From positions 1-64,000 of the forward strand of contig JAUJOD010000004.1 in the NCBI GenBank assembly GCA_030447865.1: DNA of 64,000 bases, written 5' to 3'. The translations under genes were made by a program, and so were the position numbers. A model generated the notes under the pieces. That model was not told where the DNA came from. It saw only the letters and a program-made list of their open reading frames with translations, and searched no databases. This document shows positions 1 through 64,000 of the stretch, one piece after another; the first letter of the stretch is position 1, and the number at the start of each line of letters is the position of its first letter. Origin of the DNA: Nocardioidaceae bacterium. Lineage in GTDB: Bacteria > Actinomycetota > Actinomycetes > Propionibacteriales > Nocardioidaceae.

Positions 1-526
1 ATACACGGGTAGTCGCGGGGTTGGCGAAGAGGTCTCGAGGCGCGTCCCCTTGCCGTGGGCCGCGGAGAAGGCGGCCACGTGATCTGCTTGCCCGGGAGGG
101 CTGGAGGGTCACAGGCGCCGACTTCTCCGCCAACGGCCTGGCCCACGCCGATACGGTTAGGGTCGCCGACCGCACCGACTGGTGGCAGGTCGAGGCCCGC
201 ACTTTCGAGGCCGACGGCCGGTCCTACGACCTCGTTACCACCCACTTCCTGCACCTGCCGGCAGGGGGACTGGTGGAGGTCACTCGACGGCTGGCCGAGG
301 CCGAAGCGCCCGGCGGGCACCCTTCTCGTGGTGGGCACGCCCGTCCGAGGTGGTCAGCCAGTTGACCGCAAGCCGGCGCAGAGCGATGTGTTCCTCCGAC
401 GACTTGCTGCTGGCCTGCCCGATGGCTTCGTTACCTTGTAGTCGAGCAGCAGCCACGGAGGGTGCTCCGCGAAGCGCGATGGTCGACGTCCACAACTCCA
501 CGCTGCTCGCCCGCCGTACCAGGTAA
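1..526 (+). pseudogene. Broken class I SAM-dependent methyltransferase
   Basis: Pieces of one methyltransferase appear in successive frames. A motif-I-like GRGEGGHV stretch near 60-80 is followed, after a frame change, by GWRVTGADFSANGLAHAD near 105-150 and YDLVTTHFLHLP near 225-255. LLVVGTPVRGG follows near 320-350 in another frame, and the normal C-terminal pattern (VDVHNSTLLARRTR, stop at 524-526) in a third. At least three frameshifts are needed to join them, and the 5' end is cut by the window edge. Seen: the order and spacing fit small TehB-like methyltransferases. Inference: a dead gene unrelated to the cluster that starts near 5.2 kb. Confidence 0.6.
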
Positions 527-794
527 CGCAGCCAGCGCAGCCTGGCGCCGGCGTTCGGCTGCGCCGATAAGGTTCCCCCGTCGCCGTCCGCTCATGGCCA
601 TTTCCCTGCCAGTCAAGCGAGCGGCGTCATATCGCCGGTTCCGGGGCGGCAGGTGATCCGGATGCACGGGTAGGACAAACGGCTGAGCGCTGTTGGTCCT
701 GCCGGGCAAACGGGAACGAGGAACATTGAGCGGAGTGACCCCGCATGATTGAGTTTAGCGCGCGACCGCCGGTTTCTGCCCTACCGTTTCCCTC

Positions 795-1709
795 ATGCTC
801 GAAGACGCTCGGCGTACTCTCGCCCGTAGAATCGCTCCGCCGGGTCCAAGAAGTGCGCCGAAGGTGTCGCTGACCGCGCGCGGGACAATCGGCACCGTCG
901 CCGATGTCGGAAGCATCGTGGCAATCTTGGGCAATCTCGCGTTTGTGTTCGTCGGAGGCAATCCGCCCGCAACGCTCCTGGCGATCGCCCTGGCTGGGCT
1001 AGCGTATCTATTCATCGGTCTCAACTTTCGACTTCAGCATCGCTTGGCTGCAGAATCTCGCCGTGCGCGCTCCGGTCCGGTTCTCGTCAGAGTTCAGGCC
1101 AACCTGACCGCTGCGGATGTTTTTATGGAAGACGAAGACGTCACGGGGCTGGCGAAGAGTTTTCAACGGGCCGCTTCTGAGCTTGCACACGCGTTTGGGA
1201 TCGCCACTGGGCGGGCCTGCAGAGTCTCAGTGCAGGACCTTGTACTGCCGCGATCGGGAGACGCAGCGGAGGGCCACGTGACCACTCTCTGCAGAGACGT
1301 AGAGCCGTTGGCGAATTCCCGCGAAGACAACCTGCCCGACGTGGCGGAGATAAAGGGCAATACCGATTTCCTGAGGATCCTGAACGGTGCGCCGCACTTC
1401 TTCTGCAACGATCTGTCGGCGCTGGGCGGCTACAAGAACTCGCACTTTGAGTGGCCACTGGAGAAGGAGGACTACCCCTACCGGTCCACCATCGTATGGC
1501 CGATCGTCGGCCCGATGTCCGAGCGGCACCAAACCCCGGGGGCTCCAGTGAAGACGTCCATCATCGGGTTCCTATGCGTTGACTCGGCAACGCCAGGTAC
1601 ATTTGACGCCGCTCTCGACGTGTCGACTGGCGCTGCGGTCGCGAATGCGATGTACTCGCCACTTAGACGGTTCAGGACTTGGCGGGAGCAGCAGCCAAGC
1701 CCGTCATAG
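795..1709 (+). CDS. Membrane-anchored GAF-like domain protein
   Basis: This 304-residue protein has two closely spaced hydrophobic segments at about residues 37-55 and 58-77, a basic linker, then a soluble domain of roughly 200 residues. The soluble part ends in a pattern typical of GAF-like sensor domains (PYRSTIVWPIVG, then IIGFLCVDSATPGTF). It probably sits on the inner membrane face with the sensor in the cytoplasm. The ligand is unknown and there is no attached output domain. A small protein gene follows within 15 bases of its stop, suggesting an operon. No GTA-N8-GTA box precedes it, so it is probably outside the biosynthetic regulon. Confidence 0.6.
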   Translation: MLEDARRTLARRIAPPGPRSAPKVSLTARGTIGTVADVGSIVAILGNLAFVFVGGNPPATLLAIALAGLAYLFIGLNFRLQHRLAAESRRARSGPVLVRVQANLTAADVFMEDEDVTGLAKSFQRAASELAHAFGIATGRACRVSVQDLVLPRSGDAAEGHVTTLCRDVEPLANSREDNLPDVAEIKGNTDFLRILNGAPHFFCNDLSALGGYKNSHFEWPLEKEDYPYRSTIVWPIVGPMSERHQTPGAPVKTSIIGFLCVDSATPGTFDAALDVSTGAAVANAMYSPLRRFRTWREQQPSPS

Positions 1710-1723
1710 TTCAAGGGGTCACG

Positions 1724-2011
1724 GTGCCAGAGAAGCAGCCCTCGCTCCAGCGACGCGCGCGAGTCACTGATCTCACCTCTGATGGACGGTGGGCGACGGT
1801 CGAAGTCGTGAAGAGGAGCGGTGCCAAGATCATCTACAGCGCCCCCACCAAGCCCCTCGGCGTTCGCTTCACGGCGCAAGGCATCCAACTCCTCAATACT
1901 GGTCCCGACGTTAGTGACGTCACAGTCGCTCCGGAGCAGGGTATCGACCCCCCAAAGCACACCCAGCGCCTGATGAAGCGGAGCCTGCACTTCCTACGAC
2001 GTGAACACTAA
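1724..2011 (+). CDS. Small hypothetical protein
   Basis: A 95-residue basic protein not assignable to a family. The GTG at 1724 is chosen because AAGGGG lies 6 bases upstream and it falls just after the previous stop; an upstream in-frame TTG at 1679 would overlap the GAF-like gene. The middle (WATVEVVKRSGAKIIYSAPT) has an alternating beta pattern and the C-terminus is rich in Lys, Arg and His. Its tight spacing to the membrane GAF-like gene suggests the two act together. Real gene or not is moderately uncertain. Confidence 0.45.
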   Translation: MPEKQPSLQRRARVTDLTSDGRWATVEVVKRSGAKIIYSAPTKPLGVRFTAQGIQLLNTGPDVSDVTVAPEQGIDPPKHTQRLMKRSLHFLRREH

Positions 2012-2330
2012 GCGACCGGACGGTCTCGGCGAGCAATCGGACAGCCAACAGAGTGACCGATGCCGCGGTGCTTCCCTCGCCCTCGCTTGTAGCTGCGTCA
2101 TTTCGGCTCCCGTTACCTTCTTCATGCCCTCGAACACCGGGGTTCCGGCCGAGCGGTCCCGGAATGGCTCACGGCTCCTGTCGCGATGATCTCAGAGGTG
2201 GTGTCACCGGGACTGCTGGGCGATCGTGACCGCTGATAGGGACATGGCCGCAGGAATGTAGGCCCACTCGTAACGTGGCTGCGGCGCGTCGCTCGTGGTC
2301 GGCCGGTCGATCGAGCGAGAGGTGTCGTTG
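2012..2330. other. Non-coding stretch, nothing recognised
   Basis: About 320 bases between the small hypothetical gene and the first readable codons of the IS110 remnant. It probably includes the left end of that element, but no ends, promoter or hairpin could be made out. Confidence 0.4.
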
Positions 2331-3510
2331 GTGGAATCTGACAACGAGTTCTACGAGGTCTTCTGCGGCATCGATGTCGCCCGAGAAACCCATCACGCGG
2401 TTGCCCTTGATCGCGGTGGGCAGCGTCTCGTCGATTGACCACTGCCGAACGACCGGGCTCGGCTTCGCGAGATCTTCGATGAGCTAGCGACCCACGGCCG
2501 AGTGCTGGTGGTAGTCGATCAGCCGGCGTCAATTGGAGCGCTGGCGATCGCGGTGGCTCGTGTCTTCGGGGTCGCGATCGCCTATCTTCCCGGGCTGGCG
2601 ATGCGCCGAATCGCCGATCTGTATCCGGGAGAAGGCAAGACCGACATCCGTGATGCCTTCGTCATCGCCGACGCCGCTCGCACTCTGCCGCATGCGTTGC
2701 GCAGGGTCGGCAACGACGAGGAGACCCTGAGCGCGCTGGGGGTCCTCGCCGGCTACGACGCCGACCTCGCCGCCGAAGCCACCCCTTTGACTAACCGACT
2801 CCACGACGCCCTGCTGCACGTCCATCCAGCCCTTGAACGCCTGCTGGGCAAGCTGTTCCGGCGCCCCAGCGTGCTGCAGCTCCTGGCCGTGGCCGGCACC
2901 CCGGACCGGTTGAGCGCTCTCGGCCCCCACCGGCATCGCGGACGTCGTCGCAGTCCGGTCGCCACGCACCGCGCAGACCCTGCCAGCCGCGGTAATCGCC
3001 GCGTTGGATCAATAGCGTCGTCATTTCATTCCGGCCACCACCCAGTTCGGTCTCGTCATCCAAGGCGTCGCCCGACAGCTCCTCGACGTCCTGGATGAAC
3101 GAACTGGTCTCAAGCAGCAAATCGAACAACTCCTCGCGAGCCATCCCCTTGCCCCCCATCGTGACCAGCATGCCCGGTGTCGGTCCCCGCACCGCGATAG
3201 CCCTGCTCTTGGCTGTCCGGGACGGGACTAGGTTCCGACAGCAGGCCACCTCGCCGCCGACGCAGGCTGGCGCCGGTAACCCGGCAGTCCGGTCGCTCGA
3301 TCCGCGGGGAGCACCCGCCAAGGCGCGGGAACCGGCAGCTCCGCTCGCTGCTGTACTTGTCGTCTTTCGCCAGTCTCAAGAACCCGACCAGCCGCAAACT
3401 ACTACGACCGCAAACGCGCCGAGGGACGCAGTCACAGCGCCGCCCTGCTCTGCCTGGCACGTCGACGCACCGACGTCCTCTACGCGATGATTCGCGACCA
3501 GCAGCCCTAA
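2331..3510 (+). pseudogene. IS110-family transposase remnant (copy A)
   Basis: The N-terminal DEDD-type RuvC-like domain starts with FCGIDVARETHHAVALD, continues with VVVDQPASIGALAIAVA, and carries the DIRDAFVIADAAR segment. The C-terminal transposase_20 (HhH) part is visible as MPGVGPRTAIALL near 3165-3215, and the tail ends with a TAA at 3508-3510. An in-frame TGA at 2436-2438, a TAG near 3015 and at least two frame changes (around 2920 and 3150) make it dead. Copy A is not the same subtype as copies B and C, since the N-terminal sequences differ. Confidence 0.75.
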
Positions 3511-3605
3511 CGACCCACCGCCCAGGAACGCCCGTCGGTGACGCCTGCCAGCGTGCCGGCCCACGCGGCCGCGGCTTGACCAAAACGATAGGGACACCTC
3601 TGTTG

Positions 3606-4480
3606 TCAACTGGTGATTTGCAGTGGTCCAGGGAGTGAGGGCCTTTTGGGCGGGGTGTTGTGCGGCGTAGCGTCGGACGTGCGGGTCCGGGAAGTGGCTT
3701 ATCCGAAGTGTCCAGGACGCGAATCGGTGGCGGTCGGCGAAGCGGGTGACATCCCCGACGTCGGCCAGGATGCGTGCGGCGACGACGGGGGCCACGCCGG
3801 GGAGGTTCACAAGGTTGGAACCCCGCTCCTTGACGATGGCCTTGATCTCCTGGGTCAGTGCCTTGACCTTCGTCTCGATCGCGATCAGGTCGGCCAGCTC
3901 GTCAGCGGCGACTTGGCGGCGGGTCTTCCCGGCCACGTCGCGGGGACGAACGCTAGCGAGGATCGCCTTGGCCAGCAGGGCGGTGAGGTCCTTCTTCGCC
4001 TTGCCAGGCGTGAGCTCGGCGAGGAGACGGTGCAGCCGGTTCACGGTCTGCACTCGTCGACTCGACAGCTGGTCGCGGTGGTCGACGAGCATCCGCAGCG
4101 CCTCGAGCTGCCCATCGGGGCGAGGACGCGCAGGTTCTTGGCACGGACCGCGGCGACAGCGACCGAATGCGCGTCGTGGGCGTCGGTCTTGCGGCCATGC
4201 CCGGTGTCGAGGAGCCGGGCACGCGCAGCGTGCTTAGCCGGGACGTCGACCACGCGTTCGCCGGTCTCCAACAACCGCTGGGCCAGCGGACGGCCGACGC
4301 CCAAGCTGCCCTCGACGCCCACTCGCGATCTGGCCACTGGTTGAGGTACTCCCGCATCGCGGCGTAACCGGCCTTGTCGGTGGTGAACCGGCCCGAACCC
4401 AAGACGTTCTCTCGCTGGTCGACGACCTCAATCGTGGCCGACACCTTGTGAGGATCGACCCTGATGACGACGTTGTCCAT
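3606..4480 (-). pseudogene. IS110-family transposase, frameshifted and deleted (copy B)
   Basis: The start MDNVVIRVDPHKVSATIEVV at 4480 matches copy C (MEHVIIGVDPHKLSATIEVV). The frame shifts near 4330, continues as GRPLAQRLLETGERVVDVPA and TDAHDAHSVAVAAVR, shifts again near 4090, then runs through RLHRLLAELTPGKAKKDLTA and LPGVAPVVAARILADVGDVT. After FASW the sequence jumps directly to the extreme C-terminal tail (TLRISHFPDP), revealing the internal deletion. No functional transposase can be made. Confidence 0.75.
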
Positions 4481-4715
4481 GAATACACTCACCTCTCCCG
4501 TGGACCGATGGGGGACCGGCGAGGTGGGCATCGCTACCACGAGCCCAAGGCAGTCCCCTCTTGAGCCACACCTCGCCACGACGCCCGGCGGTCCGCAAAC
4601 CGAAATAGGGCCACACCCGATAACCCGGGTGGGCAGCCCAAAATTGAGCGTTCCGTCGAGCGCCTGGACCGAGTCTGTCCTGACACCGATCCTGACGGGA
4701 ATCTTCTAGTAGCCC
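4481..4715 (-). ncRNA. Candidate bridge-RNA region of IS110 copy B
   Basis: This non-coding leader, upstream of the transposase start, stays alignable with the leader of copy C over more than 150 bases. Shared blocks include GGGCTGCCCACCC, a GGGTGTGGC block, and TGGCTCAAGAGGGGACTGCC against TGGCTCAAGAAGGGACTGCC. Established knowledge: IS110-type elements encode a structured bridge RNA in the end flanking the recombinase. Inference: this is the relic of that RNA; the fold was not computed. Confidence 0.35.
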
Positions 4716-5176
4716 AGATTGACGCGGACCATCACCGGTCGTCGCCAAGGCTCGAGCCGCGTGTGGACAGTTACGATCACGCGGTGTCCGCGCATCCGCC
4801 TATTTGCCTCATGTCGCCGGTCTTCATGTAGATCTGGTCGAACTCGCGCAAGGGTCGAGGGCGATTCTGCACCACGTCGGAGACGGCGTTGACCGCAGCC
4901 TTCAGGTAACGCTGCTTCTACGTTCCGGAGACCCGGCCGGGGTCGACTTCGATCTGGTCAACGGGCACCAGACTGGGCGCTCGTACTAGGCGAGCAGCAA
5001 GCGGATCGCCTAGTACGTTGCGGTCCGAGCCGGTAGTCCGACGCGATGCTGGAGGCTGCCTACATTGGCTGGCCGGCCGACGTCGCCGCCGGCCGGACGT
5101 CGGCGCTGATAGCCGCCACCGGCACGGACGTAACCGCTTTGAAGGCCAAACCCCGGCGGGAGCGCGTCGGGCAAGG
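4716..5176. other. Intergenic region at the left cluster boundary
   Basis: No credible gene is seen between IS110 copy B and the first biosynthetic promoter. Short open frames here lack start signals and family features. The only clear structure is a perfect inverted repeat at 4982-5017, listed separately. Confidence 0.5.
4982..5017. repeat. Perfect 12-bp inverted repeat with 12-base loop
   Basis: CGTACTAGGCGA at 4982-4993 is the exact reverse complement of TCGCCTAGTACG at 5006-5017. No T-run follows, so a simple rho-independent terminator is not obvious. It lies about 160 bases before the first GTA-repeat promoter and could insulate the cluster, or be an operator or recombination site. Confidence 0.5.
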
Positions 5177-5207
5177 GTATGCATGATGTATGGCTCCTGG
5201 GCACGCT
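5177..5207 (+). promoter_or_regulatory. SARP-type box for the BtrH-like gene at 5244
   Basis: GTA at 5177-5179 and GTA at 5188-5190 are 8 bases apart; CACGCT at 5202-5207 is the -10-like element 11 bases further on. The predicted transcript starts near 5214, leaving a leader of about 30 bases that contains the AGGAGG at 5230-5235. Confidence 0.6.
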
Positions 5208-5243
5208 GCTGGATGGCGGACGCGAGGACGAGGAGGTATAGCG

Positions 5244-6275
5244 GTGGGCGCAAGCAAACCGGTGAAGCCTCGGATTGAGCTGGATCCCCGCGATGCGCTG
5301 GGCTGGCGTGACATTCCGCTGGACGGCCTGAACTGTTACCTGCGCTCGGTCGAGGCGATCCTGCGCAGCCACGGTCACCGCCGCGACGACGTCCTCGCGG
5401 CCATGTCCGGGCCGGTCACCGACGACATGCCGGCCGACGGCAGCCCGTGGTTCCGGCTGAACGGGTCGCGCGCGCAGCTGACGGCGGCGCTGGACGGCGG
5501 CTCCCTCTGGCCGAGCATCGAGAGCGATCTGCGCGCCGGCACCCCGGTGATCGTGTTCCCGGACTACTACTACTGGCCTGGCAGCCGCTTCCGGCATCGC
5601 CGCCATGTGCACGACCACGCCATCCTGCTGACCGAGATCCGGGGAAACTCGGTTGAGTACCTGGACATCGACGCAGAGCGGCGGGACGGGTTCCGGGCCA
5701 GCGTGTCGGTCGACGACGACGTCGCGCAGGCCTTCCGCCGCGTACTCGCCGTCGAACCGGCGCCGCCCGCGCCGAGGCAGTCGCCGGACGAGCTGCGACG
5801 GATCGTGGCCGCCTCGGTGGCGCCGCTGACGCGCTGGGTCCAGGGCGTCCGGGCGCTAGCGGCGTGGTGGCGCGACGACGCTTACCCGGGCCTCGCCCAC
5901 GCCGTCGAGTGGTGGATCTTCAGCGACCTTCAGTCTCAGCTCTTCCTGATGGCCGAGCAGTGCGCTGAGATCGACGACGGCCGGCTTGTCCCGGCTGCCC
6001 GGGCCGCGACCACGCAGGCGCAGAAAGCCGGTCTGTTTCTGATCGCGATGAATGAGTACAAGTCGGAGGCACCGTACCGGCTGGCGGGCGACGACATTGC
6101 GTTGCTGGGCGACCGCCTGGCCACGCTCGCGTACGCTGCGGCCGAGTACGTGGCCGGCACGGTGGAGTTCGGTGCCGACCGCAACGGCGAGAAGTTGTGG
6201 CGCCGGCTCGACGCGTTGTCGCGCTGGCATGTGGGGATCCAGCTCCGGCCGCTTCAGGAGCCGGCGCTTGGCTGA
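5244..6275 (+). CDS. BtrH-like cysteine acyltransferase
   Basis: The GTG at 5244 follows AGGAGG at 5230-5235 and gives 343 residues. The N-terminal half resembles the butirosin BtrH N-domain: a cysteine-protease-like fold with Cys31 in GLNCYLRS, a buried strand TPVIVFPDYYYWPGS (residues 100-114), His125 in DHAILL and an Asp at 141 or 143. Established knowledge: BtrH moves an acyl chain from an acyl carrier protein to an amine. The C-terminal half (AHAVEWWIFSD, FLIAMNEYKSEAPY) is helical and conserved in the decayed copy at 36 kb. Inference: it acylates an amino-cyclitol or similar acceptor. No glutamyl-cyclotransferase (BtrG) partner was seen. Confidence 0.6.
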   Translation: MGASKPVKPRIELDPRDALGWRDIPLDGLNCYLRSVEAILRSHGHRRDDVLAAMSGPVTDDMPADGSPWFRLNGSRAQLTAALDGGSLWPSIESDLRAGTPVIVFPDYYYWPGSRFRHRRHVHDHAILLTEIRGNSVEYLDIDAERRDGFRASVSVDDDVAQAFRRVLAVEPAPPAPRQSPDELRRIVAASVAPLTRWVQGVRALAAWWRDDAYPGLAHAVEWWIFSDLQSQLFLMAEQCAEIDDGRLVPAARAATTQAQKAGLFLIAMNEYKSEAPYRLAGDDIALLGDRLATLAYAAAEYVAGTVEFGADRNGEKLWRRLDALSRWHVGIQLRPLQEPALG

Positions 6276-6284
6276 CCGGCGGCC

Positions 6285-6315
6285 GTACGGGTCCTGTATC
6301 GCGCCACGACAGCAT
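6285..6315 (+). promoter_or_regulatory. SARP-type box for the PhyH-VOC pair
   Basis: GTA 6285-6287, N8, GTA 6296-6298, N11, CAGCAT 6310-6315. The stretch closely resembles the box before the DegT gene on the minus strand at 17996-18026 (shared TGTAT.GCGCC and CAGCATCGG). Confidence 0.6.
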
Positions 6316-6376
6316 CGGCTCCGTTGTGTCCGTGCGCCGGATGGCCGGGCACCCGACTCATCAGATGGGAGACGCG

Positions 6377-7192
6377 ATGCTGACAGCGGATCAGCTCAAG
6401 ACCTTCAACGAGCAGGGGTACGTGACGATCCCTGACCTGTTCTCGACGGAGGAGGTCGACGCGATGACGGCCGAGGTCGGCCGGTTGAAGGAGCTTGACC
6501 ACCCGCAACGGCTCCTGGAGACGGACAACGACCTGGTGCGCGCGATCTACGCAGTGGAGGACCGCAGCGAGGTCCTCCAGCTGCTGACCCGTGACCCGCG
6601 CCTGGTCGAAGCCACGCGGGCGATGTTGCGCGACGACGTCTACATCCACCAGACGCAGGTGAGCCCGAAGATGGCCTTCCGCAGCGCGGCCTGGGAGTGG
6701 CACCAGGACTTCCTGTACTGGTCGCGTGACGACGCCATGCCGACTTCCAACGTGCTCAGCGTGGGCATCTTCCTGGACGACGTAACGGAGTTCAACGGCC
6801 CGATGTTCGTGGTCAAAGGCTCGCACCGGCTCGACCTCGACCAGGTCACCTCGTGGAACGGCGAGGGCTGGGAGAAGACCGCCCGGGTCGGCGACAAATA
6901 CCAACTCTCTCCGGAGACGCTGTCCAAGGTGATCGACAAGTCCAACCTCACGTCGGTCAAGGGCACGCGCGGGACGGCGGTCTTCTTCCATGGCGGGCTG
7001 CTGCACTGCTCGTCGCCTAACCTGTCGCCGTGGCATCGCACCGTGCTGTTCGTGCGGTACAACGCGATGGGCAACGCACTGGGCCCGGTGGCCGACCCGC
7101 GTCCGGAGTGGCTGGCCAACCGCCATCCCGAGGTGGTTGAGCCGCTGGATGGGCCCTTCCTGGGCCGGCCGCACGCCCCGGCGGCGAGCTGA
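6377..7192 (+). CDS. PhyH/EctD-like non-heme iron dioxygenase
   Basis: A 271-residue member of the phytanoyl-CoA dioxygenase superfamily, which hydroxylates substrates using Fe(II) and 2-oxoglutarate. The iron ligands His109 and Asp111 lie in EWHQDFLYW, and the distal His lies in the HGGLLHCSSPN segment, followed by a downstream Arg in PWHRTVLFVRYN that could bind oxoglutarate. ATG 6377 was preferred to ATG 6365 because GGGAG at 6367-6371 sits at the right distance. The VOC gene follows after 3 bases, so the two are co-transcribed. Substrate unknown; a cyclitol, amino acid or carrier-bound acyl chain are all possible. Confidence 0.75.
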   Translation: MLTADQLKTFNEQGYVTIPDLFSTEEVDAMTAEVGRLKELDHPQRLLETDNDLVRAIYAVEDRSEVLQLLTRDPRLVEATRAMLRDDVYIHQTQVSPKMAFRSAAWEWHQDFLYWSRDDAMPTSNVLSVGIFLDDVTEFNGPMFVVKGSHRLDLDQVTSWNGEGWEKTARVGDKYQLSPETLSKVIDKSNLTSVKGTRGTAVFFHGGLLHCSSPNLSPWHRTVLFVRYNAMGNALGPVADPRPEWLANRHPEVVEPLDGPFLGRPHAPAAS

Positions 7193-7195
7193 CCC

Positions 7196-7684
7196 ATGAC
7201 CACCGCACCGTCCACGCCGCCGACCACCGTCCCGGTGTTCCACCACGTCGGCATTCAGACCACCGACCTGGACAACGCGGTCGCCTGGTACGAGGACTTC
7301 TTCGGTGGCCGGAGGTCATGGTCGCTCACCGAATTCACGCCGCTGACCGAGAGCCGGTTGCCCGGCATCCGGGCGCTCACGGAGGTGGTCGTCGGAAATC
7401 TTCGAATTCACCTTTTCGAGCGGGACGGTGATCCCGCGGTGCCCGAGCAGAGTCGCACGCAGTTTCAGCATGTCTGCGTCTCAGTCGGGGATCCGGCGGA
7501 GCTGGCCAGCCTGCGCCGCCGGTGGTTCGAGCTGTACGGCTCCGGCCGGTATGCGTTCGCGCTGTCCGAGCAGGCGACTGGGATCGTGAACGACCATGAC
7601 GGTGTGCAGAGCTTCTACGCGCTCGATGTTAACGGGCTGGAGTTCGAGTTCACGTACGTTCCGCGGACGGCACCGACCCGGTGA
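7196..7684 (+). CDS. VOC dioxygenase, LmbB1-like (possible L-DOPA 2,3-dioxygenase)
   Basis: This 162-residue vicinal-oxygen-chelate protein has two beta-alpha-beta-beta-beta modules. Candidate metal ligands are His in FHHVGIQTTDL (residues 15-16), His in FQHVCVSV and Glu in LEFEFTYVP near the C-terminus. The SRLPGI and QSFYALDVNGLEFEF stretches resemble the small extradiol dioxygenases that open L-DOPA in lincomycin, hormaomycin and anthramycin-type pathways. That is from family memory, not a search. The possible tyrosine hydroxylase at 12.9 kb would supply its substrate. A generic glyoxalase-fold protein is the alternative. Confidence 0.5.
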   Translation: MTTAPSTPPTTVPVFHHVGIQTTDLDNAVAWYEDFFGGRRSWSLTEFTPLTESRLPGIRALTEVVVGNLRIHLFERDGDPAVPEQSRTQFQHVCVSVGDPAELASLRRRWFELYGSGRYAFALSEQATGIVNDHDGVQSFYALDVNGLEFEFTYVPRTAPTR

Positions 7685-7689
7685 GCCAT

Positions 7690-8775
7690 CCATTCCGGTT
7701 GGTACCGACCCGCTCGCTACCGGACCGGTTCTCGCCGCCCCCACCGCGATGCGGTCCAGGGCCTTGCGGTCGATCTTCCCGTTGGCGGTGACCGGCAGCA
7801 CGACCTCGTGGTGGATCCGCCGCGGGATCATGTACGCCGGCAGCCGGCAGCTCAGCGGACCGGAGATCTCGGCCGCGGCCGACGCGTCGCCGGTGTAGAA
7901 CCCCACCAGGCCGGTGCCGGCACCCGCCGTTGTCGCCGGGATGACGACCGCGTCCCGCACACCCGGGTGCTTTCGCAGGACGGACTCGATCTCGCCGGGC
8001 TCCACCCGGTATCCGCCGATCTTCACCTGGTCGTCCAGGCGCCCGAGATGCACCAGCTCGCCGTCCTCGAACCGTACACGCTCGCCGGTCCGGTACCAGT
8101 CCCCAGGCCTGGCGTACCGGGCAGCGGCCGCAACCGTAGGGTGTCGCCGCGCCGAAAGCGGCCAGCGTTCTGGGCCTGATCCAGGTAGCCGTCGAAGCGC
8201 TGTACGCCACTCACGCAGAGCTCGCCCTCCGCGGCCGCCGCGCCGTCCTCCGCCACGACGGCCGCCTCCAGAAGTGCAGGCGGGCGGCCGACCGGCACCG
8301 TGCGGTTGGACGTCATCTGCCAGCCGGCCGGATCAGCCGGGAGCCGGTACCGTGTGCAGCTGATGGTCAGCTCGGTCGGCCCGTACAGGTTCTCGATGAC
8401 GGCGTTTGGTGCCGCCGCCGCCTGGTCCGCCGCCTGATCCAGAGCGAGCTGTTCGCCGGCGAACAGGCTCCATCGCAAATCGGGCATCGCGCCGGGCGGA
8501 AGGCCGCGGACCCGCCGGCAAGGGACACCACCGACGGAACCGACAACCAGTGCGTGATTCCGCGGCCGGTCACGAACGCCGCCGGGTCCGCACCTCATCG
8601 GGCCGCGGCACCACCGCGGTCGCGCCGGCGCTCCAGGCGACGAACAGGTCGAAAACCGACGGGTCGAAGGTCAGCTCAAAGGTCTGGGACACCCGGCAGC
8701 CCGGACCCACCTCGTACCGCCGCACGGCGTCGGCGAGGTAGGGCTCGAGGTGGCGGTGCCGGATCGGGACGCCCC
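7690..8775 (-). pseudogene. Adenylation-domain gene, truncated and frameshifted
   Basis: The remnant parallels the intact adenylation enzyme at 53.4 kb. It begins in mid-domain with GVPIRHRHLEPYLADAV, continues with FDPSVFDLFVAWSAGAT and GITHWLSVPSVVSLA, shifts frame, resumes with LRWSLFAGEQL and ENLYGPTELTISC, shifts again, then shows LGRLDDQVKIGGYRVEPGEI and the A10-type NGKIDRKALDR. The first 170 or so residues, including the P-loop, are gone. The C-terminal frame runs into the VOC gene without a proper stop. Confidence 0.75.
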
Positions 8776-8802
8776 AACGGCGACTCCTCCAGGGCCATCC
8801 GG

Positions 8803-8995
8803 TCCCGACTGTCACGGCGCGAGATGGAGGTGCTCCAGTTCGTCGCACGGGGCCTCGGGAACCAAGAGATCGCGGAGCACCTGTCGCTCAGCATCGCGAC
8901 CGTCAAGTCACACATCTAAAGCCTGTGCCGCAACCTCGGCCTCAAGGACGGCACCCAGATGATCGTGCTGGCATACGAGTCGGGTCCGGTCAATC
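8803..8995 (+). pseudogene. LuxR-type helix-turn-helix fragment
   Basis: RLSRREMEVLQFVARGLGNQ and the following EIAEHLSLSIATVKSHI form the C-terminal half of a LuxR/NarL DNA-binding domain. An in-frame TAA at 8917-8919 interrupts it; the same frame then continues as SLCRNLGLKDGTQMIVLAYE, the usual end of such regulators. The receiver domain is missing. It abuts the truncated adenylation pseudogene, so a deletion or recombination junction lies near 8775-8803. Confidence 0.7.
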
Positions 8996-9064
8996 CCAAC
9001 GGCGTCTGCATTGTTCCCACGCGGTCCCGGGCTCACCGGGCCGCCAACCGAGGGCTGAGGCCGA

Positions 9065-10645
9065 TCAGTGCAGCGCCGGGACGACCGCCTCGACAAGGTG
9101 CGGCCCGGGCTCGGCCATCGCACGGCACAGCAGCCCCCGCAGCTCCCCAGCGGTATGCGCACGACCAGCCGGCACGCCCATCCCGCGGGCCAGTGCGAGG
9201 AAGTCGATGGCCGGCGAGGACAGGTCGAACGAAGCCGAACCTACGACCGAACGCGTTGCGGCCTGCCGGCGCGCCTCCCGCCGCAGAATCGAGTAGCCGC
9301 CGTTGTTGAGGATCAGCGTAGTCACGTTCAGACTCTCCCGGGCCAGAGTCCACAGCGCGCTAATCGTGTACATAGCGCTGCCGTCCCCCTGGAGGCAGAG
9401 CACCGGACGGCCCGCCCCGAGCGCCGCGCCGACTGCGAGCGGCATTCCGTCACCGATGGCGAATCCGCTCACCGTCAGCAGATCGTGCGGCGCGGCGCCG
9501 GACAGGGCCGCGCCCAGGGGGCCGCCGTAGGTATTGGATTCGTCGACTACCACGGCGTCCGCTGGCAGGACTGTGGACACCACACCGGCCATTGATTCCG
9601 CATCGAGCGGCGCCACCGGGTCGATAATCACCCGTTCGGAGGCCCGGGGTGAGCTTTCCGGTGGTACGCCCGTGGCGAGCTCGTCCGCCAGGGTGTCCAG
9701 CGCCGCCACCGCCTCCGCACCAGATCCACCTAGTCGGTGGATCACCGCGGTCGGCGGCGTTAAGAGTGAACGCTCACCGGGGGACGGGAACGGGGCCACC
9801 GGCGGCTGCGCGTCGACCAGCACCACGTGGCAGGCTGCGGCCAGCCGGGCCCGGGCGGTGACCGGATCGCCACTCAGCCGGCCGATCGGCGGGCGTCCGG
9901 CCCCCTGCGCCAGTCGTCGGGGAAACGCCTCGGCGACCACGGTCGCCCCGGTGGCGCGAGCGATCCGGGAGGCTGCAGTGAGGCTCACCGGGCCGAGCGC
10001 CGCACCGCCGAGCAGCAGGGTCGTGTGCGGGCCCTCCTCGGTGAGCAGGTCTTCGACCCCTCCGCTGACCTCGCTTGGGGGCCAGGCCGCTCCGCTCACC
10101 TCGCCGGCCGGCGAGGTCGCTCCGGATTCCGCCGCCAGCGGGCCGCTGGGGCCGGCCGCGACGTCCGACGGCACGAGCAGCGTCGCCACCCCGCCCGGCG
10201 GACCGCTCGCGGCCGCTACGGCTGCGAGCGCGTCGGCGCTCAACCTGGTCGGATCACAACATCTGTGAACGAAGGTGGAAATAGGCCGCGCGAGCGATGC
10301 GACATCGCAGGACAACGGGCCTTCGACGCCGTCGTGTGCTGCCGCGCCGGTGCCGACCAGGACCACGACGGGCGTACCGGCTCGCCGCGCGTTGTGCAGG
10401 TTCGCGAGCCCGTTGGCCAGTCCCGCGCCCTGGTGCAGCAGCGCAGCGGCCGGGGCTGCGGCAAGCCTGCCGAAGCCGTCGGCCGCGCCGGTCGCCACGC
10501 CTTCGAAAAGGCACAGCACGCTGTGTAGTTCGGCGCGTTCCTCGACGGCCCCGAGCAGGTGCAGCTCGGACGTGCCGGGGTTGCTGAAGAATGCCCGGAC
10601 ACCTGCCCTGGTCAGCGACGCCACCAGGGCTTGGGCGCCGTTCAC
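9065..10645 (-). CDS. Thiamine-diphosphate-dependent enzyme (decarboxylase/ligase family)
   Basis: A 526-residue protein of the acetolactate synthase / benzoylformate decarboxylase superfamily. The N-terminal Pyr domain shows FFSNPGTSELHLLGAV and FEGVATGAADGFGR, with the cofactor-activating Glu in FEG. The C-terminal PP domain has the binding motif GDGSAMYTISALW followed by LNNGGYSILRRE. The central region is Ala/Pro-rich and looks degenerate as an FAD site, arguing against a true acetolactate synthase. The GTG start overlaps the upstream LLM stop (GTGA, 10642-10645), so the two are translationally coupled. Likely role: decarboxylation or C-C bond formation on a 2-oxo acid. Confidence 0.75.
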   Translation of the reverse strand: MNGAQALVASLTRAGVRAFFSNPGTSELHLLGAVEERAELHSVLCLFEGVATGAADGFGRLAAAPAAALLHQGAGLANGLANLHNARRAGTPVVVLVGTGAAAHDGVEGPLSCDVASLARPISTFVHRCCDPTRLSADALAAVAAASGPPGGVATLLVPSDVAAGPSGPLAAESGATSPAGEVSGAAWPPSEVSGGVEDLLTEEGPHTTLLLGGAALGPVSLTAASRIARATGATVVAEAFPRRLAQGAGRPPIGRLSGDPVTARARLAAACHVVLVDAQPPVAPFPSPGERSLLTPPTAVIHRLGGSGAEAVAALDTLADELATGVPPESSPRASERVIIDPVAPLDAESMAGVVSTVLPADAVVVDESNTYGGPLGAALSGAAPHDLLTVSGFAIGDGMPLAVGAALGAGRPVLCLQGDGSAMYTISALWTLARESLNVTTLILNNGGYSILRREARRQAATRSVVGSASFDLSSPAIDFLALARGMGVPAGRAHTAGELRGLLCRAMAEPGPHLVEAVVPALH

Positions 10646-11541
10646 GTGAGCCCCACCGGTACCGCGCCGCCCAGCATCGGGGCGATCCGCTCGAGAATCG
10701 CCGGATCGCCGGCGAAGGGTGAATCGGGACGCGGCCAGAACACCAGCATGTCGCTGAAGCCGAGCTCAGCGAACATGCCGCGGGCGTCAGCGAATGCCTG
10801 GGCCGACTCGAGCACGCCGCCGATCTGCGCGCCGGCTACCACCATGCGGTTCAGGCCGTCCGCGTCACGTCCCTCGGCGCGGCAGGCCTCGGCCAGTCTG
10901 CGCAGTTGGCCGGCGAGCATCGGTCGCGCGCGGTCGAAGCGGGTGGGGCTGGTGCAGCCCGGTATCCCGATCGTGAGCCACGTCTGCGCGTGCCGGGCGG
11001 CCAGTCGGAGGCCCCGCGGACCCGCGGCGGCGAGCGCGAACGGCACCCGCGGGCGCTGCAGGCAGCCGGGGTTCATCATCACCGCCTCGGACCGGTAGTG
11101 CTCGCCCCGGTAGGTGGTCTCGTCGTGGCGCAGCAGCGTGTCGAGCAGCGTCACGAATTCCTCGAACCGGTCCGCCAGCCGCGCCGGCCCGAGTTCCGGC
11201 AGGCCCAGCGCCGCGGCATCGTAGCCTGCGGCGCCGGCCCCGACGCCGCAGATGAACCGCCCGCCGGAGATGTCGTCGAGCGTCATCACCTCTTTGGCGA
11301 ACGTCACCGGATGCCGCAGGTACGGACTGGCGACCAAGGTGCCGATCCGGATCCGTCGGGTCACCCCGGCGGCCGCGGTCAGAGTTGGCAGTGCGGAGAA
11401 CCAGGGCGCCTGACGCAGCGAGCGCCACATCAGGTGGTCGAAGGTCCAGGCGTGGTCGAATCCGAGCTGCTCCGCGCGACGCCATCGTTCGGCCGCCTCG
11501 ATCCACCTGAGTTCCGGCAGCAACACGACGCCGTGGCGCAT
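10642..11541 (-). CDS. LLM-family (F420-type) oxidoreductase
   Basis: A 299-residue luciferase-like TIM-barrel protein, with EAAERWRRAEQLGFDHAWTF near the N-terminus, IRIGTLVASPYLRHPVTFAK, and LDDISGGRFICGVGAG for cofactor binding. GGGAGG lies 5 bases before ATG 11541. Related reductases use F420H2 (LmbY type) while others use FMNH2 for monooxygenation; sequence reading alone cannot decide. It leads the two-gene operon with the TPP enzyme, transcribed from the box at 11588-11618. Paralogues lie at 39.5 and 46.3 kb and a fragment at 18.9 kb. Confidence 0.75.
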   Translation of the reverse strand: MRHGVVLLPELRWIEAAERWRRAEQLGFDHAWTFDHLMWRSLRQAPWFSALPTLTAAAGVTRRIRIGTLVASPYLRHPVTFAKEVMTLDDISGGRFICGVGAGAAGYDAAALGLPELGPARLADRFEEFVTLLDTLLRHDETTYRGEHYRSEAVMMNPGCLQRPRVPFALAAAGPRGLRLAARHAQTWLTIGIPGCTSPTRFDRARPMLAGQLRRLAEACRAEGRDADGLNRMVVAGAQIGGVLESAQAFADARGMFAELGFSDMLVFWPRPDSPFAGDPAILERIAPMLGGAVPVGLT

Positions 11542-11587
11542 GGCACCTCCCGTTTGACGCGCGACCGTGAACGCGGACCCGACCGCG

Positions 11588-11618
11588 ACATTCGAGGAAG
11601 TCCATACGCGACCACTAC
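11588..11618 (-). promoter_or_regulatory. SARP-type box for the LLM-TPP operon
   Basis: On the minus strand, GTA (11618-11616), N8, GTA (11607-11605), N11, GAATGT (11593-11588). It sits back to back with the plus-strand box starting at 11621, only 2 bases between the outer triplets. Confidence 0.6.
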
Positions 11619-11620
11619 AT

Positions 11621-11651
11621 GTATCCGCGTTGTACCGCCGGCTCGGACGGT
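11621..11651 (+). promoter_or_regulatory. SARP-type box for the FAD oxidoreductase
   Basis: GTA 11621-11623, N8, GTA 11632-11634, N11, GACGGT 11646-11651. It is the divergent partner of the minus-strand box, making a compact two-way activator target. Confidence 0.6.
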
Positions 11652-11709
11652 GTCCGGGTTAGGACCGGCGCCGCGCATACGGGCCGGGTTACCGCAAAGG
11701 ACCGCTGCG

Positions 11710-12843
11710 ATGCCCGAGGTTGTGATCATCGGCGCCGGCGTCATTGGACTGTCCGTCGCCTGGTACCTCACCGAACGCGGTGTGCGCAGCGTGGTGGTGG
11801 AGCGGACCGCGATCGGCGCGGGGGCGACCGCGTGGCAGTCCGGCGGTGTGCGCGCGCAGTGGACAAGCGCAGAAAACTGCCGGATGGCGCTGGAATCGCA
11901 GGCGTTCTACAGGCAGCTCGACGACCGCCTCATGCCCCAGGTCAGCCCGCAGTTGGAGAGCTGTGGGTACGCGTTTGTCGCCCGCACGCCGGAGACGATG
12001 GAGTCCCTTCGCCGAGACGCCGCCGAGCAAAAGCGCCTCGGTGTACGGACCTCCGTGGTCGACGCCGGGCGGCTCGCCGAGCTGGTACCCGGTCTGAACA
12101 CTGATGCGGTCGTGGGCGGCGTCTACAACGGGCACGACGGATACTTCGCGCGACCGCAGGCGGTCGCCCCGGCATTCGCCCGAGCGGCACGGCGGGCCGG
12201 GGCGGAGATCCACTTTGGGACGGCCCGCCGGCTGCTACTGGACCGAGCGGGCTGGACCGTGGAGCTCGCGAACGGCGTCCGGATCGTCGCCTCCGACGTC
12301 GTGCTCGCGGCCGGGCTCGGCAATCCCGGTCTGCTCGACTCGCTGGGATCGCCACTCCCGATCGGCCGAGCGCCGAAGCGCATGTTCCTGAGCCGGCCGC
12401 GGGATCGTTGCCTGGTGCGGCCGCAGATGGTCTTCGTGGACGAGGGCTTCTCCGTTAAGCACCTAGCTGACGGCCGGTTGATCGCCGGGCACTCGCCGCC
12501 CGGGGGCATACCGACACCGGATCCCGACGTGGGCCGCGGTGCGGTCGAGACGGTCGGTCCACGGCTCATCGCGACGCTCGAGGGTACGGGCTACCCCTGG
12601 ACGATCGATGGTTACTACGACACCAGCCCCGATGCGCAGCTGGTCGTGGGCGCGGTCCCCGACCATCCCCGGCTGTGGATTGCCGGGGCAATGAACGGCC
12701 GCGGAATGATGCTGGCACCGAGCGTCGGCCGGATGGTCGCGGAATCGATCGCGACCGGTGATCCGGAACCCATTCCAACCGCCCTGCAACCAGACCGATT
12801 CGCCGGCCGGGAAAGCGTCACCGGTGAGACTCGGACAATCTGA
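11710..12843 (+). CDS. FAD-dependent oxidoreductase (D-amino acid/glycine oxidase family)
   Basis: A 377-residue DAO-family flavoprotein. The N-terminal Rossmann motif is VVIIGAGVIGLSVAWYLTER, ending in the acidic VVVER for FAD ribose binding. GAGATAWQSGGVRAQW is the usual FAD-proximal loop, and the C-terminus has WIAGAMNGRGMMLAPSVGR, the second FAD-binding strand. AAAGGA just upstream of ATG 11710 serves as ribosome binding site. Members oxidise C-N bonds of amines or amino acids. It is monocistronic under its own box; a broken relative lies at 61.8 kb. Substrate unknown, though an amine intermediate of this cluster is likely. Confidence 0.75.
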   Translation: MPEVVIIGAGVIGLSVAWYLTERGVRSVVVERTAIGAGATAWQSGGVRAQWTSAENCRMALESQAFYRQLDDRLMPQVSPQLESCGYAFVARTPETMESLRRDAAEQKRLGVRTSVVDAGRLAELVPGLNTDAVVGGVYNGHDGYFARPQAVAPAFARAARRAGAEIHFGTARRLLLDRAGWTVELANGVRIVASDVVLAAGLGNPGLLDSLGSPLPIGRAPKRMFLSRPRDRCLVRPQMVFVDEGFSVKHLADGRLIAGHSPPGGIPTPDPDVGRGAVETVGPRLIATLEGTGYPWTIDGYYDTSPDAQLVVGAVPDHPRLWIAGAMNGRGMMLAPSVGRMVAESIATGDPEPIPTALQPDRFAGRESVTGETRTI

Positions 12844-12862
12844 CGAGGGCAATTTTCGGCGT

Positions 12863-12893
12863 GTATCGAGCACATATTGGTCCCGTTCACCGT
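12863..12893 (+). promoter_or_regulatory. SARP-type box for the hydroxylase/flavoprotein operon
   Basis: GTA 12863-12865, N8, ATA 12874-12876, N11, CACCGT 12888-12893. The second triplet is ATA instead of GTA. Confidence 0.5.
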
Positions 12894-12916
12894 GAAGCTG
12901 GGTAAGCCGACAGTGA

Positions 12917-13864
12917 ATGGAAACCGACATGTTGAAAGGTGCGCGGGATACTGGAGCCGCCAACGGGGCCGTACCGGTTTTCGCCGATCCACCGTCCGAC
13001 CCGCAATGGCAGCTCGGCGGGACCGGCTACGGGTTGGAGCCACTAACGATGCCACCGCCGTACCCCTCGGCGCTGTCACCCGGCCCGGCTGGTGACTTCA
13101 GCGCAGAGCACCGGCGGCTGCGGCAGCTCTGCGACTTGCCGGTCGGCGGCACGGAGGACGACCCGGAGGACGACCGGGTGCCCTGGTTCCGGTGGATCAC
13201 CGGGCATCAGGTGAGTTTCATCGTGTGGCGGCTGATGGCCGAGACCCAGGATGCCGCGACCACCGGGCGTCTGCCTGTTCCCGAGGCGGTGAGGGGGCTG
13301 GTGGACTATGTCCGCGCATATGCGGCGATGGTGCTATACACGGGCTCCTGCTCCCGCGAGACCTATCACCGGGTGATCCGGCCCAGCCTGCGGTTGCACC
13401 ACCCCGCCTTCAGCGGAGCATGGGCGCCCGACTACGCCGCGGTCCGCGGACTGTTCCGCGGCGGGACGCCCGGGTTCGCCCGGGGTCATGACGCCGGTGA
13501 ACTGAACGGCGCCGTCCGCCTTTACCGGCTCTCCCATGCCGGGATCGCGACCCGCCTGGTGCCGGACGGCCGCTCGCTGCTGCAGCAGGCCGGCAGCAAC
13601 CCGACCGACATGCGGATGCTGCACTTAATCTACGACAGCTACTTCCTCACTTTCCGCGGGCCGGCATCTCACAGCGACCTGGTCGGCCAGCTGCTACGCC
13701 GGCTAACCGCGATCGTCGGCGACCTGCGCGCCAGCGGTATGCGGTTCGGTGACGAGGAAGTCCGGGAACTGCAGGTGCCCGAGGTGGCCGGCGCCATCAC
13801 CGGGATCGTGCCGATCCTGGCGCGGGTCGCGTCCCGCGCCACAGGGCCGGGCGGGCAGGGATGA
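12917..13864 (+). CDS. Putative heme-dependent aromatic amino acid hydroxylase (LmbB2/PrnB-like)
   Basis: A 315-residue mostly helical protein of uncertain family. TGSCSRETYHRVIRPSLRLH followed by HPAFSGAWAPDYAAVRGLF resembles histidine-bearing segments of the tryptophan-dioxygenase-like superfamily that includes PrnB and the heme tyrosine 3-hydroxylases of 4-alkylproline pathways. Two adjacent His in RLHHPAF could ligate heme. Its stop overlaps the next start by ATGA (13861-13864). If correct, it would turn tyrosine into DOPA for the VOC enzyme at 7.2 kb. The assignment rests on motif resemblance and may be wrong; hypothetical protein is the fallback. Confidence 0.45.
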   Translation: METDMLKGARDTGAANGAVPVFADPPSDPQWQLGGTGYGLEPLTMPPPYPSALSPGPAGDFSAEHRRLRQLCDLPVGGTEDDPEDDRVPWFRWITGHQVSFIVWRLMAETQDAATTGRLPVPEAVRGLVDYVRAYAAMVLYTGSCSRETYHRVIRPSLRLHHPAFSGAWAPDYAAVRGLFRGGTPGFARGHDAGELNGAVRLYRLSHAGIATRLVPDGRSLLQQAGSNPTDMRMLHLIYDSYFLTFRGPASHSDLVGQLLRRLTAIVGDLRASGMRFGDEEVRELQVPEVAGAITGIVPILARVASRATGPGGQG

Positions 13865-15672
13865 CCGGTGAGCCCAGCGTCGCCGTTATCGGGCTGGGCG
13901 CCCGCGGGCTTGGCGTGCTGGAACGGCTGGTCAGCCTCTGCCGGGATCTGGGGGCCGACCGCGGGCGTCTGTGCGTCGAGGTCATTGATCCGACCTGCTC
14001 CGGCCGCGGGATCCACGTCCGGGAGCAGCCGAACTATCTGCGGCTGCATTCGCCGGCCGGCAAGGTCACCATGTTCCCGGACGCCGCCACCCTGCCCGGG
14101 ACCGGCGCTGGCACCGGCCCCTCCCTGCTCGACTGGGCGGTGGACCGTGGCCTCACCGTTGGACCCGACGGGCTCCCCCCGCGGGCCGGCGGGCGGCCGG
14201 TCATGCCTAGCGACTTCCTACCGCGGTCGGTGCTAGGCGACTACCTGACCTGGGTGGGTGATCATCTTCGGAGGTCGGCGCCGCCGTACGTCAAGATCGT
14301 CGCGCACCGGACCGAAGCCGTCGACATCGACCGTGATGCAGACGGCCGGCTAATGGTCCGCTGCGCGGACGGGCGGACGCTCACGGTTGGTCGTGCTTTC
14401 CTCACTACCGGCTACGGGGGCGGCGGCCCACCGTTCCCGGACGGCGGCCGGGAACGGGTGCGCCACCCGTACCCGTTGCCCTTGGCAACCGCTGGGGTGC
14501 GGCCGGGTGAGACGCTGGCCGTCCTCGGCTTCGGCCTGTCCGCCTTGGACCTGGTGGCGAGCGTGACCGTGGGCCGGGGTGGCCGGTTCACCGAATACGG
14601 CGACCGGCTCGTTTACCTCCCTGGCGGGGCTGAGCCGACGGTGCTGCTGGCATCACGGTCCGGGGTACCCGCACGCTGCCGGCCGCCGCTGCCGGTCCGG
14701 CGTCCGAAGTTCCGGCCGCGTTTCCTCGACGTCGCCGCGATCGAGGAGTTGCGCGGCCGTCCCGGCGGTCAGGTGGACTTCGAACGGGATGCCCTCCCGC
14801 TGGTGTACGACGAGATGCGGCTCGCCTATCGCCGCGCGCAGCTGCGCGGCTACGGCCCAGATCCGGATGCCCTGCCGACGGCGGCGCTGCGCAAGCAGCT
14901 CGACGACTGGGATGAGGAGCTGGGCCGGTTCGACGCCGCGGCGTCGCTGGCCGGCTCGGCGAACATGTCCCTCGTGGACGGCAGCCGGTACCACGAGTGG
15001 GTGGCGGAGGCTATCCGGTCTGATCTGGCGGCTGCCCGGAAGCTCCCGAACGGAACCCCGCTTAAGTGCGCGACCGAGGCCCTGGTGGATCTGTTCCAGG
15101 CAATCCAGGCCGTGCTGGTGCCGGGTCTGATCACCGACCGTTCGCTGGAGACCTTCTCCGCGATCACCGGCCCAGCGATCCGGCGCGCCGCGGTCGGGCC
15201 CTACCACGATCGGCAGCGGGAACTCCTGGCGCTGCTCGACGCCGGTGTGGTCCGGGCTCCCTTCGGGCCTGAACCAGTCGTCCGGAAGCTGCCACGGGAC
15301 GGCTGGGAGATCGGCTCGACGCGCCTCGTGTCGCCGTTCTGTCAATCGGTGCGCTGGGTTTTCGCGGGCCACATGCCTACCCCGAGCCTGGACTCGGCGA
15401 CGAGCAGTCCGCTGGTGTCCTCGCTCTGGGAGAAGGGGTGGATCCGTCGTCATCGGCGGGGGTTGCCGCAGATCCGTGCGATTGACATCGATCACCGGAT
15501 GCACCCACTGGATGACCATGGGCGGCCCGATGAGCAGCTTTGGGTGCTGGGACCGCTGTGTGAAGACGCAACCTTCTATAACCACGTCCTGCCCGAGCCC
15601 GGATCGTACTCGCCCTGCGTCGCGGACGCGCATCGGTGTGTCTCGGAAATGCTCTCCGGCGGCGACGACTGA
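13861..15672 (+). CDS. FAD/NAD(P)-binding protein (PF13454-type)
   Basis: A 603-residue protein. It opens with a Rossmann loop SVAVIGLGARGLGVLERLVS, has a second nucleotide-binding site TLAVLGFGLSALDLVASVTV at about residues 218-237, and ends in WVLGPLCEDATFYNHVLPEP. This architecture matches large FAD/NAD(P)-binding proteins of unknown chemistry, distantly like N-hydroxylating monooxygenases. It is translationally coupled to the putative hydroxylase before it. A multiply deleted copy is found at 35.4-36.0 kb next to decayed DegT and Gfo/Idh copies, so the genes travelled as a set. Reaction unknown; oxidation of the cyclitol or of an amine is possible. Confidence 0.65.
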   Translation: MTGEPSVAVIGLGARGLGVLERLVSLCRDLGADRGRLCVEVIDPTCSGRGIHVREQPNYLRLHSPAGKVTMFPDAATLPGTGAGTGPSLLDWAVDRGLTVGPDGLPPRAGGRPVMPSDFLPRSVLGDYLTWVGDHLRRSAPPYVKIVAHRTEAVDIDRDADGRLMVRCADGRTLTVGRAFLTTGYGGGGPPFPDGGRERVRHPYPLPLATAGVRPGETLAVLGFGLSALDLVASVTVGRGGRFTEYGDRLVYLPGGAEPTVLLASRSGVPARCRPPLPVRRPKFRPRFLDVAAIEELRGRPGGQVDFERDALPLVYDEMRLAYRRAQLRGYGPDPDALPTAALRKQLDDWDEELGRFDAAASLAGSANMSLVDGSRYHEWVAEAIRSDLAAARKLPNGTPLKCATEALVDLFQAIQAVLVPGLITDRSLETFSAITGPAIRRAAVGPYHDRQRELLALLDAGVVRAPFGPEPVVRKLPRDGWEIGSTRLVSPFCQSVRWVFAGHMPTPSLDSATSSPLVSSLWEKGWIRRHRRGLPQIRAIDIDHRMHPLDDHGRPDEQLWVLGPLCEDATFYNHVLPEPGSYSPCVADAHRCVSEMLSGGDD

Positions 15673-15677
15673 ACGCG

Positions 15678-15721
15678 GATCACCGCGTCCGGCGGGCGAC
15701 GAACCCGGCGACGCGGTGATC
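15678..15721. terminator. Hairpin between convergent genes
   Basis: GATCACCGCGTC (15678-15689) and GACGCGGTGATC (15710-15721) are perfect reverse complements with a 20-base loop. The hairpin fills the 47-base gap between two convergent genes and touches the stop of the Gfo/Idh gene, as expected for a bidirectional terminator. There is no clear T-run on either side. Confidence 0.6.
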
Positions 15722-16721
15722 ATGCCACGGCGTGCGCCTTAAGGAGCCGGGTGGCGACCAGGCACCGATCCAGTGCCTGCGCGCTGGTCTCCGCTCCCGG
15801 CGCCTCGTCGTCCCCCAGCGCGAAAGCGGCAAGCTCCGCCCGTACGCCTGCTCGGAAGGCGCCTGGTTCGCCGTCGCGCTGCTTCCGGTGATGGACGACG
15901 CCACCGGCAAGCCGGGTGGTTACGCTCCAGGTCGGTTCCATCTGCAGGAACGCGGCGCCCAGGGTACCCAGCACCTCGGTGCGTACGTCGTCGGCGTAGC
16001 GGCAGTTGAGCGACAGGTCCACGGTGACCGTGGCGCCCTGCTCGGCGCGGCCGACGATTGTGACGTTGTCGACCTCCCCCATCGCGGCGATCGCCGGGTC
16101 GACCGCGAGCCCACGGACCACAACGGGGTCCCCGATCGGGCACCCCAGCCAGGCCGCTAGGTCGAACTCGTGGATGCCGCAGTCCACGACGAGCCCGCCG
16201 CTGACCGACGGGTCGTAGAAACCCGGCGGCGGAGGGTCGGCGTCCCACTGCACCGCCCGGACAGCGATGATCTGTCCGAGGTGCTCCTCGGCCGCCGCAC
16301 GCAGCAGTCGGAAGGGCGCGGCGTACCGCCGCCAGAAGCCCACCTGCAACCGCAGGCCACGGTCGCTTGCTAGCCGGCCGAGTGCCCGGCTCTCGTCGAC
16401 GTCAAGCGTGAGCGGCTTCTCGCAGAAGACATCCAGCCCGGCATCGAGTCCGGCCCGGACGTCGATCGCGTGCCGGTTGGAGGGGGTGGCGATCAGGGTG
16501 CAATCCGCGCCGACGGCCGAGGCCGCGTCCGCCAGATCGGCGAAGACGGGCACGTCTTCCGGCACCCGGGCGGCCGCCGCCTCGGCCGCCACGCGGTTCA
16601 CGTCGACGAGGGCGACCACGTGGATCAGGCCGGTCGCGAGCGCCTCGCCAAGCACGACCGATCCCATCCGACCCAGTCCGGCCACGATCGCGCGGCGCGG
16701 TTGAGCATCCGCCGGGCTCAT
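15720..16721 (-). CDS. Gfo/Idh/MocA-type NAD(P)-dependent dehydrogenase
   Basis: A 333-residue sugar or cyclitol dehydrogenase. The N-terminal Rossmann motif is AIVAGLGRMGSVVLGEALAT and the catalytic-Lys motif EKP is in FCEKPLTLDVDES. The C-terminal domain holds SGGLVVDCGIHEFDLAAWLG with the conserved Asp and His. The ATG at 16721 overlaps the DegT stop (ATGA). Established knowledge: this family paired with DegT enzymes converts an alcohol to a ketone for transamination, as in inositol to scyllo-inosose. Inference: with Ino1 at 59 kb it forms an amino-cyclitol. A remnant with the same C-terminal motifs lies at 34.8 kb. Confidence 0.8.
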   Translation of the reverse strand: MSPADAQPRRAIVAGLGRMGSVVLGEALATGLIHVVALVDVNRVAAEAAAARVPEDVPVFADLADAASAVGADCTLIATPSNRHAIDVRAGLDAGLDVFCEKPLTLDVDESRALGRLASDRGLRLQVGFWRRYAAPFRLLRAAAEEHLGQIIAVRAVQWDADPPPPGFYDPSVSGGLVVDCGIHEFDLAAWLGCPIGDPVVVRGLAVDPAIAAMGEVDNVTIVGRAEQGATVTVDLSLNCRYADDVRTEVLGTLGAAFLQMEPTWSVTTRLAGGVVHHRKQRDGEPGAFRAGVRAELAAFALGDDEAPGAETSAQALDRCLVATRLLKAHAVA

Positions 16722-17989
16722 CCCGCGATCACCTTGGCGACCGCCTCGGCGATGTCGTACATGTCGCGCTCCTCGGCGAGGAGGGTGCTGTGGTGCGTCA
16801 CGACGCTGTGGTCGGCGAAGAAGTCGGAGTTGGGGAAGCGGCGGCCCTGGTTCACCGCCATGAAGTCGTCGGTCAGCGGTCGCAGGGTCCGCTTGTTCCA
16901 CGGCCGCAACAGGCGGCTGGTGTGCAGCGGGGCGTCGGTCGGATAGAAAGCGGTGCCCAGCTCCGCGGTGAGCGCTTCGCCGAGCTGAACCACGTTCATG
17001 CCGCGGGGCAGCGGGTCGAAGATCAGCGGCAGCTCGTAGATGGACATCCGGCTCTGTTCCGGGGCGGGCTGCAGCACGGACACGCCGTCGACCTCCGCGA
17101 GCAGGCTGGTCAAGAGACGATGGTTGCCGTTGCGCCGCTCGTGCTGCTGCTGCAGGATGCCGAGCTGCGCACAGAGAACGGCCGAGTTGAACTCGCTGAT
17201 GCAGAAGTTGGAGCCCATCGTGGTCGCCGTCTCGATCACCTCGAGCTCGCCCCTACGGCCCCGGTCCTTCCGGTAGCTGCGCGAGTCGGCGCGAAGCTCC
17301 TGCAGGGTGTGTGCCCGGCTGTCGCTGTTGCTCACGACCGCGCCGCCCTCGCCGGCGCTGAGGACCTTCCCGTGCTGAAAGCTGAAACAGCCCAGCTGGC
17401 CCATCGTGCCCGCGCCTCGGCCGCCCCACTCGGCACCGTGCGCCTGCGCGCAGTCTTCAATCATCGCGATCCCGTGCGGGGCGCCGGCGGCGACGAGCGC
17501 CGGAACATCGGCCATGCAGCAGGACCAGTGCACCACGACCGCAGCCTTGGCGTTCACCGTGAGGTCGAGGTTGTCTGCGCCGAGACAGCCGGTCACCGGG
17601 TCGACGTCGACCAGCACCGGCACGAGGCCGGCGCGGAGCGCCGCTGAGGCGGAGGCGACCCAGGTGAGCCCGGGGACCAAAACCCGGTCGCCGAAGTCCA
17701 GCCCCAGCGACTCGAGCGCCACCACCAGCGCGCTGGACCCGTGATCGACCGGGATGCAGTGACGCACGCCGACGTAATTCGCGAAGCTCTGCGCGAAGGT
17801 ACGCTCAAACAGCTCGGTGGAACCGAGCGGGCTGCTGATCGCCCATCTCCCGCTATGCAGGACGGCCTCGAGGTTCTGCGCGGCGCCCGGGGCCGGCTCT
17901 GGCCAGACGGGCCAGCGCTGCTCCGCCGACCGGATCGGCTCGCCTCCGTCGATGGCCAGCGTTGCAATTTTCGCATCGGTTATGCTCAT
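16718..17989 (-). CDS. DegT/StrS aminotransferase, cyclitol type (BtrS/StsC-like)
   Basis: A 423-residue PLP enzyme. The Schiff-base Lys is K208 in CFSFQHGKVLSAGEGGAVV; MIEDCAQAHGAEW supplies the cofactor-binding Asp. SGRWAISSPLGS, VLVPGLTWVASASA, ELRADSRSY and GSNFCISEFNSAVL closely recall glutamine:2-deoxy-scyllo-inosose aminotransferase of butirosin (BtrS) and StsC of streptomycin. It would put an amine on an inosose using glutamine. The ATG lies 6 bases after the predicted -10, so the transcript may be leaderless. An N-terminal fragment of a paralogue is at 34.6 kb. AHBA-synthase-like activity is the main alternative. Confidence 0.7.
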   Translation of the reverse strand: MSITDAKIATLAIDGGEPIRSAEQRWPVWPEPAPGAAQNLEAVLHSGRWAISSPLGSTELFERTFAQSFANYVGVRHCIPVDHGSSALVVALESLGLDFGDRVLVPGLTWVASASAALRAGLVPVLVDVDPVTGCLGADNLDLTVNAKAAVVVHWSCCMADVPALVAAGAPHGIAMIEDCAQAHGAEWGGRGAGTMGQLGCFSFQHGKVLSAGEGGAVVSNSDSRAHTLQELRADSRSYRKDRGRRGELEVIETATTMGSNFCISEFNSAVLCAQLGILQQQHERRNGNHRLLTSLLAEVDGVSVLQPAPEQSRMSIYELPLIFDPLPRGMNVVQLGEALTAELGTAFYPTDAPLHTSRLLRPWNKRTLRPLTDDFMAVNQGRRFPNSDFFADHSVVTHHSTLLAEERDMYDIAEAVAKVIAG

Positions 17990-17995
17990 GCTCCG

Positions 17996-18026
17996 ATGCT
18001 GGGAAGGCGCAATACAGACGCCGTAT
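17996..18026 (-). promoter_or_regulatory. SARP-type box for the DegT-Gfo/Idh operon
   Basis: Minus strand: ATA (18026-18024), N8, GTA (18015-18013), N11, CAGCAT (18001-17996). The ATG at 17989 coincides with the expected transcription start. Confidence 0.55.
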
Positions 18027-18040
18027 AGCCTGCTGGGCGG

Positions 18041-18921
18041 TCAGGCCTGCTCCCAGCGCAGCTCGAGGGACGGCCGAGGTGGCCGGCGATGCGCTCAGCC
18101 TCCTCGGTGACCGCGGCGCAGCCCCGGCGCGGAATCGATCTGTATGGGTGGATGGCCAACTGGACGCAGTTCCGCTCCCGCCGATGCGTCCACCGCCCCG
18201 AGACGCGGCCGTCGCCGAGAACTACCGGTGCGATCCGCCCAGCGGGCCGAAAGACGTCGGACACGTGATGCGGGTCCACGAACGGGTCCTCCCGGGCCAT
18301 CCCGATGACCCACGGATCGAAGGCGGGCAGCAGCGGCCACGAGAAAGGGTCGTCCACCGCGCGCATCCCGGCCACATCCTCCGCGAGAACCCGGGCTTCC
18401 TGGCCGGCGAACGTCACTGGGACGACCTCGTCACCGAGCGAGGAAAGAAGGCCGCTGCCTACCGGTAGCGCCGGCGGACCGACCCACCAGCGGGCGATGC
18501 TCCCGGGCGTGGCCGGGGCGTATGCCCGTAGGAACGCCCGGGCCACCGCCTTCAGCCCCTCAGCTGGCGCCACCTGTTGGAGGCCGTCGATCCAGAACCA
18601 GGCGAAGTGAACCGGACCGTGGCCCCCGTCCGGTCCGGTGAAGCACAGCAGACCCCGGAACGAGCACGCCTTCAGATCCGAGCCCAGCTAGACCGCATCC
18701 AGTCGGCGAGCTTGGCGGAGCCGGTCGACCGGCCCAACCCCCGCGGCGAGCTCGTCGCGGCTGAGAACGCGGTTGCACAGCAGCGTCCCAACCGCCCGGC
18801 ACACCCTTTCGGTGTCCGAAGTGCCGTTGTTGCCGAACTTCTTCATGGTGCTCAGCGCGGCCAGCCACCAGCCCAACTGGGCAGTGGGCAGCACGTGCAG
18901 GCGATCGAAACCGAGCCGCTG
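18041..18921 (-). pseudogene. AlkZ-like (HTH_42) winged-helix protein, decayed copy
   Basis: The sequence parallels the intact AlkZ-like gene at 32.3 kb. HVLPTAQLGWWLAALSTMKK and FGNNGTSDTERVCRAVG correspond to its middle, and RAFLRAYAPATPGSIARWWV plus LLPAFDPWVIGM to its C-terminal half. A frameshift near 18690 separates the parts. Near the end the frame shifts again; the expected LELRWEQA and TGA at 18043-18041 remain in the other frame. The N-terminal 80 or so residues, where the catalytic QxQ would be, are replaced by the start of an LLM gene. Confidence 0.75.
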
Positions 18922-18939
18922 TCGCCGCCCGACCGTGCG

Positions 18940-19023
18940 GAAGCCCAGCTCCTCGACGGTGCGCCACTGCCGGCTCGCCTCGGCCCACCCCGAATCGGGA
19001 AGGATGTTCACTCCGACGCGCAT
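18940..19023 (-). pseudogene. N-terminal fragment of an LLM oxidoreductase
   Basis: Only 28 codons remain, reading RVGVNILPDSGWAEASRQWR and TVEELGF, the standard start of the LLM proteins found elsewhere in this window. The fragment then fuses in frame to the middle of the AlkZ-like pseudogene, giving a chimeric reading frame of no likely function. It marks a deletion that removed most of an LLM gene and the front of the neighbour. Confidence 0.65.
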
Positions 19024-19464
19024 CTCGTAGCTCCCGCGGTCATGCCGCCGCCCGGCCGGACCCGACCGAGTGGCGGTCATGACTTCCTCCCGTTCGTTTC
19101 CGTCGTTGCGGCCACGCCAGTGCGGACTCGGCAGATGACTCGACTGGTCAGCCACAGCCCGCCCATCTGGAGCGACGGCCAGCTGAGCACAGCGCCGTCA
19201 GCGCGCTTCCGGTCGTCGTGACCGAGTGCCACCTAGCCGGTGTGCTGGTGGTCGGTAGGTCTGCGTGTTTCGAATACTCGCACCTAACCCCCGATTCTCT
19301 AGGGCTTACCCCCTTCGGCAGTCGCCGTCTGGTTAGCACCCACCCAAGCTCATCTTGCAGTTCGACCTAGCGCGCACGTGACTCTGGATGGTTGCCAGTT
19401 CCGGAGCAGATGTGACCTCCAATCCGGGCATCCATCGATACCGCGGGCTGGGCACTTAGACGCC
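19024..19464. other. Non-coding stretch, nothing recognised
   Basis: Roughly 440 bases without a supportable gene, GTA-repeat box or hairpin. The AT content is higher between 19250 and 19400 than in the flanks. It lies between cluster pseudogenes and polyketide-synthase debris and probably represents eroded DNA. Confidence 0.4.
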
Positions 19465-19672
19465 AGGGTCACGGAATAACCGGGCCCGCTGTCCGCGCCC
19501 CTTCCATAACCTCAAGCAAACGGGCGACCAGACCGACCTGGCTCCTGCGGACAGGTCTCTCACTACCGGCACTGGGCTGACGCCGTGAGTCCAGTACCCC
19601 CGGTGGCACTGCTCCTCTCGGCCCGTCACCCCGGTCACAAGTAGGCAAGTCTGAATCTCCGGAAGGTGCTGG
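19465..19672 (-). pseudogene. Possible PKS acyltransferase C-terminal fragment
   Basis: On the minus strand one frame gives LLVTGVTGREE followed by RGYWTHGVSPV, and the next frame gives GLVARLLEVMEGARTAGPV. Together they mimic the acyltransferase end of a polyketide synthase (VTG motif, YWxxHVxxPV, then LEVGEGRT). A frameshift is required and there are no further domains. Weakly supported, but a dehydratase-domain piece lies 1.5 kb away in the same orientation. Confidence 0.35.
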
Positions 19673-19751
19673 CCCGAACAAGAACGCGCAGAAGGTGGGC
19701 TTCTCAGTGGATGAACACAGTGCAAAGCTCGGCGATGTCTAGTGTCCATTC

Positions 19752-20828
19752 CTATGTACGGGTCGAGTTCATCTCACTGAAGGAAATCCGGACTCGCTCG
19801 GTATCGTGGCTCGCGACCAGCTGACGGACTTCACCTGCGCGCAGCTCTCTGGGCGTCCGCAGAGTCTGGATGGCCTGTCGCCAATGCGTCGCCGGCTCCC
19901 ACGGATCACTGCTCAATGAGACGCCAGGCGCCAGGTCGAGGACGAACCAGAAGGCAATCGCGTGGCATCGGCCAGTACGGACCACCGGCACTTGCAGCTC
20001 GACCCGATCGCTCGCGGATGGTGCACCAAAGCAGAAGTCGAACATCCGGAACGGTTTGCTGAGAAGCTGGTGTGGATACCAATGCAGGTCACTGCGGAAG
20101 TATTCGCAGGACTCGACCAGGTTGAAGACGGAGACGTCGAATCCGGCGACCTCATGAACATGATTCAGTTCGTGCAGGCTCTGACTCTCGACCAGCTGCC
20201 CATAAACACTGCCACTTTCAGGAACCAGCACACCGTCCCCGGCCATCAACCGGCTCGATGCATCGGCGATGCTCACGAGGGCTGATTCTCCGAGCAGACC
20301 GCAGTCGAAGATCTCGGTGAGCAGCACATTGGCGGGGTCGGGCATCTGATCACCCACGACGATGTCCTGGGAGTGGCAGTTCAGTACTGTCACCCGATTA
20401 GACAATCCGTTGTTCGCGATGACCTCACGTGCCAGCGTGGCCAGTAGCGGATCACTCTCACAGCTGTAAACGTGACCTGCCCCAGCCCGGGCACTCATCA
20501 TGGCCGTAATGCCTGCTCCGGTGCCGATGTCGAGCACCACTGCCCCGGGGGACACCGTCGCCTCGATCGCCGCCTGATAGGCCTCGTTTCGGATCGTGTC
20601 GTTCATCATCCGGAAATGCCAACGCGGAATCTGCTTTTTGATTGACCGGTTGAGCAACAGCCGAAGGTCAGCGCGGTCGGGAGCCTGAGCCACGGCACTC
20701 GCCAGCAGTTGAGTGGCGCTGACATAGTCGCCGTCCGCGTAACTGCGCCGTCCGCTGCTCTCGACGAGCTCACTCGTTCGCAACAGCACGGCCAACGCCT
20801 CTGCTGACTCGATCATGTCGTTATCCAT
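19752..20828 (-). CDS. PRMT-like protein arginine methyltransferase
   Basis: A 358-residue SAM-dependent methyltransferase of the protein arginine methyltransferase fold. After an N-terminal helical, TPR-like stretch comes IPRWHFRMMND, motif I VVLDIGTGAGITAMMSA, post-I HVYSCESDPLL, the double-E-type loop LLTEIFDCGLLGE and, late in the barrel, the THW loop ATHWRQAIQTLRTP. All hallmark PRMT elements are present, closest in style to PRMT7/9. It has no GTA-repeat box and lies amid PKS debris, so it may predate or be independent of the cluster. The target could be a protein Arg or a guanidino metabolite; the latter is attractive because of the amidinotransferase at 45 kb. Confidence 0.7.
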   Translation of the reverse strand: MDNDMIESAEALAVLLRTSELVESSGRRSYADGDYVSATQLLASAVAQAPDRADLRLLLNRSIKKQIPRWHFRMMNDTIRNEAYQAAIEATVSPGAVVLDIGTGAGITAMMSARAGAGHVYSCESDPLLATLAREVIANNGLSNRVTVLNCHSQDIVVGDQMPDPANVLLTEIFDCGLLGESALVSIADASSRLMAGDGVLVPESGSVYGQLVESQSLHELNHVHEVAGFDVSVFNLVESCEYFRSDLHWYPHQLLSKPFRMFDFCFGAPSASDRVELQVPVVRTGRCHAIAFWFVLDLAPGVSLSSDPWEPATHWRQAIQTLRTPRELRAGEVRQLVASHDTERVRISFSEMNSTRT

Positions 20829-21109
20829 CGAATCCGCCGATCAGCCCTGCTGGTCCAGCGAAGACACCGCGCGGAAGTCCTCGGCCCGACGATGAGCCGG
20901 ACGATCTCCCGTTCCTCTGTCCCATGGTCGAAGAGAACGTCGTGCAGCAACCGGCGGTTGTCCCCAAGTCAGTACATCGTCCGGACTCCACTTCCAGCGG
21001 ACAGTGCACTCTAGATCTACGGCGAAGTTCAGCGACAGCTCGAGCAGGGTCGCGCTCTCCAGCGGGCTCGGCCCCTGGATGCCGAGAATGCAGTGGGGGT
21101 TTAGGACCA

Positions 21110-21375
21110 GCGACCGGCGCCCCGTCGGTAGATCCGCGTGAACCAGGCTGAGCGGAGCTGACTACCGTGAAGCTCCCCTGTCCGTGCGACTGCTCCCGGA
21201 GGATGGTGTGGACCACGGCGTGAGCCCCGTCCTCGACCAGCAGGGGAACCAGGAAACTGACGCCGGAGATCCGGCTCACGTCGGCACCGAAGTGCCGGCT
21301 CGCGGCCGCTCTGACCATCTCCAGATATGTCGTTCCGGGGACGATCGCTTCGCCCAGAAGCTTGTGCTCGGACTA
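21110..21375 (-). pseudogene. PKS dehydratase-domain fragment
   Basis: HKLLGEAIVPGTTYLEMVRA, continuing AASRHFG and SGVSFLVPLLVEDGAHAVVH, is the N-terminal hot-dog of a polyketide-synthase dehydratase domain, including the HxxxG-type region and the PGTTYLEM landmark. ILREQSHGQGSFTVVSSAQP continues the pattern before it dissolves. There is no start, no other domain in frame, and the downstream 270 bases to the PRMT gene are unreadable. It is a relic of a modular or iterative PKS once present here. Confidence 0.6.
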
Positions 21376-21404
21376 GGACCCATTGCCGGCATCGGCTCCC
21401 GCGG

Positions 21405-22655
21405 TCATGCGGCCGCCCGGCCGGACCCGACCGAGGGGCCGGCCAACAACGTCAGGCCCATCTCGTCGCAGAACATCTTCCCGGCGGCGCACACCTCGAA
21501 GTCGACCCGATCGGGGTCGTCGCCCCAGCCGAGCACGTAACCGGCCCGCCCCCCGTCGCTGATCGGCTCACGCACGCGTTGGCCGGGTCCAACCTGCTGG
21601 TGCACCAAGCGGACGTTGTCGAACTTCAAGACAACATGTGCCGGCGGCACGAATCGGAGGACCTGGCCGGTGGCGACGAGATAGAAGACCTGAGCGTACG
21701 CGGGCTGGTCGGCATCCGCGGCGCGCCGGAGGACCGGTTCGATCGCGGCCGCGTCGCCCAGCGCCAGCAGCGCCTGCACCTCGTAGAAGTCGACGCCCGT
21801 GACGCGGCGGGTGAGTTCGGCGGTCAACCCACCGCCGGGCCTCAGCGCTGTCTCCAGCACCACCCAACCGTCGCCGGTGATCTTAAACTCGGCGTGCATC
21901 AGCCCGTCGACGACACCCAATGCCGCGGCCAGCCGCCCGGCTGCGACAGTCGCCGCCTCCCGGTCTGGCTGGTACCGGGAGTAACGGCCCATCACGCAGA
22001 CGAAGCCCGGTCCGTTGAGGTGATCGGCACCGGTCACCGAGACGAAGATCGGCCGGCCCCCGACGACGATCGCCTCGACGCACACCTCCGGGCCGGGGAC
22101 GAACTGCTCGATGACCGCCTTCCGCGACGCCGAGAGTCTCCGCACCAACGGCCACTGCCGCATCGCGTCATCCCGATCGTGCACGAGCATCACGCCGGCG
22201 CCGCCGGTGGCGTCGACCGGTTTGAGCACGGCCTTGCCGCAAACGCCCGAATAGAAGGCGCGGAGGTCGCCAGGATCGTTGACCATCCGCCAGACCGGTG
22301 TCGGCAGGCCGGCGCGCTGGCACAGTTCCCGCTGTCTCGCCTTCGACCGGGACACAGCGCCGACCTCGGCACCCAGCCCCGGTCGGCCGAGCGCCTCCGC
22401 CACGGCCGCGGCGGTGGCCTGCGAGTCGTCGGCGAGGGTCGTCACCCCGTCGCAGGTGGCAGCCAGGGCGGTGATCGCCTCGAGGTCAGCCGAGCCGTCC
22501 CGCGGGTCGTACGCCCACACCTCGTCGGCCAGGTCGTCGTAGCGGGCCGACGAGAACCCGTCGGCCAGCACGATCTCGAGTCCCATCCGGTGCCAGGTGG
22601 CGAACGCGGCTGCCCGCAGGGTGCTGGCCCCGAGGACCAGAAGGCGTTTCGGCAT
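21405..22655 (-). CDS. ATP-grasp ligase
   Basis: A 416-residue carboxylate-amine/thiol ligase. The N-terminal domain opens MPKRLLVLGASTLRAAAFAT. The ATP-grasp core shows AVLKPVDATGGAGVMLV, VIEQFVPGPEVCVEAIVVGG and the Mg-binding LMHAEFKITGDGWVVLETAL followed by RPGGG. Such enzymes form acyl phosphates and then amides or thioesters. BtrJ of butirosin, which loads glutamate on an ACP, is an ATP-grasp enzyme, so a carrier-loading role is possible. A broken ACP gene lies divergently 125 bases away. ATG 22655 was chosen; an in-frame ATG upstream lacks support and would overlap the promoter box. Confidence 0.75.
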   Translation of the reverse strand: MPKRLLVLGASTLRAAAFATWHRMGLEIVLADGFSSARYDDLADEVWAYDPRDGSADLEAITALAATCDGVTTLADDSQATAAAVAEALGRPGLGAEVGAVSRSKARQRELCQRAGLPTPVWRMVNDPGDLRAFYSGVCGKAVLKPVDATGGAGVMLVHDRDDAMRQWPLVRRLSASRKAVIEQFVPGPEVCVEAIVVGGRPIFVSVTGADHLNGPGFVCVMGRYSRYQPDREAATVAAGRLAAALGVVDGLMHAEFKITGDGWVVLETALRPGGGLTAELTRRVTGVDFYEVQALLALGDAAAIEPVLRRAADADQPAYAQVFYLVATGQVLRFVPPAHVVLKFDNVRLVHQQVGPGQRVREPISDGGRAGYVLGWGDDPDRVDFEVCAAGKMFCDEMGLTLLAGPSVGSGRAAA

Positions 22656-22661
22656 GCCCTG

Positions 22662-22692
22662 ACGGTCGGCAGCGGGTCTACACCGGCGATAC
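22662..22692 (-). promoter_or_regulatory. SARP-type box for the ATP-grasp gene
   Basis: Minus strand: GTA (22692-22690), N8, GTA (22681-22679), N11, GACCGT (22667-22662). The ATG at 22655 lies 6 bases beyond the -10-like element, consistent with a leaderless start. Confidence 0.6.
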
Positions 22693-22715
22693 ATTTCAGC
22701 GCAAGGCCCATCCAT

Positions 22716-22746
22716 GTAGGGCCGTTGTATCGCGGCGAGCCAGGAT
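22716..22746 (+). promoter_or_regulatory. SARP-type box before the broken ACP gene
   Basis: GTA 22716-22718, N8, GTA 22727-22729, N11, CAGGAT 22741-22746. The box is intact although the gene it drives is frameshifted. It diverges from the ATP-grasp box, with 23 bases between them. Confidence 0.6.
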
Positions 22747-22779
22747 GACCCGATCAGGACGTGCGAAGGGAGCCAGCCA

Positions 22780-23025
22780 ATGATCACCGACACTGAGCTC
22801 TGCGAGACGATCAGCCGACTGCTCGTCGTGGACGATCACCCGAGCGCCGACCTGGAGGTCACACCCACGACCCCGCTGGCCGAAGGGCGGCCTCGAGCTG
22901 ACGTCGCTCGACCCTGTACGCATCCTGGTGGGCCTCGAGGAGTCCTTCGGCATCGAAATCGCCGACGAGGCGATCATGGACTTCTCGTTCGAGTCGGTCA
23001 CCGACATCACCCCTCCTTGTCCGCA
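22780..23025 (+). pseudogene. Acyl carrier protein, frameshifted
   Basis: The first 35 or so codons read MITDTELCETISRLLVV and then LEVTPTTPLAEG. A one-base frame change near 22885 is followed by GLELTSLDPVRILVGLEESF and GIEIADEAIMDFSFESVTDI, a normal carrier-protein body with the phosphopantetheine Ser in LTSLD. A second disturbance removes the stop. The spacing is otherwise that of an 80-85-residue ACP. A single-base sequencing error cannot be excluded for the first frameshift. Its position opposite an ATP-grasp ligase suggests a former ligase-ACP pair. Confidence 0.65.
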
Positions 23026-23077
23026 CCTCGCCCGAGTAACCACTCCTTGCGCCGCCGGGATCCTCACGCAGCCGCGT

Positions 23078-24265
23078 TCAGCTGCGGCGAAACCGCAGGG
23101 GCAGCGTCGCCAGCGCTCGCATCACGTTGTTGAGCTGCCGCGTCGGCGGCGCCAGCTCCTCGACGGCCTGGACGCGCCGGGTCAGCACCTCGAGCAGCGC
23201 CTCCGCCTCACTGCGGACGACGGCCGCGCCGATGCATGCGTGGATCCCCGACCCGAACGCGAGGTGGCTCGCCGGGCGCCGCAGCACGTCGAACCGCTCC
23301 GGCGCTACCCACTCCCGCGGATCCCGGTTCGCGCTCCCGATGTGGCAGAGCACCTTCGCGCCCGCCGGGATGCTCGCGCCGGCCAACCGGACTTCGCGGG
23401 TGCTGGTGCGGAACATGAGCTGGGTCGGCGACGAGTGCCGCAAGCCCTCCTCGAATGCGCCGCGCAGTAGAGAGGGGTTCTCCTTGACGAGACGCCACTG
23501 CGCCGGGTGGGTGGCCAACAGATGCAGCGTCCAGGCCAGACCCTGCGTGGTCGTCGCGATGCCGCCGGACAACATCGAGCGGACGAGGCGCTCACCCTGA
23601 GCCTCGGATATCTCATCATCGTCCACGGCGGCAAAGACCTTCTCACCTAGGCCGCCCGGCGCCACCGAACGGCGCCTGCACTGCTCGTCCACCCACGTCG
23701 TCGCCCGGGCACCGGCGGTCAGCGCCTTCGCGAACAACTCGTTCGCCGGGCCGAATCCATTGAACGCCAAGGACCCGTACGCGAGCAGATTCTGCCGGTC
23801 CAGCCCGGTGATCCCCACGGCGTCCGGGAACGTCCGCAACGGGAATGCTTCGGCGAGCTCCGTGACACCGTCGAATGCGGCCCGGCCGACGAGGTCGCCG
23901 ATCAGCCCCTCCGCCTGGTGCTCGAACTCGCGCCGCAGGTGCTCCATCCCGCGTGGTGACATCACACGCGCGGCGACCCTCCGGACGACCGAATGCTCCG
24001 GCGGATCGGTCTCGAGCAGCACGCTCGGCGTCCGCCAGGAGCCGGCGTCGCGGATGTTCGTGAGCCCGGCCCCGCCGGAGGAGCAGAACGACTCGTGGTG
24101 GCGAAGCACGGCGCGCACCTCGGCGAACCGCCCGACGGCCCACACGTTATAGCGAGCGAGATAGCAGACCGGACCTGCCTCGCGGAGCAGCCGATACGCC
24201 TCATCCGGGTCGTCCTCGTGGTGCAACGTGAACGGATCGATGTCCAGCACGGGAATGTCAGCCAT
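23078..24265 (-). CDS. Cytochrome P450
   Basis: A 395-residue bacterial P450. The heme-binding loop is HLAFGSGIHACIGAAVVR with Cys344 as ligand; the K-helix ExxR is EEGLR, and GGIATTTQGLAW is the I-helix. In the I-helix the usual acid before the conserved Thr is Ala (GGIATT instead of GGxDTT or AGxET), which may alter proton delivery. GAGGA precedes ATG 24265. It is monocistronic under its own box. Likely a hydroxylation or oxidative coupling during tailoring; the substrate cannot be inferred. Confidence 0.88.
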   Translation of the reverse strand: MADIPVLDIDPFTLHHEDDPDEAYRLLREAGPVCYLARYNVWAVGRFAEVRAVLRHHESFCSSGGAGLTNIRDAGSWRTPSVLLETDPPEHSVVRRVAARVMSPRGMEHLRREFEHQAEGLIGDLVGRAAFDGVTELAEAFPLRTFPDAVGITGLDRQNLLAYGSLAFNGFGPANELFAKALTAGARATTWVDEQCRRRSVAPGGLGEKVFAAVDDDEISEAQGERLVRSMLSGGIATTTQGLAWTLHLLATHPAQWRLVKENPSLLRGAFEEGLRHSSPTQLMFRTSTREVRLAGASIPAGAKVLCHIGSANRDPREWVAPERFDVLRRPASHLAFGSGIHACIGAAVVRSEAEALLEVLTRRVQAVEELAPPTRQLNNVMRALATLPLRFRRS

Positions 24266-24292
24266 GGCAGCGCGTCCTCAGTCGTAGCCCCC

Positions 24293-24323
24293 ACTGTCTC
24301 CTGACGTCATACGTCGTCGATAT
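24293..24323 (-). promoter_or_regulatory. SARP-type box for the P450 gene
   Basis: Minus strand: ATA (24323-24321), N8, GTA (24312-24310), N11, GACAGT (24298-24293). A leader of about 20 bases with GAGGA precedes the ATG. Confidence 0.55.
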
Positions 24324-24443
24324 CGCCTCCAGGTCGCGCGGCCGCACCGTCACTCGACGCGCCCTCGGAGAGGGCGGCGCCTGGTTTGCGCGTCCGCGGC
24401 CCCCCGTGGTCATTCACGACGTCGACGAGACCGTCGGCTTAAA

Positions 24444-24491
24444 CTCTTCGGTCGGCTGGGGCTCTTCGGTCGGCTTGCGCTCTCCGTCGGC
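24444..24491. repeat. Short 18-base tandem repeat
   Basis: CTCTTCGGTCGGCT starts at 24444 and again at 24462, an 18-base period, with a weaker third copy at 24480. Read on the minus strand it would encode a Pro-Thr-Glu-Glu repeat, so it may be the tail of a lost gene. It sits just before the left end of the IS110 element. Confidence 0.5.
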
Positions 24492-24549
24492 GGGTTCGTT
24501 GGCGTGAAAATCGTCTGTGGGCTGCCAGAGACGTCGCCCAATGTGGGCT

Positions 24550-24772
24550 ACTAGAGACTTCCTGCAGGGTCGGTGTCTGGCCAGACTCGATCCAGGTGCC
24601 CGGCGGGACGCTCTCTATTGGGCTGCCCACCCGTTGGCGGGTGTGGCTCACTTCCGGTCTGCAGCCCGCCGGGTGACGTGGCGAGGCGTGGCTCAAGAAG
24701 GGACTGCCCTGCTCGTAGTAGCACTGCCCACCTCGCCGTCCACTTCGGTCGAAGCACAGGCAGGAGCAGCGC
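24550..24772 (+). ncRNA. Candidate bridge-RNA region of IS110 copy C
   Basis: The non-coding leader between the element end and the transposase start is conserved with copy B, including GGGCTGCCCACCC, a GGGTGTGGC block and TGGCTCAAGAAGGGACTGCC. Differences cluster in stretches between the conserved blocks, as expected for guide loops in a conserved scaffold. The RNA assignment is inference from the family. Confidence 0.4.
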
Positions 24773-25985
24773 ATGGAGCATGTCATCATCGGGGTCGATC
24801 CCCACAAGCTGTCGGCGACGATCGAGGTCGTCGACCAGCACGAGAAGTTCCTCGGCTCTGGTCGGTTTGCCACCGACCGGGCCGGCTACAAAGCGATGCG
24901 CAGTTACGCCAAGACCTGGCCTGAGCGGGTCTGGGCGGTTGAAGGCGCCAACGGTGTCGAGCGGCCGCTGGCCCAGCGGCTGCTCGAGGCGGGCGAGCAG
25001 GTCGTCGATGTCCCGGCGAAGCTTGCCGCCCGGGTCCGGCTGTTCGACACCGGGCACAACCGCAAGAGCGACGCACGCGACGCGCACTCCATCGCGATCG
25101 TCGCGGTGCGCACAAACACTTTGCGGGTGCTGCAGGTCGATGGGGAGCTCGAAGCCCTGCGGATGCTCACCGACCGCCGCGAAGCGCTCACCAGGCGCCG
25201 AGTCCAGGCCGTCGACCGGCTCCAAGCGTTGCTGGCAGAACTGCTGCCTGGGCAGGCCAAACGTGACATCACTACCGGCCAAGCCAAGGCGATGCTGGCG
25301 ACCGTCCGCCCTCGCGACATCGCCGGGAAGACCCGCCGGCGAATCGCCGCCGATGAGCTGACCGAGCTGGTCGCGGTCGAGGCCAAGATCAAGAAGGCCA
25401 CCGCCTGAGCTCAACGCCATCGTCCTCGCCCGCGGCTCACGCCTGATGCACATCCACGGAGTCGGACCCGTCGTGGCCGCCCGAGTCTTGGCCGACGTCG
25501 GTGATTTCGCCCGCTTCGCCAACCGGAACGGATTCGCCTCCTTGACCGGCACCGCACCCCTCGACGCATCGTCGGGTGAACAGAACCGCCACCGCCTCTC
25601 ACGTGCCGGGAACCGGCGGATGAACCACATGATCCACATCGCCGCGGTCACCCAGCTCCGCCTCGACACCGACGGCCGGGCCTACTACCGGCGCAAGCGA
25701 GCCGACGGCAAGAAACCCATGGAGGCCATGAGGTGTCTCAAGCGCAGGATCTCCGACGTGATCTACCGGCAGCTGATCGCGGATGCACAGTTGGCCGCCG
25801 GCCGCGGCCCTGGCACAGGCCCGGGAGGGCACTGCGGGGCGTCTCATCAATCCAGCGCGGTCGACCTGCCCCCGCACATCAACACTCCGGATCAGCCACT
25901 GCCCGGACCCGCAAACCGAACGCTACGCCCGACACCAGCAACCCGGAAGATCAACCGGGACAGGACCCTCGAACCTGCCGGTTGA
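24773..25985 (+). pseudogene. IS110-family transposase with a single frameshift (copy C)
   Basis: The DEDD domain begins MEHVIIGVDPHKLSATIEVV and includes TGHNRKSDARDAHSIAIVAV. The frame stops at a TGA around 25406-25408, directly after KIKKATA. One base further, the other frame continues seamlessly as ELNAIVLARGSRLMHIHGVG, then the C-terminal Ser-nucleophile domain FASLTGTAPLDASSGEQNRH and RLSRAGNRRMNHMIHIAAVT. Removing one T restores a full-length protein of about 400 residues. It is either a recent inactivating mutation, a sequencing slip or, less likely, a recoding site. Confidence 0.75.
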
Positions 25986-26003
25986 CAACAGAAGGGAGCC
26001 GGA

Positions 26004-26304
26004 ATGGCGCATCGCGGACAGCAGGTCCCGGTCCTGAAAACCGCTTCGTGGGAATTGCGCGGGTCAACGCGGATAGCGCCCGCAGGCATCCCGCGAGACC
26101 CGGCCGGGAACGCCCGGGACCAAGACGTCTACCTAATCAGGGGATCCGTGGCCATCGGCAGCGTGGCCGCGCTTGCCTTGGATCCACTTCAGACCACCGG
26201 GGGAGCTCGGGTTGACTCACTCAACAGCTTGCCGCACTGGGTCAGCGCTCAGCTGCCGTTGAGCTACCCCTCACTGACACGCTCACCAAGTGGCTCACAC
26301 CCAC
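26004..26304. other. Non-coding stretch right of the IS110 element
   Basis: About 300 bases between the right end of IS110 copy C and a fragment of another transposase. No gene, box or hairpin was recognised. It may be the eroded front of that second element. Confidence 0.4.
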
Positions 26305-26620
26305 TCGGCGGGAGCCTTGCTCGCCTCGATGTCCTCCTGGAGATCCTCGGGCCAGAGTGGCAAACCGCGCTCGGTGCTCATCTGAGCAGCAAGACTTCCC
26401 TGCGGTTCCTCGCCGCCGGGTACGCCGATCCGCACACGGTTCGCCGTCTGGGCCGGGCCCCGGCTCGGCCGGTTCCTCTACCGCCATTCCCGGGGTGCTT
26501 TGGCGAAGCGTTGCCGAGCAGATCCTGGCCGCCGCGCGCGCAACCCACGAACGGATCGAGGTGATCGTCTGGGTGCCTCGCTGTGGCGGCGAGGACGGCG
26601 GGGCCTCACCGCTCTCCCGC
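26305..26620 (+). pseudogene. IS110-family transposase fragment (copy D)
   Basis: LLEILGPEWQTALGAHLSSK and FLAAGYADPHTVRRLGRA match the central linker region of IS110-type transposases of a different subtype from B and C. After a frameshift, VAEQILAAARATHERIEV continues the helical region. Both ends are missing. The dihydroxybenzoate promoter box begins immediately after it, so the insertion or its decay stopped just short of the operon. Confidence 0.55.
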
Positions 26621-26627
26621 GGTCCGT

Positions 26628-26658
26628 GTATCGCCGGTGTAGTCGGGCCGGCAATCGT
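26628..26658 (+). promoter_or_regulatory. SARP-type box for the dihydroxybenzoate operon
   Basis: GTA 26628-26630, N8, GTA 26639-26641, N11, AATCGT 26653-26658. It would drive seven genes from 26732 to 33433. The leader of about 70 bases carries AAGGAGG at 26721-26727. Confidence 0.55.
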
Positions 26659-26731
26659 CGCGTGCGTGGCCCAACCACGGCACGGTCCGTGGCCACAGCC
26701 GCAGTAGGCGCGAGCGGCCGAAGGAGGTCCG

Positions 26732-27397
26732 GTGTCACCAGTGTCGACGGTGCCGGGGCTGCAGCCCATTCCATCGTACGAGATGCCCTCCGGAACATGG
26801 GACGACGTCGATTGCCCGGTCGCGTGGCGAGCCGATCCGAACCGGATGGTGCTGCTGATCCATGACATGCAGCGGTACTTCATCCGTCCGTTCGTAGCCG
26901 ACCACGACGCGCTCGCCACGGCGATCGCGAACATGCGCCGGCTGCGCGTCGCCTGTACGCGGGCCGGCATACCCGTGCTCTTCACCGTACAGCCGGGCGG
27001 GCAGTCACCCCATCGACGCGGTTTGCTCTGCGATTTCTGGGGACCGGGGATGGCAACCGGCGGCGACGAGGAGGTCATTGACGAGCTACGGCCGGGCGAG
27101 CGCGATGAGGTCCTGCCCAAGCACCGGTACAGCGCGTTCGTCGACTCGGGACTGCAGGAGACGTTGCTCCGGGCCGGGCGCGACCAGCTGGCCGTGTGTG
27201 GCGTCTACGCCCACATCGGATGCCTCGTGACCTGTTGCGACGCGTTCATGCGCGATCTACAGGCCTTCCTCGTCGCCGACGCGGTGGCCGACTTCTCCCT
27301 GGCCCGCCACCGGTCGGCCGTCGATTGGGTCGCGGAGCAGTGCGCGCGAGTCGTCTCCAGCTCCACGTTGCTCGCCGAGCTGGGCGAACGGGAGTAG
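26732..27397 (+). CDS. Isochorismatase
   Basis: A 221-residue enzyme that hydrolyses isochorismate to 2,3-dihydro-2,3-dihydroxybenzoate and pyruvate. Catalytic Asp45 lies in MVLLIHDMQRYFIRPF and Lys130 in VLPKHRYSAF; GVYAHIGCLVTCCDAFMRD is the third signature. The GTG at 26732 has AAGGAGG 4 bases upstream. Unlike EntB or DhbB it stops after the hydrolase domain and has no aryl carrier domain, so the aryl unit must be carried elsewhere or used free. A PhzD-like reaction on 2-amino-2-deoxyisochorismate is the alternative, but no phenazine-type partner is seen. Confidence 0.85.
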   Translation: MSPVSTVPGLQPIPSYEMPSGTWDDVDCPVAWRADPNRMVLLIHDMQRYFIRPFVADHDALATAIANMRRLRVACTRAGIPVLFTVQPGGQSPHRRGLLCDFWGPGMATGGDEEVIDELRPGERDEVLPKHRYSAFVDSGLQETLLRAGRDQLAVCGVYAHIGCLVTCCDAFMRDLQAFLVADAVADFSLARHRSAVDWVAEQCARVVSSSTLLAELGERE

Positions 27398-27401
27398 CAC
27401 C

Positions 27402-28178
27402 ATGCCAGCGGTGAGCCGAGGCGGGCGTGGCCGCCTGGTTGTAATGACCGGGGCCGCCGGTGGTATCGGGACCGCTGTCGTTCGCGCGCTGCTCGCCGAG
27501 TCGTACCGTGTGGCGCTGGTCGACAACGACAAGTGCGGTCTGGACGCCATCCAGGCCGACGAGAGTGCCGCGCCGACGTTCGTCTGCGACGTGGCCAACG
27601 CCGACCAGGTCGACGGCACGATCGCACAGATCGAGGAACACGTCGGGGCGATCTACGGGCTGGTCAACGTGGCGGGCGTGCTGCGCACCGGGCCGGTCGT
27701 CCGATGTGGAGACGATGATTGGGAGGCGGTGTTCGCCGTCAACGCACTGGGCGTCTTCCACTGCTCCCGCGCGGTGGCGCGGCGACTCATCACGCGGCGC
27801 GACGGCGCGATCGTTACCGTCGCGTCGGACGCGGCCAGCGTCCCACGTGTCGGCATGGCCGCGTACGCCGCGTCCAAGGCGGCGGCGGTGGCGTTCACGA
27901 ACTGCCTCGGCCTCGAGCTCGCGGCCAGCGGCATCCGGTGCAACAGCGTCGCCCCCGGCTCGACTGACACGACGATGCTGCGCTCGATGGGAACCGGGGA
28001 CGTCGTGAGCGCCGCGGTGGAAGGCCGGTCCGATCTCTTCCGCGTCGGCATCCCGCTCGGTCGGGTCGCCGATCCGGACGACATCGCCACCGCAGTCGAG
28101 TTCCTGTTGTCGGAGCGGGCCCGGCACATCACCATGCAGAGCCTCTACGTCGACGGTGGTGCGGCGCTTCGTGGCTGA
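27402..28178 (+). CDS. 2,3-dihydro-2,3-dihydroxybenzoate dehydrogenase (EntA-like SDR)
   Basis: A 258-residue short-chain dehydrogenase. The cofactor loop is [20 protein letters not shown]; the active-site pair is in [14 protein letters not shown]; and [17 protein letters not shown] is the EntA/DhbA-type signature that follows. It oxidises the dihydrodiol to 2,3-dihydroxybenzoate with NAD. It starts 5 bases after the isochorismatase stop and runs into the synthase gene, so the three steps are co-translated. Other dihydrodiol or 3-hydroxyanthranilate-type substrates are possible. Confidence 0.82.
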
Positions 28179-29568
28179 CGGCAGCGCGCACAGCAAGAAG
28201 GCGACGTTGGACGATACGGACAGCCGCTACCGGGAATCGGTCCTTCCCGTCATGGCGGACCGCCTCGCGGGCGTCGTCGGCCTGGTGACCGACGTTGACG
28301 ACCGCGACTACGTGTGCTTCGAGGGCGACGACGGCTGGTGCGTGGGCGTTGGCCGGGCCGCCGAGCTGGTCGCCGATCGCCGGCGCGTCGTCCTGAAAGG
28401 GCGTCATGGCCGGGTGGAACTGCCGTGGGATCGCGGGTCCATCGGGGCGGTCCCGGCGCTGCTCGCGAGCGCTGGCCTCGCGGGCTGGCGCGCGTACGGG
28501 TGGTGCGGCTTCGATCTGGCGGCCGCGAAGGAAGGCCGGCTGGACCTCGTGGATGACCGACCGTTCCTCCACTTCATCATCCCCGAGGTCGAGGTCCGCT
28601 TGAGTCCGGCCGGTACCCTCCTCCGGGCCCTGCGGGCCAGCGACTTGGAGTGGGCCCAGGCGCTGCTGATGGCGCGCGCCACCCACGGACACGAAGGCCC
28701 GGTTACGGCCGCGGCGCCCGACATGCTCGATCAGCTCGACGCGAGTCGGCACGACTACGAGGTCGCCGTCGACAAGGCCCTGCACGCCATCCACCTGGGG
28801 CGCGTGCAGAAGGTGGTGCTCGCCCGGAAGATCCCGGTGCCGGCCGACGTGGACCTAATCGGTACGTACGAGGCGGGACGGCGGCGGACCACACCGGCCC
28901 GGTCGTTCCTGTTCGCGCTCGGCGGTCTGGAGGCCGCCGGCCTAAGCCCCGAGTCCGTGGTCCGGGTCGGCGACGACGGCACGGTGACGTCGCAGCTTCT
29001 CGCCGGCACGCGGCCCGCCGCCGGTTACCCGGCAGGCGACGCGGCCGTGCGCGAGGAGCTGCTGCGAGATCCCAAGGAGGTCTTCGAACACGCCGTCTCC
29101 GTGCGAGCGGCCCTGGACGAGATCGGCACCGTCTGTGATCCCGCCTCGGTCGTGGTCGAGGGTCTGCTGTCGGTGAAGAACTGTGGGAGCCTTCAGCACC
29201 TTGCCTCGACGGTGCGGGGGCGGATGGCCGACGGCTGCACGGCCTGGGACGTCTTCACCGCGCTGTTCCCGGCCGTGACCCTGACCGGTACGCCGAAGCT
29301 GGCGGCCTGCGAGCTGATCCGCGAGCTCGAGAAGGAGGGCCGGGCGGCCTACGGCGGCGCCGTCGTCACGTTCGGGGCGAGCGGCACCCTGGACACGGCC
29401 GCCGTCCTGCGAGCCGTGTTCCGCAGCGACGGGCAGGCGTGGATCCAGGCCGGCGCCGGCATCGTCGCACAGTCCCGCCCGGATCGCGAGTTCACCGAAA
29501 CCCGCGAGAAGGCTCTGGCGATCGGCCGGCATCTGGTGCCACGGCGACGCGAGGGGAACCCATCATGA
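28156..29568 (+). CDS. Isochorismate/salicylate synthase (MbtI/DhbC type)
   Basis: A chorismate-utilising enzyme of up to 470 residues. QKVVLARKIPVPADVDLI, VVVEGLLSVKNCGSLQHLAS, LFPAVTLTGTPKLAACELIR and WIQAGAGIVAQSRPDREFTE are the family's active-site blocks. The wording of these blocks is nearer to MbtI/Irp9 salicylate synthases than to EntC. Next to an isochorismatase and an EntA-like enzyme, isochorismate is the expected product. There is no glutaminase domain, so it is not an anthranilate or PhzE enzyme. The start is uncertain: GTG 28156, GTG 28171 (overlapping the SDR stop) or ATG 28252. Confidence 0.75.
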   Translation: MVRRFVADGSAHSKKATLDDTDSRYRESVLPVMADRLAGVVGLVTDVDDRDYVCFEGDDGWCVGVGRAAELVADRRRVVLKGRHGRVELPWDRGSIGAVPALLASAGLAGWRAYGWCGFDLAAAKEGRLDLVDDRPFLHFIIPEVEVRLSPAGTLLRALRASDLEWAQALLMARATHGHEGPVTAAAPDMLDQLDASRHDYEVAVDKALHAIHLGRVQKVVLARKIPVPADVDLIGTYEAGRRRTTPARSFLFALGGLEAAGLSPESVVRVGDDGTVTSQLLAGTRPAAGYPAGDAAVREELLRDPKEVFEHAVSVRAALDEIGTVCDPASVVVEGLLSVKNCGSLQHLASTVRGRMADGCTAWDVFTALFPAVTLTGTPKLAACELIRELEKEGRAAYGGAVVTFGASGTLDTAAVLRAVFRSDGQAWIQAGAGIVAQSRPDREFTETREKALAIGRHLVPRRREGNPS

Positions 29569-31220
29569 GCGCGGCCGAGGGTTTTGTGCCGTGGCCGGAC
29601 GACTACGCCGCCCGCTACGTCGCGCGCGGGTACTGGGACGGCGTCTGTCTCGACGAAAGAGTCTGGAGTGTGGCGGCGCGCCGACCCGACGCTCCGGCCA
29701 TCGTGGACGGCTCAACCCGCCTGGCGTACGGCGAGCTGACCGATCGGGCCGCCGCCGCCGCTGCCCGCCTGTCCGCCATCGGGCTCGCGGCCGGCGACCG
29801 GATCGTCGTCCAGCTGCCCAACCGCTGGGAGTTCGTGGCCCTTGTGCTCGCCTGCTTCCGGGCGGGCGTCGTACCCGTGCTCGTGCTGCCCGCCTTGCGG
29901 ATCCGCGAGATGAGGGCGATCGCCGAGCGGGCGGGGGCGCGAGCGGTCGCGGTGGCTCGCGAGTTTCGCGGGTACGACCACGAGCGCCTGGCGCACGCGG
30001 TGGCCGGCTCGGTCCCCAGCGTCGAAGTGGTACTGGTCGCCGACGCGGCCGACCAGCGCAGCCTCGACCTGAGCGCCCTGTGTGAACCGTCGCCGAAACC
30101 CACACGCCGGTACAGCGGCGACGCCCGAGGTGTGGCCCTCGTCCTGCTTTCCGGGGGGACCACCGGCCCGCCGAAGCTGATCGCGCGCACGCACGACGAC
30201 TACGGGTACCTTGTCCGCCGCAGTGCGGAGGTGTCGGGTTTCGACGAGCGGACCGTGTACCTGGCCGTCCTGCCGGTCGAGCACAACTTCGCGTTTGGGA
30301 CGCCGGGCGTGCTGGGGGCGCTTCTCAGCGGCGGCTGCGCGGTGCTCGCGGCGAGCCCGGCGCCCGAGACGGCCCTCGGACTCATCGAGGGCGAGCGTGT
30401 CACCCACGTATCCGTGGTACCGACGGTTCTGCAGCGGTGGATGGTCCAATGTGCCGACCACCCCGGGCGCGACCTCGGCTGTCTACGGGTCGTACAGGTC
30501 GGCGGCGCGCCGCTGCCCGTACACGTCGCGAGGAGGGTCCACACGGTATTGTCGGGCCGGCTGCAGCAGGTGTACGGAATGGGCGAAGGGTTGCTGTGCT
30601 TTACCGGGCTCACCGAGCCGGAGGAGGTGTTGCATGCCACCCAAGGGCGGCCGATCTGCCCCGACGACGAGCTCCTGGTCGTGGACGACAACGATCGTCC
30701 GGTAGGGCCGAACCGGCCGGGCGTCCTGCTCGTCCGTGGCCCGTACACGGTGCGGGGCTACTACCGGGCCGGGGACGACGATGCTCAGGCGTTCACCGCC
30801 GACGGGTGGTACCGGACAGGTGACGTCGTGCGCCGGCGCGACGATGGCAACCTCGTCGTCGAGGGTCGCGCGAAGGACGTGATCATCCGCGGTGGCGAGA
30901 ACATCGCGGCCGCGGAGATCGAGCAGTTCGCCTACCAGGTCGACGGTGTCCAGCGGGCCGCAGCCGTGGCGCGGCCGGACGAACGCCTGGGCGAGTCTAT
31001 CTGCCTGGTAGTGGTGGTCGCTCCGGGCGCGGTCGTGGAGTTGGCCGCCGTACACGCGGTGATGAAGCGCGCAGGGACTGCGAGGTTCAAGTATCCGGAC
31101 CACCTCGTGCGGGTCGACTCGATGCCGGTCACCGGAGTCGGCAAGGTGGACAAGCGCGCCCTGCGCGAGCTGGTGGCGGGATCGGCCGTGTCATCGGCGG
31201 GCGCTGGTGTCGGGCGGTGA
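29565..31220 (+). CDS. Aryl-AMP ligase (2,3-dihydroxybenzoate/salicylate activating)
   Basis: A 551-residue member of the EntE/DhbE family that makes aryl-adenylate and transfers it to a carrier thiol. Motifs are LLSGGTTGPPKLIARTHDDY (P-loop), VEHNFAFGTPGVLGALLSGG (with the Asn that contacts the aryl 2-hydroxyl), MGEGLLCFT, WYRTGDVV and VEGRAKDVIIRGGENIAAAE, and the C-terminal catalytic Lys in GVGKVDKRALRE. The ATG at 29565 overlaps the synthase stop (ATGA), with GAGGGGA ahead of it. No aryl carrier domain is in the operon; the free ACP at 50.0 kb or the fused ACP at 55.5 kb are candidate partners. Confidence 0.85.
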   Translation: MSAAEGFVPWPDDYAARYVARGYWDGVCLDERVWSVAARRPDAPAIVDGSTRLAYGELTDRAAAAAARLSAIGLAAGDRIVVQLPNRWEFVALVLACFRAGVVPVLVLPALRIREMRAIAERAGARAVAVAREFRGYDHERLAHAVAGSVPSVEVVLVADAADQRSLDLSALCEPSPKPTRRYSGDARGVALVLLSGGTTGPPKLIARTHDDYGYLVRRSAEVSGFDERTVYLAVLPVEHNFAFGTPGVLGALLSGGCAVLAASPAPETALGLIEGERVTHVSVVPTVLQRWMVQCADHPGRDLGCLRVVQVGGAPLPVHVARRVHTVLSGRLQQVYGMGEGLLCFTGLTEPEEVLHATQGRPICPDDELLVVDDNDRPVGPNRPGVLLVRGPYTVRGYYRAGDDDAQAFTADGWYRTGDVVRRRDDGNLVVEGRAKDVIIRGGENIAAAEIEQFAYQVDGVQRAAAVARPDERLGESICLVVVVAPGAVVELAAVHAVMKRAGTARFKYPDHLVRVDSMPVTGVGKVDKRALRELVAGSAVSSAGAGVGR

Positions 31221-31227
31221 GGCCGCG

Positions 31228-31938
31228 ATGCCGTTGGAGGTCATCGGGGCCGGTTGGGGACGGACGGGCACCTCGTCGACGAAGCAGGCCCTCGAACTGC
31301 TAGGCTACACCTGCCACCACATGAGCGAGGTCGACGATGACCCGAGTCAGCAGTCGCTGTTCCTGCAGGCCGCCGTCGATTCCTCGTTCGACTGGAACCG
31401 CATCTACGCGCGGTACACCGCCACAGTGGACTGGCCCGGATGCGCGTTCTGGCGGGAACTGCGGGCCGCGTACCCCGAGGCCAGGGTCTTATTGAACGTG
31501 CGGGACTTCGACGACTGGTATGGCAGCTGGCACGCGACGATTCGTAACGCCGTCACCGGACAGCGGGCCGATCACCCGGCGTCCTGGTTGGCTATGGCCG
31601 ACGCCGTGATCGTCGGGCGCAGTCTCCGCGGCACGCTGCACGGCCGGGAGCACGTGAGAGCCGCCTTCCATGAGCACGTCCGAGCGGTGACGACCGAGGT
31701 GCCGAGGGACCTCCTGCTTGTGTACGACGTCACGCAGGGCTGGGAACCGTTGTGTCGGTTTCTTGGAAAGACTTTACCCGATGTCGCGTTTCCCCACGTC
31801 AACGTTCGGGATGAGTGGTGTGCTGCCACTGCGGCCAGCGAGGGGAGCTTCCCGTCGGCTCGTCGAGCAGATCGCGCACTGGCCAGTTATGCTCGTAGGC
31901 GACGCCCAGCAGGGCCTGAAGTCGATGCTGGACAGTGA
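31228..31938 (+). CDS. Sulfotransferase-family protein
   Basis: A 236-residue protein of the Sulfotransfer_4 type. The 5'-PAPS-binding loop is visible at the N-terminus as EVIGAGWGRTGTSSTKQALE, and ARVLLNVRDFDDWYGSW is the second PAPS-contacting strand and helix. It would transfer sulfate from PAPS to a hydroxyl or amine of the product, though several members have no shown activity. ATG 31228 follows GGTGAGG and is preferred over GTG 31207, which overlaps the ligase. It belongs to the dihydroxybenzoate operon, so an aryl hydroxyl is one plausible target. Confidence 0.7.
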   Translation: MPLEVIGAGWGRTGTSSTKQALELLGYTCHHMSEVDDDPSQQSLFLQAAVDSSFDWNRIYARYTATVDWPGCAFWRELRAAYPEARVLLNVRDFDDWYGSWHATIRNAVTGQRADHPASWLAMADAVIVGRSLRGTLHGREHVRAAFHEHVRAVTTEVPRDLLLVYDVTQGWEPLCRFLGKTLPDVAFPHVNVRDEWCAATAASEGSFPSARRADRALASYARRRRPAGPEVDAGQ

Positions 31939-31949
31939 AAGGAGAACCG

Positions 31950-32330
31950 ATGGACCGGCCGAAGCTCCGAATCACGTCGGTGACCATTGGTGCCCCCGAC
32001 CCCGGTGAGTTGGCGCGTTTCTACGGCGAATTGCTGGGTTGGCCCGGCGAATTCGAAGAGAACTGGGCCCAGCTGCAGGGGCCGACGAACGGGGGCCTGT
32101 CCACATTGAATTTCGAGGTCGAGAAGGCCTACATCCGGCCGACCTGGCCGAGCGCAGCCGGCGAGCAGCAGATCATGGAGCACCTGGATATCGCGGTCGA
32201 CGATCTGGACAAGGCCGTCGCCTGGGCCGAGGGGCTTGGTGCCACGCTGGCCGAGCACCAGCCGCAGAAGACCGTGCGGGTCATGCTCGACCCAGCCGGT
32301 CATCCGTTTTGCCTGTTTGCTGACGAGTGA
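31950..32330 (+). CDS. VOC-family protein
   Basis: A 126-residue glyoxalase-fold protein. SVTIGAPDPGELARFYGELL is the typical first strand-helix, EHLDIAVDDLDKAVAWAEGL the second, and MLDPAGHPFCLFAD the final strand. AAAGGAG at 31937-31943 serves ATG 31950. Small VOC proteins of this sort are often drug-binding resistance proteins or lyase-like enzymes; metal ligands are incomplete, which favours binding. Its place immediately before the AlkZ-like gene, with an overlapping stop/start, fits a self-protection pair. Confidence 0.65.
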   Translation: MDRPKLRITSVTIGAPDPGELARFYGELLGWPGEFEENWAQLQGPTNGGLSTLNFEVEKAYIRPTWPSAAGEQQIMEHLDIAVDDLDKAVAWAEGLGATLAEHQPQKTVRVMLDPAGHPFCLFADE

Positions 32331-33433
32331 CTCGCGTCGCGTGGCGCCAGGCGCTGGCCTGGCGGGTCAACCGGCACTTCCTGAGCACGCGGACGACCGC
32401 CGCCGAGCTGAGCCGCGTCGCCGGCGCGTTGTGCGGACTTCACGCGCAGATACAGAGCTCGCCCGGACTCAGCCTGCTGGCCCGGATCCAGGAGCTGCCG
32501 CCCGAGGCCGTGGAGGACGCGCTCTGGCGCCGTCGGAGTCTGGTCAAGCTGTGGTCGGCGCGCGGCACGCTTCATCTGCTGCCCGCCGCCGACCTGGGGA
32601 TGTGGCTGGGCGCGCTCCGCACCCAGAAGAAGTTCGGCAACGCGGGTCATCCCAAGGTGGAGCAGATCTGCGCGGCGGTGGGCCGCGCGCTCGACGGTCA
32701 GGTCCTCACCCGCGCCGAACTGGCGGCCGAGGTGGGCCGGAGTACCGGCTCGGCCGAGCTAGCCACCTGGGTCGGCTCGAGTTGGGGCTCCGACCTCAAG
32801 GCCGCGTCCTTTCGAGGGCTCATCTGTTTCGCCTCACCGAAGGGGCGCGAGGTGCGTTTCACGTCGCCCGCGACCTGGACCAGAGCGGCCTGCCGGGTCC
32901 AGCCCGCCGAGTCGGCCATCCGCGAGGTCACGCGGCGGTTTCTCGCGGCCTACGCGCCGGCCACTCCCGAGTCCATCGCGCGCTGGTGGGTCGGCCCGCC
33001 GAAGACTACGGTGGGCATGCGTATGCTGGCGACGCTCGGCGACGAGGCCGTGCCGGTCGAGGTGGGTGGCCGGGCCGCGTGGGCCTTGGCCGAAGACGTG
33101 GCGGAGTTGCGGACGGCCACCGCGCCGGAGACCTGCCGGCTGCTGCCCGCGTTCGACCCGTGGATCATCGGCGCGTTCCGTGAGCCGCCGTTGATACCGA
33201 CCGACCGCGTGCGCGATGTCTTCCGACCGCAGGGCCGGTTCTCCCCCGTCGTGCTGGTCGACGGGCGGGTCGTCGGGCGGTGGGAGCACCGCCGGACCGG
33301 AGGATCGGTGGCGCTCGCCATCACACCGTACGGGCGGGTTGGGCGCCGCGTGCGGGCGGCGCTGGAGTCCGAGGCGCAGCGGGTCGCCGGCTATCTGGGC
33401 GGCGCGCTCGAACTGAGCTGGAGCTCCAGGTGA
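32327..33433 (+). CDS. AlkZ-like (HTH_42) DNA glycosylase, possible self-resistance
   Basis: A 368-residue protein of the HTH_42/YcaQ family with tandem winged-helix domains. Seen: Gln41-Ile-Gln43 in CGLHAQIQSSPGL, at the position of the catalytic QxQ or QxD motif; RGTLHLLPAADLGMWLGAL; FRGLICF; LLPAFDPWIIG; and an FRPQGRFSPVVLVDGRVVG beta-barrel-like segment. Established knowledge: AlkZ unhooks azinomycin crosslinks from DNA and depends on QxQ, while many actinobacterial relatives lack it. Inference: it protects the producer from a DNA-alkylating product. The GTG start overlaps the VOC stop (GTGA). A decayed copy lies at 18 kb. Confidence 0.7.
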   Translation: MTRVAWRQALAWRVNRHFLSTRTTAAELSRVAGALCGLHAQIQSSPGLSLLARIQELPPEAVEDALWRRRSLVKLWSARGTLHLLPAADLGMWLGALRTQKKFGNAGHPKVEQICAAVGRALDGQVLTRAELAAEVGRSTGSAELATWVGSSWGSDLKAASFRGLICFASPKGREVRFTSPATWTRAACRVQPAESAIREVTRRFLAAYAPATPESIARWWVGPPKTTVGMRMLATLGDEAVPVEVGGRAAWALAEDVAELRTATAPETCRLLPAFDPWIIGAFREPPLIPTDRVRDVFRPQGRFSPVVLVDGRVVGRWEHRRTGGSVALAITPYGRVGRRVRAALESEAQRVAGYLGGALELSWSSR

Positions 33434-33446
33434 GGGTCGGTCTGCT

Positions 33447-33477
33447 GTAGTCGAGATGTATCGGCCGTCGGCAGTGT
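33447..33477 (+). promoter_or_regulatory. SARP-type box for the DAHP synthase gene
   Basis: GTA 33447-33449, N8, GTA 33458-33460, N11, CAGTGT 33472-33477. The GTG at 33484 falls at the expected transcription start, so the message may be leaderless. Confidence 0.6.
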
Positions 33478-33483
33478 TGGCGG

Positions 33484-34581
33484 GTGACGATGGTCGTAGT
33501 GTTGGCCGGCGACAGCACGCCCGCGCATCGGGCCGAGGTCATCAGGCGGGTCCGGGCCACCGGGGCGACGGTGGCGGCACGCTCGCCGGAACTCCTGGTC
33601 GTCGGCGGTGGCCGGCCGGACGCCGGGGCGTACCTGGCCGAACTGCCTCAGGTCGTCAACGTGGCCACGCTCACCGCGGAGTATCCGTTGGTGGCGGCCG
33701 AATCCCGCTGCCAGGAGCCCAGCGTGGTAAGCATCGCCGGCTGCCGCATCGGACCGCACGGCTTCGCGGTCATCGCCGGGCCGTGCGCGGTGGAGTCCCG
33801 TGACCAGCTGGTCACGATCGCCCGGGCCGCCCGCGAGGCCGGCTGCCACGTGCTGCGCGGCGGCGCCTTCAAGCCCCGCACCAGCCCATACTCGTTCCAG
33901 GGGCTCGGGTTGGCCGGACTCGATCTGCTGGCCGAGGCCCGCGAACTCACCGGTCTACCGTTCGTCACCGAGGTGCTCGATGTGCGCATGGCCGAACGGG
34001 TGGCGGCCGTGGCCGACGCCGTTCAGGTAGGCGCCCGCAACATGCAGAACTATCCGCTGCTGCGCGAAGTGGGCCGGCTCGAACGGCCGGTCGTGCTCAA
34101 GCGAGGTCCGGCCGCCACCATCGACGAGACGCTCTTGGCCGCCGAGCACATCCTGGCCGCTGGCAACGACCGAGTCGTCATCTGCGAACGCGGCATCCGC
34201 ACGTTCGAGCCTGGATACCGTTTCACCCTCGATCTGGCCGCGGTCACGGTACTGCGCGAACGCACCCACCTGCCCGTCATCGTGGACCCCAGCCACGCGG
34301 CCGGGGCGACCCGCCGGGTGCCCCCGCTGGCCCTCGCCGCGGCCGCGGCGGGGGCCGACGGGGTGATGGTCGAGGTTCACCACGATCCGGCCACCGCCCG
34401 CTGCGACGGTCAGCAGGCTCTCTCGCCGTGCCAGCTGCAGGAGCTGACCAGGTCCCTGCGGCTGGCTGCGGGCGCGGCCGGTCGGACGCTCAACCCGACC
34501 CCCGCGGACACCCTGGTGGCCCCGGCCTTGGCGGCAAACCCGGTGCCCGTATCGGCGACGCCGGCTGTAGAACCGTTGTAG
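33484..34581 (+). CDS. 3-deoxy-7-phosphoheptulonate (DAHP) synthase, type I-beta
   Basis: A 365-residue enzyme condensing PEP and erythrose 4-phosphate, the first shikimate step. The N-terminal 75 residues resemble the ferredoxin-like regulatory domain of I-beta enzymes. The barrel shows FAVIAGPCAVESRDQLV (metal Cys), LRGGAFKPRTSPYSFQGLG, QVGARNMQNYPLL, VLKRGPAATIDETL, ICERGIRTFEP and VDPSHAAGATRRV (metal His). As a cluster-located copy it boosts chorismate for the dihydroxybenzoate branch, and possibly tyrosine for the putative hydroxylase. It is a single-gene unit with its own box. Confidence 0.92.
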   Translation: MTMVVVLAGDSTPAHRAEVIRRVRATGATVAARSPELLVVGGGRPDAGAYLAELPQVVNVATLTAEYPLVAAESRCQEPSVVSIAGCRIGPHGFAVIAGPCAVESRDQLVTIARAAREAGCHVLRGGAFKPRTSPYSFQGLGLAGLDLLAEARELTGLPFVTEVLDVRMAERVAAVADAVQVGARNMQNYPLLREVGRLERPVVLKRGPAATIDETLLAAEHILAAGNDRVVICERGIRTFEPGYRFTLDLAAVTVLRERTHLPVIVDPSHAAGATRRVPPLALAAAAAGADGVMVEVHHDPATARCDGQQALSPCQLQELTRSLRLAAGAAGRTLNPTPADTLVAPALAANPVPVSATPAVEPL

Positions 34582-34608
34582 GCCTGTTGTATCGCGTGGC
34601 CAGAGCTT
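34567..34608 (+). promoter_or_regulatory. Triple-repeat SARP-type box before the pseudogene block
   Basis: GTA occurs at 34567-34569, 34578-34580 and 34589-34591, each 11 bases apart, followed after N11 by GAGCTT at 34603-34608. The ATG of the DegT remnant is at 34614. A well-formed box in front of dead genes dates the decay as recent. Confidence 0.6.
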
Positions 34609-34613
34609 CAGGC

Positions 34614-34790
34614 ATGAACGTGACGCCGGTGCGAGACAGCCGGTTGGCCATCGACGGCGGAAAGCCGGTGCGGCCACCGGGCCGGACATGGCCGTTCTGG
34701 CCCCGGCTGGCGGCGAAGGCCGCCGGACCTGGACGCCGTGGTGAAGAGTGGGCGCTGGGCGATCGCGACCGTTTCGGCTCCTACGGGAGG
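34614..34790 (+). pseudogene. DegT aminotransferase, N-terminal remnant
   Basis: LAIDGGKPVRPPGRTWPFWP copies the N-terminus of the DegT enzyme at 17.99 kb (LAIDGGEPIRSAEQRWPVWP). GDRDRFGSYG follows in a disturbed frame where the intact gene has SGRWAIS. Everything beyond about 55 residues, including the PLP Lys, is deleted, and the sequence passes directly into the Gfo/Idh remnant. The upstream promoter region also matches that of the intact gene. Confidence 0.7.
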
Positions 34791-34793
34791 CCC

Positions 34794-35368
34794 CCGGGCG
34801 AGATCGTGTCTGTGCGCGCGGTCCCGTGGGACGCCAACCCGCCGCCGCCGAGCTTCTGCAACCCGGCGGTCAGCGGCGGGCTGATCATCGACTGCGGTAT
34901 CCACGAGTTCGACATGGCCGGGTGGCTCAGCTGCCCGCCGGAGGGCCAACACCACGTGTTCGCCGGACCGGCGGTGGACCCGGCCGTGGCGGCCGTCGGC
35001 GACGTGGACAACGTCGCCATCGTGCACACGGCGTCCGGCGGCGCCACCCTGACCATGGACCTTTCACTCAACTGCCGCTACGCCGACGACGTCCGCGTCG
35101 AGATCGTTGGTGCCCGCGGGGCGGCCTTTACTTCACACGATTCCGATGTGGAGCCTGTGCGTCCGGTTGGCCGACGGGTTGGTCCGGGAGGCGACCCAGC
35201 GGTCGGACGAGCCGGGACGCCTTCGCGTCGGGTGTGCGCAACGAACTCGCCGCGTTCGCCACGCGGCCGGCCGACCCCTTCGCTCCGGGCGCCGAGGCCA
35301 GCGCGGCCGCGCTGGAGCGGTGTCAGGAGGCGACCCGCGTTCTCCGGGCCAGTCCGGTGGCGCGGTGA
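34794..35368 (+). pseudogene. Gfo/Idh dehydrogenase, C-terminal remnant
   Basis: EIVSVRAVPWDANPPPPSFC, SGGLIIDCGIHEFDMAGWLS and MDLSLNCRYADDVRVEI track the intact enzyme at 15.7-16.7 kb (IIAVRAVQWDADPPPPGFYD and so on). The Rossmann domain and EKP motif are absent. A frameshift near 35130 leads to the last 50 codons (AFASGVRNELAAFATRPADP), ending in TGA at 35366-35368. Confidence 0.75.
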
Positions 35369-35397
35369 AAGGGGACGGCGCCGGGGAGGAAGCGCCG

Positions 35398-36003
35398 ATG
35401 AACGAGACGTCGGTCGCGGTGATCGGGCTCGGCCCTCGCGGGCTCGGCGTCGTGGAACGTCTGATCTCATTGGCCCGGTTCCGCGACGACGCCCTGCGCA
35501 TCGAGGTCGTCGACCCGAGTTGCTCGGGGCCGGAGAGAGCGTGGCCATCACCGGGTTCGGCCTGTCGGCGCTGGATGTCGTGAGCAGCTTGACCCTAGGC
35601 CGCGGCGGTCGATTCCGGCGCGACTGTTCCGGGGTACTGTACCTTTCCAGTGGTCGCGAGCCGACCATCCTGCTGGCCTCGCACTCCGGCGCACCCCAGT
35701 CCCCGCGGCTGGCCTGGTGCGAGGAGCCGGAACACTTGAGCGGGCTACCGGGCGGTTCGCGCGGAGTTTGACCCGCCGGTAGGCCAGCCGCATTCGTCGC
35801 CATCGACCGCGGGCCGCTCACGTCCGCGGAGTCGACGTCGATCAGCGGGCTTCATCCGCGGAGCCCCCACGGCGTCGACGAGCGGATGTGGGTGCTCGGT
35901 CCGCTCTGCGAAGGCACGACGTACTACAACCACGTCCTGCCCAAGCCGCACACGTACTCGCCGTGCGTTGCCGCCGGCGATCGGTGTGTTGTCGAGCTAC
36001 TCG
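35398..36003 (+). pseudogene. FAD/NAD(P)-binding protein, multiply deleted remnant
   Basis: Three islands of the 603-residue protein at 13.9 kb survive in order. They are TSVAVIGLGPRGLGVVERLI at the start, AITGFGLSALDVVSSLTLGR from the middle, and MWVLGPLCEGTTYYNHVLPK followed by PHTYSPCVAAGDRCVVEL from the C-terminus. Roughly two-thirds of the gene is missing at two internal deletions. Confidence 0.75.
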
Positions 36004-36033
36004 GACAGCGGGATCGAAAGAGGCTGGTGCGCG

Positions 36034-37079
36034 ATGTCCATCAGGGCGCTGTCCGGAGTTCGCCTCCGGCTCGAACAGACTGGGGCGCTCGACTGGCGCG
36101 ACATCCCGCTGGACGACCGGCCGAGGGATGAACTGGACTCAACTGCTACCTTCGCTCGATCGAGGCCATGCGGGGGTGTGGCTACACGCGCGACGAGGTT
36201 CTGTTCGAACTCGGGGGTGCGATCACCGACCGGATGCCGGCCGACGGCAGCCCCTGGCTGTCCCTGCGCGACTCGCGCGCACGCTGGGTGGTCAGGGACC
36301 CGGACGCCGATTTCTGGAGCGGGATCGAGAAGAGGCTGCGCGGCGGCGGATCGGCGCTGGTCTGGCCGGACCACCTCTACTGGCCGGGCAGCCGTTTCGA
36401 CGGTCGACGGCACGTCTATGACCACGCGGTCCTGCTCACCGAGATAGAGGGCGGCGACCGCCTCACACCTCTCGACATCGACGCCGACCGGCACAAGGCC
36501 TATGTGGACTCGATAGTGATCGATGAGCGGTCCCGTCGGGCGTTCACCCGGCTGCTCGACGTGCGGCCGGAAAGGCCGGTGCGACCGCCGACCGCGGATG
36601 ACGTCCAGGAGATGGTGGTGTCGTCGGTGCCGCCGCTGGTCCAGTGAGCCCCAGGGCGTACGCCACCTCGTGGAACGATGGCGGGTCGACCCGTACCCCC
36701 GTTTGGCGCATGCCGTCGAGTGGTGGATCTTCAGCGACCCTCAGCCGCAGTTGTGCCTCTTCGCGAACATCTGCCGGGCGTACGGCAAAGGCGACCTGGC
36801 GGACGAGGGCGAGGTCGCCGTCCGGAAGGCGAAGAAGACGGGCTGTTCCTCATCGCGTTGAACGAGTACAAGTCCGTGGCACCGTACGGCCAAGGCCCGG
36901 ACGACCTGGTGGCCCTCAGTGACCGTCTTCGCGACATTGCCTACGCCGGGCTGCAGTCGGCGCGACATGAGGTGCCGGCTGGTCGGGACCCCAACGGCGA
37001 GCGGCTGTGGCGGCGGCTGGACGGCCTGTGCCGCTGGCATCAGGGGCAGGGGATCGACGCCGGACTGCCTACGGTCTAG
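36034..37079 (+). pseudogene. BtrH-like acyltransferase, frameshifted copy
   Basis: Nearly full length but broken at three points. ALDWRDIPLDD copies ALGWRDIPLDG of the gene at 5.24 kb; the frame slips near 36125, where the expected Cys region (NCYLRSIEA) is readable only in another frame. MPADGSPWLSLRDSRA and DHAVLLTEI follow, a stop occurs at 36645-36647, and two more shifts precede ALNEYKSVAPYGQGPDDLVA and the TAG at 37077-37079. It keeps codon-level similarity throughout, so the decay is younger than the divergence of the two copies. Confidence 0.8.
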
Positions 37080-38221
37080 CGGTTGCGGGGACCGAACTCC
37101 CGGTACCTGGCCCCCAGCTCCTCGGCCTGGGCTGGCGCGTCGGCGAGGCTCATGGTCCGGCAGTCGTAGCCGAGCAGGCGCTTCATGACCGACATCTCGG
37201 CCTCGGTGAAGACCACGGTGCCATCGGGCTCGATGCGGTCGATGCCGTCGGCCCGCTGACCCTCCTCGTTGATCCTGACGGCGTCGGCCAACGACAGGGA
37301 CAGGTCAACGTCCACCGTGGCGCCGTCGCCGTCGACGCGCACGGGGTATCCGCCCGGCTGGCCGGCCGGCCCAGGAGCGTGCATGACCTCACCGCTGTCG
37401 GTCGCCATCGCGGCGAGCACGCGAAACGCGGACGACGCTGTCAGCAGTTGGCCCTCTACGCCTCCCAGCCGTCGCAGGCGTGTGGCCAGAAGGGCGAAGA
37501 CCTCGGCGTCCGCGTCGAGATCGTTGACCCGCTCGCCGTGTATCCGAACGGTCAGGTGGTAGGGCGCACCCGCCGCGTGCCCGAAACGCGGGACGCTGTG
37601 ACTGACATAGTGCTGGGCCACCAGGCGCACGCTCACCTCGTCGAGGCGGGCGTGGTGGAGCTGCGCGAAGCCGGCCGTCAGAGCGGGGATCATGTTGGCC
37701 ACGTTGCCGATCCCCACGGTAGGCGCGAGTCCCACTCGGGCCAGCACGGGGTTCACCGCGTCCGGGAAGGCGGCATTGACGACGCGGGGGGTGAGGCCCG
37801 AGCGGTCCACCGCGCGCATGAGGTCGTGCACGAGCGTCAGATGCATCGGGAGCCAGGGGCCGAGCTGCGCGGTGTCCAACTCCTCGAACATGGGCTTGGG
37901 CAGCTCGGTGATGACCCGCCACGACTGGAGCGAGGCGCCCATAAACACGATGTCCGGACGCACGGCCGCGAGCGTCTCCGCCGTCGCGTCGATGTCGCGC
38001 AGATCGACGGCACACGCGTTGACGTCGCCCCACAGCCCGAGGTTGCCCGCCGTGTACCGCGCAAGGTTGGCCCGCAGCCGCAACGCCTCTACGTCGCGGC
38101 CGGCCAGCACGACGCGATTCGTGGCCGCATTGGCCATGAGCATGGTGAGCAGACGGCCGGACAGATCGCCCACGCCGACGAGCATGATGAGCGGACGATC
38201 CGTGAGTTCCTGCGGGGCCAT
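37076..38221 (-). CDS. NAD(P)-binding Rossmann protein of unknown function
   Basis: A 381-residue protein with an N-terminal dinucleotide fold, LIMLVGVGDLSGRLLTMLMA, and VVLAGRDVEALRLRANLARY, in the style of saccharopine-dehydrogenase-like or malate/lactate-dehydrogenase-like oxidoreductases. VNAAFPDAVNPVLARVGLAP follows, and TVGIGNVANMIPALTAGFAQ is well formed. GGAGG lies 10 bases before ATG 38221. It is the last gene of a four-gene minus-strand operon behind transaldolase and its stop overlaps the convergent BtrH pseudogene stop. Substrate unknown; a sugar or cyclitol intermediate would suit the transaldolase neighbour. Confidence 0.55.
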   Translation of the reverse strand: MAPQELTDRPLIMLVGVGDLSGRLLTMLMANAATNRVVLAGRDVEALRLRANLARYTAGNLGLWGDVNACAVDLRDIDATAETLAAVRPDIVFMGASLQSWRVITELPKPMFEELDTAQLGPWLPMHLTLVHDLMRAVDRSGLTPRVVNAAFPDAVNPVLARVGLAPTVGIGNVANMIPALTAGFAQLHHARLDEVSVRLVAQHYVSHSVPRFGHAAGAPYHLTVRIHGERVNDLDADAEVFALLATRLRRLGGVEGQLLTASSAFRVLAAMATDSGEVMHAPGPAGQPGGYPVRVDGDGATVDVDLSLSLADAVRINEEGQRADGIDRIEPDGTVVFTEAEMSVMKRLLGYDCRTMSLADAPAQAEELGARYREFGPRNR

Positions 38222-38241
38222 GGTGAGCGACCTCCTCCCCA

Positions 38242-39516
38242 TTATCGATTGGCCTCGACGAGACCTGTCGCCGCAGGCGTGAGCCAACCGTTGTTTCGCG
38301 CCGACTCGACCTGTTGAGCCGCGAAGTCGACCAGACGTCGGGTGTTGCGCGACAACTCGGCAAACGTGGCGACGAACGCGCCGTACGAGCCGAACTGCTC
38401 CGGGCGAAGGCCATCCGGCTCGATCGCCTGGTTGAACGCCGGCAGTCGGCTGAGTCGCCGCAGCACCGGCTGCGGCACCTCGCGGTCGATGGCCGCCGGA
38501 TCGAAGTCCCGCAACTCGCCCCCGCGTCGCATCAGGTCCGCCACGAAGCGTGGCTTGCAGGTGTAGACGAATCGTCCGCCGGCCGTCTGCTCCAGGTGCA
38601 TGCTCAACGTGGTGGCACCCCGGTCCCGATTGTCAATCGACAGGCTCGAGACGAGAACCTTGACCGGCGATCGTTCCACGACGGCAAGCTGGTGTATGCG
38701 CTTGAGCACGGCGACCTCACCCCAGCGCAGGTCCGTATGACTGAGGTCCATGCACCGACTGCTCGCCTCCTCGCCGAGGTCGCCGTCGGAGCCGAGCCGA
38801 CCGATCATGTACGTGCTGACCGCCCGCCAGCGGGTCAGGTCGACCCGATGGCGTCGGGCCTGATCCAGGCCCTGCTCCACGGCTCGCGCGCACGCGAGAA
38901 ACTGCGCGACCGTGTAGTTCAGCGTGCCGTTCACCGAGATTCCCCGCGCGACGAGTTGGCGGACCACCTCGAAGCCCTGCAGCGTACCGGGAACCTTGAC
39001 CATGAGGTTGGGACTAAGGCGGGCGAGGCGCAAGCCCTGGTCCAGCATGCGGGCAGCGTCGAACGCGTGCCGCGGGTCGACCTGGCCGCACACCCAGCCG
39101 TACCGGCCGTGCGTCAGCTCCCACATCGGAATCATCGCCGCCGCGGCGCGTCGGACCGCCTCCTCGTAGAGGACCCTGAACGCCGCCTCGGCGTCGCCGT
39201 CCCAGCCCCGCGCCGACGCGAGGTGGCCACGGAGGAGCTCGCTCCACGGATGCGGGACCTGCAGGACGCTGCGAGCGATCAGCGACGGGTTGGTGGTCGC
39301 CCCGCGCACCAGTGACCTCAACGGGTCATCCAGACTGAGAAACCGGTCGAGTTGGCCTTGCCACCGCCGTCGCGTCGCAGGGTCGGGCGCGTCCTGGCAG
39401 AGCCGCTGCCGCCACGAGGCGAAGTCCAGCGGCGACGAGTCCCACCAGATCTCCACGTCGGTTCCCGCCCGCTGCAGCTTTTCCAGAACGCTGGGAGTCG
39501 AGTCGGCGTTGGCCAT
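38242..39516 (-). CDS. Transaldolase-family enzyme
   Basis: A protein of about 424 residues with the transaldolase barrel. SLVRGATTNPSLIARSVLQV carries the early Asn-Pro-Ser motif, SPNLMVKVPGTLQGFEVVRQ the Schiff-base Lys, and GISVNGTLNYTVAQFLACAR the following strand. It is longer than the housekeeping 320-residue type. It moves a dihydroxyacetone unit between sugar phosphates; LmbR does this for the lincomycin octose. Here it may build an unusual sugar or feed erythrose 4-phosphate to the DAHP synthase. ATG 39516 is chosen; ATG 39564 would overlap the LLM stop by 17 bases. Confidence 0.82.
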   Translation of the reverse strand: MANADSTPSVLEKLQRAGTDVEIWWDSSPLDFASWRQRLCQDAPDPATRRRWQGQLDRFLSLDDPLRSLVRGATTNPSLIARSVLQVPHPWSELLRGHLASARGWDGDAEAAFRVLYEEAVRRAAAAMIPMWELTHGRYGWVCGQVDPRHAFDAARMLDQGLRLARLSPNLMVKVPGTLQGFEVVRQLVARGISVNGTLNYTVAQFLACARAVEQGLDQARRHRVDLTRWRAVSTYMIGRLGSDGDLGEEASSRCMDLSHTDLRWGEVAVLKRIHQLAVVERSPVKVLVSSLSIDNRDRGATTLSMHLEQTAGGRFVYTCKPRFVADLMRRGGELRDFDPAAIDREVPQPVLRRLSRLPAFNQAIEPDGLRPEQFGSYGAFVATFAELSRNTRRLVDFAAQQVESARNNGWLTPAATGLVEANR

Positions 39517-39547
39517 CGTCGGTTTCGTTGTCCACACACCCCTTCGG

Positions 39548-40456
39548 CTACCCGGCTTCACCATGCGAACGGAGCTCGGGCAGTACCTTGGCGGCGATGT
39601 CCTCCAGCACTGCCGGGTCGCCCGCGTAGACGCCCTCCGCGCGTGGCCACTGAATGATCAGTTCGGAGACGCCGATCGCCACGTAGCGCTCCGCGTGGGC
39701 GGCGAACGCGTCGGCCGACCGCAGCAGCTCGCCCGTGAGATCCGTCGACACGACAATCCGATCCATAGTGGACAGATCGCGGCCAACGCGCTCCGCGGCC
39801 CGGGCCAGGCCATCGAGCTGCGCCCGCACCACCGACCGGAACTCCTCTTGGGTCCACGCCCGGGACACGTCGAGCGGTCCACAGGTGACCCAGGCGTCGC
39901 CAAACCGCGCGGCGATCTCCTGAGCGCGCCGGCCTGCGGCGGCGATCGCCAGCGGCACGCGCGGTCGTTGCACGCAGCCGGGCTGCAACCGGGTCTGTGA
40001 GGCCGAATAGAACCGCCCGCGATGGTCCACCAGGGGCTCGCGTAGCAGCTCGTCGACTAGCTCCACGAACTCCTGGAAGCGCGCTGAACGCTCCGTTGGG
40101 CCCAGGCGGGTGGTGTCCACGGCGTACGCGTCCCCGGCCCCGGTGGAACCGGCGCCGACCCCGAGGGTGAACCTACCGCGCGAGAGGTCATCGATGGCGA
40201 TGACATCCTTGGCCACGAGCACCGGGTGCCGGAAGTTCGGGGAGGTCACCAACGTCCCCAGCCGGATCCGTTCGGTCGCCGTCGCCGCTGCGGCCAGGAA
40301 CGGGAACGTCGAGTACCACGGCCCGTCGCTGAGGCTGCGCCACCACAGATGGTCTTGGATCCACCCGGAGTCAAATCCGAGTTCCTCGACGGTCTGCCAC
40401 CGTCGGCGGGCGACCGACCATGGCGAATCGGACATCATCATGACGCCGACGCGCAT
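39548..40456 (-). CDS. LLM-family oxidoreductase
   Basis: A 302-residue luciferase-like protein. MRVGVMMMSDSPWSVARRRW, TVEELGFDSGWIQDHLWWRS, IRLGTLVTSPNFRHPVLVAK and IDDLSRGRFTLGVGAGSTGA are family signatures. It starts 13 bases after the dioxygenase stop and overlaps or abuts the transaldolase, hence operonic. It could be an FMNH2 monooxygenase supplied by the flavin reductase at 54.9 kb (as BtrO with BtrV) or an F420 enzyme. The start ATG 40456 corresponds to the N-termini of its paralogues. Confidence 0.75.
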   Translation of the reverse strand: MRVGVMMMSDSPWSVARRRWQTVEELGFDSGWIQDHLWWRSLSDGPWYSTFPFLAAAATATERIRLGTLVTSPNFRHPVLVAKDVIAIDDLSRGRFTLGVGAGSTGAGDAYAVDTTRLGPTERSARFQEFVELVDELLREPLVDHRGRFYSASQTRLQPGCVQRPRVPLAIAAAGRRAQEIAARFGDAWVTCGPLDVSRAWTQEEFRSVVRAQLDGLARAAERVGRDLSTMDRIVVSTDLTGELLRSADAFAAHAERYVAIGVSELIIQWPRAEGVYAGDPAVLEDIAAKVLPELRSHGEAG

Positions 40457-40469
40457 CGGTCCGCCCCTG

Positions 40470-41441
40470 TTAAGCGACGACGCGGGCGGTCGCCGAGTCC
40501 CGGCGGTCACGCGATTTCGCGATGTCGCGGGTGATGTTGACGCGCTTCAACCAGCGATCAGCGCCGTTGTACGAGGCGTTGAACCCGCGCCGACCGTGGA
40601 CCATCCGATGGTTGTTGATGACGAGAAGGTCGCCCGGTTCCAGGACCACGTTCTCGATGCGCTTCTCCAGCGAGGTCGAGATCGCCTCGAAGGCTATCCG
40701 CGCATCCTTGTCCTCGGGCATGTCCATGACGTACGGGTCGATGCGTACGTAGGGATCGTTGCGGTCGCCGAACAGAATCGAGATGATCTCGGTGCCCCGC
40801 CGGAGATCCCCGTTGATGAACGGCGGCGGTGTGTGGATCGGGAAGGAGCGTTCGAAGAGTGTCTCGATCACGGACGGCGTGAGATCCTCCAGGCACGGTT
40901 CGGAGACCATTGTGGCCACACCGTCGGGGTTCCGCAGGCAGGCCAGGACGAGGTAGTCCGCCCGCAGCGGGTGAAAGGCCGCCTCAGTGTGCAGGGTGAG
41001 TAATTCCCTGCTCCCGATGCCCATCTGCTCGTGCTCGTGCTCCTTGACCGGGACCAGGTCGTGCACGAGCCGCCCCTCCTGCTCGAGCCGCCATCCGAAC
41101 GGCTCGCCCAGAAGCCCGGCGTACAGCAGCACGAGCAGCTCCTCGGGAAACTCGGGCCCGGGCAGGGCCCGGCCGCGCCAATGCGCCGGCGTCTGGCCGA
41201 TCCGGGTCTGATCCACGCGGTGTCCCCGGATGACGCAATAGCCCAGCGAGTCGTCGAACGCGAAGCTTCGCACGAAGGCGCGCTGCTCCGCCGGGATCTC
41301 CGCTGCGAGCATCGGCAGGTCCCGCAGCAGGTGGGGGTCTTGATGGGACTCGTATGTTTCGGCCAGTCGCAGGGTCAGCGCCTCCAGCTGATCCACCAAC
41401 TCCGGGTCGACCACAGACAGACGCGCGGGTGAAACAGTCAT
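40470..41441 (-). CDS. Fe(II)/2-oxoglutarate oxygenase (VioC/AsnO/clavaminate-synthase-like)
   Basis: A 323-residue TauD-superfamily enzyme. The facial triad begins at LLTLHTEAAFHP (His-x-Glu) and is completed by His in LLVINNHRMVHGRRGFNA; the downstream Arg of DRWLKRVNITRD can bind oxoglutarate. HxE rather than HxD, together with NNHRMVHGR, is characteristic of the group that beta-hydroxylates free Arg or Asn, such as VioC and AsnO. A guanidino amino acid substrate would suit the nearby arginine amidinotransferase. ATG 41441 lies at the expected transcription start of its box, so a leaderless message is likely. Confidence 0.8.
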   Translation of the reverse strand: MTVSPARLSVVDPELVDQLEALTLRLAETYESHQDPHLLRDLPMLAAEIPAEQRAFVRSFAFDDSLGYCVIRGHRVDQTRIGQTPAHWRGRALPGPEFPEELLVLLYAGLLGEPFGWRLEQEGRLVHDLVPVKEHEHEQMGIGSRELLTLHTEAAFHPLRADYLVLACLRNPDGVATMVSEPCLEDLTPSVIETLFERSFPIHTPPPFINGDLRRGTEIISILFGDRNDPYVRIDPYVMDMPEDKDARIAFEAISTSLEKRIENVVLEPGDLLVINNHRMVHGRRGFNASYNGADRWLKRVNITRDIAKSRDRRDSATARVVA

Positions 41442-41448
41442 GGCGTCG

Positions 41449-41490
41449 AATCTAGGCGCGCGAGATACACGCCGCCTACGATTCGGCTAC
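41449..41490 (-). promoter_or_regulatory. Triple-repeat SARP-type box for the dioxygenase operon
   Basis: Minus strand: GTA (41490-41488), GTA (41479-41477) and GTA (41468-41466), each 11 bases apart, then N11 and TAGATT (41454-41449), the best -10 of the set. The outermost triplet overlaps the stop codon region of the upstream LanB-like gene. Confidence 0.65.
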
Positions 41491-43790
41491 GGGGCCGTAT
41501 CGGTGACCTGAAGACGGAACTCTGCGAAATGGCGGTTGTCGTCAGCGTCGCCGAGCCAGGCCTGACCGATGTCGGGAATCATCTCCGTGATGCTGACCGT
41601 GACGGCCCTACCGGCCGGCCGGCCTTCCCGGACGGCCCGTCCGAGGGCGGAGATCGATAGCGGGTTGGTGAAGTCCACGAACACCGGCTTGCGACGCGTG
41701 GAGAGCCGCACGAAGCACCGCTCCGGCAGCCCGAGCCGGCCCACCAGTTGGCGGGCGGCCCGGTAGCCCTGGAGCAGGTCGATCTGATGCGCGGCGTCGA
41801 GCAGGTCGATCTCGTCCGGCCCGGGTCGCCAGGTCTCGCGCCACACCACGAGCCCATCGATGGCGATCCGTGGCGTGTGCCGGCCGCGCAGCGCGTCGCG
41901 CAGCGCATTGGCCGCGCACATCGACAGCAGTCCGCCGAAGATCTCCAGGAGCGGGATGGCAGAGCCGTCCGGCAGCCGGCCGACCAGATGCGTCCCGGAC
42001 TCGATGGAGACGGCCGCCGTGGGTATCACCCGGTCCGTGGCGACCCCGGCAGCCGGGGCGAAGCCGATGTAGCGGTCGGACGGCGTCTCGTCCAGCTGCA
42101 TCACGCGGCCGGCCACGCGCGACCACGTCTGCGGTATCAGCGGAATGATGCGCGCTCGCCCGTAGTCGGCCGTGGCCAGGTCGAAGGGGCGCAGCGGGTC
42201 TGGGAGAGGCCAGGTGAAGAACCGCCGGCAGCAGGTCGCGTGGGCGATGTGCAGCTCGCCCAGGACGGCGGCGATGGGCTGCGACGCCAGCTCGTCGGCG
42301 GAGGACGCGCAGACGAGGATGTCGGGACTGTGCACCCGGGCCATGGACCACCCCGGGGCGGCGGCGAACAGTTGCCGCGCGGGCTCGCCGATCCGGTCGG
42401 AGCGAAACGTCAGGTGGTGCGCGTCGTCGTCGAGGCAAAGCAGCGAGCGCCACCGTCGTTCGAACTCGTCGAGGACTCCCGTGTACAGGTCGGAGCCGTC
42501 CTTCGCCAGGAGGAGATCGGCGGCGCGGTTCCAGACGGTCGACAGCGTGACCGGGCCGCTCGTCGCCGCCTCCGCCGCGACGAGACGGGCGAGCACCGCC
42601 TCGAACCGGCGCGCCAATTCGGCCGTCGCCCACCGGGCCGCCTCCAGGCAGATGAGCAACGCCGGTGTGATGGTGCGTACGAGATCGCCACCGACGGTGA
42701 TGTCCACTCCGCGGATGGTGTCCTCGTAGCAGATCCCGATTCCCGGATAGGTCCAGCCGCGGCGGCGGGGTGGGCGGTCGACCAGGCTGGTGAACGTGCG
42801 GTCGATGTCATCGAGCGCGTCGGAGAGCGGGCCTGGGTCCCCGGCTGCCCTAGCCACCGCGTCGCGGGCCGACCGGAGCCGCTCCAGACCACCCTCCACC
42901 CGCTGGCGCACCGTGGGATCCTCGATGGCGGTGATCCGGTCGGCGAGGACTTCCTCGGTGTGCGGGGCGACCGGCAGGTTGGCGTTCCAGTCCAGCAGTC
43001 GCCGTTCCACCAGGGATTCCAACAGGCGGTACGCCGCCTCCTCGTCCGGCCCGACCACACCGGTCGAGACGAGCTCCGAGGCCACCCGCGCGGCCGGCCG
43101 GCGCCCGTCGCTGAGGCGGATCGCGGCGGCCTCGGGTCCGGTCAGCGTGACCGGCGGGTGTCCGGGGCGGAGCAGCCGCGAGGCGGCCACGAACCTGTGC
43201 GGTCCCGGGCTTGGCGGCAACCACCGCCGCACCTCGGGATCGGCCGCCAGCGCAGCACCGTACGCGGCGAGGGCCCACGGTTCGAGGAACACCTGTCGCC
43301 GCGACAACACCTGTGGTCCGACGGTCACCGCGGTCGCCGGCCGCTCGGGGTCGACGGTGATCCACGCGGTCGGGCCGAAGAAGCCAATCGATTCGTTGGC
43401 CGTGCAGTACCTCTGCCACCGGGCCAGGAGCCGCTCGGCCCGCTCCCGGCGGTCACCGGTCAACGGTCCGGCCGGCATCGTGGCCAGGTCGTCCAGCGCG
43501 TCGAGTTCGTCCGACCGCTCCCAGATCAACGCCTCCCGCAGCCGGTCGTCGCGAGCGATTCGGCCGAGCTCGACGGCGAGGCGGTCCATGGTGCGCCGGA
43601 AAAGCGCCGTGAGGGCAGCCGGATCGCTAGCGCCGGCGAGGTACTCGTCGACGCCGGTAGCCAGGTCCGGCGCCGAGAGCCGGGCCAGACCGCTGACGGG
43701 GAACCCGGTCGAGAGCAAAAGGGCGTCCCGCCACATCCACCACGCCGAGCGGTCCAGCCGGAAGCGGTGGCGAGCGGGCATCGTGACCAT
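41487..43790 (-). CDS. LanB-like protein (lantibiotic dehydratase/PEARL N-domain)
   Basis: A 767-residue protein resembling the tRNA-dependent glutamylation domain of LanB dehydratases and peptide aminoacyl-tRNA ligases. WRDALLLSTGFPVSGLARLS near the start, YCTANESIGFFGPTAWITVD (the usual SxRxTPFGLF region) and RRKPVFVDFTNPLSISALGR near the end match the general layout. No LanC, elimination domain or precursor-peptide gene was found nearby, which favours a PEARL-like or small-molecule amide-forming role using aminoacyl-tRNA. GGGGAGGG is just upstream of ATG 43790. It is monocistronic under its own box. Confidence 0.65.
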   Translation of the reverse strand: MVTMPARHRFRLDRSAWWMWRDALLLSTGFPVSGLARLSAPDLATGVDEYLAGASDPAALTALFRRTMDRLAVELGRIARDDRLREALIWERSDELDALDDLATMPAGPLTGDRRERAERLLARWQRYCTANESIGFFGPTAWITVDPERPATAVTVGPQVLSRRQVFLEPWALAAYGAALAADPEVRRWLPPSPGPHRFVAASRLLRPGHPPVTLTGPEAAAIRLSDGRRPAARVASELVSTGVVGPDEEAAYRLLESLVERRLLDWNANLPVAPHTEEVLADRITAIEDPTVRQRVEGGLERLRSARDAVARAAGDPGPLSDALDDIDRTFTSLVDRPPRRRGWTYPGIGICYEDTIRGVDITVGGDLVRTITPALLICLEAARWATAELARRFEAVLARLVAAEAATSGPVTLSTVWNRAADLLLAKDGSDLYTGVLDEFERRWRSLLCLDDDAHHLTFRSDRIGEPARQLFAAAPGWSMARVHSPDILVCASSADELASQPIAAVLGELHIAHATCCRRFFTWPLPDPLRPFDLATADYGRARIIPLIPQTWSRVAGRVMQLDETPSDRYIGFAPAAGVATDRVIPTAAVSIESGTHLVGRLPDGSAIPLLEIFGGLLSMCAANALRDALRGRHTPRIAIDGLVVWRETWRPGPDEIDLLDAAHQIDLLQGYRAARQLVGRLGLPERCFVRLSTRRKPVFVDFTNPLSISALGRAVREGRPAGRAVTVSITEMIPDIGQAWLGDADDNRHFAEFRLQVTDTAP

Positions 43791-43830
43791 GACCCTCCCC
43801 GACTTGTGCGTCGGGGCCGATCATGCGGCT

Positions 43831-43861
43831 CGGGTCTACGGCACCGATACAGGCCGCCTAC
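43831..43861 (-). promoter_or_regulatory. SARP-type box for the LanB-like gene
   Basis: Minus strand: GTA (43861-43859), N8, GTA (43850-43848). At the standard spacing the hexamer is GACCCG, a poor -10; TAGACC two bases closer is better. It overlaps the stop of the upstream ATP-grasp gene. Confidence 0.5.
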
Positions 43862-45096
43862 TCGTAGTCGATCCAGTCAAGACCCTCGATCGCGGCGATC
43901 GTCCGGGCCAGCTCCTCCACGTCGTCGGTCATACCCAGAACGGTGGCCACGGCGTTGGAGCCCCAGCGCCAGTCCAGCGGTACGCCGGGCCGCGCCCGCA
44001 CTTGAACGCTGTCGACATTCCTCAGCCGGCGCAGCGCCGGGACATTCCGCACGGCGCGCACCCGGCCGGCCGACGCCGGCGGGCTCACCAGGTAGTTGAA
44101 GGCGACGCGGCCATGGCCCTCCGGCCGAGGTGGCTCGGGGTCCCGACCGAGCGCGACCTTGATAGCGGTGTCGACGGGGTCCGCGACGCCCGCTCGCCGG
44201 GCGAGGTCGTCGACCCAGCCGCCGAGCCGCCCGTTCACCTCGATGACCCGTGGGCCCTGCGGCGTTAGCTTCAGCTCCACGTCGGCGATCCCCCGCCGGA
44301 CACCCACCGCCTGAACGGCCTGGCAGCCCAACCGCTCGGCTCGCGCGATGAGACTCCTCTCGACCGCCGAGGGGCCGCCGTAGCCGCCACGTTCGCGAAA
44401 CGGCGGGGCGAGCGCGAACTTGCTCGTGACGAACAACGGCGTCACGTCGCCATCGACCGCCACGCAGTCCACGGCGATATAGTCGCCCCACGGTGCTGCG
44501 GTCGGCCGACCCACGAGAAGCTCCTCGATGACGAGGGCCGACTCGACCGATCCGGCGGTGGACTCGAGCAGACAGGCCGCCGCCGCCCGGCAATGCGCCA
44601 GTGTCGTCACAGGGAACGTGTTGCGGCTGGCCACGCCGACGTCCGGCTTGACCACGGCCGGCAGCCCGACGCGGGAGATCGCCTCGTCCACCTGACACGC
44701 TCGCGTGATCCGGTACCGCCGGACGTCGTCGACACCGGCGGCGGCCAGGCGCGCGCGCTGCGCGTCTTTGCGCATGACGGCGTCCACCGTGGACATCTCG
44801 TGATAGGGCAGGTTCAGCGACGCGGCGAGCGTCGCCGTCGCGGCGAGTTGCATCTGGCTGAAGGTGACGATGGCCGATGGCCGGAGGGCCCGCAGGGCGT
44901 TCAGCGTCTCGGGCTCCACCGGCTCGGTCACCTCTACCACCGGTCCGAGGCGCGTCAGCACCGGCAGCACGGTCCGGGTGAAGGGTGTGTCCATGGCGGC
45001 GAAGGCGATGTCGCACCCGATCGCGCGCGCCGCTCGCGCGACGCGGCTCGGGGTGACGCTGGCCTCGTCGTAGACGACGAGTATCCGTGGGCTCAT
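43858..45096 (-). CDS. ATP-grasp ligase
   Basis: A 412-residue ATP-grasp enzyme, unlike the one at 21.4 kb in sequence. It opens SPRILVVYDEASVTPSRVAR. AVVKPDVGVASRNTFPV holds the ATP-phosphate Lys, SALVIEELLVGRPTAAPWGD the hinge, and DVELKLTPQGPRVIEVNGRL the Mg-binding Glu/Asn. GGAGG lies 5 bases before ATG 45096. It follows the amidinotransferase in one operon, so it probably activates the resulting guanidino acid, or couples an amino acid to the cyclitol or carrier. BtrJ-type carrier loading is a second option. Confidence 0.78.
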   Translation of the reverse strand: MSPRILVVYDEASVTPSRVARAARAIGCDIAFAAMDTPFTRTVLPVLTRLGPVVEVTEPVEPETLNALRALRPSAIVTFSQMQLAATATLAASLNLPYHEMSTVDAVMRKDAQRARLAAAGVDDVRRYRITRACQVDEAISRVGLPAVVKPDVGVASRNTFPVTTLAHCRAAAACLLESTAGSVESALVIEELLVGRPTAAPWGDYIAVDCVAVDGDVTPLFVTSKFALAPPFRERGGYGGPSAVERSLIARAERLGCQAVQAVGVRRGIADVELKLTPQGPRVIEVNGRLGGWVDDLARRAGVADPVDTAIKVALGRDPEPPRPEGHGRVAFNYLVSPPASAGRVRAVRNVPALRRLRNVDSVQVRARPGVPLDWRWGSNAVATVLGMTDDVEELARTIAAIEGLDWIDYE

Positions 45097-45114
45097 CACC
45101 ACCTCCGCGGGGCG

Positions 45115-46176
45115 TCAGACGTACGACTCGCGGCCGCCCTGGCGGCGGACGTCGAGCGTGGCGCAGTGGAAGGACCCTCCTATGGCGTTGACGTGCTCGA
45201 ACGGCACAAGCGTCACATCGAACCCGCGCCGATCCAGCCGACGCGCCAGGTCGGTGTCCCGAGGATCGACGATAACCCGTTCATAGTCGACGCTGAGCAC
45301 GTTCATGTTGATCCAGCCGCTGGTCATGTACCGCGGCACGCGCCCCGGCGGGCGGGGGTGAGGCACGACGATCCGCTCCCAGCGGGCCAGCGGCGAGCGG
45401 TCCAGGACGTGGTCGGGTGCGCGGGTGGGATTGACCAGGATCACGCCGGGTCGAAGTGGCATGACCGTCGCGTCGATGTGCATGGCGTGCGGGTCATCCA
45501 CGTCGAGCAGGCTGACCCGGTAGTCGGGACCGAGCACGTTCCGAAGCCAGGCGACGCCAGAGCGGTTCGTGACGTGGCTTAGTTGTCCGATGATGTCGCG
45601 TCCCACCCGAATGAAGTCGGCCGCGTCGAAGGCCGGCGCCGCATCGTTGATCGCCCATCGACCGGTGTTCGACTCCAGGCGTCGCGGGTCCGTCCGCGGC
45701 GCGGAGACCCACCGCGCGCCGCGCTCGGCGTAGTCGGCCAACAGCCCCCGGTACGCGGCCGTTTCGTTCTGCCGCGACCGCCAGACCATCGGGGCCTCGA
45801 TGACGCTTGTGCCGACGACGAGCAGGCAGTCCCGCGGCATGGCGCTCGTGTGGCCTCCCCGGGCCGACCAGTCCACGCGGTCCGGGCGCCGCACCACGAC
45901 CCCTATGCCCGCGAGTACGTTGGCCAAGTGGTCCAGCTCGGCCTGGGCGGCGTCGACGATGTCGGCTGGGAACGGCTCACCGCCCTTGGTCAAGAAGAGG
46001 TCGTGCCATTCCGCCGGTATCGTGGACCTGATCATGCGCTCCGACTCGCGTGGTATCGCCGTGCCCGACGCCACCCCCACAATCGCCTCCTCCAGGAGAT
46101 CCCATTCGGAGAAGCACCTGACCGGCGACAACCCCTCCAACGCGTCGAGCGCGGTCAGTTCGGCTCTGGTCACCAT
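45115..46176 (-). CDS. L-arginine amidinotransferase (StrB1/AGAT family)
   Basis: A 353-residue enzyme that moves the amidino group of arginine to an amine. The catalytic Cys338 is in AIGGSFHCATLDV, its His in DDPHAMHIDATVMPLRPG, with an Asp/Glu-bearing SEWDLLEEAIVGVASG at the N-terminus. Length and motifs match inosamine-phosphate amidinotransferase StrB1 and glycine amidinotransferase. With Ino1 and a BtrS-like aminotransferase in the cluster, an inosamine acceptor is attractive; glycine or lysine are alternatives that the sequence does not exclude. ATG 46176 was chosen by alignment of the N-terminus with the family. Confidence 0.85.
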   Translation of the reverse strand: MVTRAELTALDALEGLSPVRCFSEWDLLEEAIVGVASGTAIPRESERMIRSTIPAEWHDLFLTKGGEPFPADIVDAAQAELDHLANVLAGIGVVVRRPDRVDWSARGGHTSAMPRDCLLVVGTSVIEAPMVWRSRQNETAAYRGLLADYAERGARWVSAPRTDPRRLESNTGRWAINDAAPAFDAADFIRVGRDIIGQLSHVTNRSGVAWLRNVLGPDYRVSLLDVDDPHAMHIDATVMPLRPGVILVNPTRAPDHVLDRSPLARWERIVVPHPRPPGRVPRYMTSGWINMNVLSVDYERVIVDPRDTDLARRLDRRGFDVTLVPFEHVNAIGGSFHCATLDVRRQGGRESYV

Positions 46177-46210
46177 GTCTACCCCACATCCCGTGACGGC
46201 GGCACGTGCC

Positions 46211-46241
46211 AGGGTGGGGGGGTCGGATATGCCGCCGCTAC
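46211..46241 (-). promoter_or_regulatory. SARP-type box for the amidinotransferase operon
   Basis: Minus strand: GTA (46241-46239), N8, ATA (46230-46228), N11, CACCCT (46216-46211). The second triplet is ATA. Confidence 0.5.
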
Positions 46242-46258
46242 ACGAAGTATCCACGCCG

Positions 46259-46285
46259 TTCACCACGCGCTCTCCGGGCTAGAGT
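46259..46285 (+). promoter_or_regulatory. Possible housekeeping-type promoter, leaderless
   Basis: TTCACC at 46259-46264 and TAGAGT at 46280-46285 are 15 bases apart, and the ATG of the LLM gene is 6 bases beyond. No GTA repeat is present in this direction, so this gene may escape the regulon or be reached another way. Confidence 0.4.
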
Positions 46286-46291
46286 GGACCG

Positions 46292-47203
46292 ATGCCACGC
46301 CCATGCCGGATCGGTATCCAGTTGCCCGAAATCGAGCGTCGGGTCGACTGGCCAGAGCTGTTCTCGATGGCCCGCACGGCCGAGGCGGTCGGCTTTGACT
46401 CGCTGTGGCTTGGCGACCACCTGCTCCTCGACCGTCCCGGTGCCGCGCCGCGCGGACCGTGGGAGGTGTGGACCTCGCTCGCCGCGCTGGCCGCCGTGAC
46501 CGAGCGGGTCGAGCTCGGTCCACTGGTCGCATCGACGAACTTCCATGCGCCGGCGATGCTGGCCAAGCAGGCGGCGACGGTTGACGCCATCTCCGGCGGC
46601 CGGCTCATCGTCGGTCTCGGCGCGGGTTGGAACGAGCGGGAGTTCCGCGCCTTCGGCTTCCCATACGACCACCGGGTCTCCCGGTTCGAGGAGGCGTTCG
46701 CCATTATCCGGGGCCTGCTCCGAGACGGAAGCGTCGACTTCGACGGCCGGTACTACCACGTGGTCGACTGCGTGCTCGACCCGCCCACCGGGCGGCCCGG
46801 CGGCCCACCGTTGATGCTCGGCTCCGTCAGCCCCCGCATGCTTCGTATTGCACTGCCGCACGTGGACGCGTGGAACGTGTGGTTCAGCGACTACGGCAAC
46901 ACCCCCGAAGGATTTGCCCGCGTGTGTGACCGGGTCCACCGGGCGGCGGCCGGTGTCGGGCGGGCGCCGGAAGACGTCGCGGCGACCGCGGCGGCCTTCA
47001 TCCGCCTGCCTGGCGCGACCGGACGACCGGTGGTGGACCCCGGCCTTGCGTCGGTCGAGCCGGTCCGCGGGTCACCGGAGGACATCGCGGGCCACTGTGA
47101 CGCCATGGCCCGCGCGGGCGCCCGGCACCTGCAGCTCGTCGTGGACCCGATCAGCGAGACCTCGATCGAGTGGCTAGGCGAGTCGCTGGTCGCCCTCGGT
47201 TGA
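46292..47203 (+). CDS. LLM-family oxidoreductase, distinct subtype
   Basis: A 303-residue luciferase-like protein more distant from the other copies. CRIGIQLPEIERRVDWPELF starts it, followed by VGFDSLWLGDHLLLDRPG, VELGPLVASTNFHAPAMLAK, VDAISGGRLIVGLGAGWNER and RAFGFPYDHRVSRFEE. The GAGWNEREF motif is typical of F420-associated members. It precedes the carrier-protein operon and diverges from the amidinotransferase. In butirosin a flavin-dependent LLM enzyme, BtrO, hydroxylates the ACP-bound chain, so a similar role is possible. Confidence 0.75.
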   Translation: MPRPCRIGIQLPEIERRVDWPELFSMARTAEAVGFDSLWLGDHLLLDRPGAAPRGPWEVWTSLAALAAVTERVELGPLVASTNFHAPAMLAKQAATVDAISGGRLIVGLGAGWNEREFRAFGFPYDHRVSRFEEAFAIIRGLLRDGSVDFDGRYYHVVDCVLDPPTGRPGGPPLMLGSVSPRMLRIALPHVDAWNVWFSDYGNTPEGFARVCDRVHRAAAGVGRAPEDVAATAAAFIRLPGATGRPVVDPGLASVEPVRGSPEDIAGHCDAMARAGARHLQLVVDPISETSIEWLGESLVALG

Positions 47204-47215
47204 TCGCGCCGGACT

Positions 47216-47246
47216 GTATGGCCGGTGTAGCGGCACGGATCAGCGT
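47216..47246 (+). promoter_or_regulatory. SARP-type box for the carrier-protein operon
   Basis: GTA 47216-47218, N8, GTA 47227-47229, N11, CAGCGT 47241-47246. ATG 47254 lies 7 bases later, a probable leaderless start for an eight-gene operon. Confidence 0.6.
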
Positions 47247-47253
47247 TCGAACC

Positions 47254-48753
47254 ATGACCACGGCGCGTCTGCTGCACGATCTGCTGGACGTCGCAGCCGA
47301 GCGGTGGCCCGAGCGGGTGGCCTTGCGTCATGGCGCCGACAGTGCGACCTATGCCACCGTGCGGACCTGCAGTGAGCGGTTGGCGGCCTGGCTCATCGAG
47401 CTCGGTGTGCGCCCGGGCAACCGCGTCCTCATCGTTGTCCCGGGCGACGTGCTCGTTCCCGCGCTGCTGTTCGCCTGCTCCCGGGTCGGGGCGGTCCACG
47501 TGCTGCTGCACCCGGACGCACCGCCGGCCGCCGTGGCTCACGTTCTGGACGACGCGACTCCCGCCACGCTGGTCACCGGTCGCTCCGACCTGGTCCGGGT
47601 CGCCGAGGACCGCGGGATCCCCATTCACGGTCCGGACGCGGTGCGGACCGCCGCCGAGCGGCCGCGCCGGTTCGGCGGCGTCGGTGGCCCGACCGCCGTC
47701 GATCCGGCGTGTTTCATCTACACGTCCGGCTCCACGGCCATGCCGAAGGCCGTTGTGTGCACGCACCTTCAAATGACCTTCGCAGCGCAGGCCATCCAGT
47801 CGCGGCTGGAGTACCGCCCCGATGACGTCGTGTATTGCGCGCTGCCGATCTCGTTCGACTACGGGCTCTACCAGATCTTCCTCGCCACTATGGCCGGTGC
47901 GCAGCTAGTTCTGGCGTCAGCGGCGGGCGCCGGTCAACGACTCGCCGTCGAGCTGCGCGACGCCGGTGCCACCGTGCTGCCGGCGGTACCGTCACTGGCC
48001 GACAACCTGGCCCGGCTGCTGGTGCGGCGGCCCCTGCCGCTGCCCCGACTTGGCCTGCTGACCAACACGGGCGCGGCGATGCCGACGACCACGCTGGCCC
48101 TGCTTCGGGAGCGACTGCCGAACCTGCGGGTGCAGCTGATGTACGGCCTCACCGAGTGCAAGCGGGCCACCATCATGCCGAAGGACGAAGATCGGCGTCG
48201 GCCGGGCTCGTGCGGGCTGGGGCTGCCGGGCACCGCGATCTCCATTGTGGACGATGCCGGCCGTCCCCGCCCGGCCGGGTCCATGGGCGAGATCGTGGTG
48301 CGCGGGCCGAACGTCATGGCCGGGTACTGGCGGCGCCCCGACCTCACCCGCGAGCGATTCGTGCTCGACGACGGCATCCGTCCGTCCCTGCACACCGGTG
48401 ACTACGGCTGGCTCGACGATGAGGGGTACCTCTACCTCGTGGGTCGGCGCGACGACCTCTACAAGGAGCGCGGCTGCCGCGTCAGCGCGATCGAGGTGGA
48501 GGCCGCCGCGCGGGGAGTGCCAGGCGTGGACGCGGCGGTCGTGCTCGTGCCCGAACCTGGCAAGGACGGCGCGACGATCGTCGTGGCCGGACGCGTCTCG
48601 GCGGCCGAGGTGCTGGGCGGGATGCGTGACCGCATCGACGCGCTGAAGATTCCCCGCCGTTGCGTGGTCGTCCCCGATCTGCCGTTGACGGCCAGCGGCA
48701 AGGTGGCCCGGACGGAGCTGGCCGAGTTGGCCAGGGACCATGCGTTCGCGTGA
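47254..48753 (+). CDS. Acyl/aminoacyl-AMP ligase (carrier-protein loading)
   Basis: A 499-residue ANL-superfamily enzyme. ACFIYTSGSTAMPKAVVCTH is the P-loop, LPISFDYGLYQIFLATMAGA the substrate region, LMYGLTECKRATIMP the A5 motif, LHTGDYGWLDDEGYLYLVGR motif A7/A8, and ASGKVARTELAEL carries the catalytic Lys. It is followed in one operon by a PLP decarboxylase and an ACP, the order used to load an amino acid on an ACP and decarboxylate it. The substrate is probably an amino acid such as glutamate, aspartate or arginine; the specificity residues were not decoded. Confidence 0.82.
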   Translation: MTTARLLHDLLDVAAERWPERVALRHGADSATYATVRTCSERLAAWLIELGVRPGNRVLIVVPGDVLVPALLFACSRVGAVHVLLHPDAPPAAVAHVLDDATPATLVTGRSDLVRVAEDRGIPIHGPDAVRTAAERPRRFGGVGGPTAVDPACFIYTSGSTAMPKAVVCTHLQMTFAAQAIQSRLEYRPDDVVYCALPISFDYGLYQIFLATMAGAQLVLASAAGAGQRLAVELRDAGATVLPAVPSLADNLARLLVRRPLPLPRLGLLTNTGAAMPTTTLALLRERLPNLRVQLMYGLTECKRATIMPKDEDRRRPGSCGLGLPGTAISIVDDAGRPRPAGSMGEIVVRGPNVMAGYWRRPDLTRERFVLDDGIRPSLHTGDYGWLDDEGYLYLVGRRDDLYKERGCRVSAIEVEAAARGVPGVDAAVVLVPEPGKDGATIVVAGRVSAAEVLGGMRDRIDALKIPRRCVVVPDLPLTASGKVARTELAELARDHAFA

Positions 48754-49990
48754 GGCGGCCGGCGTCGACCTGGTCGAAACACCGGCCTATGTGTACTACC
48801 TGGACGAGTTGAGGGCCGCGCACGCGCGACTGCTCGCGGCCCTCCCCCAGCCGAGCACGCTGTTCTATTCACTCAAGGCCAACCCCCACCCGGCGATCGT
48901 CGGCACGCTGGGCCGGCTCGGCTGCTCGGCCGAGGTCAGTTCTCCCGGCGAGCTGGCGACCGCCCGAGCGGTCGGCATCGCGGCGGACCGGATTCTCGTC
49001 ACCGGCCCCGGCAAGCGGGACGCCGACGTTCGTGAGGCGGTCGAGGCCGGTGTCGACTGGTTCTCGGTCGACTCGCCGCACGGGCTGGACCAGGTCAACC
49101 GGATCGCGAACGCGGCCGGGCGTGACGCGCGGTGCCTGGTGCGCGTGAACGTGCCCGACGCCGTACCGGGTCAGGGTCTGGCGATGGCCGGCGGCGCCTC
49201 GCAGTTCGGCGCCGACGTGGAGTGGATAGCGGACCGTCCAGCCGATTTCCGCCGCGGACTCGCCGGACTCCATCTCTATCTGGGCACCAACCTGGCGTCC
49301 GAGCGGGACCTCCTGGCTCAGTTCGGCACGGCCATCGCCACGGCCGACCGGCTCACCGACGTGCTGGGCGTGCCACCCCAGCGACTCGACATCGGCGGCG
49401 GGTTCGGCGCGCCGTACGCCCGCACCGGCCCCGCCCCAGCCTTCGGGTCTCTGGCCGATGGCCTCGCCAACCTCCTCGACGCCCACTTCCCCGGCTGGAG
49501 GAACGGCCGGCCGAAGATCGCCTTCGAGTCTGGGCGCTACTTGGTGGCCACCAGCGGTGAGCTGCGCACCCGGGTGCTCGACGTCAAGGAGTCGTGCGGT
49601 CGGCCAGTGGTCGTGCTCGAGTCCGGGGTCAACCATCTGGGCGGCCTGTCCGGCCTGCGCCGGTTGCCGCTGATCGTCCCCGAACTGCAGCACGGGCGGG
49701 GCGACGGTGTGCTGCGGAACGCGATCATCACCGGACCGTTGTGTACTCCCGTCGATGCGTGGGCCCGGGGCGCCGACGCACCGGCCGTGCGCCCCGGTGA
49801 CGTCGTCCTCGTGTCCAATGTGGGCGCCTACGGGCTGTCCGCCAGTCTGCTGGCCTTTCTCGGCCACCCCGCGCCGCGCGAGGTCGTTGTCGATGGTGGC
49901 CGGATCGTCGATGTGACCCAGCTCGTGCTCGCGCGGCGGACCCCGCCCGGGGCTTGGTCGGATAGGGACGTGAACGACCATGAACGATGA
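48740..49990 (+). CDS. PLP-dependent decarboxylase, fold III (BtrK/VinO-like)
   Basis: A 416-residue enzyme of the ornithine/diaminopimelate decarboxylase family. PLP-binding Lys46 lies in STLFYSLKANPHPAIV; GLHLYLGTNL replaces the usual HxGS strand; RLDIGGGFGAPYA binds the PLP phosphate; and ITGPLCTPVD bears the catalytic Cys of the second protomer. It overlaps the ligase by 14 bases and the ACP start by 11, implying that it acts on aminoacyl-ACP, as BtrK does with glutamyl-ACP and VinO with methylaspartyl-ACP. Product would be an amine-ended acyl-ACP. Confidence 0.82.
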   Translation: MRSREAAGVDLVETPAYVYYLDELRAAHARLLAALPQPSTLFYSLKANPHPAIVGTLGRLGCSAEVSSPGELATARAVGIAADRILVTGPGKRDADVREAVEAGVDWFSVDSPHGLDQVNRIANAAGRDARCLVRVNVPDAVPGQGLAMAGGASQFGADVEWIADRPADFRRGLAGLHLYLGTNLASERDLLAQFGTAIATADRLTDVLGVPPQRLDIGGGFGAPYARTGPAPAFGSLADGLANLLDAHFPGWRNGRPKIAFESGRYLVATSGELRTRVLDVKESCGRPVVVLESGVNHLGGLSGLRRLPLIVPELQHGRGDGVLRNAIITGPLCTPVDAWARGADAPAVRPGDVVLVSNVGAYGLSASLLAFLGHPAPREVVVDGGRIVDVTQLVLARRTPPGAWSDRDVNDHER

Positions 49991-50237
49991 GTTCCTGTCG
50001 CTGCTGCGCCCGTTCCTCAGGTATGCCGGCGATCGGCCGATCCGGGCGGAGACGCCACTGCGCGATCTGGGCCTGGACTCGATGCGGACGATCGAGCTGC
50101 TGTTCGCGATCGAGGAGACCTACGAGGTCATCGTCCCCGATGGGATGCTGACCGACGCCACGTTTGAGACGACCGGCTCGCTCTGGGCCGCGCTCGAACA
50201 GCTGTGCGCCCCGACGCTCGACCGGAACGCCCGATGA
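49980..50237 (+). CDS. Acyl carrier protein
   Basis: An 85-residue carrier protein with the phosphopantetheine attachment Ser34 in LRDLGLDSMRTIELLFAIEE. It is wedged between the decarboxylase and an acyl-CoA-dehydrogenase-like gene and overlaps both, so it is almost certainly their shared carrier. The PPTase at 58.4 kb would activate it. It might also accept the dihydroxybenzoyl unit, since that operon has no carrier. Confidence 0.9.
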   Translation: MNDEFLSLLRPFLRYAGDRPIRAETPLRDLGLDSMRTIELLFAIEETYEVIVPDGMLTDATFETTGSLWAALEQLCAPTLDRNAR

Positions 50238-51388
50238 ACCGCCGGCTGACGGACGCGGTGGAGTCGGTCCGGTCCGCCGCCGAACGGCATGCGGACACGG
50301 GCGACCGCGCCGCAGAGTTTCCGGTGGAGGCAGTGTCCGCGATGCGGGCCACCGGCGTGCTGGGCTTGCCTGTGCCGACCGACCACGGCGGGCTGGGTGG
50401 CTCCGTGTCCGACGTCGTCGACGTCACGCTGGCCCTGGGCCGGGTTGACATGTCGGTCGCGATGATCTTTGGGATGCACTGCCAGCAGGTACTCGTCGTG
50501 GCCAAACACGGCGGGCAACGGCTGGTCGATCAGGTTTTGCCGGACATCGCCGCCGGCGAGGTGTACCTGGCCTCGGTGACGACCGAGCCGGGCACGGGCG
50601 GTCACCTGCTCACCAGTGACTCCACGACCACCCTGCTCGACGGTGGCGCGGTCCGGATCGACCGGGAGGCCCCGATCGTGACCGGCGGCCGCCACGCCGA
50701 CGCGTTCCTGGTCACCGTTCGCGCGCCCGACGCGCAGTCACCGGCGCAGGTGAGCCTCGTGTACGCCGCACGCGACCAGGTCCAGGCGGACGTCTGCGGC
50801 GGCTGGGATCCTCTCGGCATGCGGGCCACCGAGAGCGTGGCGATGCGCCTGACCGGCAGCGTCCCGGCCCACCAGGTGATCGGAGCGGACAGCTATCGCC
50901 GCATTGCGACGACGATGCTCGCGCCGGTGGCCCACATCGTCTGGTCCGCCGCCTGGCTGGGCACCGCCGTCGGTGCCTACGGTCGGGTCGTTCGGCATGT
51001 CCGCGACCCCGCCGGCCGCCGCCAGTTCGACCCCTCCTCCGACCTCCTGCTCCACCGGCTGGCGGCGACCAGGGCACGCCTGGACGTCGTACACGCGTTG
51101 CTGCGCCACACGGTTCGGGTGTTCGAGTCCGGGGTCGACGTGGCCGCGGGACCCGTGCAGATGCTGCTGAACACGCTTAAGACGCAGTCGGCCGACGACT
51201 GCTTCAGTGCCGCGCATGAGCTGGTCGAATTGACCGGCATGCGCCACGGCTACCTCCCCGACTCCTCACTGGGTCTGGAGCGTGCGTTCCGGGATCTCCG
51301 CTCGGCCTCGCTGAATTACGGCAACGACCGGCTGCGGCTTGCCAGCGGCGCGCTGGCGCTGATGGACGCTGGAGTCCACCTTGCCTGA
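50234..51388 (+). CDS. Acyl-CoA dehydrogenase-like enzyme, first of a pair
   Basis: A 384-residue flavoprotein-like member of the ACAD family. RATGVLGLPVPTDHGGLGGS opens the helical N-domain; YLASVTTEPGTGGHLLTSDS is the beta-domain segment that binds FAD; LELTGMRHG appears as LVELTGMRHGYLPDSSLGLE near the end, where the fold carries the FAD-contacting loop. The catalytic Glu could not be located with confidence. ATG 50234 overlaps the ACP stop (ATGA). It probably desaturates or oxidises the ACP-bound chain, as in aminomalonyl or hydroxylated extender pathways, perhaps as a heterodimer with the next protein. Confidence 0.75.
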   Translation: MNRRLTDAVESVRSAAERHADTGDRAAEFPVEAVSAMRATGVLGLPVPTDHGGLGGSVSDVVDVTLALGRVDMSVAMIFGMHCQQVLVVAKHGGQRLVDQVLPDIAAGEVYLASVTTEPGTGGHLLTSDSTTTLLDGGAVRIDREAPIVTGGRHADAFLVTVRAPDAQSPAQVSLVYAARDQVQADVCGGWDPLGMRATESVAMRLTGSVPAHQVIGADSYRRIATTMLAPVAHIVWSAAWLGTAVGAYGRVVRHVRDPAGRRQFDPSSDLLLHRLAATRARLDVVHALLRHTVRVFESGVDVAAGPVQMLLNTLKTQSADDCFSAAHELVELTGMRHGYLPDSSLGLERAFRDLRSASLNYGNDRLRLASGALALMDAGVHLA

Positions 51389-52484
51389 GCATGCGCCCTT
51401 GCGGGGTCTGGTGGCTGGCGCGGCCAACGGCGCCGAGGACGCCCGCTCGCTGTGGCGCGCCCTCGGCGAGGCGGGGGTCATCGAGCGTGTCGGGTGGACA
51501 TCCAAGGACCCCGACGACATCGCGCGCCTGGATGACCTATTGTCCGAACTGGACGGTCGGCTGCCCCTCGGACTGGTTCTCTCCGTGTGCGTGCAGGTCG
51601 CCCTCGCGGTGCCGCTGCTGGCGACCGCATCCGAAACGAGCGGGTTGGCCCGGGAGGTGCTGGCCGACGCTGTGGCGGGCCGGGCGGTCGTGGCGATCGC
51701 CGTCACGGAGGCCGGGCTGTCCGGTTCGGCCACCCTCGACGCCGCGACCGCCGTCCGCTCGGCCGACGGGTCGCTCCGCCTGACCGGAGGCAAGGAATGG
51801 ATCAGCAACGCCCGACACTGCGACCACGTGATGGTCCTCGCCCGCTGCCGCCCGGAGCGTCACATCACGAGCTTCTGTTGGGTCCTCATCCCGGCCGTCG
51901 CCCCCGGCGTGACGGTTGAGCCCGCGTCGAACCGGTACTTCGGCCAGGCCGGCGTGGGACATCTGCGCTTCGACGACGTGGCGCTGGCCGAGGATCGTGT
52001 CGTCGGCCAGCGCGGCCGGGCGCTAGCGGAGTTCGTCCGGGCCCTCCAGAGGGAGCGGCTGGCCGGCGCCCTGTGGGGCCGGGCGCTGTGTCGGAGGGTG
52101 CTCGTGGAGACCCTCGACCACCTGCGCCGGCGGCCGGCGGGCCCGACGACCCTCTGGGACAACGCCGCCATTCGCGATCGCTTCGCCCGGTGCCTGGTGG
52201 CGCAGGCCCGCTTGGACGCGCTGTGCTCGGTGTTCCCGGCCGGTTCGGCAGCACGTCCGGCGGCCGGTCCGGCGGCCATGGTGCTCAAGGCCGCGTGCGG
52301 TGAGACCGTCAATCGGATCCTCGACGAGTGCGTCGACCTCACCGGGGCCGACGCGTTCCGCGACGGCGGACTGGCCGGCCTGCGGGAGGAGGCGACGATG
52401 TTCGGCGTGGCCGGCGGTGCCACCGGGACGATGCTCGCCGGAATCGCCGAACACGCCGACGACCTGCTGCTGGTCGGGTCATGA
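51381..52484 (+). CDS. Acyl-CoA dehydrogenase-like enzyme, second of a pair
   Basis: A 367-residue ACAD homologue. VAIAVTEAGLSGSATLDAAT and LTGGKEWISNARHCDHVMVL are the FAD-binding and substrate-contacting strands; LQRERLAGALWGRAL begins the C-terminal helical domain. The TTG at 51381 is the only in-frame start that respects the GGAG at 51371-51374, and it overlaps the previous gene by 8 bases. It is shorter at the N-terminus than stand-alone ACADs, which favours a complex with its neighbour. Confidence 0.72.
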   Translation: MPEHAPLRGLVAGAANGAEDARSLWRALGEAGVIERVGWTSKDPDDIARLDDLLSELDGRLPLGLVLSVCVQVALAVPLLATASETSGLAREVLADAVAGRAVVAIAVTEAGLSGSATLDAATAVRSADGSLRLTGGKEWISNARHCDHVMVLARCRPERHITSFCWVLIPAVAPGVTVEPASNRYFGQAGVGHLRFDDVALAEDRVVGQRGRALAEFVRALQRERLAGALWGRALCRRVLVETLDHLRRRPAGPTTLWDNAAIRDRFARCLVAQARLDALCSVFPAGSAARPAAGPAAMVLKAACGETVNRILDECVDLTGADAFRDGGLAGLREEATMFGVAGGATGTMLAGIAEHADDLLLVGS

Positions 52485-53395
52485 TGGCCGCGCTCACCTG
52501 CTACACGACCGCCCTGCACGGCTACCTCGGGGTCGAGTGGGACGCCGACAGCATCATCGCGCGCTCGATCCGGCTCGCCGTGCGGGCCGACGAGCCGGAC
52601 GGGACGCTCGCGTTCTCGCATCATGATCCCCCGCTGGACCGACTGCCCGACGGGTCCACGCTGCGGTACGCTGGAGCGTCCAGCGCGACGGCCGCCCTGG
52701 ACGGCTTGCGCGAGGAGTGGGCCCGCCACCGACGGGCCGTCGTGGTCGTCGACCTGACACGGTTGGACTGGTCGGTGCGGCGTTCCGGGGACGCCCAGCC
52801 CCACTGGCTGCTGATCGACGGCCGGGTCGGCGGACGGTGGCACGTCGTCGACCGGTTCGCCGCCACGATGCCTGAGGGTGATCAGTACCCCTACGAGGGT
52901 TGGACGAGCGACGATCGGCTGACAGCGGCCATGAGGTTGCCCCGACGGTCTAGCCCCAGCCATCGGCTTCGCAACGCGCTCGCCTTCGGCGCTCCGGTTC
53001 CCGTGCCCTGCCAGAGCTGGCTCTGGCTCCGCCGCGGCAGCTCGGACGCGGCGACGGCGCCACCCGGTGACCGATGGTCCGATGATCCGGTTGAGGTCTT
53101 CGAGTTGTTGCGCACCTATGTGGAGGCCGGCCCGGAGCGCCTGGCCCGGGTGCAGGACGACCTGTGGGCCGCCGCGCGTCACCGGGCGTTCGCCTATCGC
53201 TGGTGGCTCGCCCGTCCCATCGACGACCGTCGCCGCGATGAGCTGCGGCGCGCCGTGGTCAGCTGGGAGTCGGTGCCACGAGCGGTCCGGTTCGCCGTGG
53301 AGTCGGCCCGGCGGGGCCGCTCGCGCCCCGCCCTAGTCGCCGCGGCACTGGACGCGGTGCGCCAGGCTGAGGGGAGGCTCGGGTGCTTGGTGTAG
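52481..53395 (+). CDS. BtrH-like cysteine acyltransferase, short form
   Basis: A 304-residue protein with the BtrH N-domain layout in compressed form. Cys7 sits in TCYTTALHGYLG, His108 in AQPHWLLIDGRVGG and Asp124 in WHVVDRF, the presumed triad. The C-terminal half is helical and Arg-rich. It overlaps the ACAD stop (ATGA) and the adenylation enzyme start, so it is made together with the ACP. Inference: it receives the chain from the ACP and passes it to an amine. It shares little sequence with the copy at 5.24 kb beyond the triad pattern, so a cysteine-peptidase-fold protein of other function is possible. Confidence 0.5.
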   Translation: MMAALTCYTTALHGYLGVEWDADSIIARSIRLAVRADEPDGTLAFSHHDPPLDRLPDGSTLRYAGASSATAALDGLREEWARHRRAVVVVDLTRLDWSVRRSGDAQPHWLLIDGRVGGRWHVVDRFAATMPEGDQYPYEGWTSDDRLTAAMRLPRRSSPSHRLRNALAFGAPVPVPCQSWLWLRRGSSDAATAPPGDRWSDDPVEVFELLRTYVEAGPERLARVQDDLWAAARHRAFAYRWWLARPIDDRRRDELRRAVVSWESVPRAVRFAVESARRGRSRPALVAAALDAVRQAEGRLGCLV

Positions 53396-54933
53396 GGTCC
53401 ACCGCTGACACGCTGTACGAACGGTTCGCGCGGACCGCGATCCGCTACCCGGACGTGCCGGCGCTTGAGGTCGACGGCGAGCGGTTGAGCTACGCACAGC
53501 TGAGCAACCTGGCCGAGGGGGTGTCGGCGGCGTTGCCCGCGGCCTGTGGGCCGGGATGGCGCGTCAGCGTGTACGGCGGACGGCACGCGGCGACGTACGC
53601 GGCCTATCTGGCCGTGCTCCGCCGCGGCGCCGCAGTGGTTCCGCTGCATCCGGGACTGCCGGCGGCGCGCGCGGCCGCGATCTGCCGGGCGGCCGGGGTG
53701 CGGGCGGTCATGGTCGATCCCGCGACGCCCGCGGACCCGGCCGTGGCCGCACTGCCGGACGTGGCCATCGTCCCCGCGGATGGTGACGCCTGTAATACCG
53801 CGGCGGCGACGACGCCTGCCGGGCCCGATGACCTCGCCTACGTCCTGTTCACTTCCGGATCGACGGGCCGCCCCAAGGGCGTTCCCATCCGACATCGCCA
53901 CGTGGCCCGCTACCTGTCGCACTGCGTGGACCGCTACTCGGTCGGTCCCGGCAGCCGGCTCTCGCAGGCCTTCGAGCTCAGCTTCGATCCCTCCGTACAT
54001 GACATGTTCGTGGCCTGGTCGGGCGGGGCGACCCTGATCGTGCCGTCCCAGCCGGAGCTGCTCACGGTCGCCCGCTTCGTGGCCGATCGGGGGATCACGC
54101 ACTGGTTCTCCACCCCATCAGTGATCTCCCTCGCCGACCGGCTGCGCGGTCTTGCGCCCGGGTCCATGCCGACACTGCGGTGGAGCCTGTTCGCCGGCGA
54201 ACAACTGACCCTGGCCCAGGCCCGGCTCTGGTCCGACGCGGCGCCGTCGTCGGCCGTCGAGAATCTCTACGGCCCCACGGAGTTGACCATCACCTGCCTT
54301 GGCTATCGGCTGCCGGACGCGTCTACGCCGTGGCCACGCACGGTTAACGGCACGGTCCCGATCGGCCGCCCGTACCCCCACGTCGAGGCCATCGTCCTGG
54401 GCGAGGACGGGACGCCAGCCGACGAGGGCGAGCTGTGTCTGCGCGGTCCCCAGCGCTTCGACGGTTACCTCGACGACGCGGACAACGACGGCCGGTTCCT
54501 CGGCGCGGGCGCCGCAGCGCCCCCGAACCGGCGACGGCCCGCCGCCGATGACTGGTACCGCACCGGCGACCGGGTGAGCCTGCAGGCCGGCGAGCTGGTC
54601 CATCTGGGACGGACGGACGACCAGGTGAAGGTGAACGGGTACCGGGTGGAGCTCAGCGAGATCGAGGGTGCTCTGCGGGATGCGCCGGGCGTACGGGACG
54701 CGGTCGTCGTCGCGGTCCCGTCGGATGCCGGGATACGGCTGCACGCGGCGTACACCGGCCACCCATGGGAGGCCGACACCCTGGCCGACTACCTGAGGAC
54801 GCGGCTGCCCGCATACATGGTGCCGGTCTCGTTCCGGCCGCTCGAGCGGGTGCCGGCCGGCGAGACGGGCAAGGTCGACCGGCGCCGGGTGCAGGATCTC
54901 TTCCGTCCGGTCGACGCGCACAGCCCGACGTGA
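53383..54933 (+). CDS. Stand-alone adenylation enzyme
   Basis: A 516-residue NRPS-type adenylation domain with no carrier attached. LAYVLFTSGSTGRPKGVPIR is A3, FELSFDPSVHDMFVAWSGGA covers A4 with its Asp, WSLFAGEQLTL precedes ENLYGPTELTITCLG (A5), DWYRTGDRVSL is A7, LGRTDDQVKVNGYRVELSEI is A8, and ETGKVDRRRVQ carries the A10 Lys. The FDPS Asp suggests an alpha-amino acid. It would load either the free ACP or the ACP fused to the BtrH-like protein that follows convergently. The truncated copy at 7.7-8.8 kb is its closest relative in the window. Confidence 0.85.
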   Translation: MLGVGSTADTLYERFARTAIRYPDVPALEVDGERLSYAQLSNLAEGVSAALPAACGPGWRVSVYGGRHAATYAAYLAVLRRGAAVVPLHPGLPAARAAAICRAAGVRAVMVDPATPADPAVAALPDVAIVPADGDACNTAAATTPAGPDDLAYVLFTSGSTGRPKGVPIRHRHVARYLSHCVDRYSVGPGSRLSQAFELSFDPSVHDMFVAWSGGATLIVPSQPELLTVARFVADRGITHWFSTPSVISLADRLRGLAPGSMPTLRWSLFAGEQLTLAQARLWSDAAPSSAVENLYGPTELTITCLGYRLPDASTPWPRTVNGTVPIGRPYPHVEAIVLGEDGTPADEGELCLRGPQRFDGYLDDADNDGRFLGAGAAAPPNRRRPAADDWYRTGDRVSLQAGELVHLGRTDDQVKVNGYRVELSEIEGALRDAPGVRDAVVVAVPSDAGIRLHAAYTGHPWEADTLADYLRTRLPAYMVPVSFRPLERVPAGETGKVDRRRVQDLFRPVDAHSPT

Positions 54934-55481
54934 AGAGCGACATGGCATCGTCCGTGACCGCCACCCGCACTGTGACACCGGCCAGATTACGCTCGGTCGC
55001 TCGTCGCTTCGCCACCGGCGTGACCGTGGTGACGTCGCGGGCCGACGGCGCTCCGGTGGGCATGACCGTCAACTCGTTCGCCACCGTGTCGCTGGAGCCG
55101 GCCACCGTCGTCGTTGCGGTACGCGTCGGCAGCCGGCTCGCCTGCGCCGTCCGGCGATCGGGCGTCTTCGCGATCACGGTGCTCGCCGCCGGCCAGACGG
55201 CCTGCGCACGCCGGTTCGCCGACCCGAAACGGCCGTTCGGGGCCGCGTGCTTTGCCGAGTTCGCCACGCACCCTGAGCCGTCCACCGGATGCCTCGTCCT
55301 CAGCGACGGGATCGCGTACTTCGCGTGCTCCGCCCACGCCGCTCACCGGTACGGTGACCACATAGTGCTGATCGGAGGGGTGACGGCGTGCGGGCCGCTG
55401 CGGGCCGCGCCGGCCCTGGCCTTCGCGGATGGAGTGTTCACCCACCTGGACACGGCCGCGTCGGACGATCCGGTCCGCTGA
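54930..55481 (+). CDS. Flavin reductase (NAD(P)H:FMN, BtrV-like)
   Basis: A 183-residue flavin-reductase-domain protein. FATGVTVVTSRADGAPVGMT and VNSFATVSLEPATVVVAV are the FMN-binding strands, and a His near HRYGDHIVLIGGVTACG ends the barrel. It provides reduced FMN for two-component monooxygenases, most likely one or more of the LLM proteins (compare BtrV with BtrO). GTG 54930 overlaps the adenylation stop (GTGA); ATG 54942 is the alternative start. It is the last gene of the carrier operon and ends 5 bases before the convergent BtrH-ACP gene. Confidence 0.85.
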   Translation: MKSDMASSVTATRTVTPARLRSVARRFATGVTVVTSRADGAPVGMTVNSFATVSLEPATVVVAVRVGSRLACAVRRSGVFAITVLAAGQTACARRFADPKRPFGAACFAEFATHPEPSTGCLVLSDGIAYFACSAHAAHRYGDHIVLIGGVTACGPLRAAPALAFADGVFTHLDTAASDDPVR

Positions 55482-55486
55482 GCGCC

Positions 55487-56668
55487 TCACGCTGACGCCG
55501 GCGACCCGCGGGCGAACGCGCGGCACAGGCCATCGATGTCGGTCAGCTCATCCGCGGCCACGTCGGACGGCAGCAGCACGCCGAGCGTGCGCTCGACCCG
55601 GTCGATCAGGCGGACGAGTTGGAACGAGTCGAAGCCCGACAGCGACCGCAGCGGCAGTTGGGGGTTGACGTCGCGGTCGTCGAGCCCGAGCGTGGCGCCG
55701 AGGGCTCCTCGTACGGCGGCGGCCAGGGCGGGATCCGGACCGCCGATCGACCGGTCCAGGCACTCCTGGGCGAAGCGGATGTCCGCCCGCAACTGCTCGG
55801 CGATGTCGTCGATGAGACCATTCTGGACGCTTCCCCCGCGCTCCAACCGCCGGAGCGCGAGGAAGCTGTGCGCGGCCAGCTGCTCCCAGGCGCCGGCCCG
55901 CTCGATCGCCGCGGCGGCCACGGGATGGTCCGGGCCCAGCCACGCGGTGTGGAGGCGCCGCTCCCGGCCCAGCAGCCAGACGTCCAGCACCAGACCCCTG
56001 ATCACCTCGGGGTCGACCAGGCGCTCGCGGCGCTCCGCGACGTAGCGCTCGACGCCGGGCGCCGCCGCGCGTGCCCGCTGTGCGTTGTCGGCGAGCGCGG
56101 CGGTGGTGTCCAGGGCCGGCGGGCCGTTATCGAGCTCGACCGACGCCACTAACGCGTTCTCACCCACCGCAGAACGCAGGGCACGAGCGCTCAACGCCCA
56201 GGCGCCGGGCCGGGCCGGGCCCCATGGGGTGTCGTTGTGGTAGGGGTCGACGACGAGAATGTCATCCACGCGCGACTCGACCAGGAAACCGTGGTCCATG
56301 TGACTACGACGGTGGTATGGCAGCCAGGGCAGCGCGAACGCATCGGCGACGACGTACACGGGTCCGGCCGCGCAGAGGCGGGCGAGGTCACACGGATCGT
56401 GACGCTGGCCGATCCGCAGCCCCAGCAGATCGCGGGCCTGGGCCAGCCGCTGCTCCGGGCCGGGCTGGACGCCGGTCGTCGCGTCGGCCTGCCGGCCCGG
56501 CATGCTCCAGCGCGAGCCGAGACGGAGGTGGGTTCCGCGGCCATGCGCGTCGTCGGCGATGAGCGCGAGCGTGGTCTGCAGGCAGTCCAGGGCATCTGCC
56601 CGGAGGCCAGCCAGTGCCGCGCACCACCGATGTCGATGGACCGGCCGCGGTCCGGCGTTGGCGGTCAC
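55487..56668 (-). CDS. BtrH-like acyltransferase fused to an acyl carrier protein
   Basis: A 393-residue two-domain protein. The N-terminal part has a BtrH-type triad: Cys29 in ADALDCLQTTL, His126 in SHMDHGFLV and Asp141 in ILVVDPYHND, with the buried strand GPVYVVADAFALPWLPYH between. The middle (residues 150-310) is helical. The C-terminal 80 residues form a carrier domain with Ser348 in LRSLSGFDSFQLVRLID. GTG 56668 has GGGAGG upstream and lies at the predicted transcription start. Such a fusion would let the enzyme keep its own acyl donor. I know of no described protein with this pairing, but could not search. Confidence 0.65.
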   Translation of the reverse strand: MTANAGPRPVHRHRWCAALAGLRADALDCLQTTLALIADDAHGRGTHLRLGSRWSMPGRQADATTGVQPGPEQRLAQARDLLGLRIGQRHDPCDLARLCAAGPVYVVADAFALPWLPYHRRSHMDHGFLVESRVDDILVVDPYHNDTPWGPARPGAWALSARALRSAVGENALVASVELDNGPPALDTTAALADNAQRARAAAPGVERYVAERRERLVDPEVIRGLVLDVWLLGRERRLHTAWLGPDHPVAAAAIERAGAWEQLAAHSFLALRRLERGGSVQNGLIDDIAEQLRADIRFAQECLDRSIGGPDPALAAAVRGALGATLGLDDRDVNPQLPLRSLSGFDSFQLVRLIDRVERTLGVLLPSDVAADELTDIDGLCRAFARGSPASA

Positions 56669-56675
56669 ACCGCCC

Positions 56676-56706
56676 AGCCTCCCGCGTACCCGTACAGGCG
56701 TCGTAC
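56676..56706 (-). promoter_or_regulatory. SARP-type box for the BtrH-ACP fusion gene
   Basis: Minus strand: GTA (56706-56704), N8, GTA (56695-56693), N11, GAGGCT (56681-56676), then GTG at 56668. Confidence 0.55.
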
Positions 56707-56747
56707 ACCGCCCCGTCCCGCCATCTGATCTCGCTCGGGCAGGTGCC

Positions 56748-58370
56748 TTAATGCTTGGCCCGCAGGTGCAGCACGTCGTCACCGAGGACGAGAACCTCCA
56801 CGCCGAGCCGCAGGGCGCAGTCAACCGCGTGCGCGGCCGTCTCCACGAGCGGCTCGCCCGGCCCGTTGAAGGACGTGTTGATGAGCACCGGCGGGTGACC
56901 CGCCCGACCGAGGCCATCGAGCACGGCGCTGACGAAGTCCTCGTCGCCGGGGCGAAGACGCTGCGGTCGCGTCGTGTTGTCCACATGACGGACGGCGGGA
57001 ATCGCCTCGATTCCCCGGTCGGTGAGCGCTGCCGCACCGACCATGTATCGTTCCAGTTCTCCAGCGGACGACCACAGGTCAAGGTCGGCGTTGGTGACCG
57101 GGCCGAATGGCCGCCACGGCTCCCGACCCTTGAGGCGGTTCAGCCGGTCGCGCATCGCCGCCGTTACCGGTGAGGCTAGGAGCGACCGGTGGCACAGCGC
57201 CCGCGGGCCAACCTCGCTTCGCCCCCGGCACACTGCGACGATCTGCCCATCGGCGAGCAAGCCCGCCACGCGATCCACACTTAGCGCCTCCGTTGCCACC
57301 ACACGCGTCGAGTCCAGCCCGTCGGGTGCCGGGCCGGGTAGTCCTCCCGCGTAGGCGGAAAGTAACTGCCGTTCGCGCGGTGGTATCACTGACCAGGCCG
57401 CCCCGAGCGCCACGCCAGCATCGTGCGGCACCGGCGGCACATAGACCGGCCCGGCGAGCCGGCCGTTGGCCGCGCAGTTGAGACCGACACCGCCCGCAAT
57501 GCACAGGTCATCGAGGCCGGTTGCCTTGCGGGCCAGACCTGCGAGCCACGTGACGGCGGACTCGACGGTCGTCTGCGCCGCCCAGGCAACCCGAACCGCC
57601 ACCGGGTCGTTCGCAAGGCCGTCCGCCGATGTCGCGGCCTGGTCCACACCAGCGAATCGCACGATCTCCGCCCGCCACAGCTTCATCAGCTCGTGATAGT
57701 TGAGCATCGGGTCGGAGCCGAGGAGGGACACGAGATCTTCGTTGATGATGCTAATCCAGCCCGGGTCTGGGATATCAATGCCCCGGCCGTAGGCGGCGAG
57801 CCCCATCGTCTTGCCCGCAGCCAGAATGCCCAGGCCGAGCCAGTCACTGACGGCTTCGTAGAGGTAGCCGAGGCTGCACACGCGAGGCCAGCTCATCAGG
57901 CGAATCAATGGCTCACCGCGGCGGGCCCGAAAGATCGACACAGACTCGTCCTCGCCGTTTCCGTCGGTCACTAGGACGGCGGCCGCGTCGTATGGGCTCG
58001 CATAGAACACCGACGCAGCGTGGGCACGGTGGTGCGGGATGAAGTAGATGTCGGGATTGTGCGGGCCAACGAAGCCAAGTCCCGCGAGAAATTCGCGAGG
58101 TGTCTCGAACTCCCATCCAGGACCGTGCCGGGCCCGAACTCGCGGCTCGTCCCAGCCCACCGCCACGGCGTCAACGTCATGCGGGGCGATGCCACCAAGG
58201 TTCAGACAGTGCCGCACGGCGCGGGAAGGCATGGCCCGTGGGGCGTGGCGGACCCGGGTCAGACGTTCCTCCTCTATGGACGCGACGATGGCGCCTCGTC
58301 CGTCGATCAGGCAGGCACTGGGGTCGTGGGAGGCCGCCGTACCACAGTTGACCCCTACGACGTACGTCAC
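56748..58370 (-). CDS. O-carbamoyltransferase (TobZ/NodU/CmcH family)
   Basis: A 540-residue enzyme that makes carbamoyl-adenylate from carbamoyl phosphate and ATP and transfers it to a hydroxyl. The N-terminal Kae1-like domain has VVGVNCGTAASHDPSACLID, metal-binding HHRAHAASVFYASPYDAA and LVTDGNGEDES; the C-terminal YrdC-type domain has GRSEVGPRALCHRSLLASP and PPVLINTSFNGPGEPLVET. The acceptor is probably a cyclitol or sugar hydroxyl. The GTG start overlaps the PPTase stop (GTGA), making it the third gene of the Ino1 operon. Confidence 0.9.
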   Translation of the reverse strand: MTYVVGVNCGTAASHDPSACLIDGRGAIVASIEEERLTRVRHAPRAMPSRAVRHCLNLGGIAPHDVDAVAVGWDEPRVRARHGPGWEFETPREFLAGLGFVGPHNPDIYFIPHHRAHAASVFYASPYDAAAVLVTDGNGEDESVSIFRARRGEPLIRLMSWPRVCSLGYLYEAVSDWLGLGILAAGKTMGLAAYGRGIDIPDPGWISIINEDLVSLLGSDPMLNYHELMKLWRAEIVRFAGVDQAATSADGLANDPVAVRVAWAAQTTVESAVTWLAGLARKATGLDDLCIAGGVGLNCAANGRLAGPVYVPPVPHDAGVALGAAWSVIPPRERQLLSAYAGGLPGPAPDGLDSTRVVATEALSVDRVAGLLADGQIVAVCRGRSEVGPRALCHRSLLASPVTAAMRDRLNRLKGREPWRPFGPVTNADLDLWSSAGELERYMVGAAALTDRGIEAIPAVRHVDNTTRPQRLRPGDEDFVSAVLDGLGRAGHPPVLINTSFNGPGEPLVETAAHAVDCALRLGVEVLVLGDDVLHLRAKH

Positions 58371-59047
58371 AGCTCATCCACTGCGGCGACGAGGATAGGG
58401 CTGGCCGAGAGCACGGCGACGGCGGCAGCGTAACCGTCGGGGACCGTGAGATCGGACATGCTGGCGCGCAGGTTGGGGCGCGGGCCGTACCGCAGCAGCC
58501 CGGCCGGTTCGGCGGCCGGCGTGACGGTCAAATCGGACATCGGCGCCCGCAGGCCGTCCCCGGTGGCCTTGACCATCGCCTCCTTGCGAACCCAGTACCG
58601 GAAGAACTCGGCTGCACTGCGGGCCGCCTCGCCCGGTGCGAGCACGCGCTGGGCGAGGCCGGCCGGATCGATGTCGGCGCGCACGCGTTCGACATCGACA
58701 CCGACCGGTACGCCCTCGGTCAGGGCGAACAGAACCCGGTCGGCGGAGTGCGAGATCGATAGCGCCAGGCTGCATCCCGGCAGCGTCGGCCGGCCGTGCT
58801 GTCGTCCACAATGGTCGCAGGTCCGGTCTATGACGACCCGTTCGGGAGCGAAGCCGAGCCGACGCCCGACCGCCACCTTCGCCAGTACCGAGCCGAGGGT
58901 GAACCGAGTCCGGTCGGCCTCCCGCCGGAGCCCGGCGCGGCGCTTGCGTTCCGAGGCGCTGAGCAGGCGCACGTGTTCCGGCCGCTCCCGGCCGAGGTCG
59001 ACGGACCACACCTCGACCTCGACCTGGTGTACCTCAACGTCGATCAC
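58367..59047 (-). CDS. 4'-phosphopantetheinyl transferase (Sfp type)
   Basis: A 226-residue enzyme that arms carrier proteins with phosphopantetheine from CoA. SLALSISHSADRVLFAL, VPVGVDVERVRADID (Mg-binding Asp and Glu) and YWVRKEAMVKATGDGL (WxxKEA) are the family signatures. It should activate the free ACP and the BtrH-fused ACP. GTG 59047 overlaps the Ino1 stop (GTGA). An imperfect repeat of PMSDLTV near residues 180-206 gives two nearly identical short segments, an unusual local duplication. Confidence 0.88.
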   Translation of the reverse strand: MIDVEVHQVEVEVWSVDLGRERPEHVRLLSASERKRRAGLRREADRTRFTLGSVLAKVAVGRRLGFAPERVVIDRTCDHCGRQHGRPTLPGCSLALSISHSADRVLFALTEGVPVGVDVERVRADIDPAGLAQRVLAPGEAARSAAEFFRYWVRKEAMVKATGDGLRAPMSDLTVTPAAEPAGLLRYGPRPNLRASMSDLTVPDGYAAAVAVLSASPILVAAVDEL

Positions 59048-60228
59048 AGACCCGGCGGCCGATCGAGGGCGTTCGCCCACGCGGTGAGCATCCGGAACTG
59101 CGCCGCCAGGGAGTGTTCGGAAGTGCCTATCGGGTCCTTGAAGAAGAACGCCAGCTGGGTGATCGGGCCGCGCTGCCCGGCGGCATGCCCGGCCGCGACG
59201 AGGCGGGTCAGGTCGAGAACCAGCGGCGCCGCCAGCGTCGAGTCCACGCCGCACCAGGTCACCTGCATCGACATCCGCACGCCCAGAAAACCCTCGAACG
59301 AGACGTGGTCCCAGGCCGTCTTGTGGTCCCCGAGGTCCGGCACGTTGTCTATGTGCAGCGGCGCCTTCACATCCTCGCCGAGCAGCGACTGGAGCACGCT
59401 CGACTTGGAGGTGAGTTTGCTGCTGGCGATGTGCGGATCCTCCAGCGTGGCACCGTCGCCCCCGCCGAGCAGGTTGATGCCGGCCCACGACAACACGCGC
59501 AGCTGCCGTACCGCGAACATCGGGGCCAGGACCGTCCGTAGCAGGGTCTCGCCGGTCTTGCCGTCGGAGCCGGCGAACGGAACGCCCCGCCGCTGAGCCA
59601 GCGCAGTCAGCGCCGGCAGCCGGGCGCCGGTCGACGGGGTGAAGTCGACGAACGGGCAGCCGGCCTGGAATGCGGCATACGCTACGACCGAACTGGGTGG
59701 CAGGACGAGCCGGTCCGGCTGCGACAGGGCAGCCGCCATCGCGTCGGGGTCGCCGTGCTCGGGCTGGCCCGGGAACGGCGCCTCGGTCGAGGCGATGTTC
59801 ACGACGACCACGCGCTCCAGGCCGTGCCGGCTGCGGAAGTCGCCGATGTCAGACGCGAGCCGGTCCACGGCGTCCGCCTGCGTGCCCGGGTGAGTCGCCG
59901 GGTCGTACCCGGTCCGTACCTCCCGCTCGATGGCCGCGAGCCCGCGCCGTACCGGCGACAGCACCGGCCGTGGGATCACCCCGTTGTCGACGAGCATCTC
60001 GGCGCGCTTCTCCAGCGGCGTGCCGAGGATGTCGTGGCCACCGACCACGATCTCCGACCACGGGACCAGCGGGGCGCGGTCCAGCGCAGGGGAGTCGGTC
60101 ACGCAACCAGTGCTCGGCATCAGGTTGTCCCTCACCGCGAGCAGGCCGGTGATGGCAGTCGTCGCCACCGAGCCCCGCGCGCCGTTGAGCCAGAGCCCGA
60201 TGGGCGAGGCATGACTGCTAGCGGTCAC
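59044..60228 (-). CDS. ino1: myo-Inositol-1-phosphate synthase
   Basis: A 394-residue enzyme that cyclises glucose 6-phosphate to inositol phosphate with NAD. LWLNGARGSVATTAITGLLA is the dinucleotide loop, VVVNIASTEAPFPGQPEHGD the next block, VPFAGSDGKTGETLLRTVLA carries the catalytic Lys, and LGDHKTAWDHVSFEGFLGVR the second catalytic Lys. A dedicated copy in a cluster normally feeds a cyclitol pathway, as in hygromycin A. It heads an operon with PPTase and carbamoyltransferase. GTG 60228 has GAAGGGGA upstream. Confidence 0.88.
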   Translation of the reverse strand: MTASSHASPIGLWLNGARGSVATTAITGLLAVRDNLMPSTGCVTDSPALDRAPLVPWSEIVVGGHDILGTPLEKRAEMLVDNGVIPRPVLSPVRRGLAAIEREVRTGYDPATHPGTQADAVDRLASDIGDFRSRHGLERVVVVNIASTEAPFPGQPEHGDPDAMAAALSQPDRLVLPPSSVVAYAAFQAGCPFVDFTPSTGARLPALTALAQRRGVPFAGSDGKTGETLLRTVLAPMFAVRQLRVLSWAGINLLGGGDGATLEDPHIASSKLTSKSSVLQSLLGEDVKAPLHIDNVPDLGDHKTAWDHVSFEGFLGVRMSMQVTWCGVDSTLAAPLVLDLTRLVAAGHAAGQRGPITQLAFFFKDPIGTSEHSLAAQFRMLTAWANALDRPPGL

Positions 60229-60267
60229 GGATTCCCCTTCGACGCAGCGTTGTTAGCTCCTTCAGCC

Positions 60268-60298
60268 AGGTTCGCCCGGCCGGATACAGCACGGCTAC
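60268..60298 (-). promoter_or_regulatory. SARP-type box for the Ino1-PPTase-carbamoyltransferase operon
   Basis: Minus strand: GTA (60298-60296), N8, GTA (60287-60285), N11, GAACCT (60273-60268). It diverges from the box for the condensation enzyme, 30 bases away. Confidence 0.55.
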
Positions 60299-60328
60299 GG
60301 CCGTACTGGCCGGCGCGTCGGCCACCGT

Positions 60329-60359
60329 GTACCGACGATGTACTCGGACCGGCGAGGGT
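60329..60359 (+). promoter_or_regulatory. SARP-type box for the condensation enzyme
   Basis: GTA 60329-60331, N8, GTA 60340-60342, N11, GAGGGT 60354-60359. The in-frame GTG at 60366 lies 6 bases later and decided the start of the gene. Confidence 0.55.
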
Positions 60360-60365
60360 CACCTC

Positions 60366-61823
60366 GTGTACTCGGGTGAACCGGCTGTGCTGGAGGGCAT
60401 GGTGGCGGATTCGCTGCCGCTGGCGCCCAGCCAGGAGGTCCATTGGGAGTCGATGTGCGCGACGTCGCCCGCGGATCCCGGGGCCTCCCGCATCATCGTC
60501 GGCGAGACACGGCGGGCCGACGGCCCGCTCGACCGTGACCTCCTCGACCAAGCCCTCGCCTGGGTGGTGCGCCGCCACGACGCCCTGCGCCTGACCTTCG
60601 AGACCGTGTCGCTCGACCCGAGGCTGCAGGTGCGGCCGGAGATGGCGCACGCTCTGGACTACGTCGACGTGTCCTCCGATGACGCCGGGACGGTTGGCCG
60701 GACGCTCTTTCTGCACAGCCGCCGCCCGTACGATCTCCCGAATGGTCCACTGTGGAGGGCCTTGCTCCTGCGCCTGAGTGACAACCGCCACCTGCTGCGG
60801 GTCGGGATGTCGCACCTCATCGCGGACGGGTACTCCACCGAGGTGTTCTTTACCGACCTGTTCCGCGCCTACGCGGCGCTGCGCGACCAAGGCCGGCCAA
60901 CCGGGCCGCGCGCGCCCACAGTGCCGGAGATCCACGCCGTGCAGCGTGCCACGTACCGGCCCGCCAGCGAGCGCCCGGAGTACTGGCGGCGCCTGATCCC
61001 CACGCACTCCTTTCCGCCCGCCTTCACGCTGTGCCCGGTCCCCGGTGAGATCGACTACTTGCATGACCGGCTCATCGAACTGAGTTTGTCGCAATCCACG
61101 GCCCGGGCGCTCGCGCGCACCGCGTGGCGGGTGCGGGCGACGCCCTTCGCCGCGCTGATGGCGGCGTACCACATCGTGCTCCAGGCGATGACCGGCAAAG
61201 GGCGCACCGTCGTGGCGACCGTGGCCCTCGGCCGGGATCGGGCCGCCGACCGGTTGGCCATCTTCCAGTACGCCGCCTACCCGTACGTCTCCATGGCCGC
61301 CAGCGACCACGACACCCTTGCCCAGGTCGTCGGCGCCACCGGGCAGGCCTTGTCGGACGCCCTGCGCCAGCGCGTGCCGTACGTCGGCCTGGCCCGCACC
61401 ATCAACCCGGACTTCGACCGGGTGCGGCCATGGCCGGCGGCCAACTTCATCGACGGGGGAATGTACTCGTGGGCGCCGGACGGGCGCGACATCCACCTGG
61501 ACGGGCTCACCGTGCGGCCGGTCGAGGTGGCGCCGGTTGCACCGCCCGGGTACGCGTCGGAGTTCACCAGCAGCTCGTTTCCGCAGGGCCACCCGCCGGC
61601 CTGGGTCGCCCACGCGGCACCAAGTTACGCGGTGAGCACCGACCGGCGACAGGTCATCGCGAGGTACAACGATCTGCTCGTCTCGACGTTGGAGGTGGAG
61701 GCGTTCTGCGAGGGCCTGCGATGGGTGGTGGAGCAGACCGCGCACCGATGTGGCCTGCCCCTCTCCGAAGCGCGGCGTTCTCTGATGTCGATACTCTCGG
61801 TCGGGCGGGACGGTGGACGGTGA
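60366..61823 (+). CDS. Stand-alone NRPS condensation-domain enzyme
   Basis: A 485-residue protein of the condensation/PapA acyltransferase fold. LPLAPSQEVHWESM is the C1-like start, LRLTFETVS and LWRALLLRLSD precede the active-site loop GMSHLIADGYSTEVFF, which reads SHxxxDG rather than HHxxxDG; the second, catalytic His is kept. ATPFAALMAAYHIVL and the late ANFIDGGMYSW follow the usual pattern. It would join an acyl thioester to an amine or hydroxyl. The start GTG 60366 fits a leaderless message; ATG 60399 is the alternative. Confidence 0.75.
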   Translation: MYSGEPAVLEGMVADSLPLAPSQEVHWESMCATSPADPGASRIIVGETRRADGPLDRDLLDQALAWVVRRHDALRLTFETVSLDPRLQVRPEMAHALDYVDVSSDDAGTVGRTLFLHSRRPYDLPNGPLWRALLLRLSDNRHLLRVGMSHLIADGYSTEVFFTDLFRAYAALRDQGRPTGPRAPTVPEIHAVQRATYRPASERPEYWRRLIPTHSFPPAFTLCPVPGEIDYLHDRLIELSLSQSTARALARTAWRVRATPFAALMAAYHIVLQAMTGKGRTVVATVALGRDRAADRLAIFQYAAYPYVSMAASDHDTLAQVVGATGQALSDALRQRVPYVGLARTINPDFDRVRPWPAANFIDGGMYSWAPDGRDIHLDGLTVRPVEVAPVAPPGYASEFTSSSFPQGHPPAWVAHAAPSYAVSTDRRQVIARYNDLLVSTLEVEAFCEGLRWVVEQTAHRCGLPLSEARRSLMSILSVGRDGGR

Positions 61824-61824
61824 C

Positions 61825-61965
61825 CATGAATGGCCCGCGCGGTGTCGATGTTGTCGTGGGTCGGGGCGGGCGTCGTCGGCGCCTCGATCGCGTGGCATGT
61901 CAGCAAGGCGGGAGCGCGATGCGTGCTCGTCGAGCGGACGGCCATCTGGAGTTCCTGGTTCACAT
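61825..61965 (+). pseudogene. FAD-dependent oxidoreductase, N-terminal remnant
   Basis: MNGPRGVDVVV is followed, after a one-base slip near 61857, by VGAGVVGASIAWHVSKAGAR and CVLVERTAI, the FAD-binding start of a DAO-family protein like that at 11.7 kb. Nothing recognisable continues beyond about 45 residues. It begins directly behind the condensation enzyme and was probably once in its operon. The following 320 bases (61966-62285) show no supportable gene. Confidence 0.6.
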
Positions 61966-62285
61966 GGAGACGCGCCTCCCGACGATATGGCTCCCGAGCG
62001 CCGGGCCGAGTTGCCGAGAACCGAGCGCACCACGTCGATCGGCTGGCCGACCAGGGCAGCCTGGTGAGAAGGTGGCGGGTGCCCGGGACGACCAGCAATT
62101 GGGGTTTGTGGGCTGCTGAGGACGCCACGTCGCTGCACCACGCGTTGGCCGGGTTGCCACTGTTCCCGTGGCTGCGCATCACCGTGCACGCGCTCGCGAA
62201 ACACGACCTCGATCCGGGGCCGCCCACACGGGCCATGGTCGGCTCGGGACCCGGTCGGCGGGCTGAGACGTCGACCTGGCATGGG

Positions 62286-63137
62286 CTACCGAGCGGCGGC
62301 GTAGGCCTGTCGGCCGCGAGGGCCGGCGGCGGCGCGCAGGAACCCCCGCTCGCCTCCGGCCGCCACGATGCATACCTTGCTGCCGAGCGATTGCGGCGCG
62401 ACGACCTGCACAGTGTGACCGCGGGCCTGCAGGTCGACGACTGCGGCGTCGTCATCCTCCGCCTCGACGACCACGAGACCGGGCCGGCTGGCCCGCGGCG
62501 TGAACGACGAGGGGAAGTGGTTGGCGTGGAAGGCGGTGGCCTCCGTCGCCCGCTGAAGGTCCAGACCGAACTCGATGACCCCGAGGAACGTCTCCAGCGT
62601 CCGCTGGTCCTGCCGGTCGCCGCTGGGGTTCCGAAGGCGAGATACGGTTCACCGTCCCGCAGCACCACCGTCGGGCTCAGCGTGGTGCGCGGACGCTTGC
62701 GAGGCGCCAGGGAGTTGGGATGGCGTCCACCAGCCACATCGTCTGCGCGCGCGTGCCGAGCTGGAAACCGAGGCCGGGTGTGACGTGCGAGCTTTTGAGC
62801 CAGCCCCCGCTCGGCACGGCGGACGCCAGGTTGCCGTGGCGGTCCACGACCGTGATGGTTGGTGCAGGTGTCGCCGGGTCGGGCCGTCGCCGCCAGCGCG
62901 ACGCTCGGGAGCCCGCTCTGCAACTCGACCATCCAGGTCTCGCCATCGTCGGCCGGGTCCGGCGGCGCCGGCCCGGGCATCCAGGGTGACCCGCCATCCG
63001 CCGAGCCCGGCCGCGGGCCGATCAGTGCCCGGCGTTGCTCCCTGCTCGAGAACCCGCATCCCGGGCACGGTGGCCAACCACTGGGTCGACGCGACCGCAC
63101 CGAACGTACCGGCGAGCTCCGGCCGGCTGACGGTCAC
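62286..63137 (-). pseudogene. Gamma-glutamyltransferase-like gene, internally deleted
   Basis: The N-terminus reads VSRPELAGTFGAVASTQWLA and MRVLEQG, the normal start of the family, from a GTG overlapping the upstream stop. Most of the heavy subunit is missing. ITVVDRHGNLASAVPSGGWL and TPGLGFQLGTRAQTMWLVD appear in another frame, then TTLSPTVVLRDGEPYLAFGT, and finally QARGHTVQVVAPQSLG, ending at 62286. At least two frameshifts and one large deletion are needed. LmbA-like proteins of this family cleave a C-C bond in 4-alkylproline pathways, which would suit the DOPA-type genes on the left arm. Confidence 0.65.
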
Positions 63138-64000
63138 GTTACCCTCCCGAGCACCGGCTGCCCAGGCAGGTGGGCCAGCGCCGCCTCGATCTGGTGGTCG
63201 GTGGCCTCGGCGTCGACCATGGTGCCGTCCATATAGGACTCGTAGGCGGCCATGTCGAGCAGCCCGTGCCCGCTGACGCCCACGAGGATCACCGGCCGGG
63301 ATCCGGAGCGTTCGGCCCGCCGCGCCTCGATGGTCGCGCCATGGATCGCGTAGGCACTCTCCGGGGCCGGCAGTATTCCCTCGCTCTTGGCGAACGCGAG
63401 GGAAGTGGCGAATACTTCGCGCTGTCCACAGGCCAATGCGTAAATGAGCTTGCGGTCGTACAGCGCGCTGATCAGCTTGGCGGTGGCATGATACCGGAGG
63501 CCGCCCGCGTGGACCTCGGGCGGCACGAACCTGTGCCCCAGCGTGTACATCTTCTGCAACGGTGTCAGGCCAGACGCGTCGGTGAAGTCGTAGGCGTACG
63601 TTCCGCGCGTCAACTTCGGGCACGCGGCCGGCTCGACCGAGACGCACCTCACCCGATCGTCGTCGCGCACCACGAACTCCAAGAACGGCAGCGCCAGACC
63701 GCCGAAATTGCTGCCACCACCGATGGCGCCGATGACGACGTCGGCCGAACAACCCACCTCGGCCAACTGTTCGCGGGCCTCCAAGCCGATGACGGTCTGG
63801 TGCAGGAGCGCATACGTTTCCCCGCTACCAGTGCAGAACCGGGTCTCCGGCTCCTGCGCGTCGGCGAACGCCTCAGCGAGCGCGACCGCGAGGCTGCCCG
63901 GATTCGTGTCGCCGCCTGCCCGACGGCCGGGGTCGGTGTGCCCGCTCGGGCTCGGCACCACCGTGGCGCCCAGCATCTCCATGATGGTCTTCCGGTACGG
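63134..64000 (-). CDS. TrpB2-like PLP enzyme, 5' end outside the window
   Basis: The visible 288 residues are the C-terminal part of a tryptophan-synthase-beta-like enzyme. YRKTIMEMLGATVVPSPSGH, GSGETYALLHQTVIGLEARE, VVIGAIGGGSNFGGLALPFL (PLP phosphate loop), PPEVHAGGLRYHATAKLISA and LVGVSGHGLLDMAAYE follow in order. The pattern fits the stand-alone TrpB2 group, which performs beta-replacement on serine-like amino acids. The catalytic Lys lies in the missing part. Its stop overlaps the GTG of the broken gamma-glutamyltransferase (GTGA). The reading frame is open to base 64000. Confidence 0.8.
   Translation of the reverse strand, partial: PYRKTIMEMLGATVVPSPSGHTDPGRRAGGDTNPGSLAVALAEAFADAQEPETRFCTGSGETYALLHQTVIGLEAREQLAEVGCSADVVIGAIGGGSNFGGLALPFLEFVVRDDDRVRCVSVEPAACPKLTRGTYAYDFTDASGLTPLQKMYTLGHRFVPPEVHAGGLRYHATAKLISALYDRKLIYALACGQREVFATSLAFAKSEGILPAPESAYAIHGATIEARRAERSGSRPVILVGVSGHGLLDMAAYESYMDGTMVDAEATDHQIEAALAHLPGQPVLGRVT

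Follow-up and report, generated by a model that had tools for sequence, protein, structure and literature searches.

A 71-kb natural-product cluster with TGTA-type boxes predicted to be the operators of one cluster-situated SARP

Introduction

Silent antibiotic clusters are routinely awakened by means of SARPs, whose operators are short and degenerate. One of the closest described systems to the locus presented here is AfsR of Streptomyces coelicolor. As described in PMC10936776, its operator at afsS consists of 11-bp direct repeats with the 3' repeat 8 bp from a sub-standard -10 element (CACTGT), and AfsR stands in for the -35 element and docks sigma region 4 as well as RNA polymerase; T88 reads the -36 position, and mutations of R59, D71, E76 or R173 weaken the activation. 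The AfsR repeat has been given as CGTT(T/C)ATCGNN (PMC10972967). AfsR is a global regulator, whereas the SARP of our locus is cluster-situated. In the latter respect it resembles CcaR, SanG, PolR and PapR2, which are cluster-situated activators that use heptameric direct repeats; some pathway-specific SARP operators have three repeats, as observed here (PMC10972967, PMC3992018, PMC7040171, PMC5930380). The heptamers quoted there are CGGCAAG for SanG, PolR and PimR and GTCAGSS for PapR2, as compared with TGTATCG in our case, and six targets are named for CcaR as compared with 24 full boxes in the cluster under study.

Results

The window analysed comprises 64 kb (64,000 nucleotides) of a Nocardioidaceae bacterium and corresponds to C8:1-64000, C8 being its contig, so that window and contig positions coincide. 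The initial annotation had proposed that nearly every operon is preceded by two GTA or ATA triplets and a hexamer at fixed distances, and it had listed 18 sites and a doubtful nineteenth, those on the minus strand by their low coordinate. All of them are present in the sequence, and nearly every operon is indeed boxed; a gene that clearly departs from this rule is the luciferase-like 46292(+), which has no box. The sites in the window are:

5177..5207, plus strand: box before ORF 5244-6275, with a GTG start 36 nt past the hexamer
6285..6315, plus strand: box before a PhyH-like gene (to 7192) and a VOC/glyoxalase-like gene 7196-7684
11588..11618, minus strand: box before a luciferase-like gene 10642-11541 and a TPP-enzyme gene 9065-10645
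11621..11651, plus strand: box before an FAD-dependent oxidoreductase gene 11710-12843
12863..12893, plus strand: box (GTA/ATA) before ORFs ending at 13864 and 15672
17996..18026, minus strand: box before a DegT aminotransferase gene 16718-17989 (putative leaderless ATG, 6 nt past the hexamer) and a GFO/IDH/MocA gene 15720-16721
22662..22692, minus strand: box before an ATP-grasp gene 21405-22655 (putative leaderless ATG)
22716..22746, plus strand: box before an ACP-like ORF at 22780, apparently frameshifted
24293..24323, minus strand: box before a cytochrome P450 gene 23078-24265
26628..26658, plus strand: box before an isochorismatase, SDR, chorismate-binding, AMP-ligase, sulfotransferase and AlkZ-like run 26732-33433
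33447..33477, plus strand: box before a DAHP synthase gene 33484-34581 (putative leaderless GTG)
34567..34608 (canonical 34578-34608), plus strand: triple in-phase repeat and -10 before ORF 34614-35771 (putative leaderless ATG)
41449..41490 (canonical 41449-41479), minus strand: triple in-phase repeat and -10 before a TauD-like, luciferase-like and transaldolase-like run 37076-41441 (putative leaderless ATG)
43820..43861 (canonical 43820-43850), minus strand: triple in-phase repeat and -10 CATGAT before a lantibiotic-dehydratase-like gene 41487-43790
46211..46241, minus strand: box (GTA/ATA) before genes ending at 45115 and 43858
47216..47246, plus strand: box before an AMP-ligase gene ending at 48753 (putative leaderless ATG) and a run to 55481
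56676..56706, minus strand: box before a gene ending at 55487 (putative leaderless GTG; PP-binding domain)
60268..60298, minus strand: box before myo-inositol-1-phosphate-synthase-like (59044-60228), PPTase and carbamoyltransferase genes
60329..60359, plus strand: box before a condensation-domain gene ending at 61823 (putative leaderless GTG)

The boxes at 11588(-) and 11621(+) stand head-to-head with their first repeats 2 bp apart. The likeness of the ORF at 22780 to the ACP C8:70750-71040 was judged by eye, and neither frame matches Pfam. The site at 34567 is present, but this position is the first of three repeats, and the -10 goes with a canonical box that begins at 34578. Similarly, the poor -10 ascribed to 43831(-) belongs to the frame 43831-43861 (GACCCG), but the frame of the third repeat, 43820-43850(-), is canonical and provides CATGAT; three sites rather than two thus carry triple repeats in phase (34567, 41490(-) and 43861(-)). 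One extra match, 56288-56318(-), was rejected as a promoter since it lies inside a gene, and it is probably due to chance. Several boxed genes are broken, most of them at the right end of the cluster. The predicted regulon extends past the window, with five more boxes and a SARP gene, C8:64464-66287(-).

The pattern RTA-N8-RTA-N11-NANNNT has 20 matches in the window as compared with a mean of 0.16 and a maximum of 2 in 100 dinucleotide shuffles, and is thus far above chance. This count is partly circular because the earlier reader built the pattern by eye on that very window, and the matches might therefore reflect base composition or a loose pattern fitted to a single window. The GTA-only pattern does behave in this way in ten other genomes, where 2 to 18 matches each are close to the level of the backward control; such single matches (G091:C22:240 is one) are therefore meaningless, and outside of SARP neighbourhoods they are noise. 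For the cluster, however, chance is practically inconceivable, being contradicted by the shuffles, the genome count, the unseen flank, the spacing table and the related loci. In the whole genome (3.118 Mb), 25 of the 32 matches fall within C8:5177-75821, i.e. in 70.6 kb or 2.3% of the genome (binomial p about 2e-35), and the pattern is rare elsewhere; read backward, it yields 8 matches instead of 32. The flank outside the view of the reader, C8:64001-76000, contains 5 matches with 0.028 expected (p about 1e-10). Among 132 spacing pairs scanned in C8:1-76000, the 8/11 pair gives 25 matches, of which 19 have GTA twice, and none of the remaining pairs gives more than 2 (range 0-2). Even GTA-N8-GTA alone occurs 32 times in this stretch as compared with 9 times in C8:80001-307147. 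Sites that are one key base short number 15 in the 71-kb cluster and 25 in the remaining 227 kb of C8, so that their density per kb is only about twice as high in the cluster. Finally, a gene or broken gene lies downstream of 24 of the 25 cluster matches, and 17 have a gene start on the same strand at a position for which they fall between -60 and +210 (11% at random; p about 4e-11), with gene calling done blind to the boxes.

The heptamer is approximately TGTATCG, with an invariant core TA preceded by G, rarely by A. The repeats have a pitch of 11 bp, and 8 bp separate the end of the heptamer from the hexamer (a gap of 11 if counted from GTA). As had been claimed for these sites, this is the SARP geometry described in PMC10936776, and the reading of the boxes as predicted SARP-type operators and promoters holds. 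The repeat pitch, the distance to the -10 and a sub-standard -10 are common to the boxes and the AfsR operator; by hand count, the quoted AfsR repeat also lines up in register with TGTATCG, the cores being TGTA here and TTCA for AfsR. It is conceivable that the boxes are copies of one promoter that spread by duplication within the cluster and were not all kept as regulatory elements: the ATP-grasp gene 22655(-) and a truncated copy, 75838(+), share box and start spacing, and the broken genes would fit as well. We regard this as highly improbable, however, given that the key positions are constant across the sites whereas most spacer and flanking columns vary freely, and that the genes with boxes come from many unrelated families.

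The hexamers of the cluster are mostly C/GANNNT. At 9 of the 25 sites a start codon follows 5-7 bases past the hexamer, a range picked after viewing the sites; 153 shifted controls gave a mean of 1.0 and a maximum of 4. These start codons support the hexamers as candidate -10 elements of leaderless mRNAs. Among 170 ORFs outside the cluster there is a modest excess of TANNNT (15 vs 6.7 in the control), with C (22 vs 22), G (23 vs 27.3) and A (11 vs 10.3) as other first letters.

The initial annotation was right that the window itself contains no SARP gene, and the search of the flanks that it had suggested identified one: the only BTAD match of the genome is in the gene C8:64464-66287(-), whose near (3') end lies 464 bp past the right edge of the window and which has its own box upstream at 66524(-). 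The protein of 607 residues has the domain layout of the family, an N-terminal OmpR-type DNA-binding domain (Trans_reg_C, 1.7e-06) followed by BTAD (8.6e-37). It aligns with AfsR over residues 2-594 (1.9e-84), and NB-ARC/NOD is likewise present in both proteins. In contrast, AfsR has 993 residues and a TPR domain, and the Pfam scan of the cluster SARP gave no TPR match. With its length, this lack and the placement of AfsR elsewhere in the tree, it was rejected as an AfsR orthologue. Of the twelve AfsR residues that touch DNA, five are kept (W74, P79, R87, T88, R94) and seven are changed (S46, Q48, S80, Q81, S91, R92, K95); among the six called highly conserved (Q48, W74, P79, T88, R94, K95), four are kept. 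T88 is retained and the -36 position of the boxes is T, in a hand-counted register and with this T fixed by the search pattern. As to the residues important for activation, D71 is identical, E76 is replaced by D and R59 by H, and the position of R173 is occupied by A, close to a gap in the alignment.

Orthologous SARPs are present in a genus of the same order (g28), which we take to be Kribbella. In 14 of 14 loci of this genus the stretch scanned contains exactly two boxes, their hexamers again mostly C/GANNNT, whereas a box of this kind was present in only 1 of the 66 further SARP loci. Since these 14 proteins are orthologues, they count as one evolutionary case. In a tree of 82 rows, the cluster SARP is sister to them with support 100/94 (bootstrap unsettled). 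The two are joined by long branches (1.19 and 0.55), and the deep forks, including the position of AfsR, are weak. Both share the recognition helix PPRSA..N[IV]RTYV..LR. Based on clade, box and helix, we propose a group of TGTA-box SARPs.

These findings also bear on the idea that another OmpR-type regulator, PhoP- or GlnR-like and likewise using 11-bp direct repeats, or an alternative sigma factor reads the boxes and that the SARP is a bystander. The changed contact residues would allow for this, and in Streptomyces the sequences recognised by PhoP and by AfsR can overlap (PMC10972967). Nevertheless, it seems unlikely: the regulon of a global PhoP, GlnR or sigma factor should spread over the genome rather than be concentrated in one island, a triple in-phase repeat is unlike a -35/-10 sigma promoter, and the 14 SARPs of g28 all have the same boxes by their own genes.

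The g28 loci differ from the cluster in having two boxes each instead of 24. The only SARP of this group that was scanned, L041, has 994 residues with TPR, and its scanned neighbours are unlike a natural-product cluster. That the second g28 box drives an afsS-like gene was rejected, the downstream frames looking larger and unrelated by eye. No full box was found in 4.7-4.8 kb each around L027-L031, the closest SARPs by whole-protein score, in the stretches scanned for L028 and L044, the tree neighbours of the TGTA group, or in 21 kb each around two distant loci from Nocardia and Actinomadura that a contig search with the SARP protein had identified. The lantibiotic-dehydratase-like protein 41487-43790 has matches in 2 of 396 genomes, one being the source genome, and in 14 plasmid records, all below 60% identity. 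The best plasmid locus has some enzyme types in common with the cluster; no SARP is annotated in the 42 kb analysed of it or in 32 kb of the second, and neither was used for footprinting of the whole cluster. In the open-licence literature, nothing relevant by title was found on SARP with TGTATCG or Kribbella, and nothing on a SARP regulon in Nocardioides, both being weak evidence of absence.

Discussion

Our analysis makes it very probable that the boxes are the operators of one cluster-situated SARP, encoded by C8:64464-66287(-), which acts as a -35 substitute and drives about 24 promoters. Two SARP protomers would sit side by side on the 11-bp repeats, joined by another one at the sites with three repeats in phase. 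The bound SARP would be positioned directly upstream of a sub-standard -10 (C/GANNNT in most cases); from there it may take over from the -35 element, docking both sigma region 4 and RNA polymerase, as AfsR does at afsS. One SARP would serve its own promoter and the others in C8:5177-75821, about 24 in all, and with so many promoters under one regulator the whole natural-product cluster would be switched on together; probably, a single protein turns on the entire pathway. At nine genes or more, the first transcribed base would be that of the start codon, resulting in leaderless mRNAs. Binding, activation, autoregulation and transcription start sites are all predicted from sequence.

A broader proposal, to which we give an even chance when all of its parts are taken together, is that a distinct clade of SARPs with the helix N-[IV]-R-T-Y-V (lacking, in the cluster SARP, the arginine at AfsR position 92) reads TGTA rather than TTCA, CGGCAAG or GTCAG, so that the operator would be predictable from the helix. 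Such a SARP would control essentially every operon of a 71-kb island, its own included, via near-identical and often leaderless promoters that have no -35 and a -10 without the usual first T, and that would therefore be silent without the SARP.

SARP regulation as such is known; the predicted SARP regulon with a TGTA-type box is new, and the set of sites is unusually complete. The papers cited above describe few promoters per SARP, whereas here 24 operators of a single likely SARP can be aligned, and the 14 related genomes provide a separate footprint of the same box. The result is a motif resolved at each position, together with a fixed layout of the promoters and a hypothesis on the helix residues that may set the specificity. 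Moreover, the boxes suggest which operons belong to the 71-kb natural-product cluster, placing it between about 5 and 76 kb on the contig, and expression of the SARP gene alone may suffice to activate it.

Results

The initial annotation had proposed that one SARP-type box, RTA-N8-RTA-N11-NANNNT (two direct repeats and a hexamer as putative -10), precedes nearly every operon of the window, and all 19 sites it listed were indeed present, with small corrections only. We scanned the window, contig JAUJOD010000004.1 (C8, of which the window is bases 1-64000, so that coordinates run continuously) and the whole genome (3,117,807 bases). The 20 matches in the window far exceed dinucleotide shuffles (mean 0.16, maximum 2 in 100), although this count is not fully independent, the pattern having been fitted to the window itself. 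The fair test is the flank unseen at fitting, C8:64001-76000: it holds five matches as compared to 0.028 expected. The pattern is concentrated rather than genome-wide: 25 of the 32 matches in the genome lie in C8:5177-75821 (the cluster, about 71 kb), one at C8:118284 and six elsewhere, and the backward-read control pattern matches 8 times genome-wide.

When the elements were fixed and both gaps varied (132 combinations, C8:1-76000), the 8/11 pair gave 25 matches, 19 of them with GTA in both repeats, and each other pair 0 to 2. A weight matrix built from 24 sites, excluding the intragenic match 56318(-), returned at 14 bits or more 24 sites in the cluster, every one a training site, and none in the remaining 230.6 kb of C8. 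With the threshold lowered to 10 bits, there were 30 in the cluster, 3 in the rest of C8 and 2 in 166,720 bases sampled from other contigs. Leave-one-out scores for the 24 training sites range from 9.8 to 28.8. After TGTA the repeat has T, C or G, and none of the 48 repeats has A there; TGTATCG is the commonest heptamer (8/48). Of the 24 hexamers, 22 start with C or G. A third in-phase repeat occurs at three sites. Divergent box pairs number five, counting the two weaker boxes 71105(-) and 75186(-); the tightest, 11618(-)/11621(+), leaves 2 bp between first repeats.

Relative to 64 gene starts called blind to the boxes, 17 of the 25 sites are located between -60 and +210 of a start on their own strand, as opposed to 11% of random positions. 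The other eight were inspected one by one: for boxes 6285, 22692 and 56706 the true start probably lies downstream of the called one, the gene behind 34578 was missed by the gene caller, boxes 22716, 75196 and 75791 precede broken frames, and 56318 is the intragenic match. At nine sites (18026-, 22692-, 33447+, 34578+, 41479-, 47216+, 56706-, 60329+ and 70690-) a coding gene has an in-frame ATG or GTG 5-7 bases past the hexamer, a range set after inspection of the sites and with the stop codon of the ORF behind 34578 entered manually in the gene list. When the hexamer was shifted to 153 other positions, the count averaged 1.0 and never exceeded 4; shifts by 1 to 3 bases, whose range overlaps the 5-7 one, yield 1 to 8 and were excluded. 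A hexamer acting as a -10, with transcription beginning on the start codon, would be expected to show the observed 5-7 spacing. In C8:80001-307147, outside the cluster, the leaderless position shows an excess of TANNNT alone (15 versus 6.7 in control positions), and hexamers starting with C, G or A are near background. The luciferase-like gene 46292(+), the clear case of an unboxed gene, has TAGAGT six bases 5' of its ATG; the ACP gene 71040(-) and the ABC-transporter operon 75011(-) have both repeats and lack the A at hexamer position 2.

A SARP/BTAD gene, which the initial annotation had advised seeking in the flanks, lies just past the right edge of the window.

Features of C8 beyond the window
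64464-66287 (-), SARP gene
66494-66524 (-), box upstream of the SARP gene
70660-70690 (-), box before the sulfotransferase gene 69739-70653 and the cupin-like gene 68723-69742
71163-71193 (+), box before broken frames that resemble P450 by eye
75196-75226 (+), box before a VOC-like frame (by eye) interrupted by an in-frame stop
75791-75821 (+), box before a truncated ATP-grasp gene copy

The BTAD family search of the genome gave a single match at E 0.001 (C8:65556-65993(-)), and this sits in the 607-residue SARP ORF. Pfam recognizes Trans_reg_C, BTAD and NB-ARC in the protein and matches no TPR; its best solved relative is AfsR of Streptomyces coelicolor (E 1.9e-84, residues 2-594). Six bases past the hexamer of its full box, 66524-66494(-), lies the ATG of a 67-residue ORF (C8:66284-66487(-)), whose TGA overlaps the SARP ATG (ATGA); this arrangement suggests autoregulation with coupled translation. 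The small ORF has no Pfam match; by eye, it contains a histidine-phosphatase-like RHGES stretch.

The boxed operons encode chorismate-type, AMP-ligase, condensation, carrier, P450, luciferase-like, carbamoyltransferase, sulfotransferase, aminotransferase and PPTase functions and, by these predictions, are a natural-product cluster. An AlkZ-like DNA glycosylase (window 32327-33433(+)) may confer self-resistance to a DNA-damaging product. The cluster also encodes a lantibiotic-dehydratase-like protein of 767 residues without Pfam match (41487-43790(-)), whose best plasmid relative (39%) is from a Streptomyces plasmid. IS110-type transposase pieces lie at the left edge (3376-4092(-)) and within the cluster (24773-25408(+)). 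Several boxed genes look broken, namely a frameshifted ACP (window 22780-23000), P450-like frames in pieces (C8:71275-72425) and the VOC-like frame with its in-frame stop (C8:75226-75750); their boxes are intact, and the breaks may reflect a decaying cluster or assembly errors. After the truncated ATP-grasp copy follow the 3' part of a tRNA-like gene (C8:75939-75974, CAT anticodon region by eye), its sole genome copy within 3 mismatches, and integrase-like reading frames (by eye). This piece could be the right boundary of an island; ARAGORN called no tRNA in C8:60001-80000.

Relatives of the SARP occur in at least 98 genomes. We inspected 51 loci (search-derived loci, 40 chosen mainly by score order, and L041, included because of two pattern matches there) and a further 29 that were retrieved across the phylum with the DNA-binding domain as query. 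A helix, PPRSATANIRTYVR.LRG, is common to 14 loci, one per genome, from 14 of at least 16 genomes of a related genus of the same order (g28); the orthologue was looked for in these 14. All 14 have exactly two full boxes within the stretch examined. One is on the strand opposite to the SARP match and 77-144 bp upstream of it; the other shares the strand of the match and lies some 3.0-3.1 kb past its start. In L041, the locus whose gene end was read, this second box is just 3' of the SARP gene. Among the 66 other loci, including L044 with an unreadable helix, one has a single match (L080, ATA/ATA), box absence being local since flanks varied from about 1.5 to 10 kb a side; the backward control gave 2 matches in 51 loci. 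Fisher's test, entered with 65 others, gives p ~1e-14. Across the 14 downstream sites, conservation of most flanking columns is 0.36-0.79, and AATGTA, TGTAT, A and T are invariant; the pattern imposes GTA, A and T and leaves free AAT as well as the T on either side of the second core. Flanks are more conserved at the upstream sites. In an 82-row tree, the SARP of the cluster is sister to the 14 g28 SARPs (support 100/94; the branches are long and the bootstrap was not yet stable), and AfsR is placed elsewhere. The upstream g28 box (e.g. L041:2842-2872(-)) is directed away from the SARP gene and, in L041, faces a LemA-family gene of the opposite strand from that gene's 3' side. After this box comes a GTACCGGGGGGAGG-like stretch that is conserved and may be a small RNA or small gene.

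Discussion

The AfsR study describes SARP operators as direct repeats with 11 or 22 bp between them and the 3' copy 8 bp from the -10. In its cryo-EM structure, two AfsR protomers sit side by side and carry sigma region 4, standing in for the -35 element that it normally contacts; CACTGT, the -10 of the native afsS promoter, is sub-standard (PMC10936776). Our boxes share this layout, in agreement with the geometry first claimed for them. With the hexamer at -12 to -7, TGTATCG occupies -38 to -32, the register of the AfsR repeat (counted by hand). AfsR T88, which touches the base pair at -36, is retained, and -36 is T in the boxes, but this base is fixed by the search pattern. On the opposing side, R92, which touches T-38, is replaced by Q. 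Altogether, 5 of the 12 residues that contact DNA are retained, and of R59, D71, E76 and R173, needed for full activation by AfsR (PMC10936776), D71 alone is identical. This pattern is compatible with a SARP of its own specificity.

Published SARP repeats, as far as the accessible parts of these papers tell, include the heptamers CGGCAAG (PMC5930380) and GTCAGSS (PMC7040171) and the repeat CGTT(T/C)ATCG (PMC10972967); for CcaR, six targets are named (PMC3992018). Our limited literature search found no TGTA-type SARP box in the portions of print it covered. Leaderless starts per se are not new, since Streptomyces avermitilis commonly makes leaderless mRNAs (22.2%; PMC8780764). As far as can be seen from sequence and this limited search, the cluster would represent a new SARP regulon with a new type of box, distinguished by its completeness, with 24 full boxes across 71 kb, by a predicted leaderless start at many of them and by the link between box and helix in a clade.

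What the first reader, a model, noticed from the sequence alone, without database searches (positions are those of the whole stretch)
32327..33433. AlkZ-like protein with an active-type QxQ motif suggests a DNA-damaging product
Residues 41-43 read Gln-Ile-Gln at the place of the catalytic motif of AlkZ, the glycosylase that protects the azinomycin producer. Many HTH_42 relatives lack a second Gln or Asp here. The gene is translationally coupled to a small VOC protein, a common resistance-protein fold, inside the biosynthetic operon.
Basis: partly seen in the sequence, partly recalled or inferred. Interest (0 to 1): 0.75.

Follow-up and report, generated by a model that had tools for sequence, protein, structure and literature searches.

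The report
DNA-repair resistance enzyme in antibiotic cluster
A bacterial antibiotic-type gene cluster carries an intact enzyme of a family that cuts damaged bases out of DNA; its active-site signature sits two residues away from where it was first read, and it most likely protects the maker from its own DNA-damaging product.

Summary
The gene is real: window 32327-33433 encodes an intact 368-aa AlkZ-like (PF06224) protein, overlapping a VOC gene by 4 nt, seventh in an eight-gene run with 2,3-dihydroxybenzoate and DAHP-synthase genes. The motif reading is wrong. Against AlkZ, the catalytic Q-x-Q aligns with H39-A40-Q41; QIQ (41-43) is two residues out of register, and residue 43 is variable. 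The true motif, HAQ, is still an active type: the HΦQ of TxnU4/LldU1. AlphaFold model vs AlkZ crystal: Z 42, 358 residues aligned. The protein keeps 40 of 43 near-invariant positions. Unexpectedly, the region holds two diverged copies of parts of one cluster: in 11 of 12 gene pairs one copy is decayed; of the AZL pair, only this one is intact. AZL-DegT-Gfo/Idh order is shared by both copies, so the AZL belongs to the cluster. Self-resistance to a DNA-alkylating product is the best explanation (0.55). Against it: the nearest relatives show no biosynthetic neighbours, and only 4 of 9 characterised AZL clusters make known alkylators. New member of a known kind.

The parts
32327..33433 (+). Intact AlkZ-like (AZL) DNA glycosylase, 368 aa
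   Evidence: PF06224 E 1.9e-53; phmmer to AlkZ 5uuj E 1e-45; AF2 model pLDDT 93.9, VIA Z 42.0 to 5uuj
32441..32449 (+). In-register catalytic motif H39-A40-Q41 (HΦQ type)
32447..32455 (+).
31935..32330 (+). Small VOC/glyoxalase-fold protein (likely start ATG 31950 after AAAGGAG); stop overlaps AZL start
   Evidence: PF18029 E 1.3e-21; sequence
31207..31938 (+). Sulfotransferase, PF17784, with GWGRTGTSST loop
   Evidence: E 4.2e-57; translation
29439..31220 (+). 2,3-dihydroxybenzoate-AMP ligase-like (start probably 29565)
   Evidence: PF00501; best NCBIfam TIGR02275 541 bits, under its 723.55 cut-off
28156..29568 (+). Isochorismate/salicylate synthase
   Evidence: PF00425; TIGR03494 362.8 bits, cut-off 325.15
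27402..28178 (+). SDR, DHB-dehydrogenase-like
   Evidence: PF13561; role from position (inference)
26732..27397 (+). Isochorismatase
   Evidence: PF00857
33484..34581 (+). DAHP synthase type I
   Evidence: PF00793 E 2.2e-73
18070..18903 (-). Second AZL copy, decayed: catalytic N-terminus lost (junction with a luciferase-like fragment upstream), in-frame TAG, local frameshift; 53% identical to the focal protein, sister in tree 100/100
16718..17989 (-). DegT aminotransferase, intact copy next to the decayed AZL
   Evidence: PF01041
15720..16901 (-). Gfo/Idh oxidoreductase, intact copy
   Evidence: PF01408
13861..15672 (+). FAD/NAD(P)-binding protein (PF13454), intact copy
34614..34706 (+). DegT remnant (31 aa) downstream of focal AZL-DAHP
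34797..35362 (+). Gfo/Idh remnant, N-terminus lost, frameshifted
35404..36014 (+). PF13454 remnant with large deletions and frameshifts
5190..6275 (+). Unknown 361-aa cluster protein, intact copy
36135..37046 (+). Decayed copy of the 361-aa protein (1 stop, N-terminus lost)
53383..54933 (+). Adenylation protein, intact copy (second pair whose surviving copy is on the right)
   Evidence: PF00501
7763..8782 (-). Decayed copy of that adenylation protein

Best explanation
An HΦQ-type AlkZ-like monofunctional DNA glycosylase that serves as a self-resistance gene of this biosynthetic cluster. Most likely working: the cluster product, which contains a chorismate-derived dihydroxybenzoyl unit, forms a bulky N7-alkylguanine-type adduct; [quoted passage not shown] Shown: fold, motif register, intactness, operon, sister copy in a duplicated cluster. 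Inferred: catalysis, substrate, product structure, and that the product damages DNA.
For: AlkZ-like family and fold: (5uuj Z 42.0, rmsd 2.3, 358 aligned; AlkX 9zd6 Z 28.1; Lhr 7lhl Z 18.4). HAQ in register: (15 of 15 incl. focal). HΦQ catalytic in TxnU4/LldU1: PMC8934636 (passages). 40 of 43 columns that are at least 95% identical in 45 relatives are kept. Within an eight-gene same-strand run 26732-34581, neighbours overlapping or at most about 50 nt apart. Two cluster copies share the order AZL-DegT-Gfo/Idh on one strand (right copy with DAHP synthase between); in 11 of 12 gene pairs one copy is decayed and one intact, for AZL the focal one is intact. The AZL copies are sisters 100/100; end branch focal 0.16 vs decayed copy 1.21 (frameshifted stretches inflate the latter). 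Both copies carry a shortened segment around residues 97-104 and Arg at 304 instead of Trp, as a change of substrate could bring. The genome keeps other HTH_42 proteins elsewhere, two with a QID motif, so this one is extra. A sulfotransferase lies two genes upstream; sulfation followed by sulfate loss makes the aziridine of azinomycin (Kurosawa et al. as told in the review PMC9570651, passage read).
Against: Nearest relatives (Thermomicrobiaceae L053/L054, Thermoleophilaceae L052, Actinopolymorpha L055) show no biosynthetic neighbours in the flanks inspected, so the clade does not imply self-resistance. 4 of 9 characterised AZL clusters make known alkylators. No warhead gene is identified; no homologous cluster of known product was found. 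L053/L054 share the shortened segment without a cluster, so that trait is not tied to the cluster. The region is decaying, so the product may no longer be made.
Confidence: 0.55

Rival explanations
1. General DNA-repair AZL captured by the cluster: an active glycosylase for environmental or endogenous alkyl damage whose position is incidental.
For: Sister group (Thermomicrobiaceae, support 99/94) and next relatives are not next to biosynthetic genes by the screen used; HΦQ AZLs are spread over Chloroflexota, Acidobacteriota, Thermoleophilia and others.
Against: Two diverged copies sit in the same cluster setting with conserved AZL-DegT-Gfo/Idh order; the genome has other HTH_42 proteins outside; the pair shares a change at a near-invariant Trp.
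Confidence: 0.22
2. AZL with a role other than base excision in the cluster (product sequestration or regulation by the winged-helix scaffold), as PMC9040887 allows for clusters without a known alkylator.
For: [quoted passage not shown] W304R and the shortened segment depart from most of the family.
Against: The catalytic HAQ and 40 of 43 near-invariant columns are kept.
Confidence: 0.13
3. Relic: the cluster no longer makes a product and the AZL is merely not yet decayed.
For: Widespread pseudogenes and IS110 remnants in C8:1-84000.
Against: In 11 of 12 pairs exactly one copy is still open; the eight-gene run is intact; short focal branch.
Confidence: 0.1

Closest known systems
AlkZ (Streptomyces sahachiroi, azinomycin cluster; PDB 5uuj)
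   Same: Whole-length fold (Z 42.0, 358 aligned, 33% identity), cluster location, second catalytic Gln
   Different: His not Gln at the first catalytic position; Arg304 for a Trp that AlkZ also has; shorter segment around residues 97-104; AlkZ in another branch of the tree
TxnU4 / LldU1 (trioxacarcin, LL-D49194)
   Same: HΦQ motif; two AZL paralogs in one cluster region
   Different: No 10-15 aa helix αI insertion (gapless against AlkZ there); here one of the two paralogs is decayed; their sequences were not at hand, so no direct alignment
YcaQ / AlkX (YQL subfamily; 9zd6)
   Same: Same superfamily fold (Z 28.1)
   Different: QΦD motif, not found in biosynthetic clusters (PMC9040887); this genome has separate QID proteins
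AZL genes in Lentzea indica, L. aerocolonigenes and Plantactinospora mayteni (L097, L126, L095)
   Same: HAQ motif; DAHP synthase within 10 kb; adenylation/NRPS genes
   Different: Other branches of the tree; no DegT, Gfo/Idh or sulfotransferase match in the flanks

Membership tests
HTH_42 / AlkZ-like superfamily (PF06224) | Profile match and three-winged-helix C-shaped fold | tested here: met
   (182.7 bits, cut-off 25.9)
AZL subfamily | (Q/H)ΦQ catalytic motif in register | tested here: met
   H39-A40-Q41; definition from PMC9040887
AZL subfamily | Location in or by a biosynthetic gene cluster | tested here: met
AZL subfamily | Phylogenetic place with AZL rather than YQL/AZL2 | tested here: inconclusive
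   Groups with HxQ/QxQ proteins, apart from L133 and other distant rows; no named YQL or AZL2 reference in the tree
AlkZ QΦQ type | Gln at both motif positions | tested here: not met
   First position is H39
TxnU4/LldU1 clade | 10-15 aa insertion in helix αI | tested here: not met
   No insertion against AlkZ in the WH2 stretch, taking AlkZ as lacking it per PMC8934636
YQL (YcaQ/AlkX) | QΦD motif | tested here: not met
   H-A-Q
AZL2 | HΦ(S/T)(D/E) motif | tested here: not met
   H-A-Q-I
Self-resistance DNA glycosylase | Excision of the cluster product's adduct and protection of cells | not testable with these tools
   needs enzyme assay and product

The most novel reading that the evidence does not exclude
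The cluster makes a new class of genotoxin, a dihydroxybenzoyl-bearing, amino-sugar- or aminocyclitol-like small molecule with a warhead set up by sulfation and sulfate loss, and its adduct is excised by an HΦQ AZL with a shortened lesion-sensing region and Arg in place of a near-invariant Trp; in this small genome two ancestral versions of the cluster have decayed reciprocally into one working set, with one surviving resistance glycosylase.
Probability: 0.2. Interest if true: 0.7.

Novelty: new member of a known kind. Interest (0 to 1): 0.42.

Why it matters
AZL genes are used to pick clusters likely to make DNA-damaging compounds. This one marks a cluster for which no homologue with a known product was found here, in a small actinobacterial genome, with a DHB/DAHP operon, a sulfotransferase and a VOC gene around it. 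The corrected motif (HAQ) changes which residues should be mutated (H39 and Q41, not Q41 and Q43). The duplicated, reciprocally decayed cluster gives separate evidence that the glycosylase belongs to the pathway.

Tried and rejected
Rejected: QIQ as catalytic motif. Rejected: VOC-AZL pair as a conserved module; a VOC hit close to AZL was found only in Actinopolymorpha (L004 = L055) besides the focal locus, and a weak VOC hit in L113 about 4 kb away. Rejected: filing under TxnU4/LldU1 (no αI insertion). Not resolved: product class. A search for the 361-aa protein g5 in 396 genomes of the phylum found only this genome; the PF13454 protein matched 11 of 58 genomes searched incl. its own, best other 37% in an order-mate next to a large PKS-like ORF, which was not pursued. 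The named AZL relatives were fetched with one conserved pattern (W[ASC]MRGTLH), which the focal protein itself does not match (it reads WSARGTLH); the best 80 of 426 confirmed matches were kept, so relatives lacking that pattern are missed. Alignment A2 used 45 of those 80 loci. The motif table has 132 rows (130 loci, the focal protein and AlkZ), some genes twice; the tree used 107 rows after 25 fragments, odd rows, distant rows and duplicates were dropped. Neighbourhoods of the 80 loci were screened only by tblastn with window proteins, and read gene by gene, without Pfam, for only four, so a biosynthetic cluster of unrelated kind next to a relative could be missed. Whether the shortened segment is exactly helix αF of AlkX was judged from its place in the sequence, not by superposition. 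Paper searches with AlkZ and related terms listed nothing on an AZL in a DHB-type cluster; the library is open-access only.

Full report
Observation. Window 32327-33433 (+) is one open frame of 368 aa with GTG start. It matches PF06224 (AlkZ-like) at E 1.9e-53, and among all PDB sequences only AlkZ at E up to 0.01 (5uuj, E 1e-45). The start codon overlaps the stop of a 131-aa VOC protein as GTGA, so translational coupling is plausible.

Register. The phmmer alignment and a MAFFT alignment place AlkZ V-Q-A-Q-V-W on L-H39-A40-Q41-I42-Q43. The AlkZ pair is Q37/Q39 (numbering recalled; motif described in PMC8934636). H39 and Q41 are therefore the catalytic positions. Fifteen of 15 sequences including the focal one have HAQ; in 45 relatives Q41 is present in 45 and residue 43 is Gln in 2. 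HΦQ is however a working motif: in TxnU4 H43A, and in LldU1 Q45A, abolished excision (PMC8934636, passages read), and the AZL subfamily is defined as (Q/H)ΦQ (PMC9040887, first part of the results read).

Fold and conservation. AlphaFold2 with alignment A2 (46 rows) gave pLDDT 93.9, pTM 0.92. VIA-align against the top 1000 Foldseek chains: AlkZ Z 42.0 (rmsd 2.3, 358 aligned), AlkX/YcaQ Z 28.1 (rmsd 3.6, 350 aligned), Lhr C-terminal domain Z 18.4 (rmsd 5.5, 327 aligned), next row 6.8. The protein keeps 40 of 43 columns that are at least 95% identical in 45 relatives; the exceptions are M78A, W304R and F335Y. It has a segment around residues 97-104 shortened by about ten residues relative to most relatives, shared with its sister copy and with L053/L054. 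[quoted passage not shown] that the shortened segment is the same element is inferred from its place in the sequence.

Cluster. The gene is seventh of eight same-strand genes: isochorismatase, SDR, isochorismate/salicylate synthase, DHB-AMP ligase-like, sulfotransferase, VOC, AZL, DAHP synthase. Further genes include a P450, ATP-grasp proteins, a VioC/GntD-like hydroxylase, luciferase-like oxidoreductases, carrier and adenylation proteins, a carbamoyltransferase and an inositol-phosphate synthase. Beyond the window lie a SARP-like regulator (recognised by eye), a second sulfotransferase and an ABC transporter.

Two decaying copies. tblastn of 35 cluster proteins over contig positions 1-84000 shows 12 gene families with a diverged second copy (roughly 40-62% identical), leaving aside cross-hits between different adenylation enzymes and the more distant third luciferase-like protein. 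In 11 of the 12 one copy is truncated, frameshifted or stopped and the other open; the exception is the luciferase-like pair 39548-40510 / 10681-11550, where the second shows no stop. Nine surviving copies lie on the left (361-aa protein, VOC at 7196, FAD oxidase, g12, PF13454 protein, Gfo/Idh, DegT, ATP-grasp, P450); two on the right (AZL, adenylation protein). The matches to the right-hand FAD oxidase, DegT and ATP-grasp remnants are short (31 to 57 residues, E 5e-7 to 2e-5). Both copies have AZL-DegT-Gfo/Idh in this order on one strand. The AZL copies are sisters with 100/100 support; the decayed one has lost the motif-bearing N-terminus. This argues that the AZL was part of the cluster before the copies diverged, and that one copy has been kept.

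Relatives. Order-mates include Actinopolymorpha rutila (contigs of L004 and L055 have the same length). The one genome of the same genus searched has only a distant HTH_42 match. The AZL's sister group is Thermomicrobiaceae L053/L054 (99/94; 92), with Thermoleophilaceae and Actinopolymorpha near. Their flanks show no biosynthetic genes by the screen used. Three of 80 named loci (two Lentzea, one Plantactinospora) carry AZL with a DAHP synthase within 10 kb and adenylation/NRPS genes; the two Lentzea loci are alike in layout, so this is at most two independent cases.

Function. Best reading: a self-resistance glycosylase for a DNA-reactive product. The base rate in print is about one half: 4 of 9 characterised AZL clusters make known alkylators, and 32 of 68 uncharacterised AZL clusters resemble those of DNA-damaging agents. 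The duplicated-cluster evidence raises membership in the pathway; the non-cluster setting of its nearest relatives lowers the inference about the product. No warhead gene was identified; the sulfotransferase is a candidate by analogy with azinomycin aziridine formation (review PMC9570651, passage).

Verdict. Ordinary in kind (an AZL of HΦQ type in an uncharacterised cluster), with a corrected motif, and made more interesting by the reciprocally decayed twin cluster.

Noticed in passing
window 5190-6275 and 36135-37046: 361-aa protein without Pfam or NCBIfam match; in 396 genomes of the phylum only this genome has it, as one intact and one decayed copy.
   Followed up: partly
window 1-64000 plus L155: Reciprocal decay of two diverged copies of parts of a biosynthetic cluster: 11 of 12 gene pairs have exactly one decayed copy.
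   Followed up: yes
window 40470-41441: VioC/GntD-like Arg/enduracididine hydroxylase: GntD model 344.5 bits against a cut-off of 345.
   Followed up: no
window 41487-43790: 767-aa protein with no Pfam or NCBIfam hit in the middle of the cluster.
   Followed up: no
L154 (G043:C123:268650-288600): An order-mate has a PF13454 protein like g13 (35-37%) beside a 1939-aa PKS-like ORF and a 143-aa thioesterase-like ORF; resemblance to enediyne clusters is recalled, not tested.
   Followed up: partly
window 19030-19074 and 21395-21439: 45-bp repeat, 95.6% identical, near the junction of the decayed AZL with a luciferase-like fragment; possible trace of the recombination that removed the AZL N-terminus.
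   Followed up: no
window 3376-4480, 24773-25985; L155/L156 border: IS110-type transposase copies or remnants around the cluster.
   Followed up: no
G000 C3:57141, C2:706748, C3:386003, C6:156613, C3:1266211: Other PF06224 members in the genome: two with QID, one QAQD, one within a very long open frame (Lhr-like by length only), one shorter (244 aa) without the motif.
   Followed up: partly

Follow-up and report, generated by a model that had tools for sequence, protein, structure and literature searches.

Which acyl unit does an operon first annotated as butirosin-like assemble in a Nocardioidaceae bacterium (contig JAUJOD010000004.1), and to what is this unit passed on? In the window, meaning the whole stretch of 64,000 nucleotides analysed here, the region 46292-56668 had been annotated initially as an operon for a chain that is probably a decarboxylated amino acid, further oxidised on a carrier protein and then transferred to an amine. 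Homology, together with a conserved catalytic triad and predicted fold in the BtrH-like proteins, supports this general course. In our best model the unit on the acyl carrier protein (ACP) is an N-hydroxylated and/or dehydrogenated beta-alanyl group, handed on by BtrH-type acyltransferases; it is not the butirosin side chain.

Gene content and order

The identities of the window genes were taken from Pfam and PDB searches, and these matches agree with the AMP-ligase, BtrK-like decarboxylase, ACP and flavin reductase named in the initial annotation as members of one operon. The arrangement is far beyond chance: AMP1 (the ligase), BtrK, ACP, ACD1 and ACD2 (both homologues of acyl-CoA dehydrogenases, ACAD) overlap in a strict order and are collinear in 36 of the 39 loci that hold all five genes, spread over Micromonospora, Streptomyces, Amycolatopsis, Kribbella, Actinomadura and others. 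If both of its types are counted together and the alanosine loci left aside, the cassette occurs at more than 60 places in actinobacterial genomes. Among 55 relatives, 35 are of the Asp type and 20 of a core type, in which ACD1, ACD2, ACP, AMP2 (a second adenylation enzyme) and BtrH_c occur without AMP1 and BtrK.

Predicted loading and decarboxylation

AMP1 (47254..48753, plus strand; best PDB match 3wvn, E 4e-111) is a VinN-type aspartate (or methyl-aspartate) beta-carboxyl ligase as in vicenistatin and bolagladin, and not an ATP-grasp enzyme like the butirosin loader. In the alignment, D202 and R304 fall on D230 and R331 of VinN, and the residues holding the substrate by its amine and carboxyl groups are conserved (Asp in 44 of 44 sequences, Arg in 43 of 44), whereas T272 at the position of VinN S299, a Ser to Thr exchange, counts against our model. 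Since AMP1 is of the VinN type and keeps the Asp and Arg residues, aspartate is the predicted starting point of a route via isoaspartyl-ACP to beta-alanyl-ACP. AMP1 would adenylate the side-chain carboxyl of L-aspartate and load isoaspartate onto the free ACP (49980..50237, plus strand; PF00550, E 2e-8), whose Ppant serine S34 is conserved across 69 sequences. The BtrK/VinO-type PLP decarboxylase (48740..49990, plus strand), with a predicted carrier-bound amino acid substrate, would then strip the alpha-carboxyl from isoaspartyl-ACP, yielding beta-alanyl-ACP; its closest PDB structures are indeed those of BtrK (2j66/7ru7, E about 1e-50), the family proposed initially. Both steps are predicted from close homology and conserved residues, and the order of assembly matches the vicenistatin and bolagladin routes (PMC11284099, PMC7756342). 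A 4'-phosphopantetheinyl transferase (58367..59047, minus strand; PF01648, E 1.5e-12 in an overlapping longer ORF), the gene of which lies within the operon in several relatives, would activate the carrier proteins.

Two unlike ACAD homologues

The two acyl-CoA-dehydrogenase-like proteins had been treated alike; both are ACAD homologues, but their active sites differ. In ACD1 (50234..51388, plus strand) neither position of the ACAD catalytic Glu is filled in any of 83 sequences, and H234 is invariant. ACD1 carries the motif GxWxxLGMRxxxS common to the monooxygenase DszC, and in profile matches ordinary acyl-CoA dehydrogenases score as well as DszC. The alanosine (aln) clade, comprising 13 loci (that of S. 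alanosinicus being identified from species and gene content), is nested inside the ACD1 family tree and has H234, N361 and the absent Glu in common with ACD1. AlnG presumably acts on a carrier-bound beta-amine, its N-hydroxylation being itself a proposal (PMC11705231, PMC7347517). Because of this family nesting and the active-site residues, ACD1 is probably a flavin-dependent N-hydroxylase of a carrier-bound beta-amine, and would here hydroxylate that of beta-alanyl-ACP. Reduced flavin is probably supplied by the flavin reductase of the StyB/FerA/HpaC class (54930..55481, plus strand, starting at GTG 54930 or ATG 54942; PF01613, E 2e-31, with the NCBIfam StyB/FerA models below cut-off), which is present in only 18 of the 35 Asp-type loci; more probably it serves ACD1, a class-D-monooxygenase-like member of the AlnG family, than the LLM-class enzyme, and would thus feed the hydroxylation step.

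ACD2 (51381..52484, plus strand; the start may be 51411) keeps the Glu225 typical of isovaleryl-CoA dehydrogenase (IVD) in 65 of 65 sequences and is closest to acyl-ACP dehydrogenases, with MbtN as the best profile (E 7e-30). We infer that it dehydrogenates the acyl unit, Glu225 presumably taking the alpha-proton. The idea that both ACAD homologues are desaturases was set aside on the active-site residues.

The whole model leads from an Asp-derived beta-alanyl-ACP through N-hydroxylation, dehydrogenation and the addition of an amino acid by AMP2 to a BtrH-mediated transfer onto an amine; built on sequence comparison and fold prediction, it is tentative and stands somewhat short of an even chance. 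An alternative that we consider unlikely is a bolagladin-like route, in which the ACAD pair functions as one dehydrogenase giving N-acyl-dehydro-beta-alanyl-ACP, no N-hydroxylation takes place and BtrH transfers the enamide. BolO, BolC, BolN and BolQ have been proposed to yield a dehydro-beta-alanine residue in the same order (PMC7756342), the catalytic Glu is kept in ACD2, and AMP2 is similar to the N-aminoacylating enzyme of the vicenistatin type. However, a dehydrogenase needs no flavin reductase, and ACD1, with its DszC motif and without either base position, groups with AlnG; moreover, the alanosine loci and locus L012 have an ACD1 but no ACD2.

Probable acyl transfer and the second adenylation enzyme

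BtrH-like acyltransferases had been noted inside and beside the operon, and both are found: BtrH_b (52481..53395, plus strand) and BtrH_c (55487..56668). The latter, however, lies on the minus strand, and its fused C-terminal ACP (PP-binding domain at residues 318-384, S348 invariant) had been overlooked. The triads C7-H108-D124 of BtrH_b and C29-H126-D141 of BtrH_c are conserved to at least 95% in 38 and 64 sequences, respectively, and the AF2 models, for which only sequences from the window and from genome-contig loci were aligned, are confident (pLDDT 93.3 and 93.1), matching AziU2-U3 (the top hit), CtaG and CcbD in Foldseek with E values from 3e-9 to 9e-6. Conserved triad and confident fold support both as putative papain-like acyltransferases. 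The Pfam profile BtrH_N (PF14399), suggested initially as a check, does not match the two window proteins themselves, but it does match 8 of 29 homologues of BtrH_b (best E 1.1e-5) and 5 of 36 homologues of BtrH_c (best E 0.0044). A third BtrH-like gene (5262-6275) gives a weak BtrH_N match. CcbD moves a carrier-bound acyl group onto an amino sugar (PMC12945683); the BtrH-type Cys-His-Asp proteins would pass the finished acyl group to an amine acceptor by a cysteine-thioester relay. AziU2-U3 as top fold match also suggests AziU3-like aziridine synthesis by these proteins; the conserved Cys-His-Asp residues favour acyl transfer, but the fold match alone is not decisive.

The added adenylation enzyme of the initial annotation is AMP2 (53383..54933, plus strand), with 8k4r (E 2e-96) and 6akd (E 5e-90), which we take to be VinM and IdnL7, as best PDB matches. 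It resembles vicenistatin/incednine-type enzymes; the amino acid is not readable from its specificity code, DPHFLALITK, which differs between Asp-type and core-type loci. In the cassette it would add an amino acid; the site would be the amine, as happens in vicenistatin, or the route would run via the ACP of BtrH_c. As 20 of the 55 relatives lack AMP1 and BtrK, ACD1 and ACD2 may instead act on the amino acid loaded by AMP2, whether carried by the free ACP or by BtrH_c-ACP, the Asp/decarboxylase pair merely giving a beta-alanyl partner in some clusters; we regard this as improbable. It is favoured by the retention of ACD1, ACD2, BtrH_c-ACP and AMP2 in these 20 loci, by the difference in AMP2 code and by six of ten such genomes searched, in which the best decarboxylase match was no better than LysA-level similarity. 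The strict overlapping order from AMP1 to ACD2 speaks against it, as does the presumed AlnG substrate, which matches beta-alanyl-ACP in its beta-amine geometry.

Neighbouring genes and possible acceptor

A myo-inositol-1-phosphate synthase (MIPS) homologue (59044..60228, minus strand; Pfam) is a possible source of an aminocyclitol acceptor. Five Micromonospora have a 71% identical MIPS gene beside the cassette; in this genus, MIPS, DegT and Gfo/Idh genes adjoin it, and the Gfo/Idh protein of the window is IolG-like. Among amine acceptors in this cluster we rank an inositol-derived aminocyclitol first as the likeliest; this assignment, like that of the product, is one that we infer.

A TrpB-like PLP enzyme (63134..64000, continuing beyond the window to C8:64462, minus strand; NCBIfam NF009057 above cut-off) accompanies the cassette in 19 of the 35 Asp-type loci. 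In a speculative continuation, to which we assign a low probability, the N-hydroxylated, dehydrogenated beta-alanyl-ACP, in its oxime/enamine form, would close via its oxygen onto the thioester with the help of BtrH, giving an isoxazolin-5-one. In those clusters that have the TrpB-like enzyme, this ring would be joined to serine, leading to isoxazolinonyl-alanines; one of these is the Streptomyces compound TAN-950, and the open-access literature searched yielded no biosynthetic pathway for it. As a variant, this N-hydroxy intermediate would instead give rise to an aziridine-2-carbonyl unit; both the window and Kibdelosporangium persicum have an AlkZ-like DNA glycosylase, which would be consistent with such a product.

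The LLM-class oxidoreductase (F420/FMN luciferase-like; 46292..47203, plus strand; PF00296, E 5e-50; NCBIfam F420-LLM subfamilies below cut-off) stands in front of the operon as annotated, but does not belong to the conserved gene set: of the 35 Asp-type relatives, just 2-3 have an LLM gene with the cassette. A butirosin-like chain, i.e. a Glu-derived acyl group hydroxylated by the LLM enzyme and transferred by BtrH, is therefore very improbable, even though BtrK, the BtrH-type fold, the flavin reductase and the LLM gene are all present and the window holds ATP-grasp genes (outside the operon). The AMP1 pocket is VinN-type for Asp, and, as already noted initially, no BtrG-like gene (gamma-glutamyl cyclotransferase family) occurs among the Pfam-scanned window genes. 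Of the butirosin logic, BtrK-type decarboxylation and BtrH-type transfer are supported; the LLM/reductase pair does not form a conserved unit. A macrolactam-type PKS starter is unsupported: Pfam assigned none of the scanned window genes to a ketosynthase family, and a simple pattern scan of the neighbouring L004-L005 gave no ketosynthase motif.

Three known logics would come together in the cassette: loading of Asp with conversion to beta-alanine, carrier-bound oxidation of the AlnG type, and transfer by BtrH-type proteins. No description of this gene combination or of the BtrH-ACP fusion was found in the open-access literature searched, including that on azicemicin, isoxazolinones and BtrH/ACAD proteins. 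Should N-hydroxylation and dehydrogenation prove true, the cassette would allow the bacterial formation of small N-O units to be tested directly, and it would provide a mining tag for new antibiotics.

Comparison with known systems

The butirosin system (BtrI, J, K, O, V, H, G) has BtrK-type decarboxylation on the carrier, a flavin reductase and BtrH-type transfer in common with the present cassette, but its ATP-grasp BtrJ loads Glu, whereas here an AMP-ligase has an Asp pocket, BtrG is missing among the scanned window genes, the LLM gene is rarely kept and BtrH is fused to an ACP. The papain-like amide synthases CcbD/LmbD and CtaG share the predicted fold and the catalytic Cys-His-acid residues with the BtrH-like proteins, which are, however, only 10-15% identical to them. 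Closer in loading is the vicenistatin/fluvirucin starter cassette (VinN, VinO, VinL, VinM), with an Asp-type beta-carboxyl ligase, carrier-bound PLP decarboxylation, a free ACP and a second adenylation enzyme like AMP2 (8k4r presumably being VinM); here, a PKS, a VinK-type acyltransferase and a VinJ-type aminopeptidase were not seen, and their place is taken by the ACAD pair and the two BtrH-type proteins. In bolagladin (BolO, BolC, BolN, BolQ), an Asp ligase, an ACP and a BtrK-like decarboxylase are likewise followed by an ACAD homologue, but BolQ is a single dehydrogenase feeding an NRPS, in contrast to the two dissimilar homologues and BtrH-type transfer described here. The L-alanosine loci (AlnG/AlaD) load L-2,3-diaminopropionate and lack the Asp ligase, decarboxylase, ACD2 and BtrH, yet the homologue from S. 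alanosinicus shares about 51% identity and the active-site residues with ACD1.

Gene content and conservation of the cassette

The operon described in the initial annotation is real and comprises, on the forward strand, genes for an LLM oxidoreductase (46292-47203), the VinN-type AMP-ligase AMP1 (47254-48753), a BtrK-like decarboxylase (48740-49990), an ACP (49980-50237), the two acyl-CoA-dehydrogenase (ACAD) homologues ACD1 (50234-51388) and ACD2 (51381 or 51411, two possible starts, to 52484), the inner BtrH-like protein BtrH_b (52481-53395), a second adenylation enzyme, AMP2 (53383-54933), and a flavin reductase (start 54930 or 54942, end 55481). The outer BtrH-like protein, BtrH_c-ACP (55487-56668), like the others assigned by gene calling and family searches, lies on the reverse strand, where carbamoyltransferase and PPTase genes and a homologue of myo-inositol-phosphate synthase follow. 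The earlier gene list thus holds as written, except that it missed the C-terminal carrier domain of BtrH_c-ACP (residues 318-384, with the invariant serine S348). From AMP1 through AMP2 adjacent genes overlap, with the possible exception of ACD2, which may start 23 bases past ACD1; these overlaps make co-translation likely.

Searched once with an ACD1 alignment, 84,980 species genomes yielded 80 loci, almost all in Actinobacteria, 13 of them alanosine-type. Among 55 non-alanosine loci with full flanks, 54 contain ACD2 and BtrH_c-ACP (51 of these also AMP2); AMP1 and the decarboxylase occur together in 34, AMP1 without the decarboxylase in one and neither in 20. The order AMP1-BtrK-ACP-ACD1-ACD2 is collinear in 36 of the 39 loci holding all five genes, and the same gene set is found on two Streptomyces plasmid records, one without ACD2. 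The 35 Asp-type loci contain an LLM gene in only two to three cases, the flavin reductase in 18 and a TrpB-like gene in 19. Only one of 342 genomes searched of the window's family contains ACD1, namely the window's own; the cluster is therefore rare in this family.

Several loci deserve separate mention. A second cassette type (L038, L039, L063 and others) lacks the Asp ligase and decarboxylase and contains carbamoyltransferase and ATP-grasp genes, in L038 additionally aminotransferase and flavin oxidoreductase genes. On Streptomyces plasmids (L009, L010, L013), AMP1, BtrK-like and ACP genes adjoin ectoine genes without ACD1, forming a different Asp-type carrier cassette; a DNA glycosylase of the YcaQ family is also encoded in L009. 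The cassette is present as well on L074, a contig deposited under Burkholderia multivorans, which groups with a Streptomyces sequence and is possibly mis-assigned. The cassette in L008 is adjoined (29393-41479) by glutamyl-tRNA ligase, hemA and hemB paralogues, which possibly confer self-resistance to a tetrapyrrole-synthesis inhibitor.

Predicted loading, oxidation and transfer

The closest solved structure to AMP1 is 3wvn (E 4e-111). Asp230, Ser299 and Arg331 of VinN, which bind the amino and alpha-carboxyl groups (bolagladin paper, PMC7756342), map onto it with a single numbering offset, in agreement with 3wvn being VinN. In 44 AMP1 homologues these positions are Asp (44/44), Thr (43/44) and Arg (43/44). 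The nearest relative of the decarboxylase is BtrK, and in vicenistatin biosynthesis decarboxylation by VinO comes after thioester formation (PMC11284099). Taken together, beta-alanyl-ACP, or its methyl homologue, is the intermediate expected from sequence.

ACD1 lacks glutamate at both known ACAD base positions, while His234, Asn361 and Asp365 are invariant across 83 sequences. Its profile matches are mixed, with DszC, a flavin monooxygenase, coming within a factor of two in E-value of acyl-CoA dehydrogenases, and the DszC motif GDWxxLGMR is present. ACD2 retains Glu225-Arg226 at the isovaleryl-CoA-dehydrogenase position (65/65), its top match being the acyl-ACP dehydrogenase MbtN. In Streptomyces alanosinicus (L095), the gene for an ACD1 homologue with 50.7% identity to that of the window lies with SbnA/SbnB-like genes and genes for adenylation, thioesterase and FMN-reductase enzymes, the content one would expect of the alanosine cluster. 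In reviews, its AlnG/AlaD is presumed to N-hydroxylate diaminopropionate bound to a carrier (PMC11705231, PMC7347517). Within the ACD1 family, one supported clade comprises the 13 alanosine-type sequences, and the presumed AlnG substrate and beta-alanyl-ACP both carry the amine beta to the carrier thioester; mainly on these grounds we infer that ACD1 is an N-hydroxylase. Alternatively, ACD1 and ACD2 could act on an amino acid loaded by AMP2, since 20 of the 55 full-flank loci have the oxidising core without AMP1 and the decarboxylase.

Should beta-alanyl-ACP be N-hydroxylated and dehydrogenated, malonyl semialdehyde oxime would result, which could close to an isoxazolin-5-one, a ring that a TrpB-like enzyme might join to serine. 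TAN-950, a Streptomyces product, is an isoxazolinonyl-alanine (PMC9293202), and beta-alanine incorporation into isoxazolinone derivatives has been mentioned, as unpublished data, in a leaf-beetle paper (PMC4839037); we nevertheless regard this route as improbable.

BtrH is an ACP:aminoglycoside acyltransferase (PMC10318531), and CcbD, with its catalytic cysteine, transfers an acyl group from a carrier onto an amino sugar (PMC12945683). In Foldseek searches with the AlphaFold2 models (mean pLDDT 93.3 for BtrH_b, 93.1 for BtrH_c), AziU2-U3 and CtaG match both proteins and CcbD matches BtrH_b. Cys-His-Asp is conserved in both, at sequence level consistent with the acyltransferase role initially proposed. 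Far outside the operon, a third BtrH-like protein (5262-6275), which matches BtrH_N weakly (E 0.006), has a 40% identical counterpart in Kibdelosporangium persicum.

Wider cluster and comparison with known systems

The cassette sits within a large gene cluster, parts of which recur in Kribbella albertanoniae, K. persicum and Amycolatopsis coloradensis. In Micromonospora it is adjoined by homologues of the window's inositol-phosphate synthase (71% identity) and DegT aminotransferase (63%), which, together with an IolG-like dehydrogenase at 15720, suggests an aminocyclitol as the amine acceptor. An amidinotransferase (45115-46176), in a cluster also containing inositol genes, matches HsvA, AGAT, SxtG and StrB1. 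Isochorismatase, SDR, salicylate synthase (TIGR03494, over the curated cut-off) and aryl-AMP ligase genes (26846-31220) form a block that points to an aryl acid unit. The presence of an AlkZ-like DNA glycosylase (PF06224; 32327-33433), 53% identical to one in the related K. persicum cluster, could mean that the product alkylates DNA. A 767-aa protein (41487-43790), with a 45% identical counterpart in K. persicum, had no match in Pfam and NCBIfam.

The butirosin label given initially is too narrow. The cassette is best described as a variant of carrier-bound beta-amino-acid assembly, joining loading of the vicenistatin/bolagladin type, oxidation of the alanosine type and transfer of the BtrH type; such assembly is already known, and it is the combination that appears new among the open-access papers searched.
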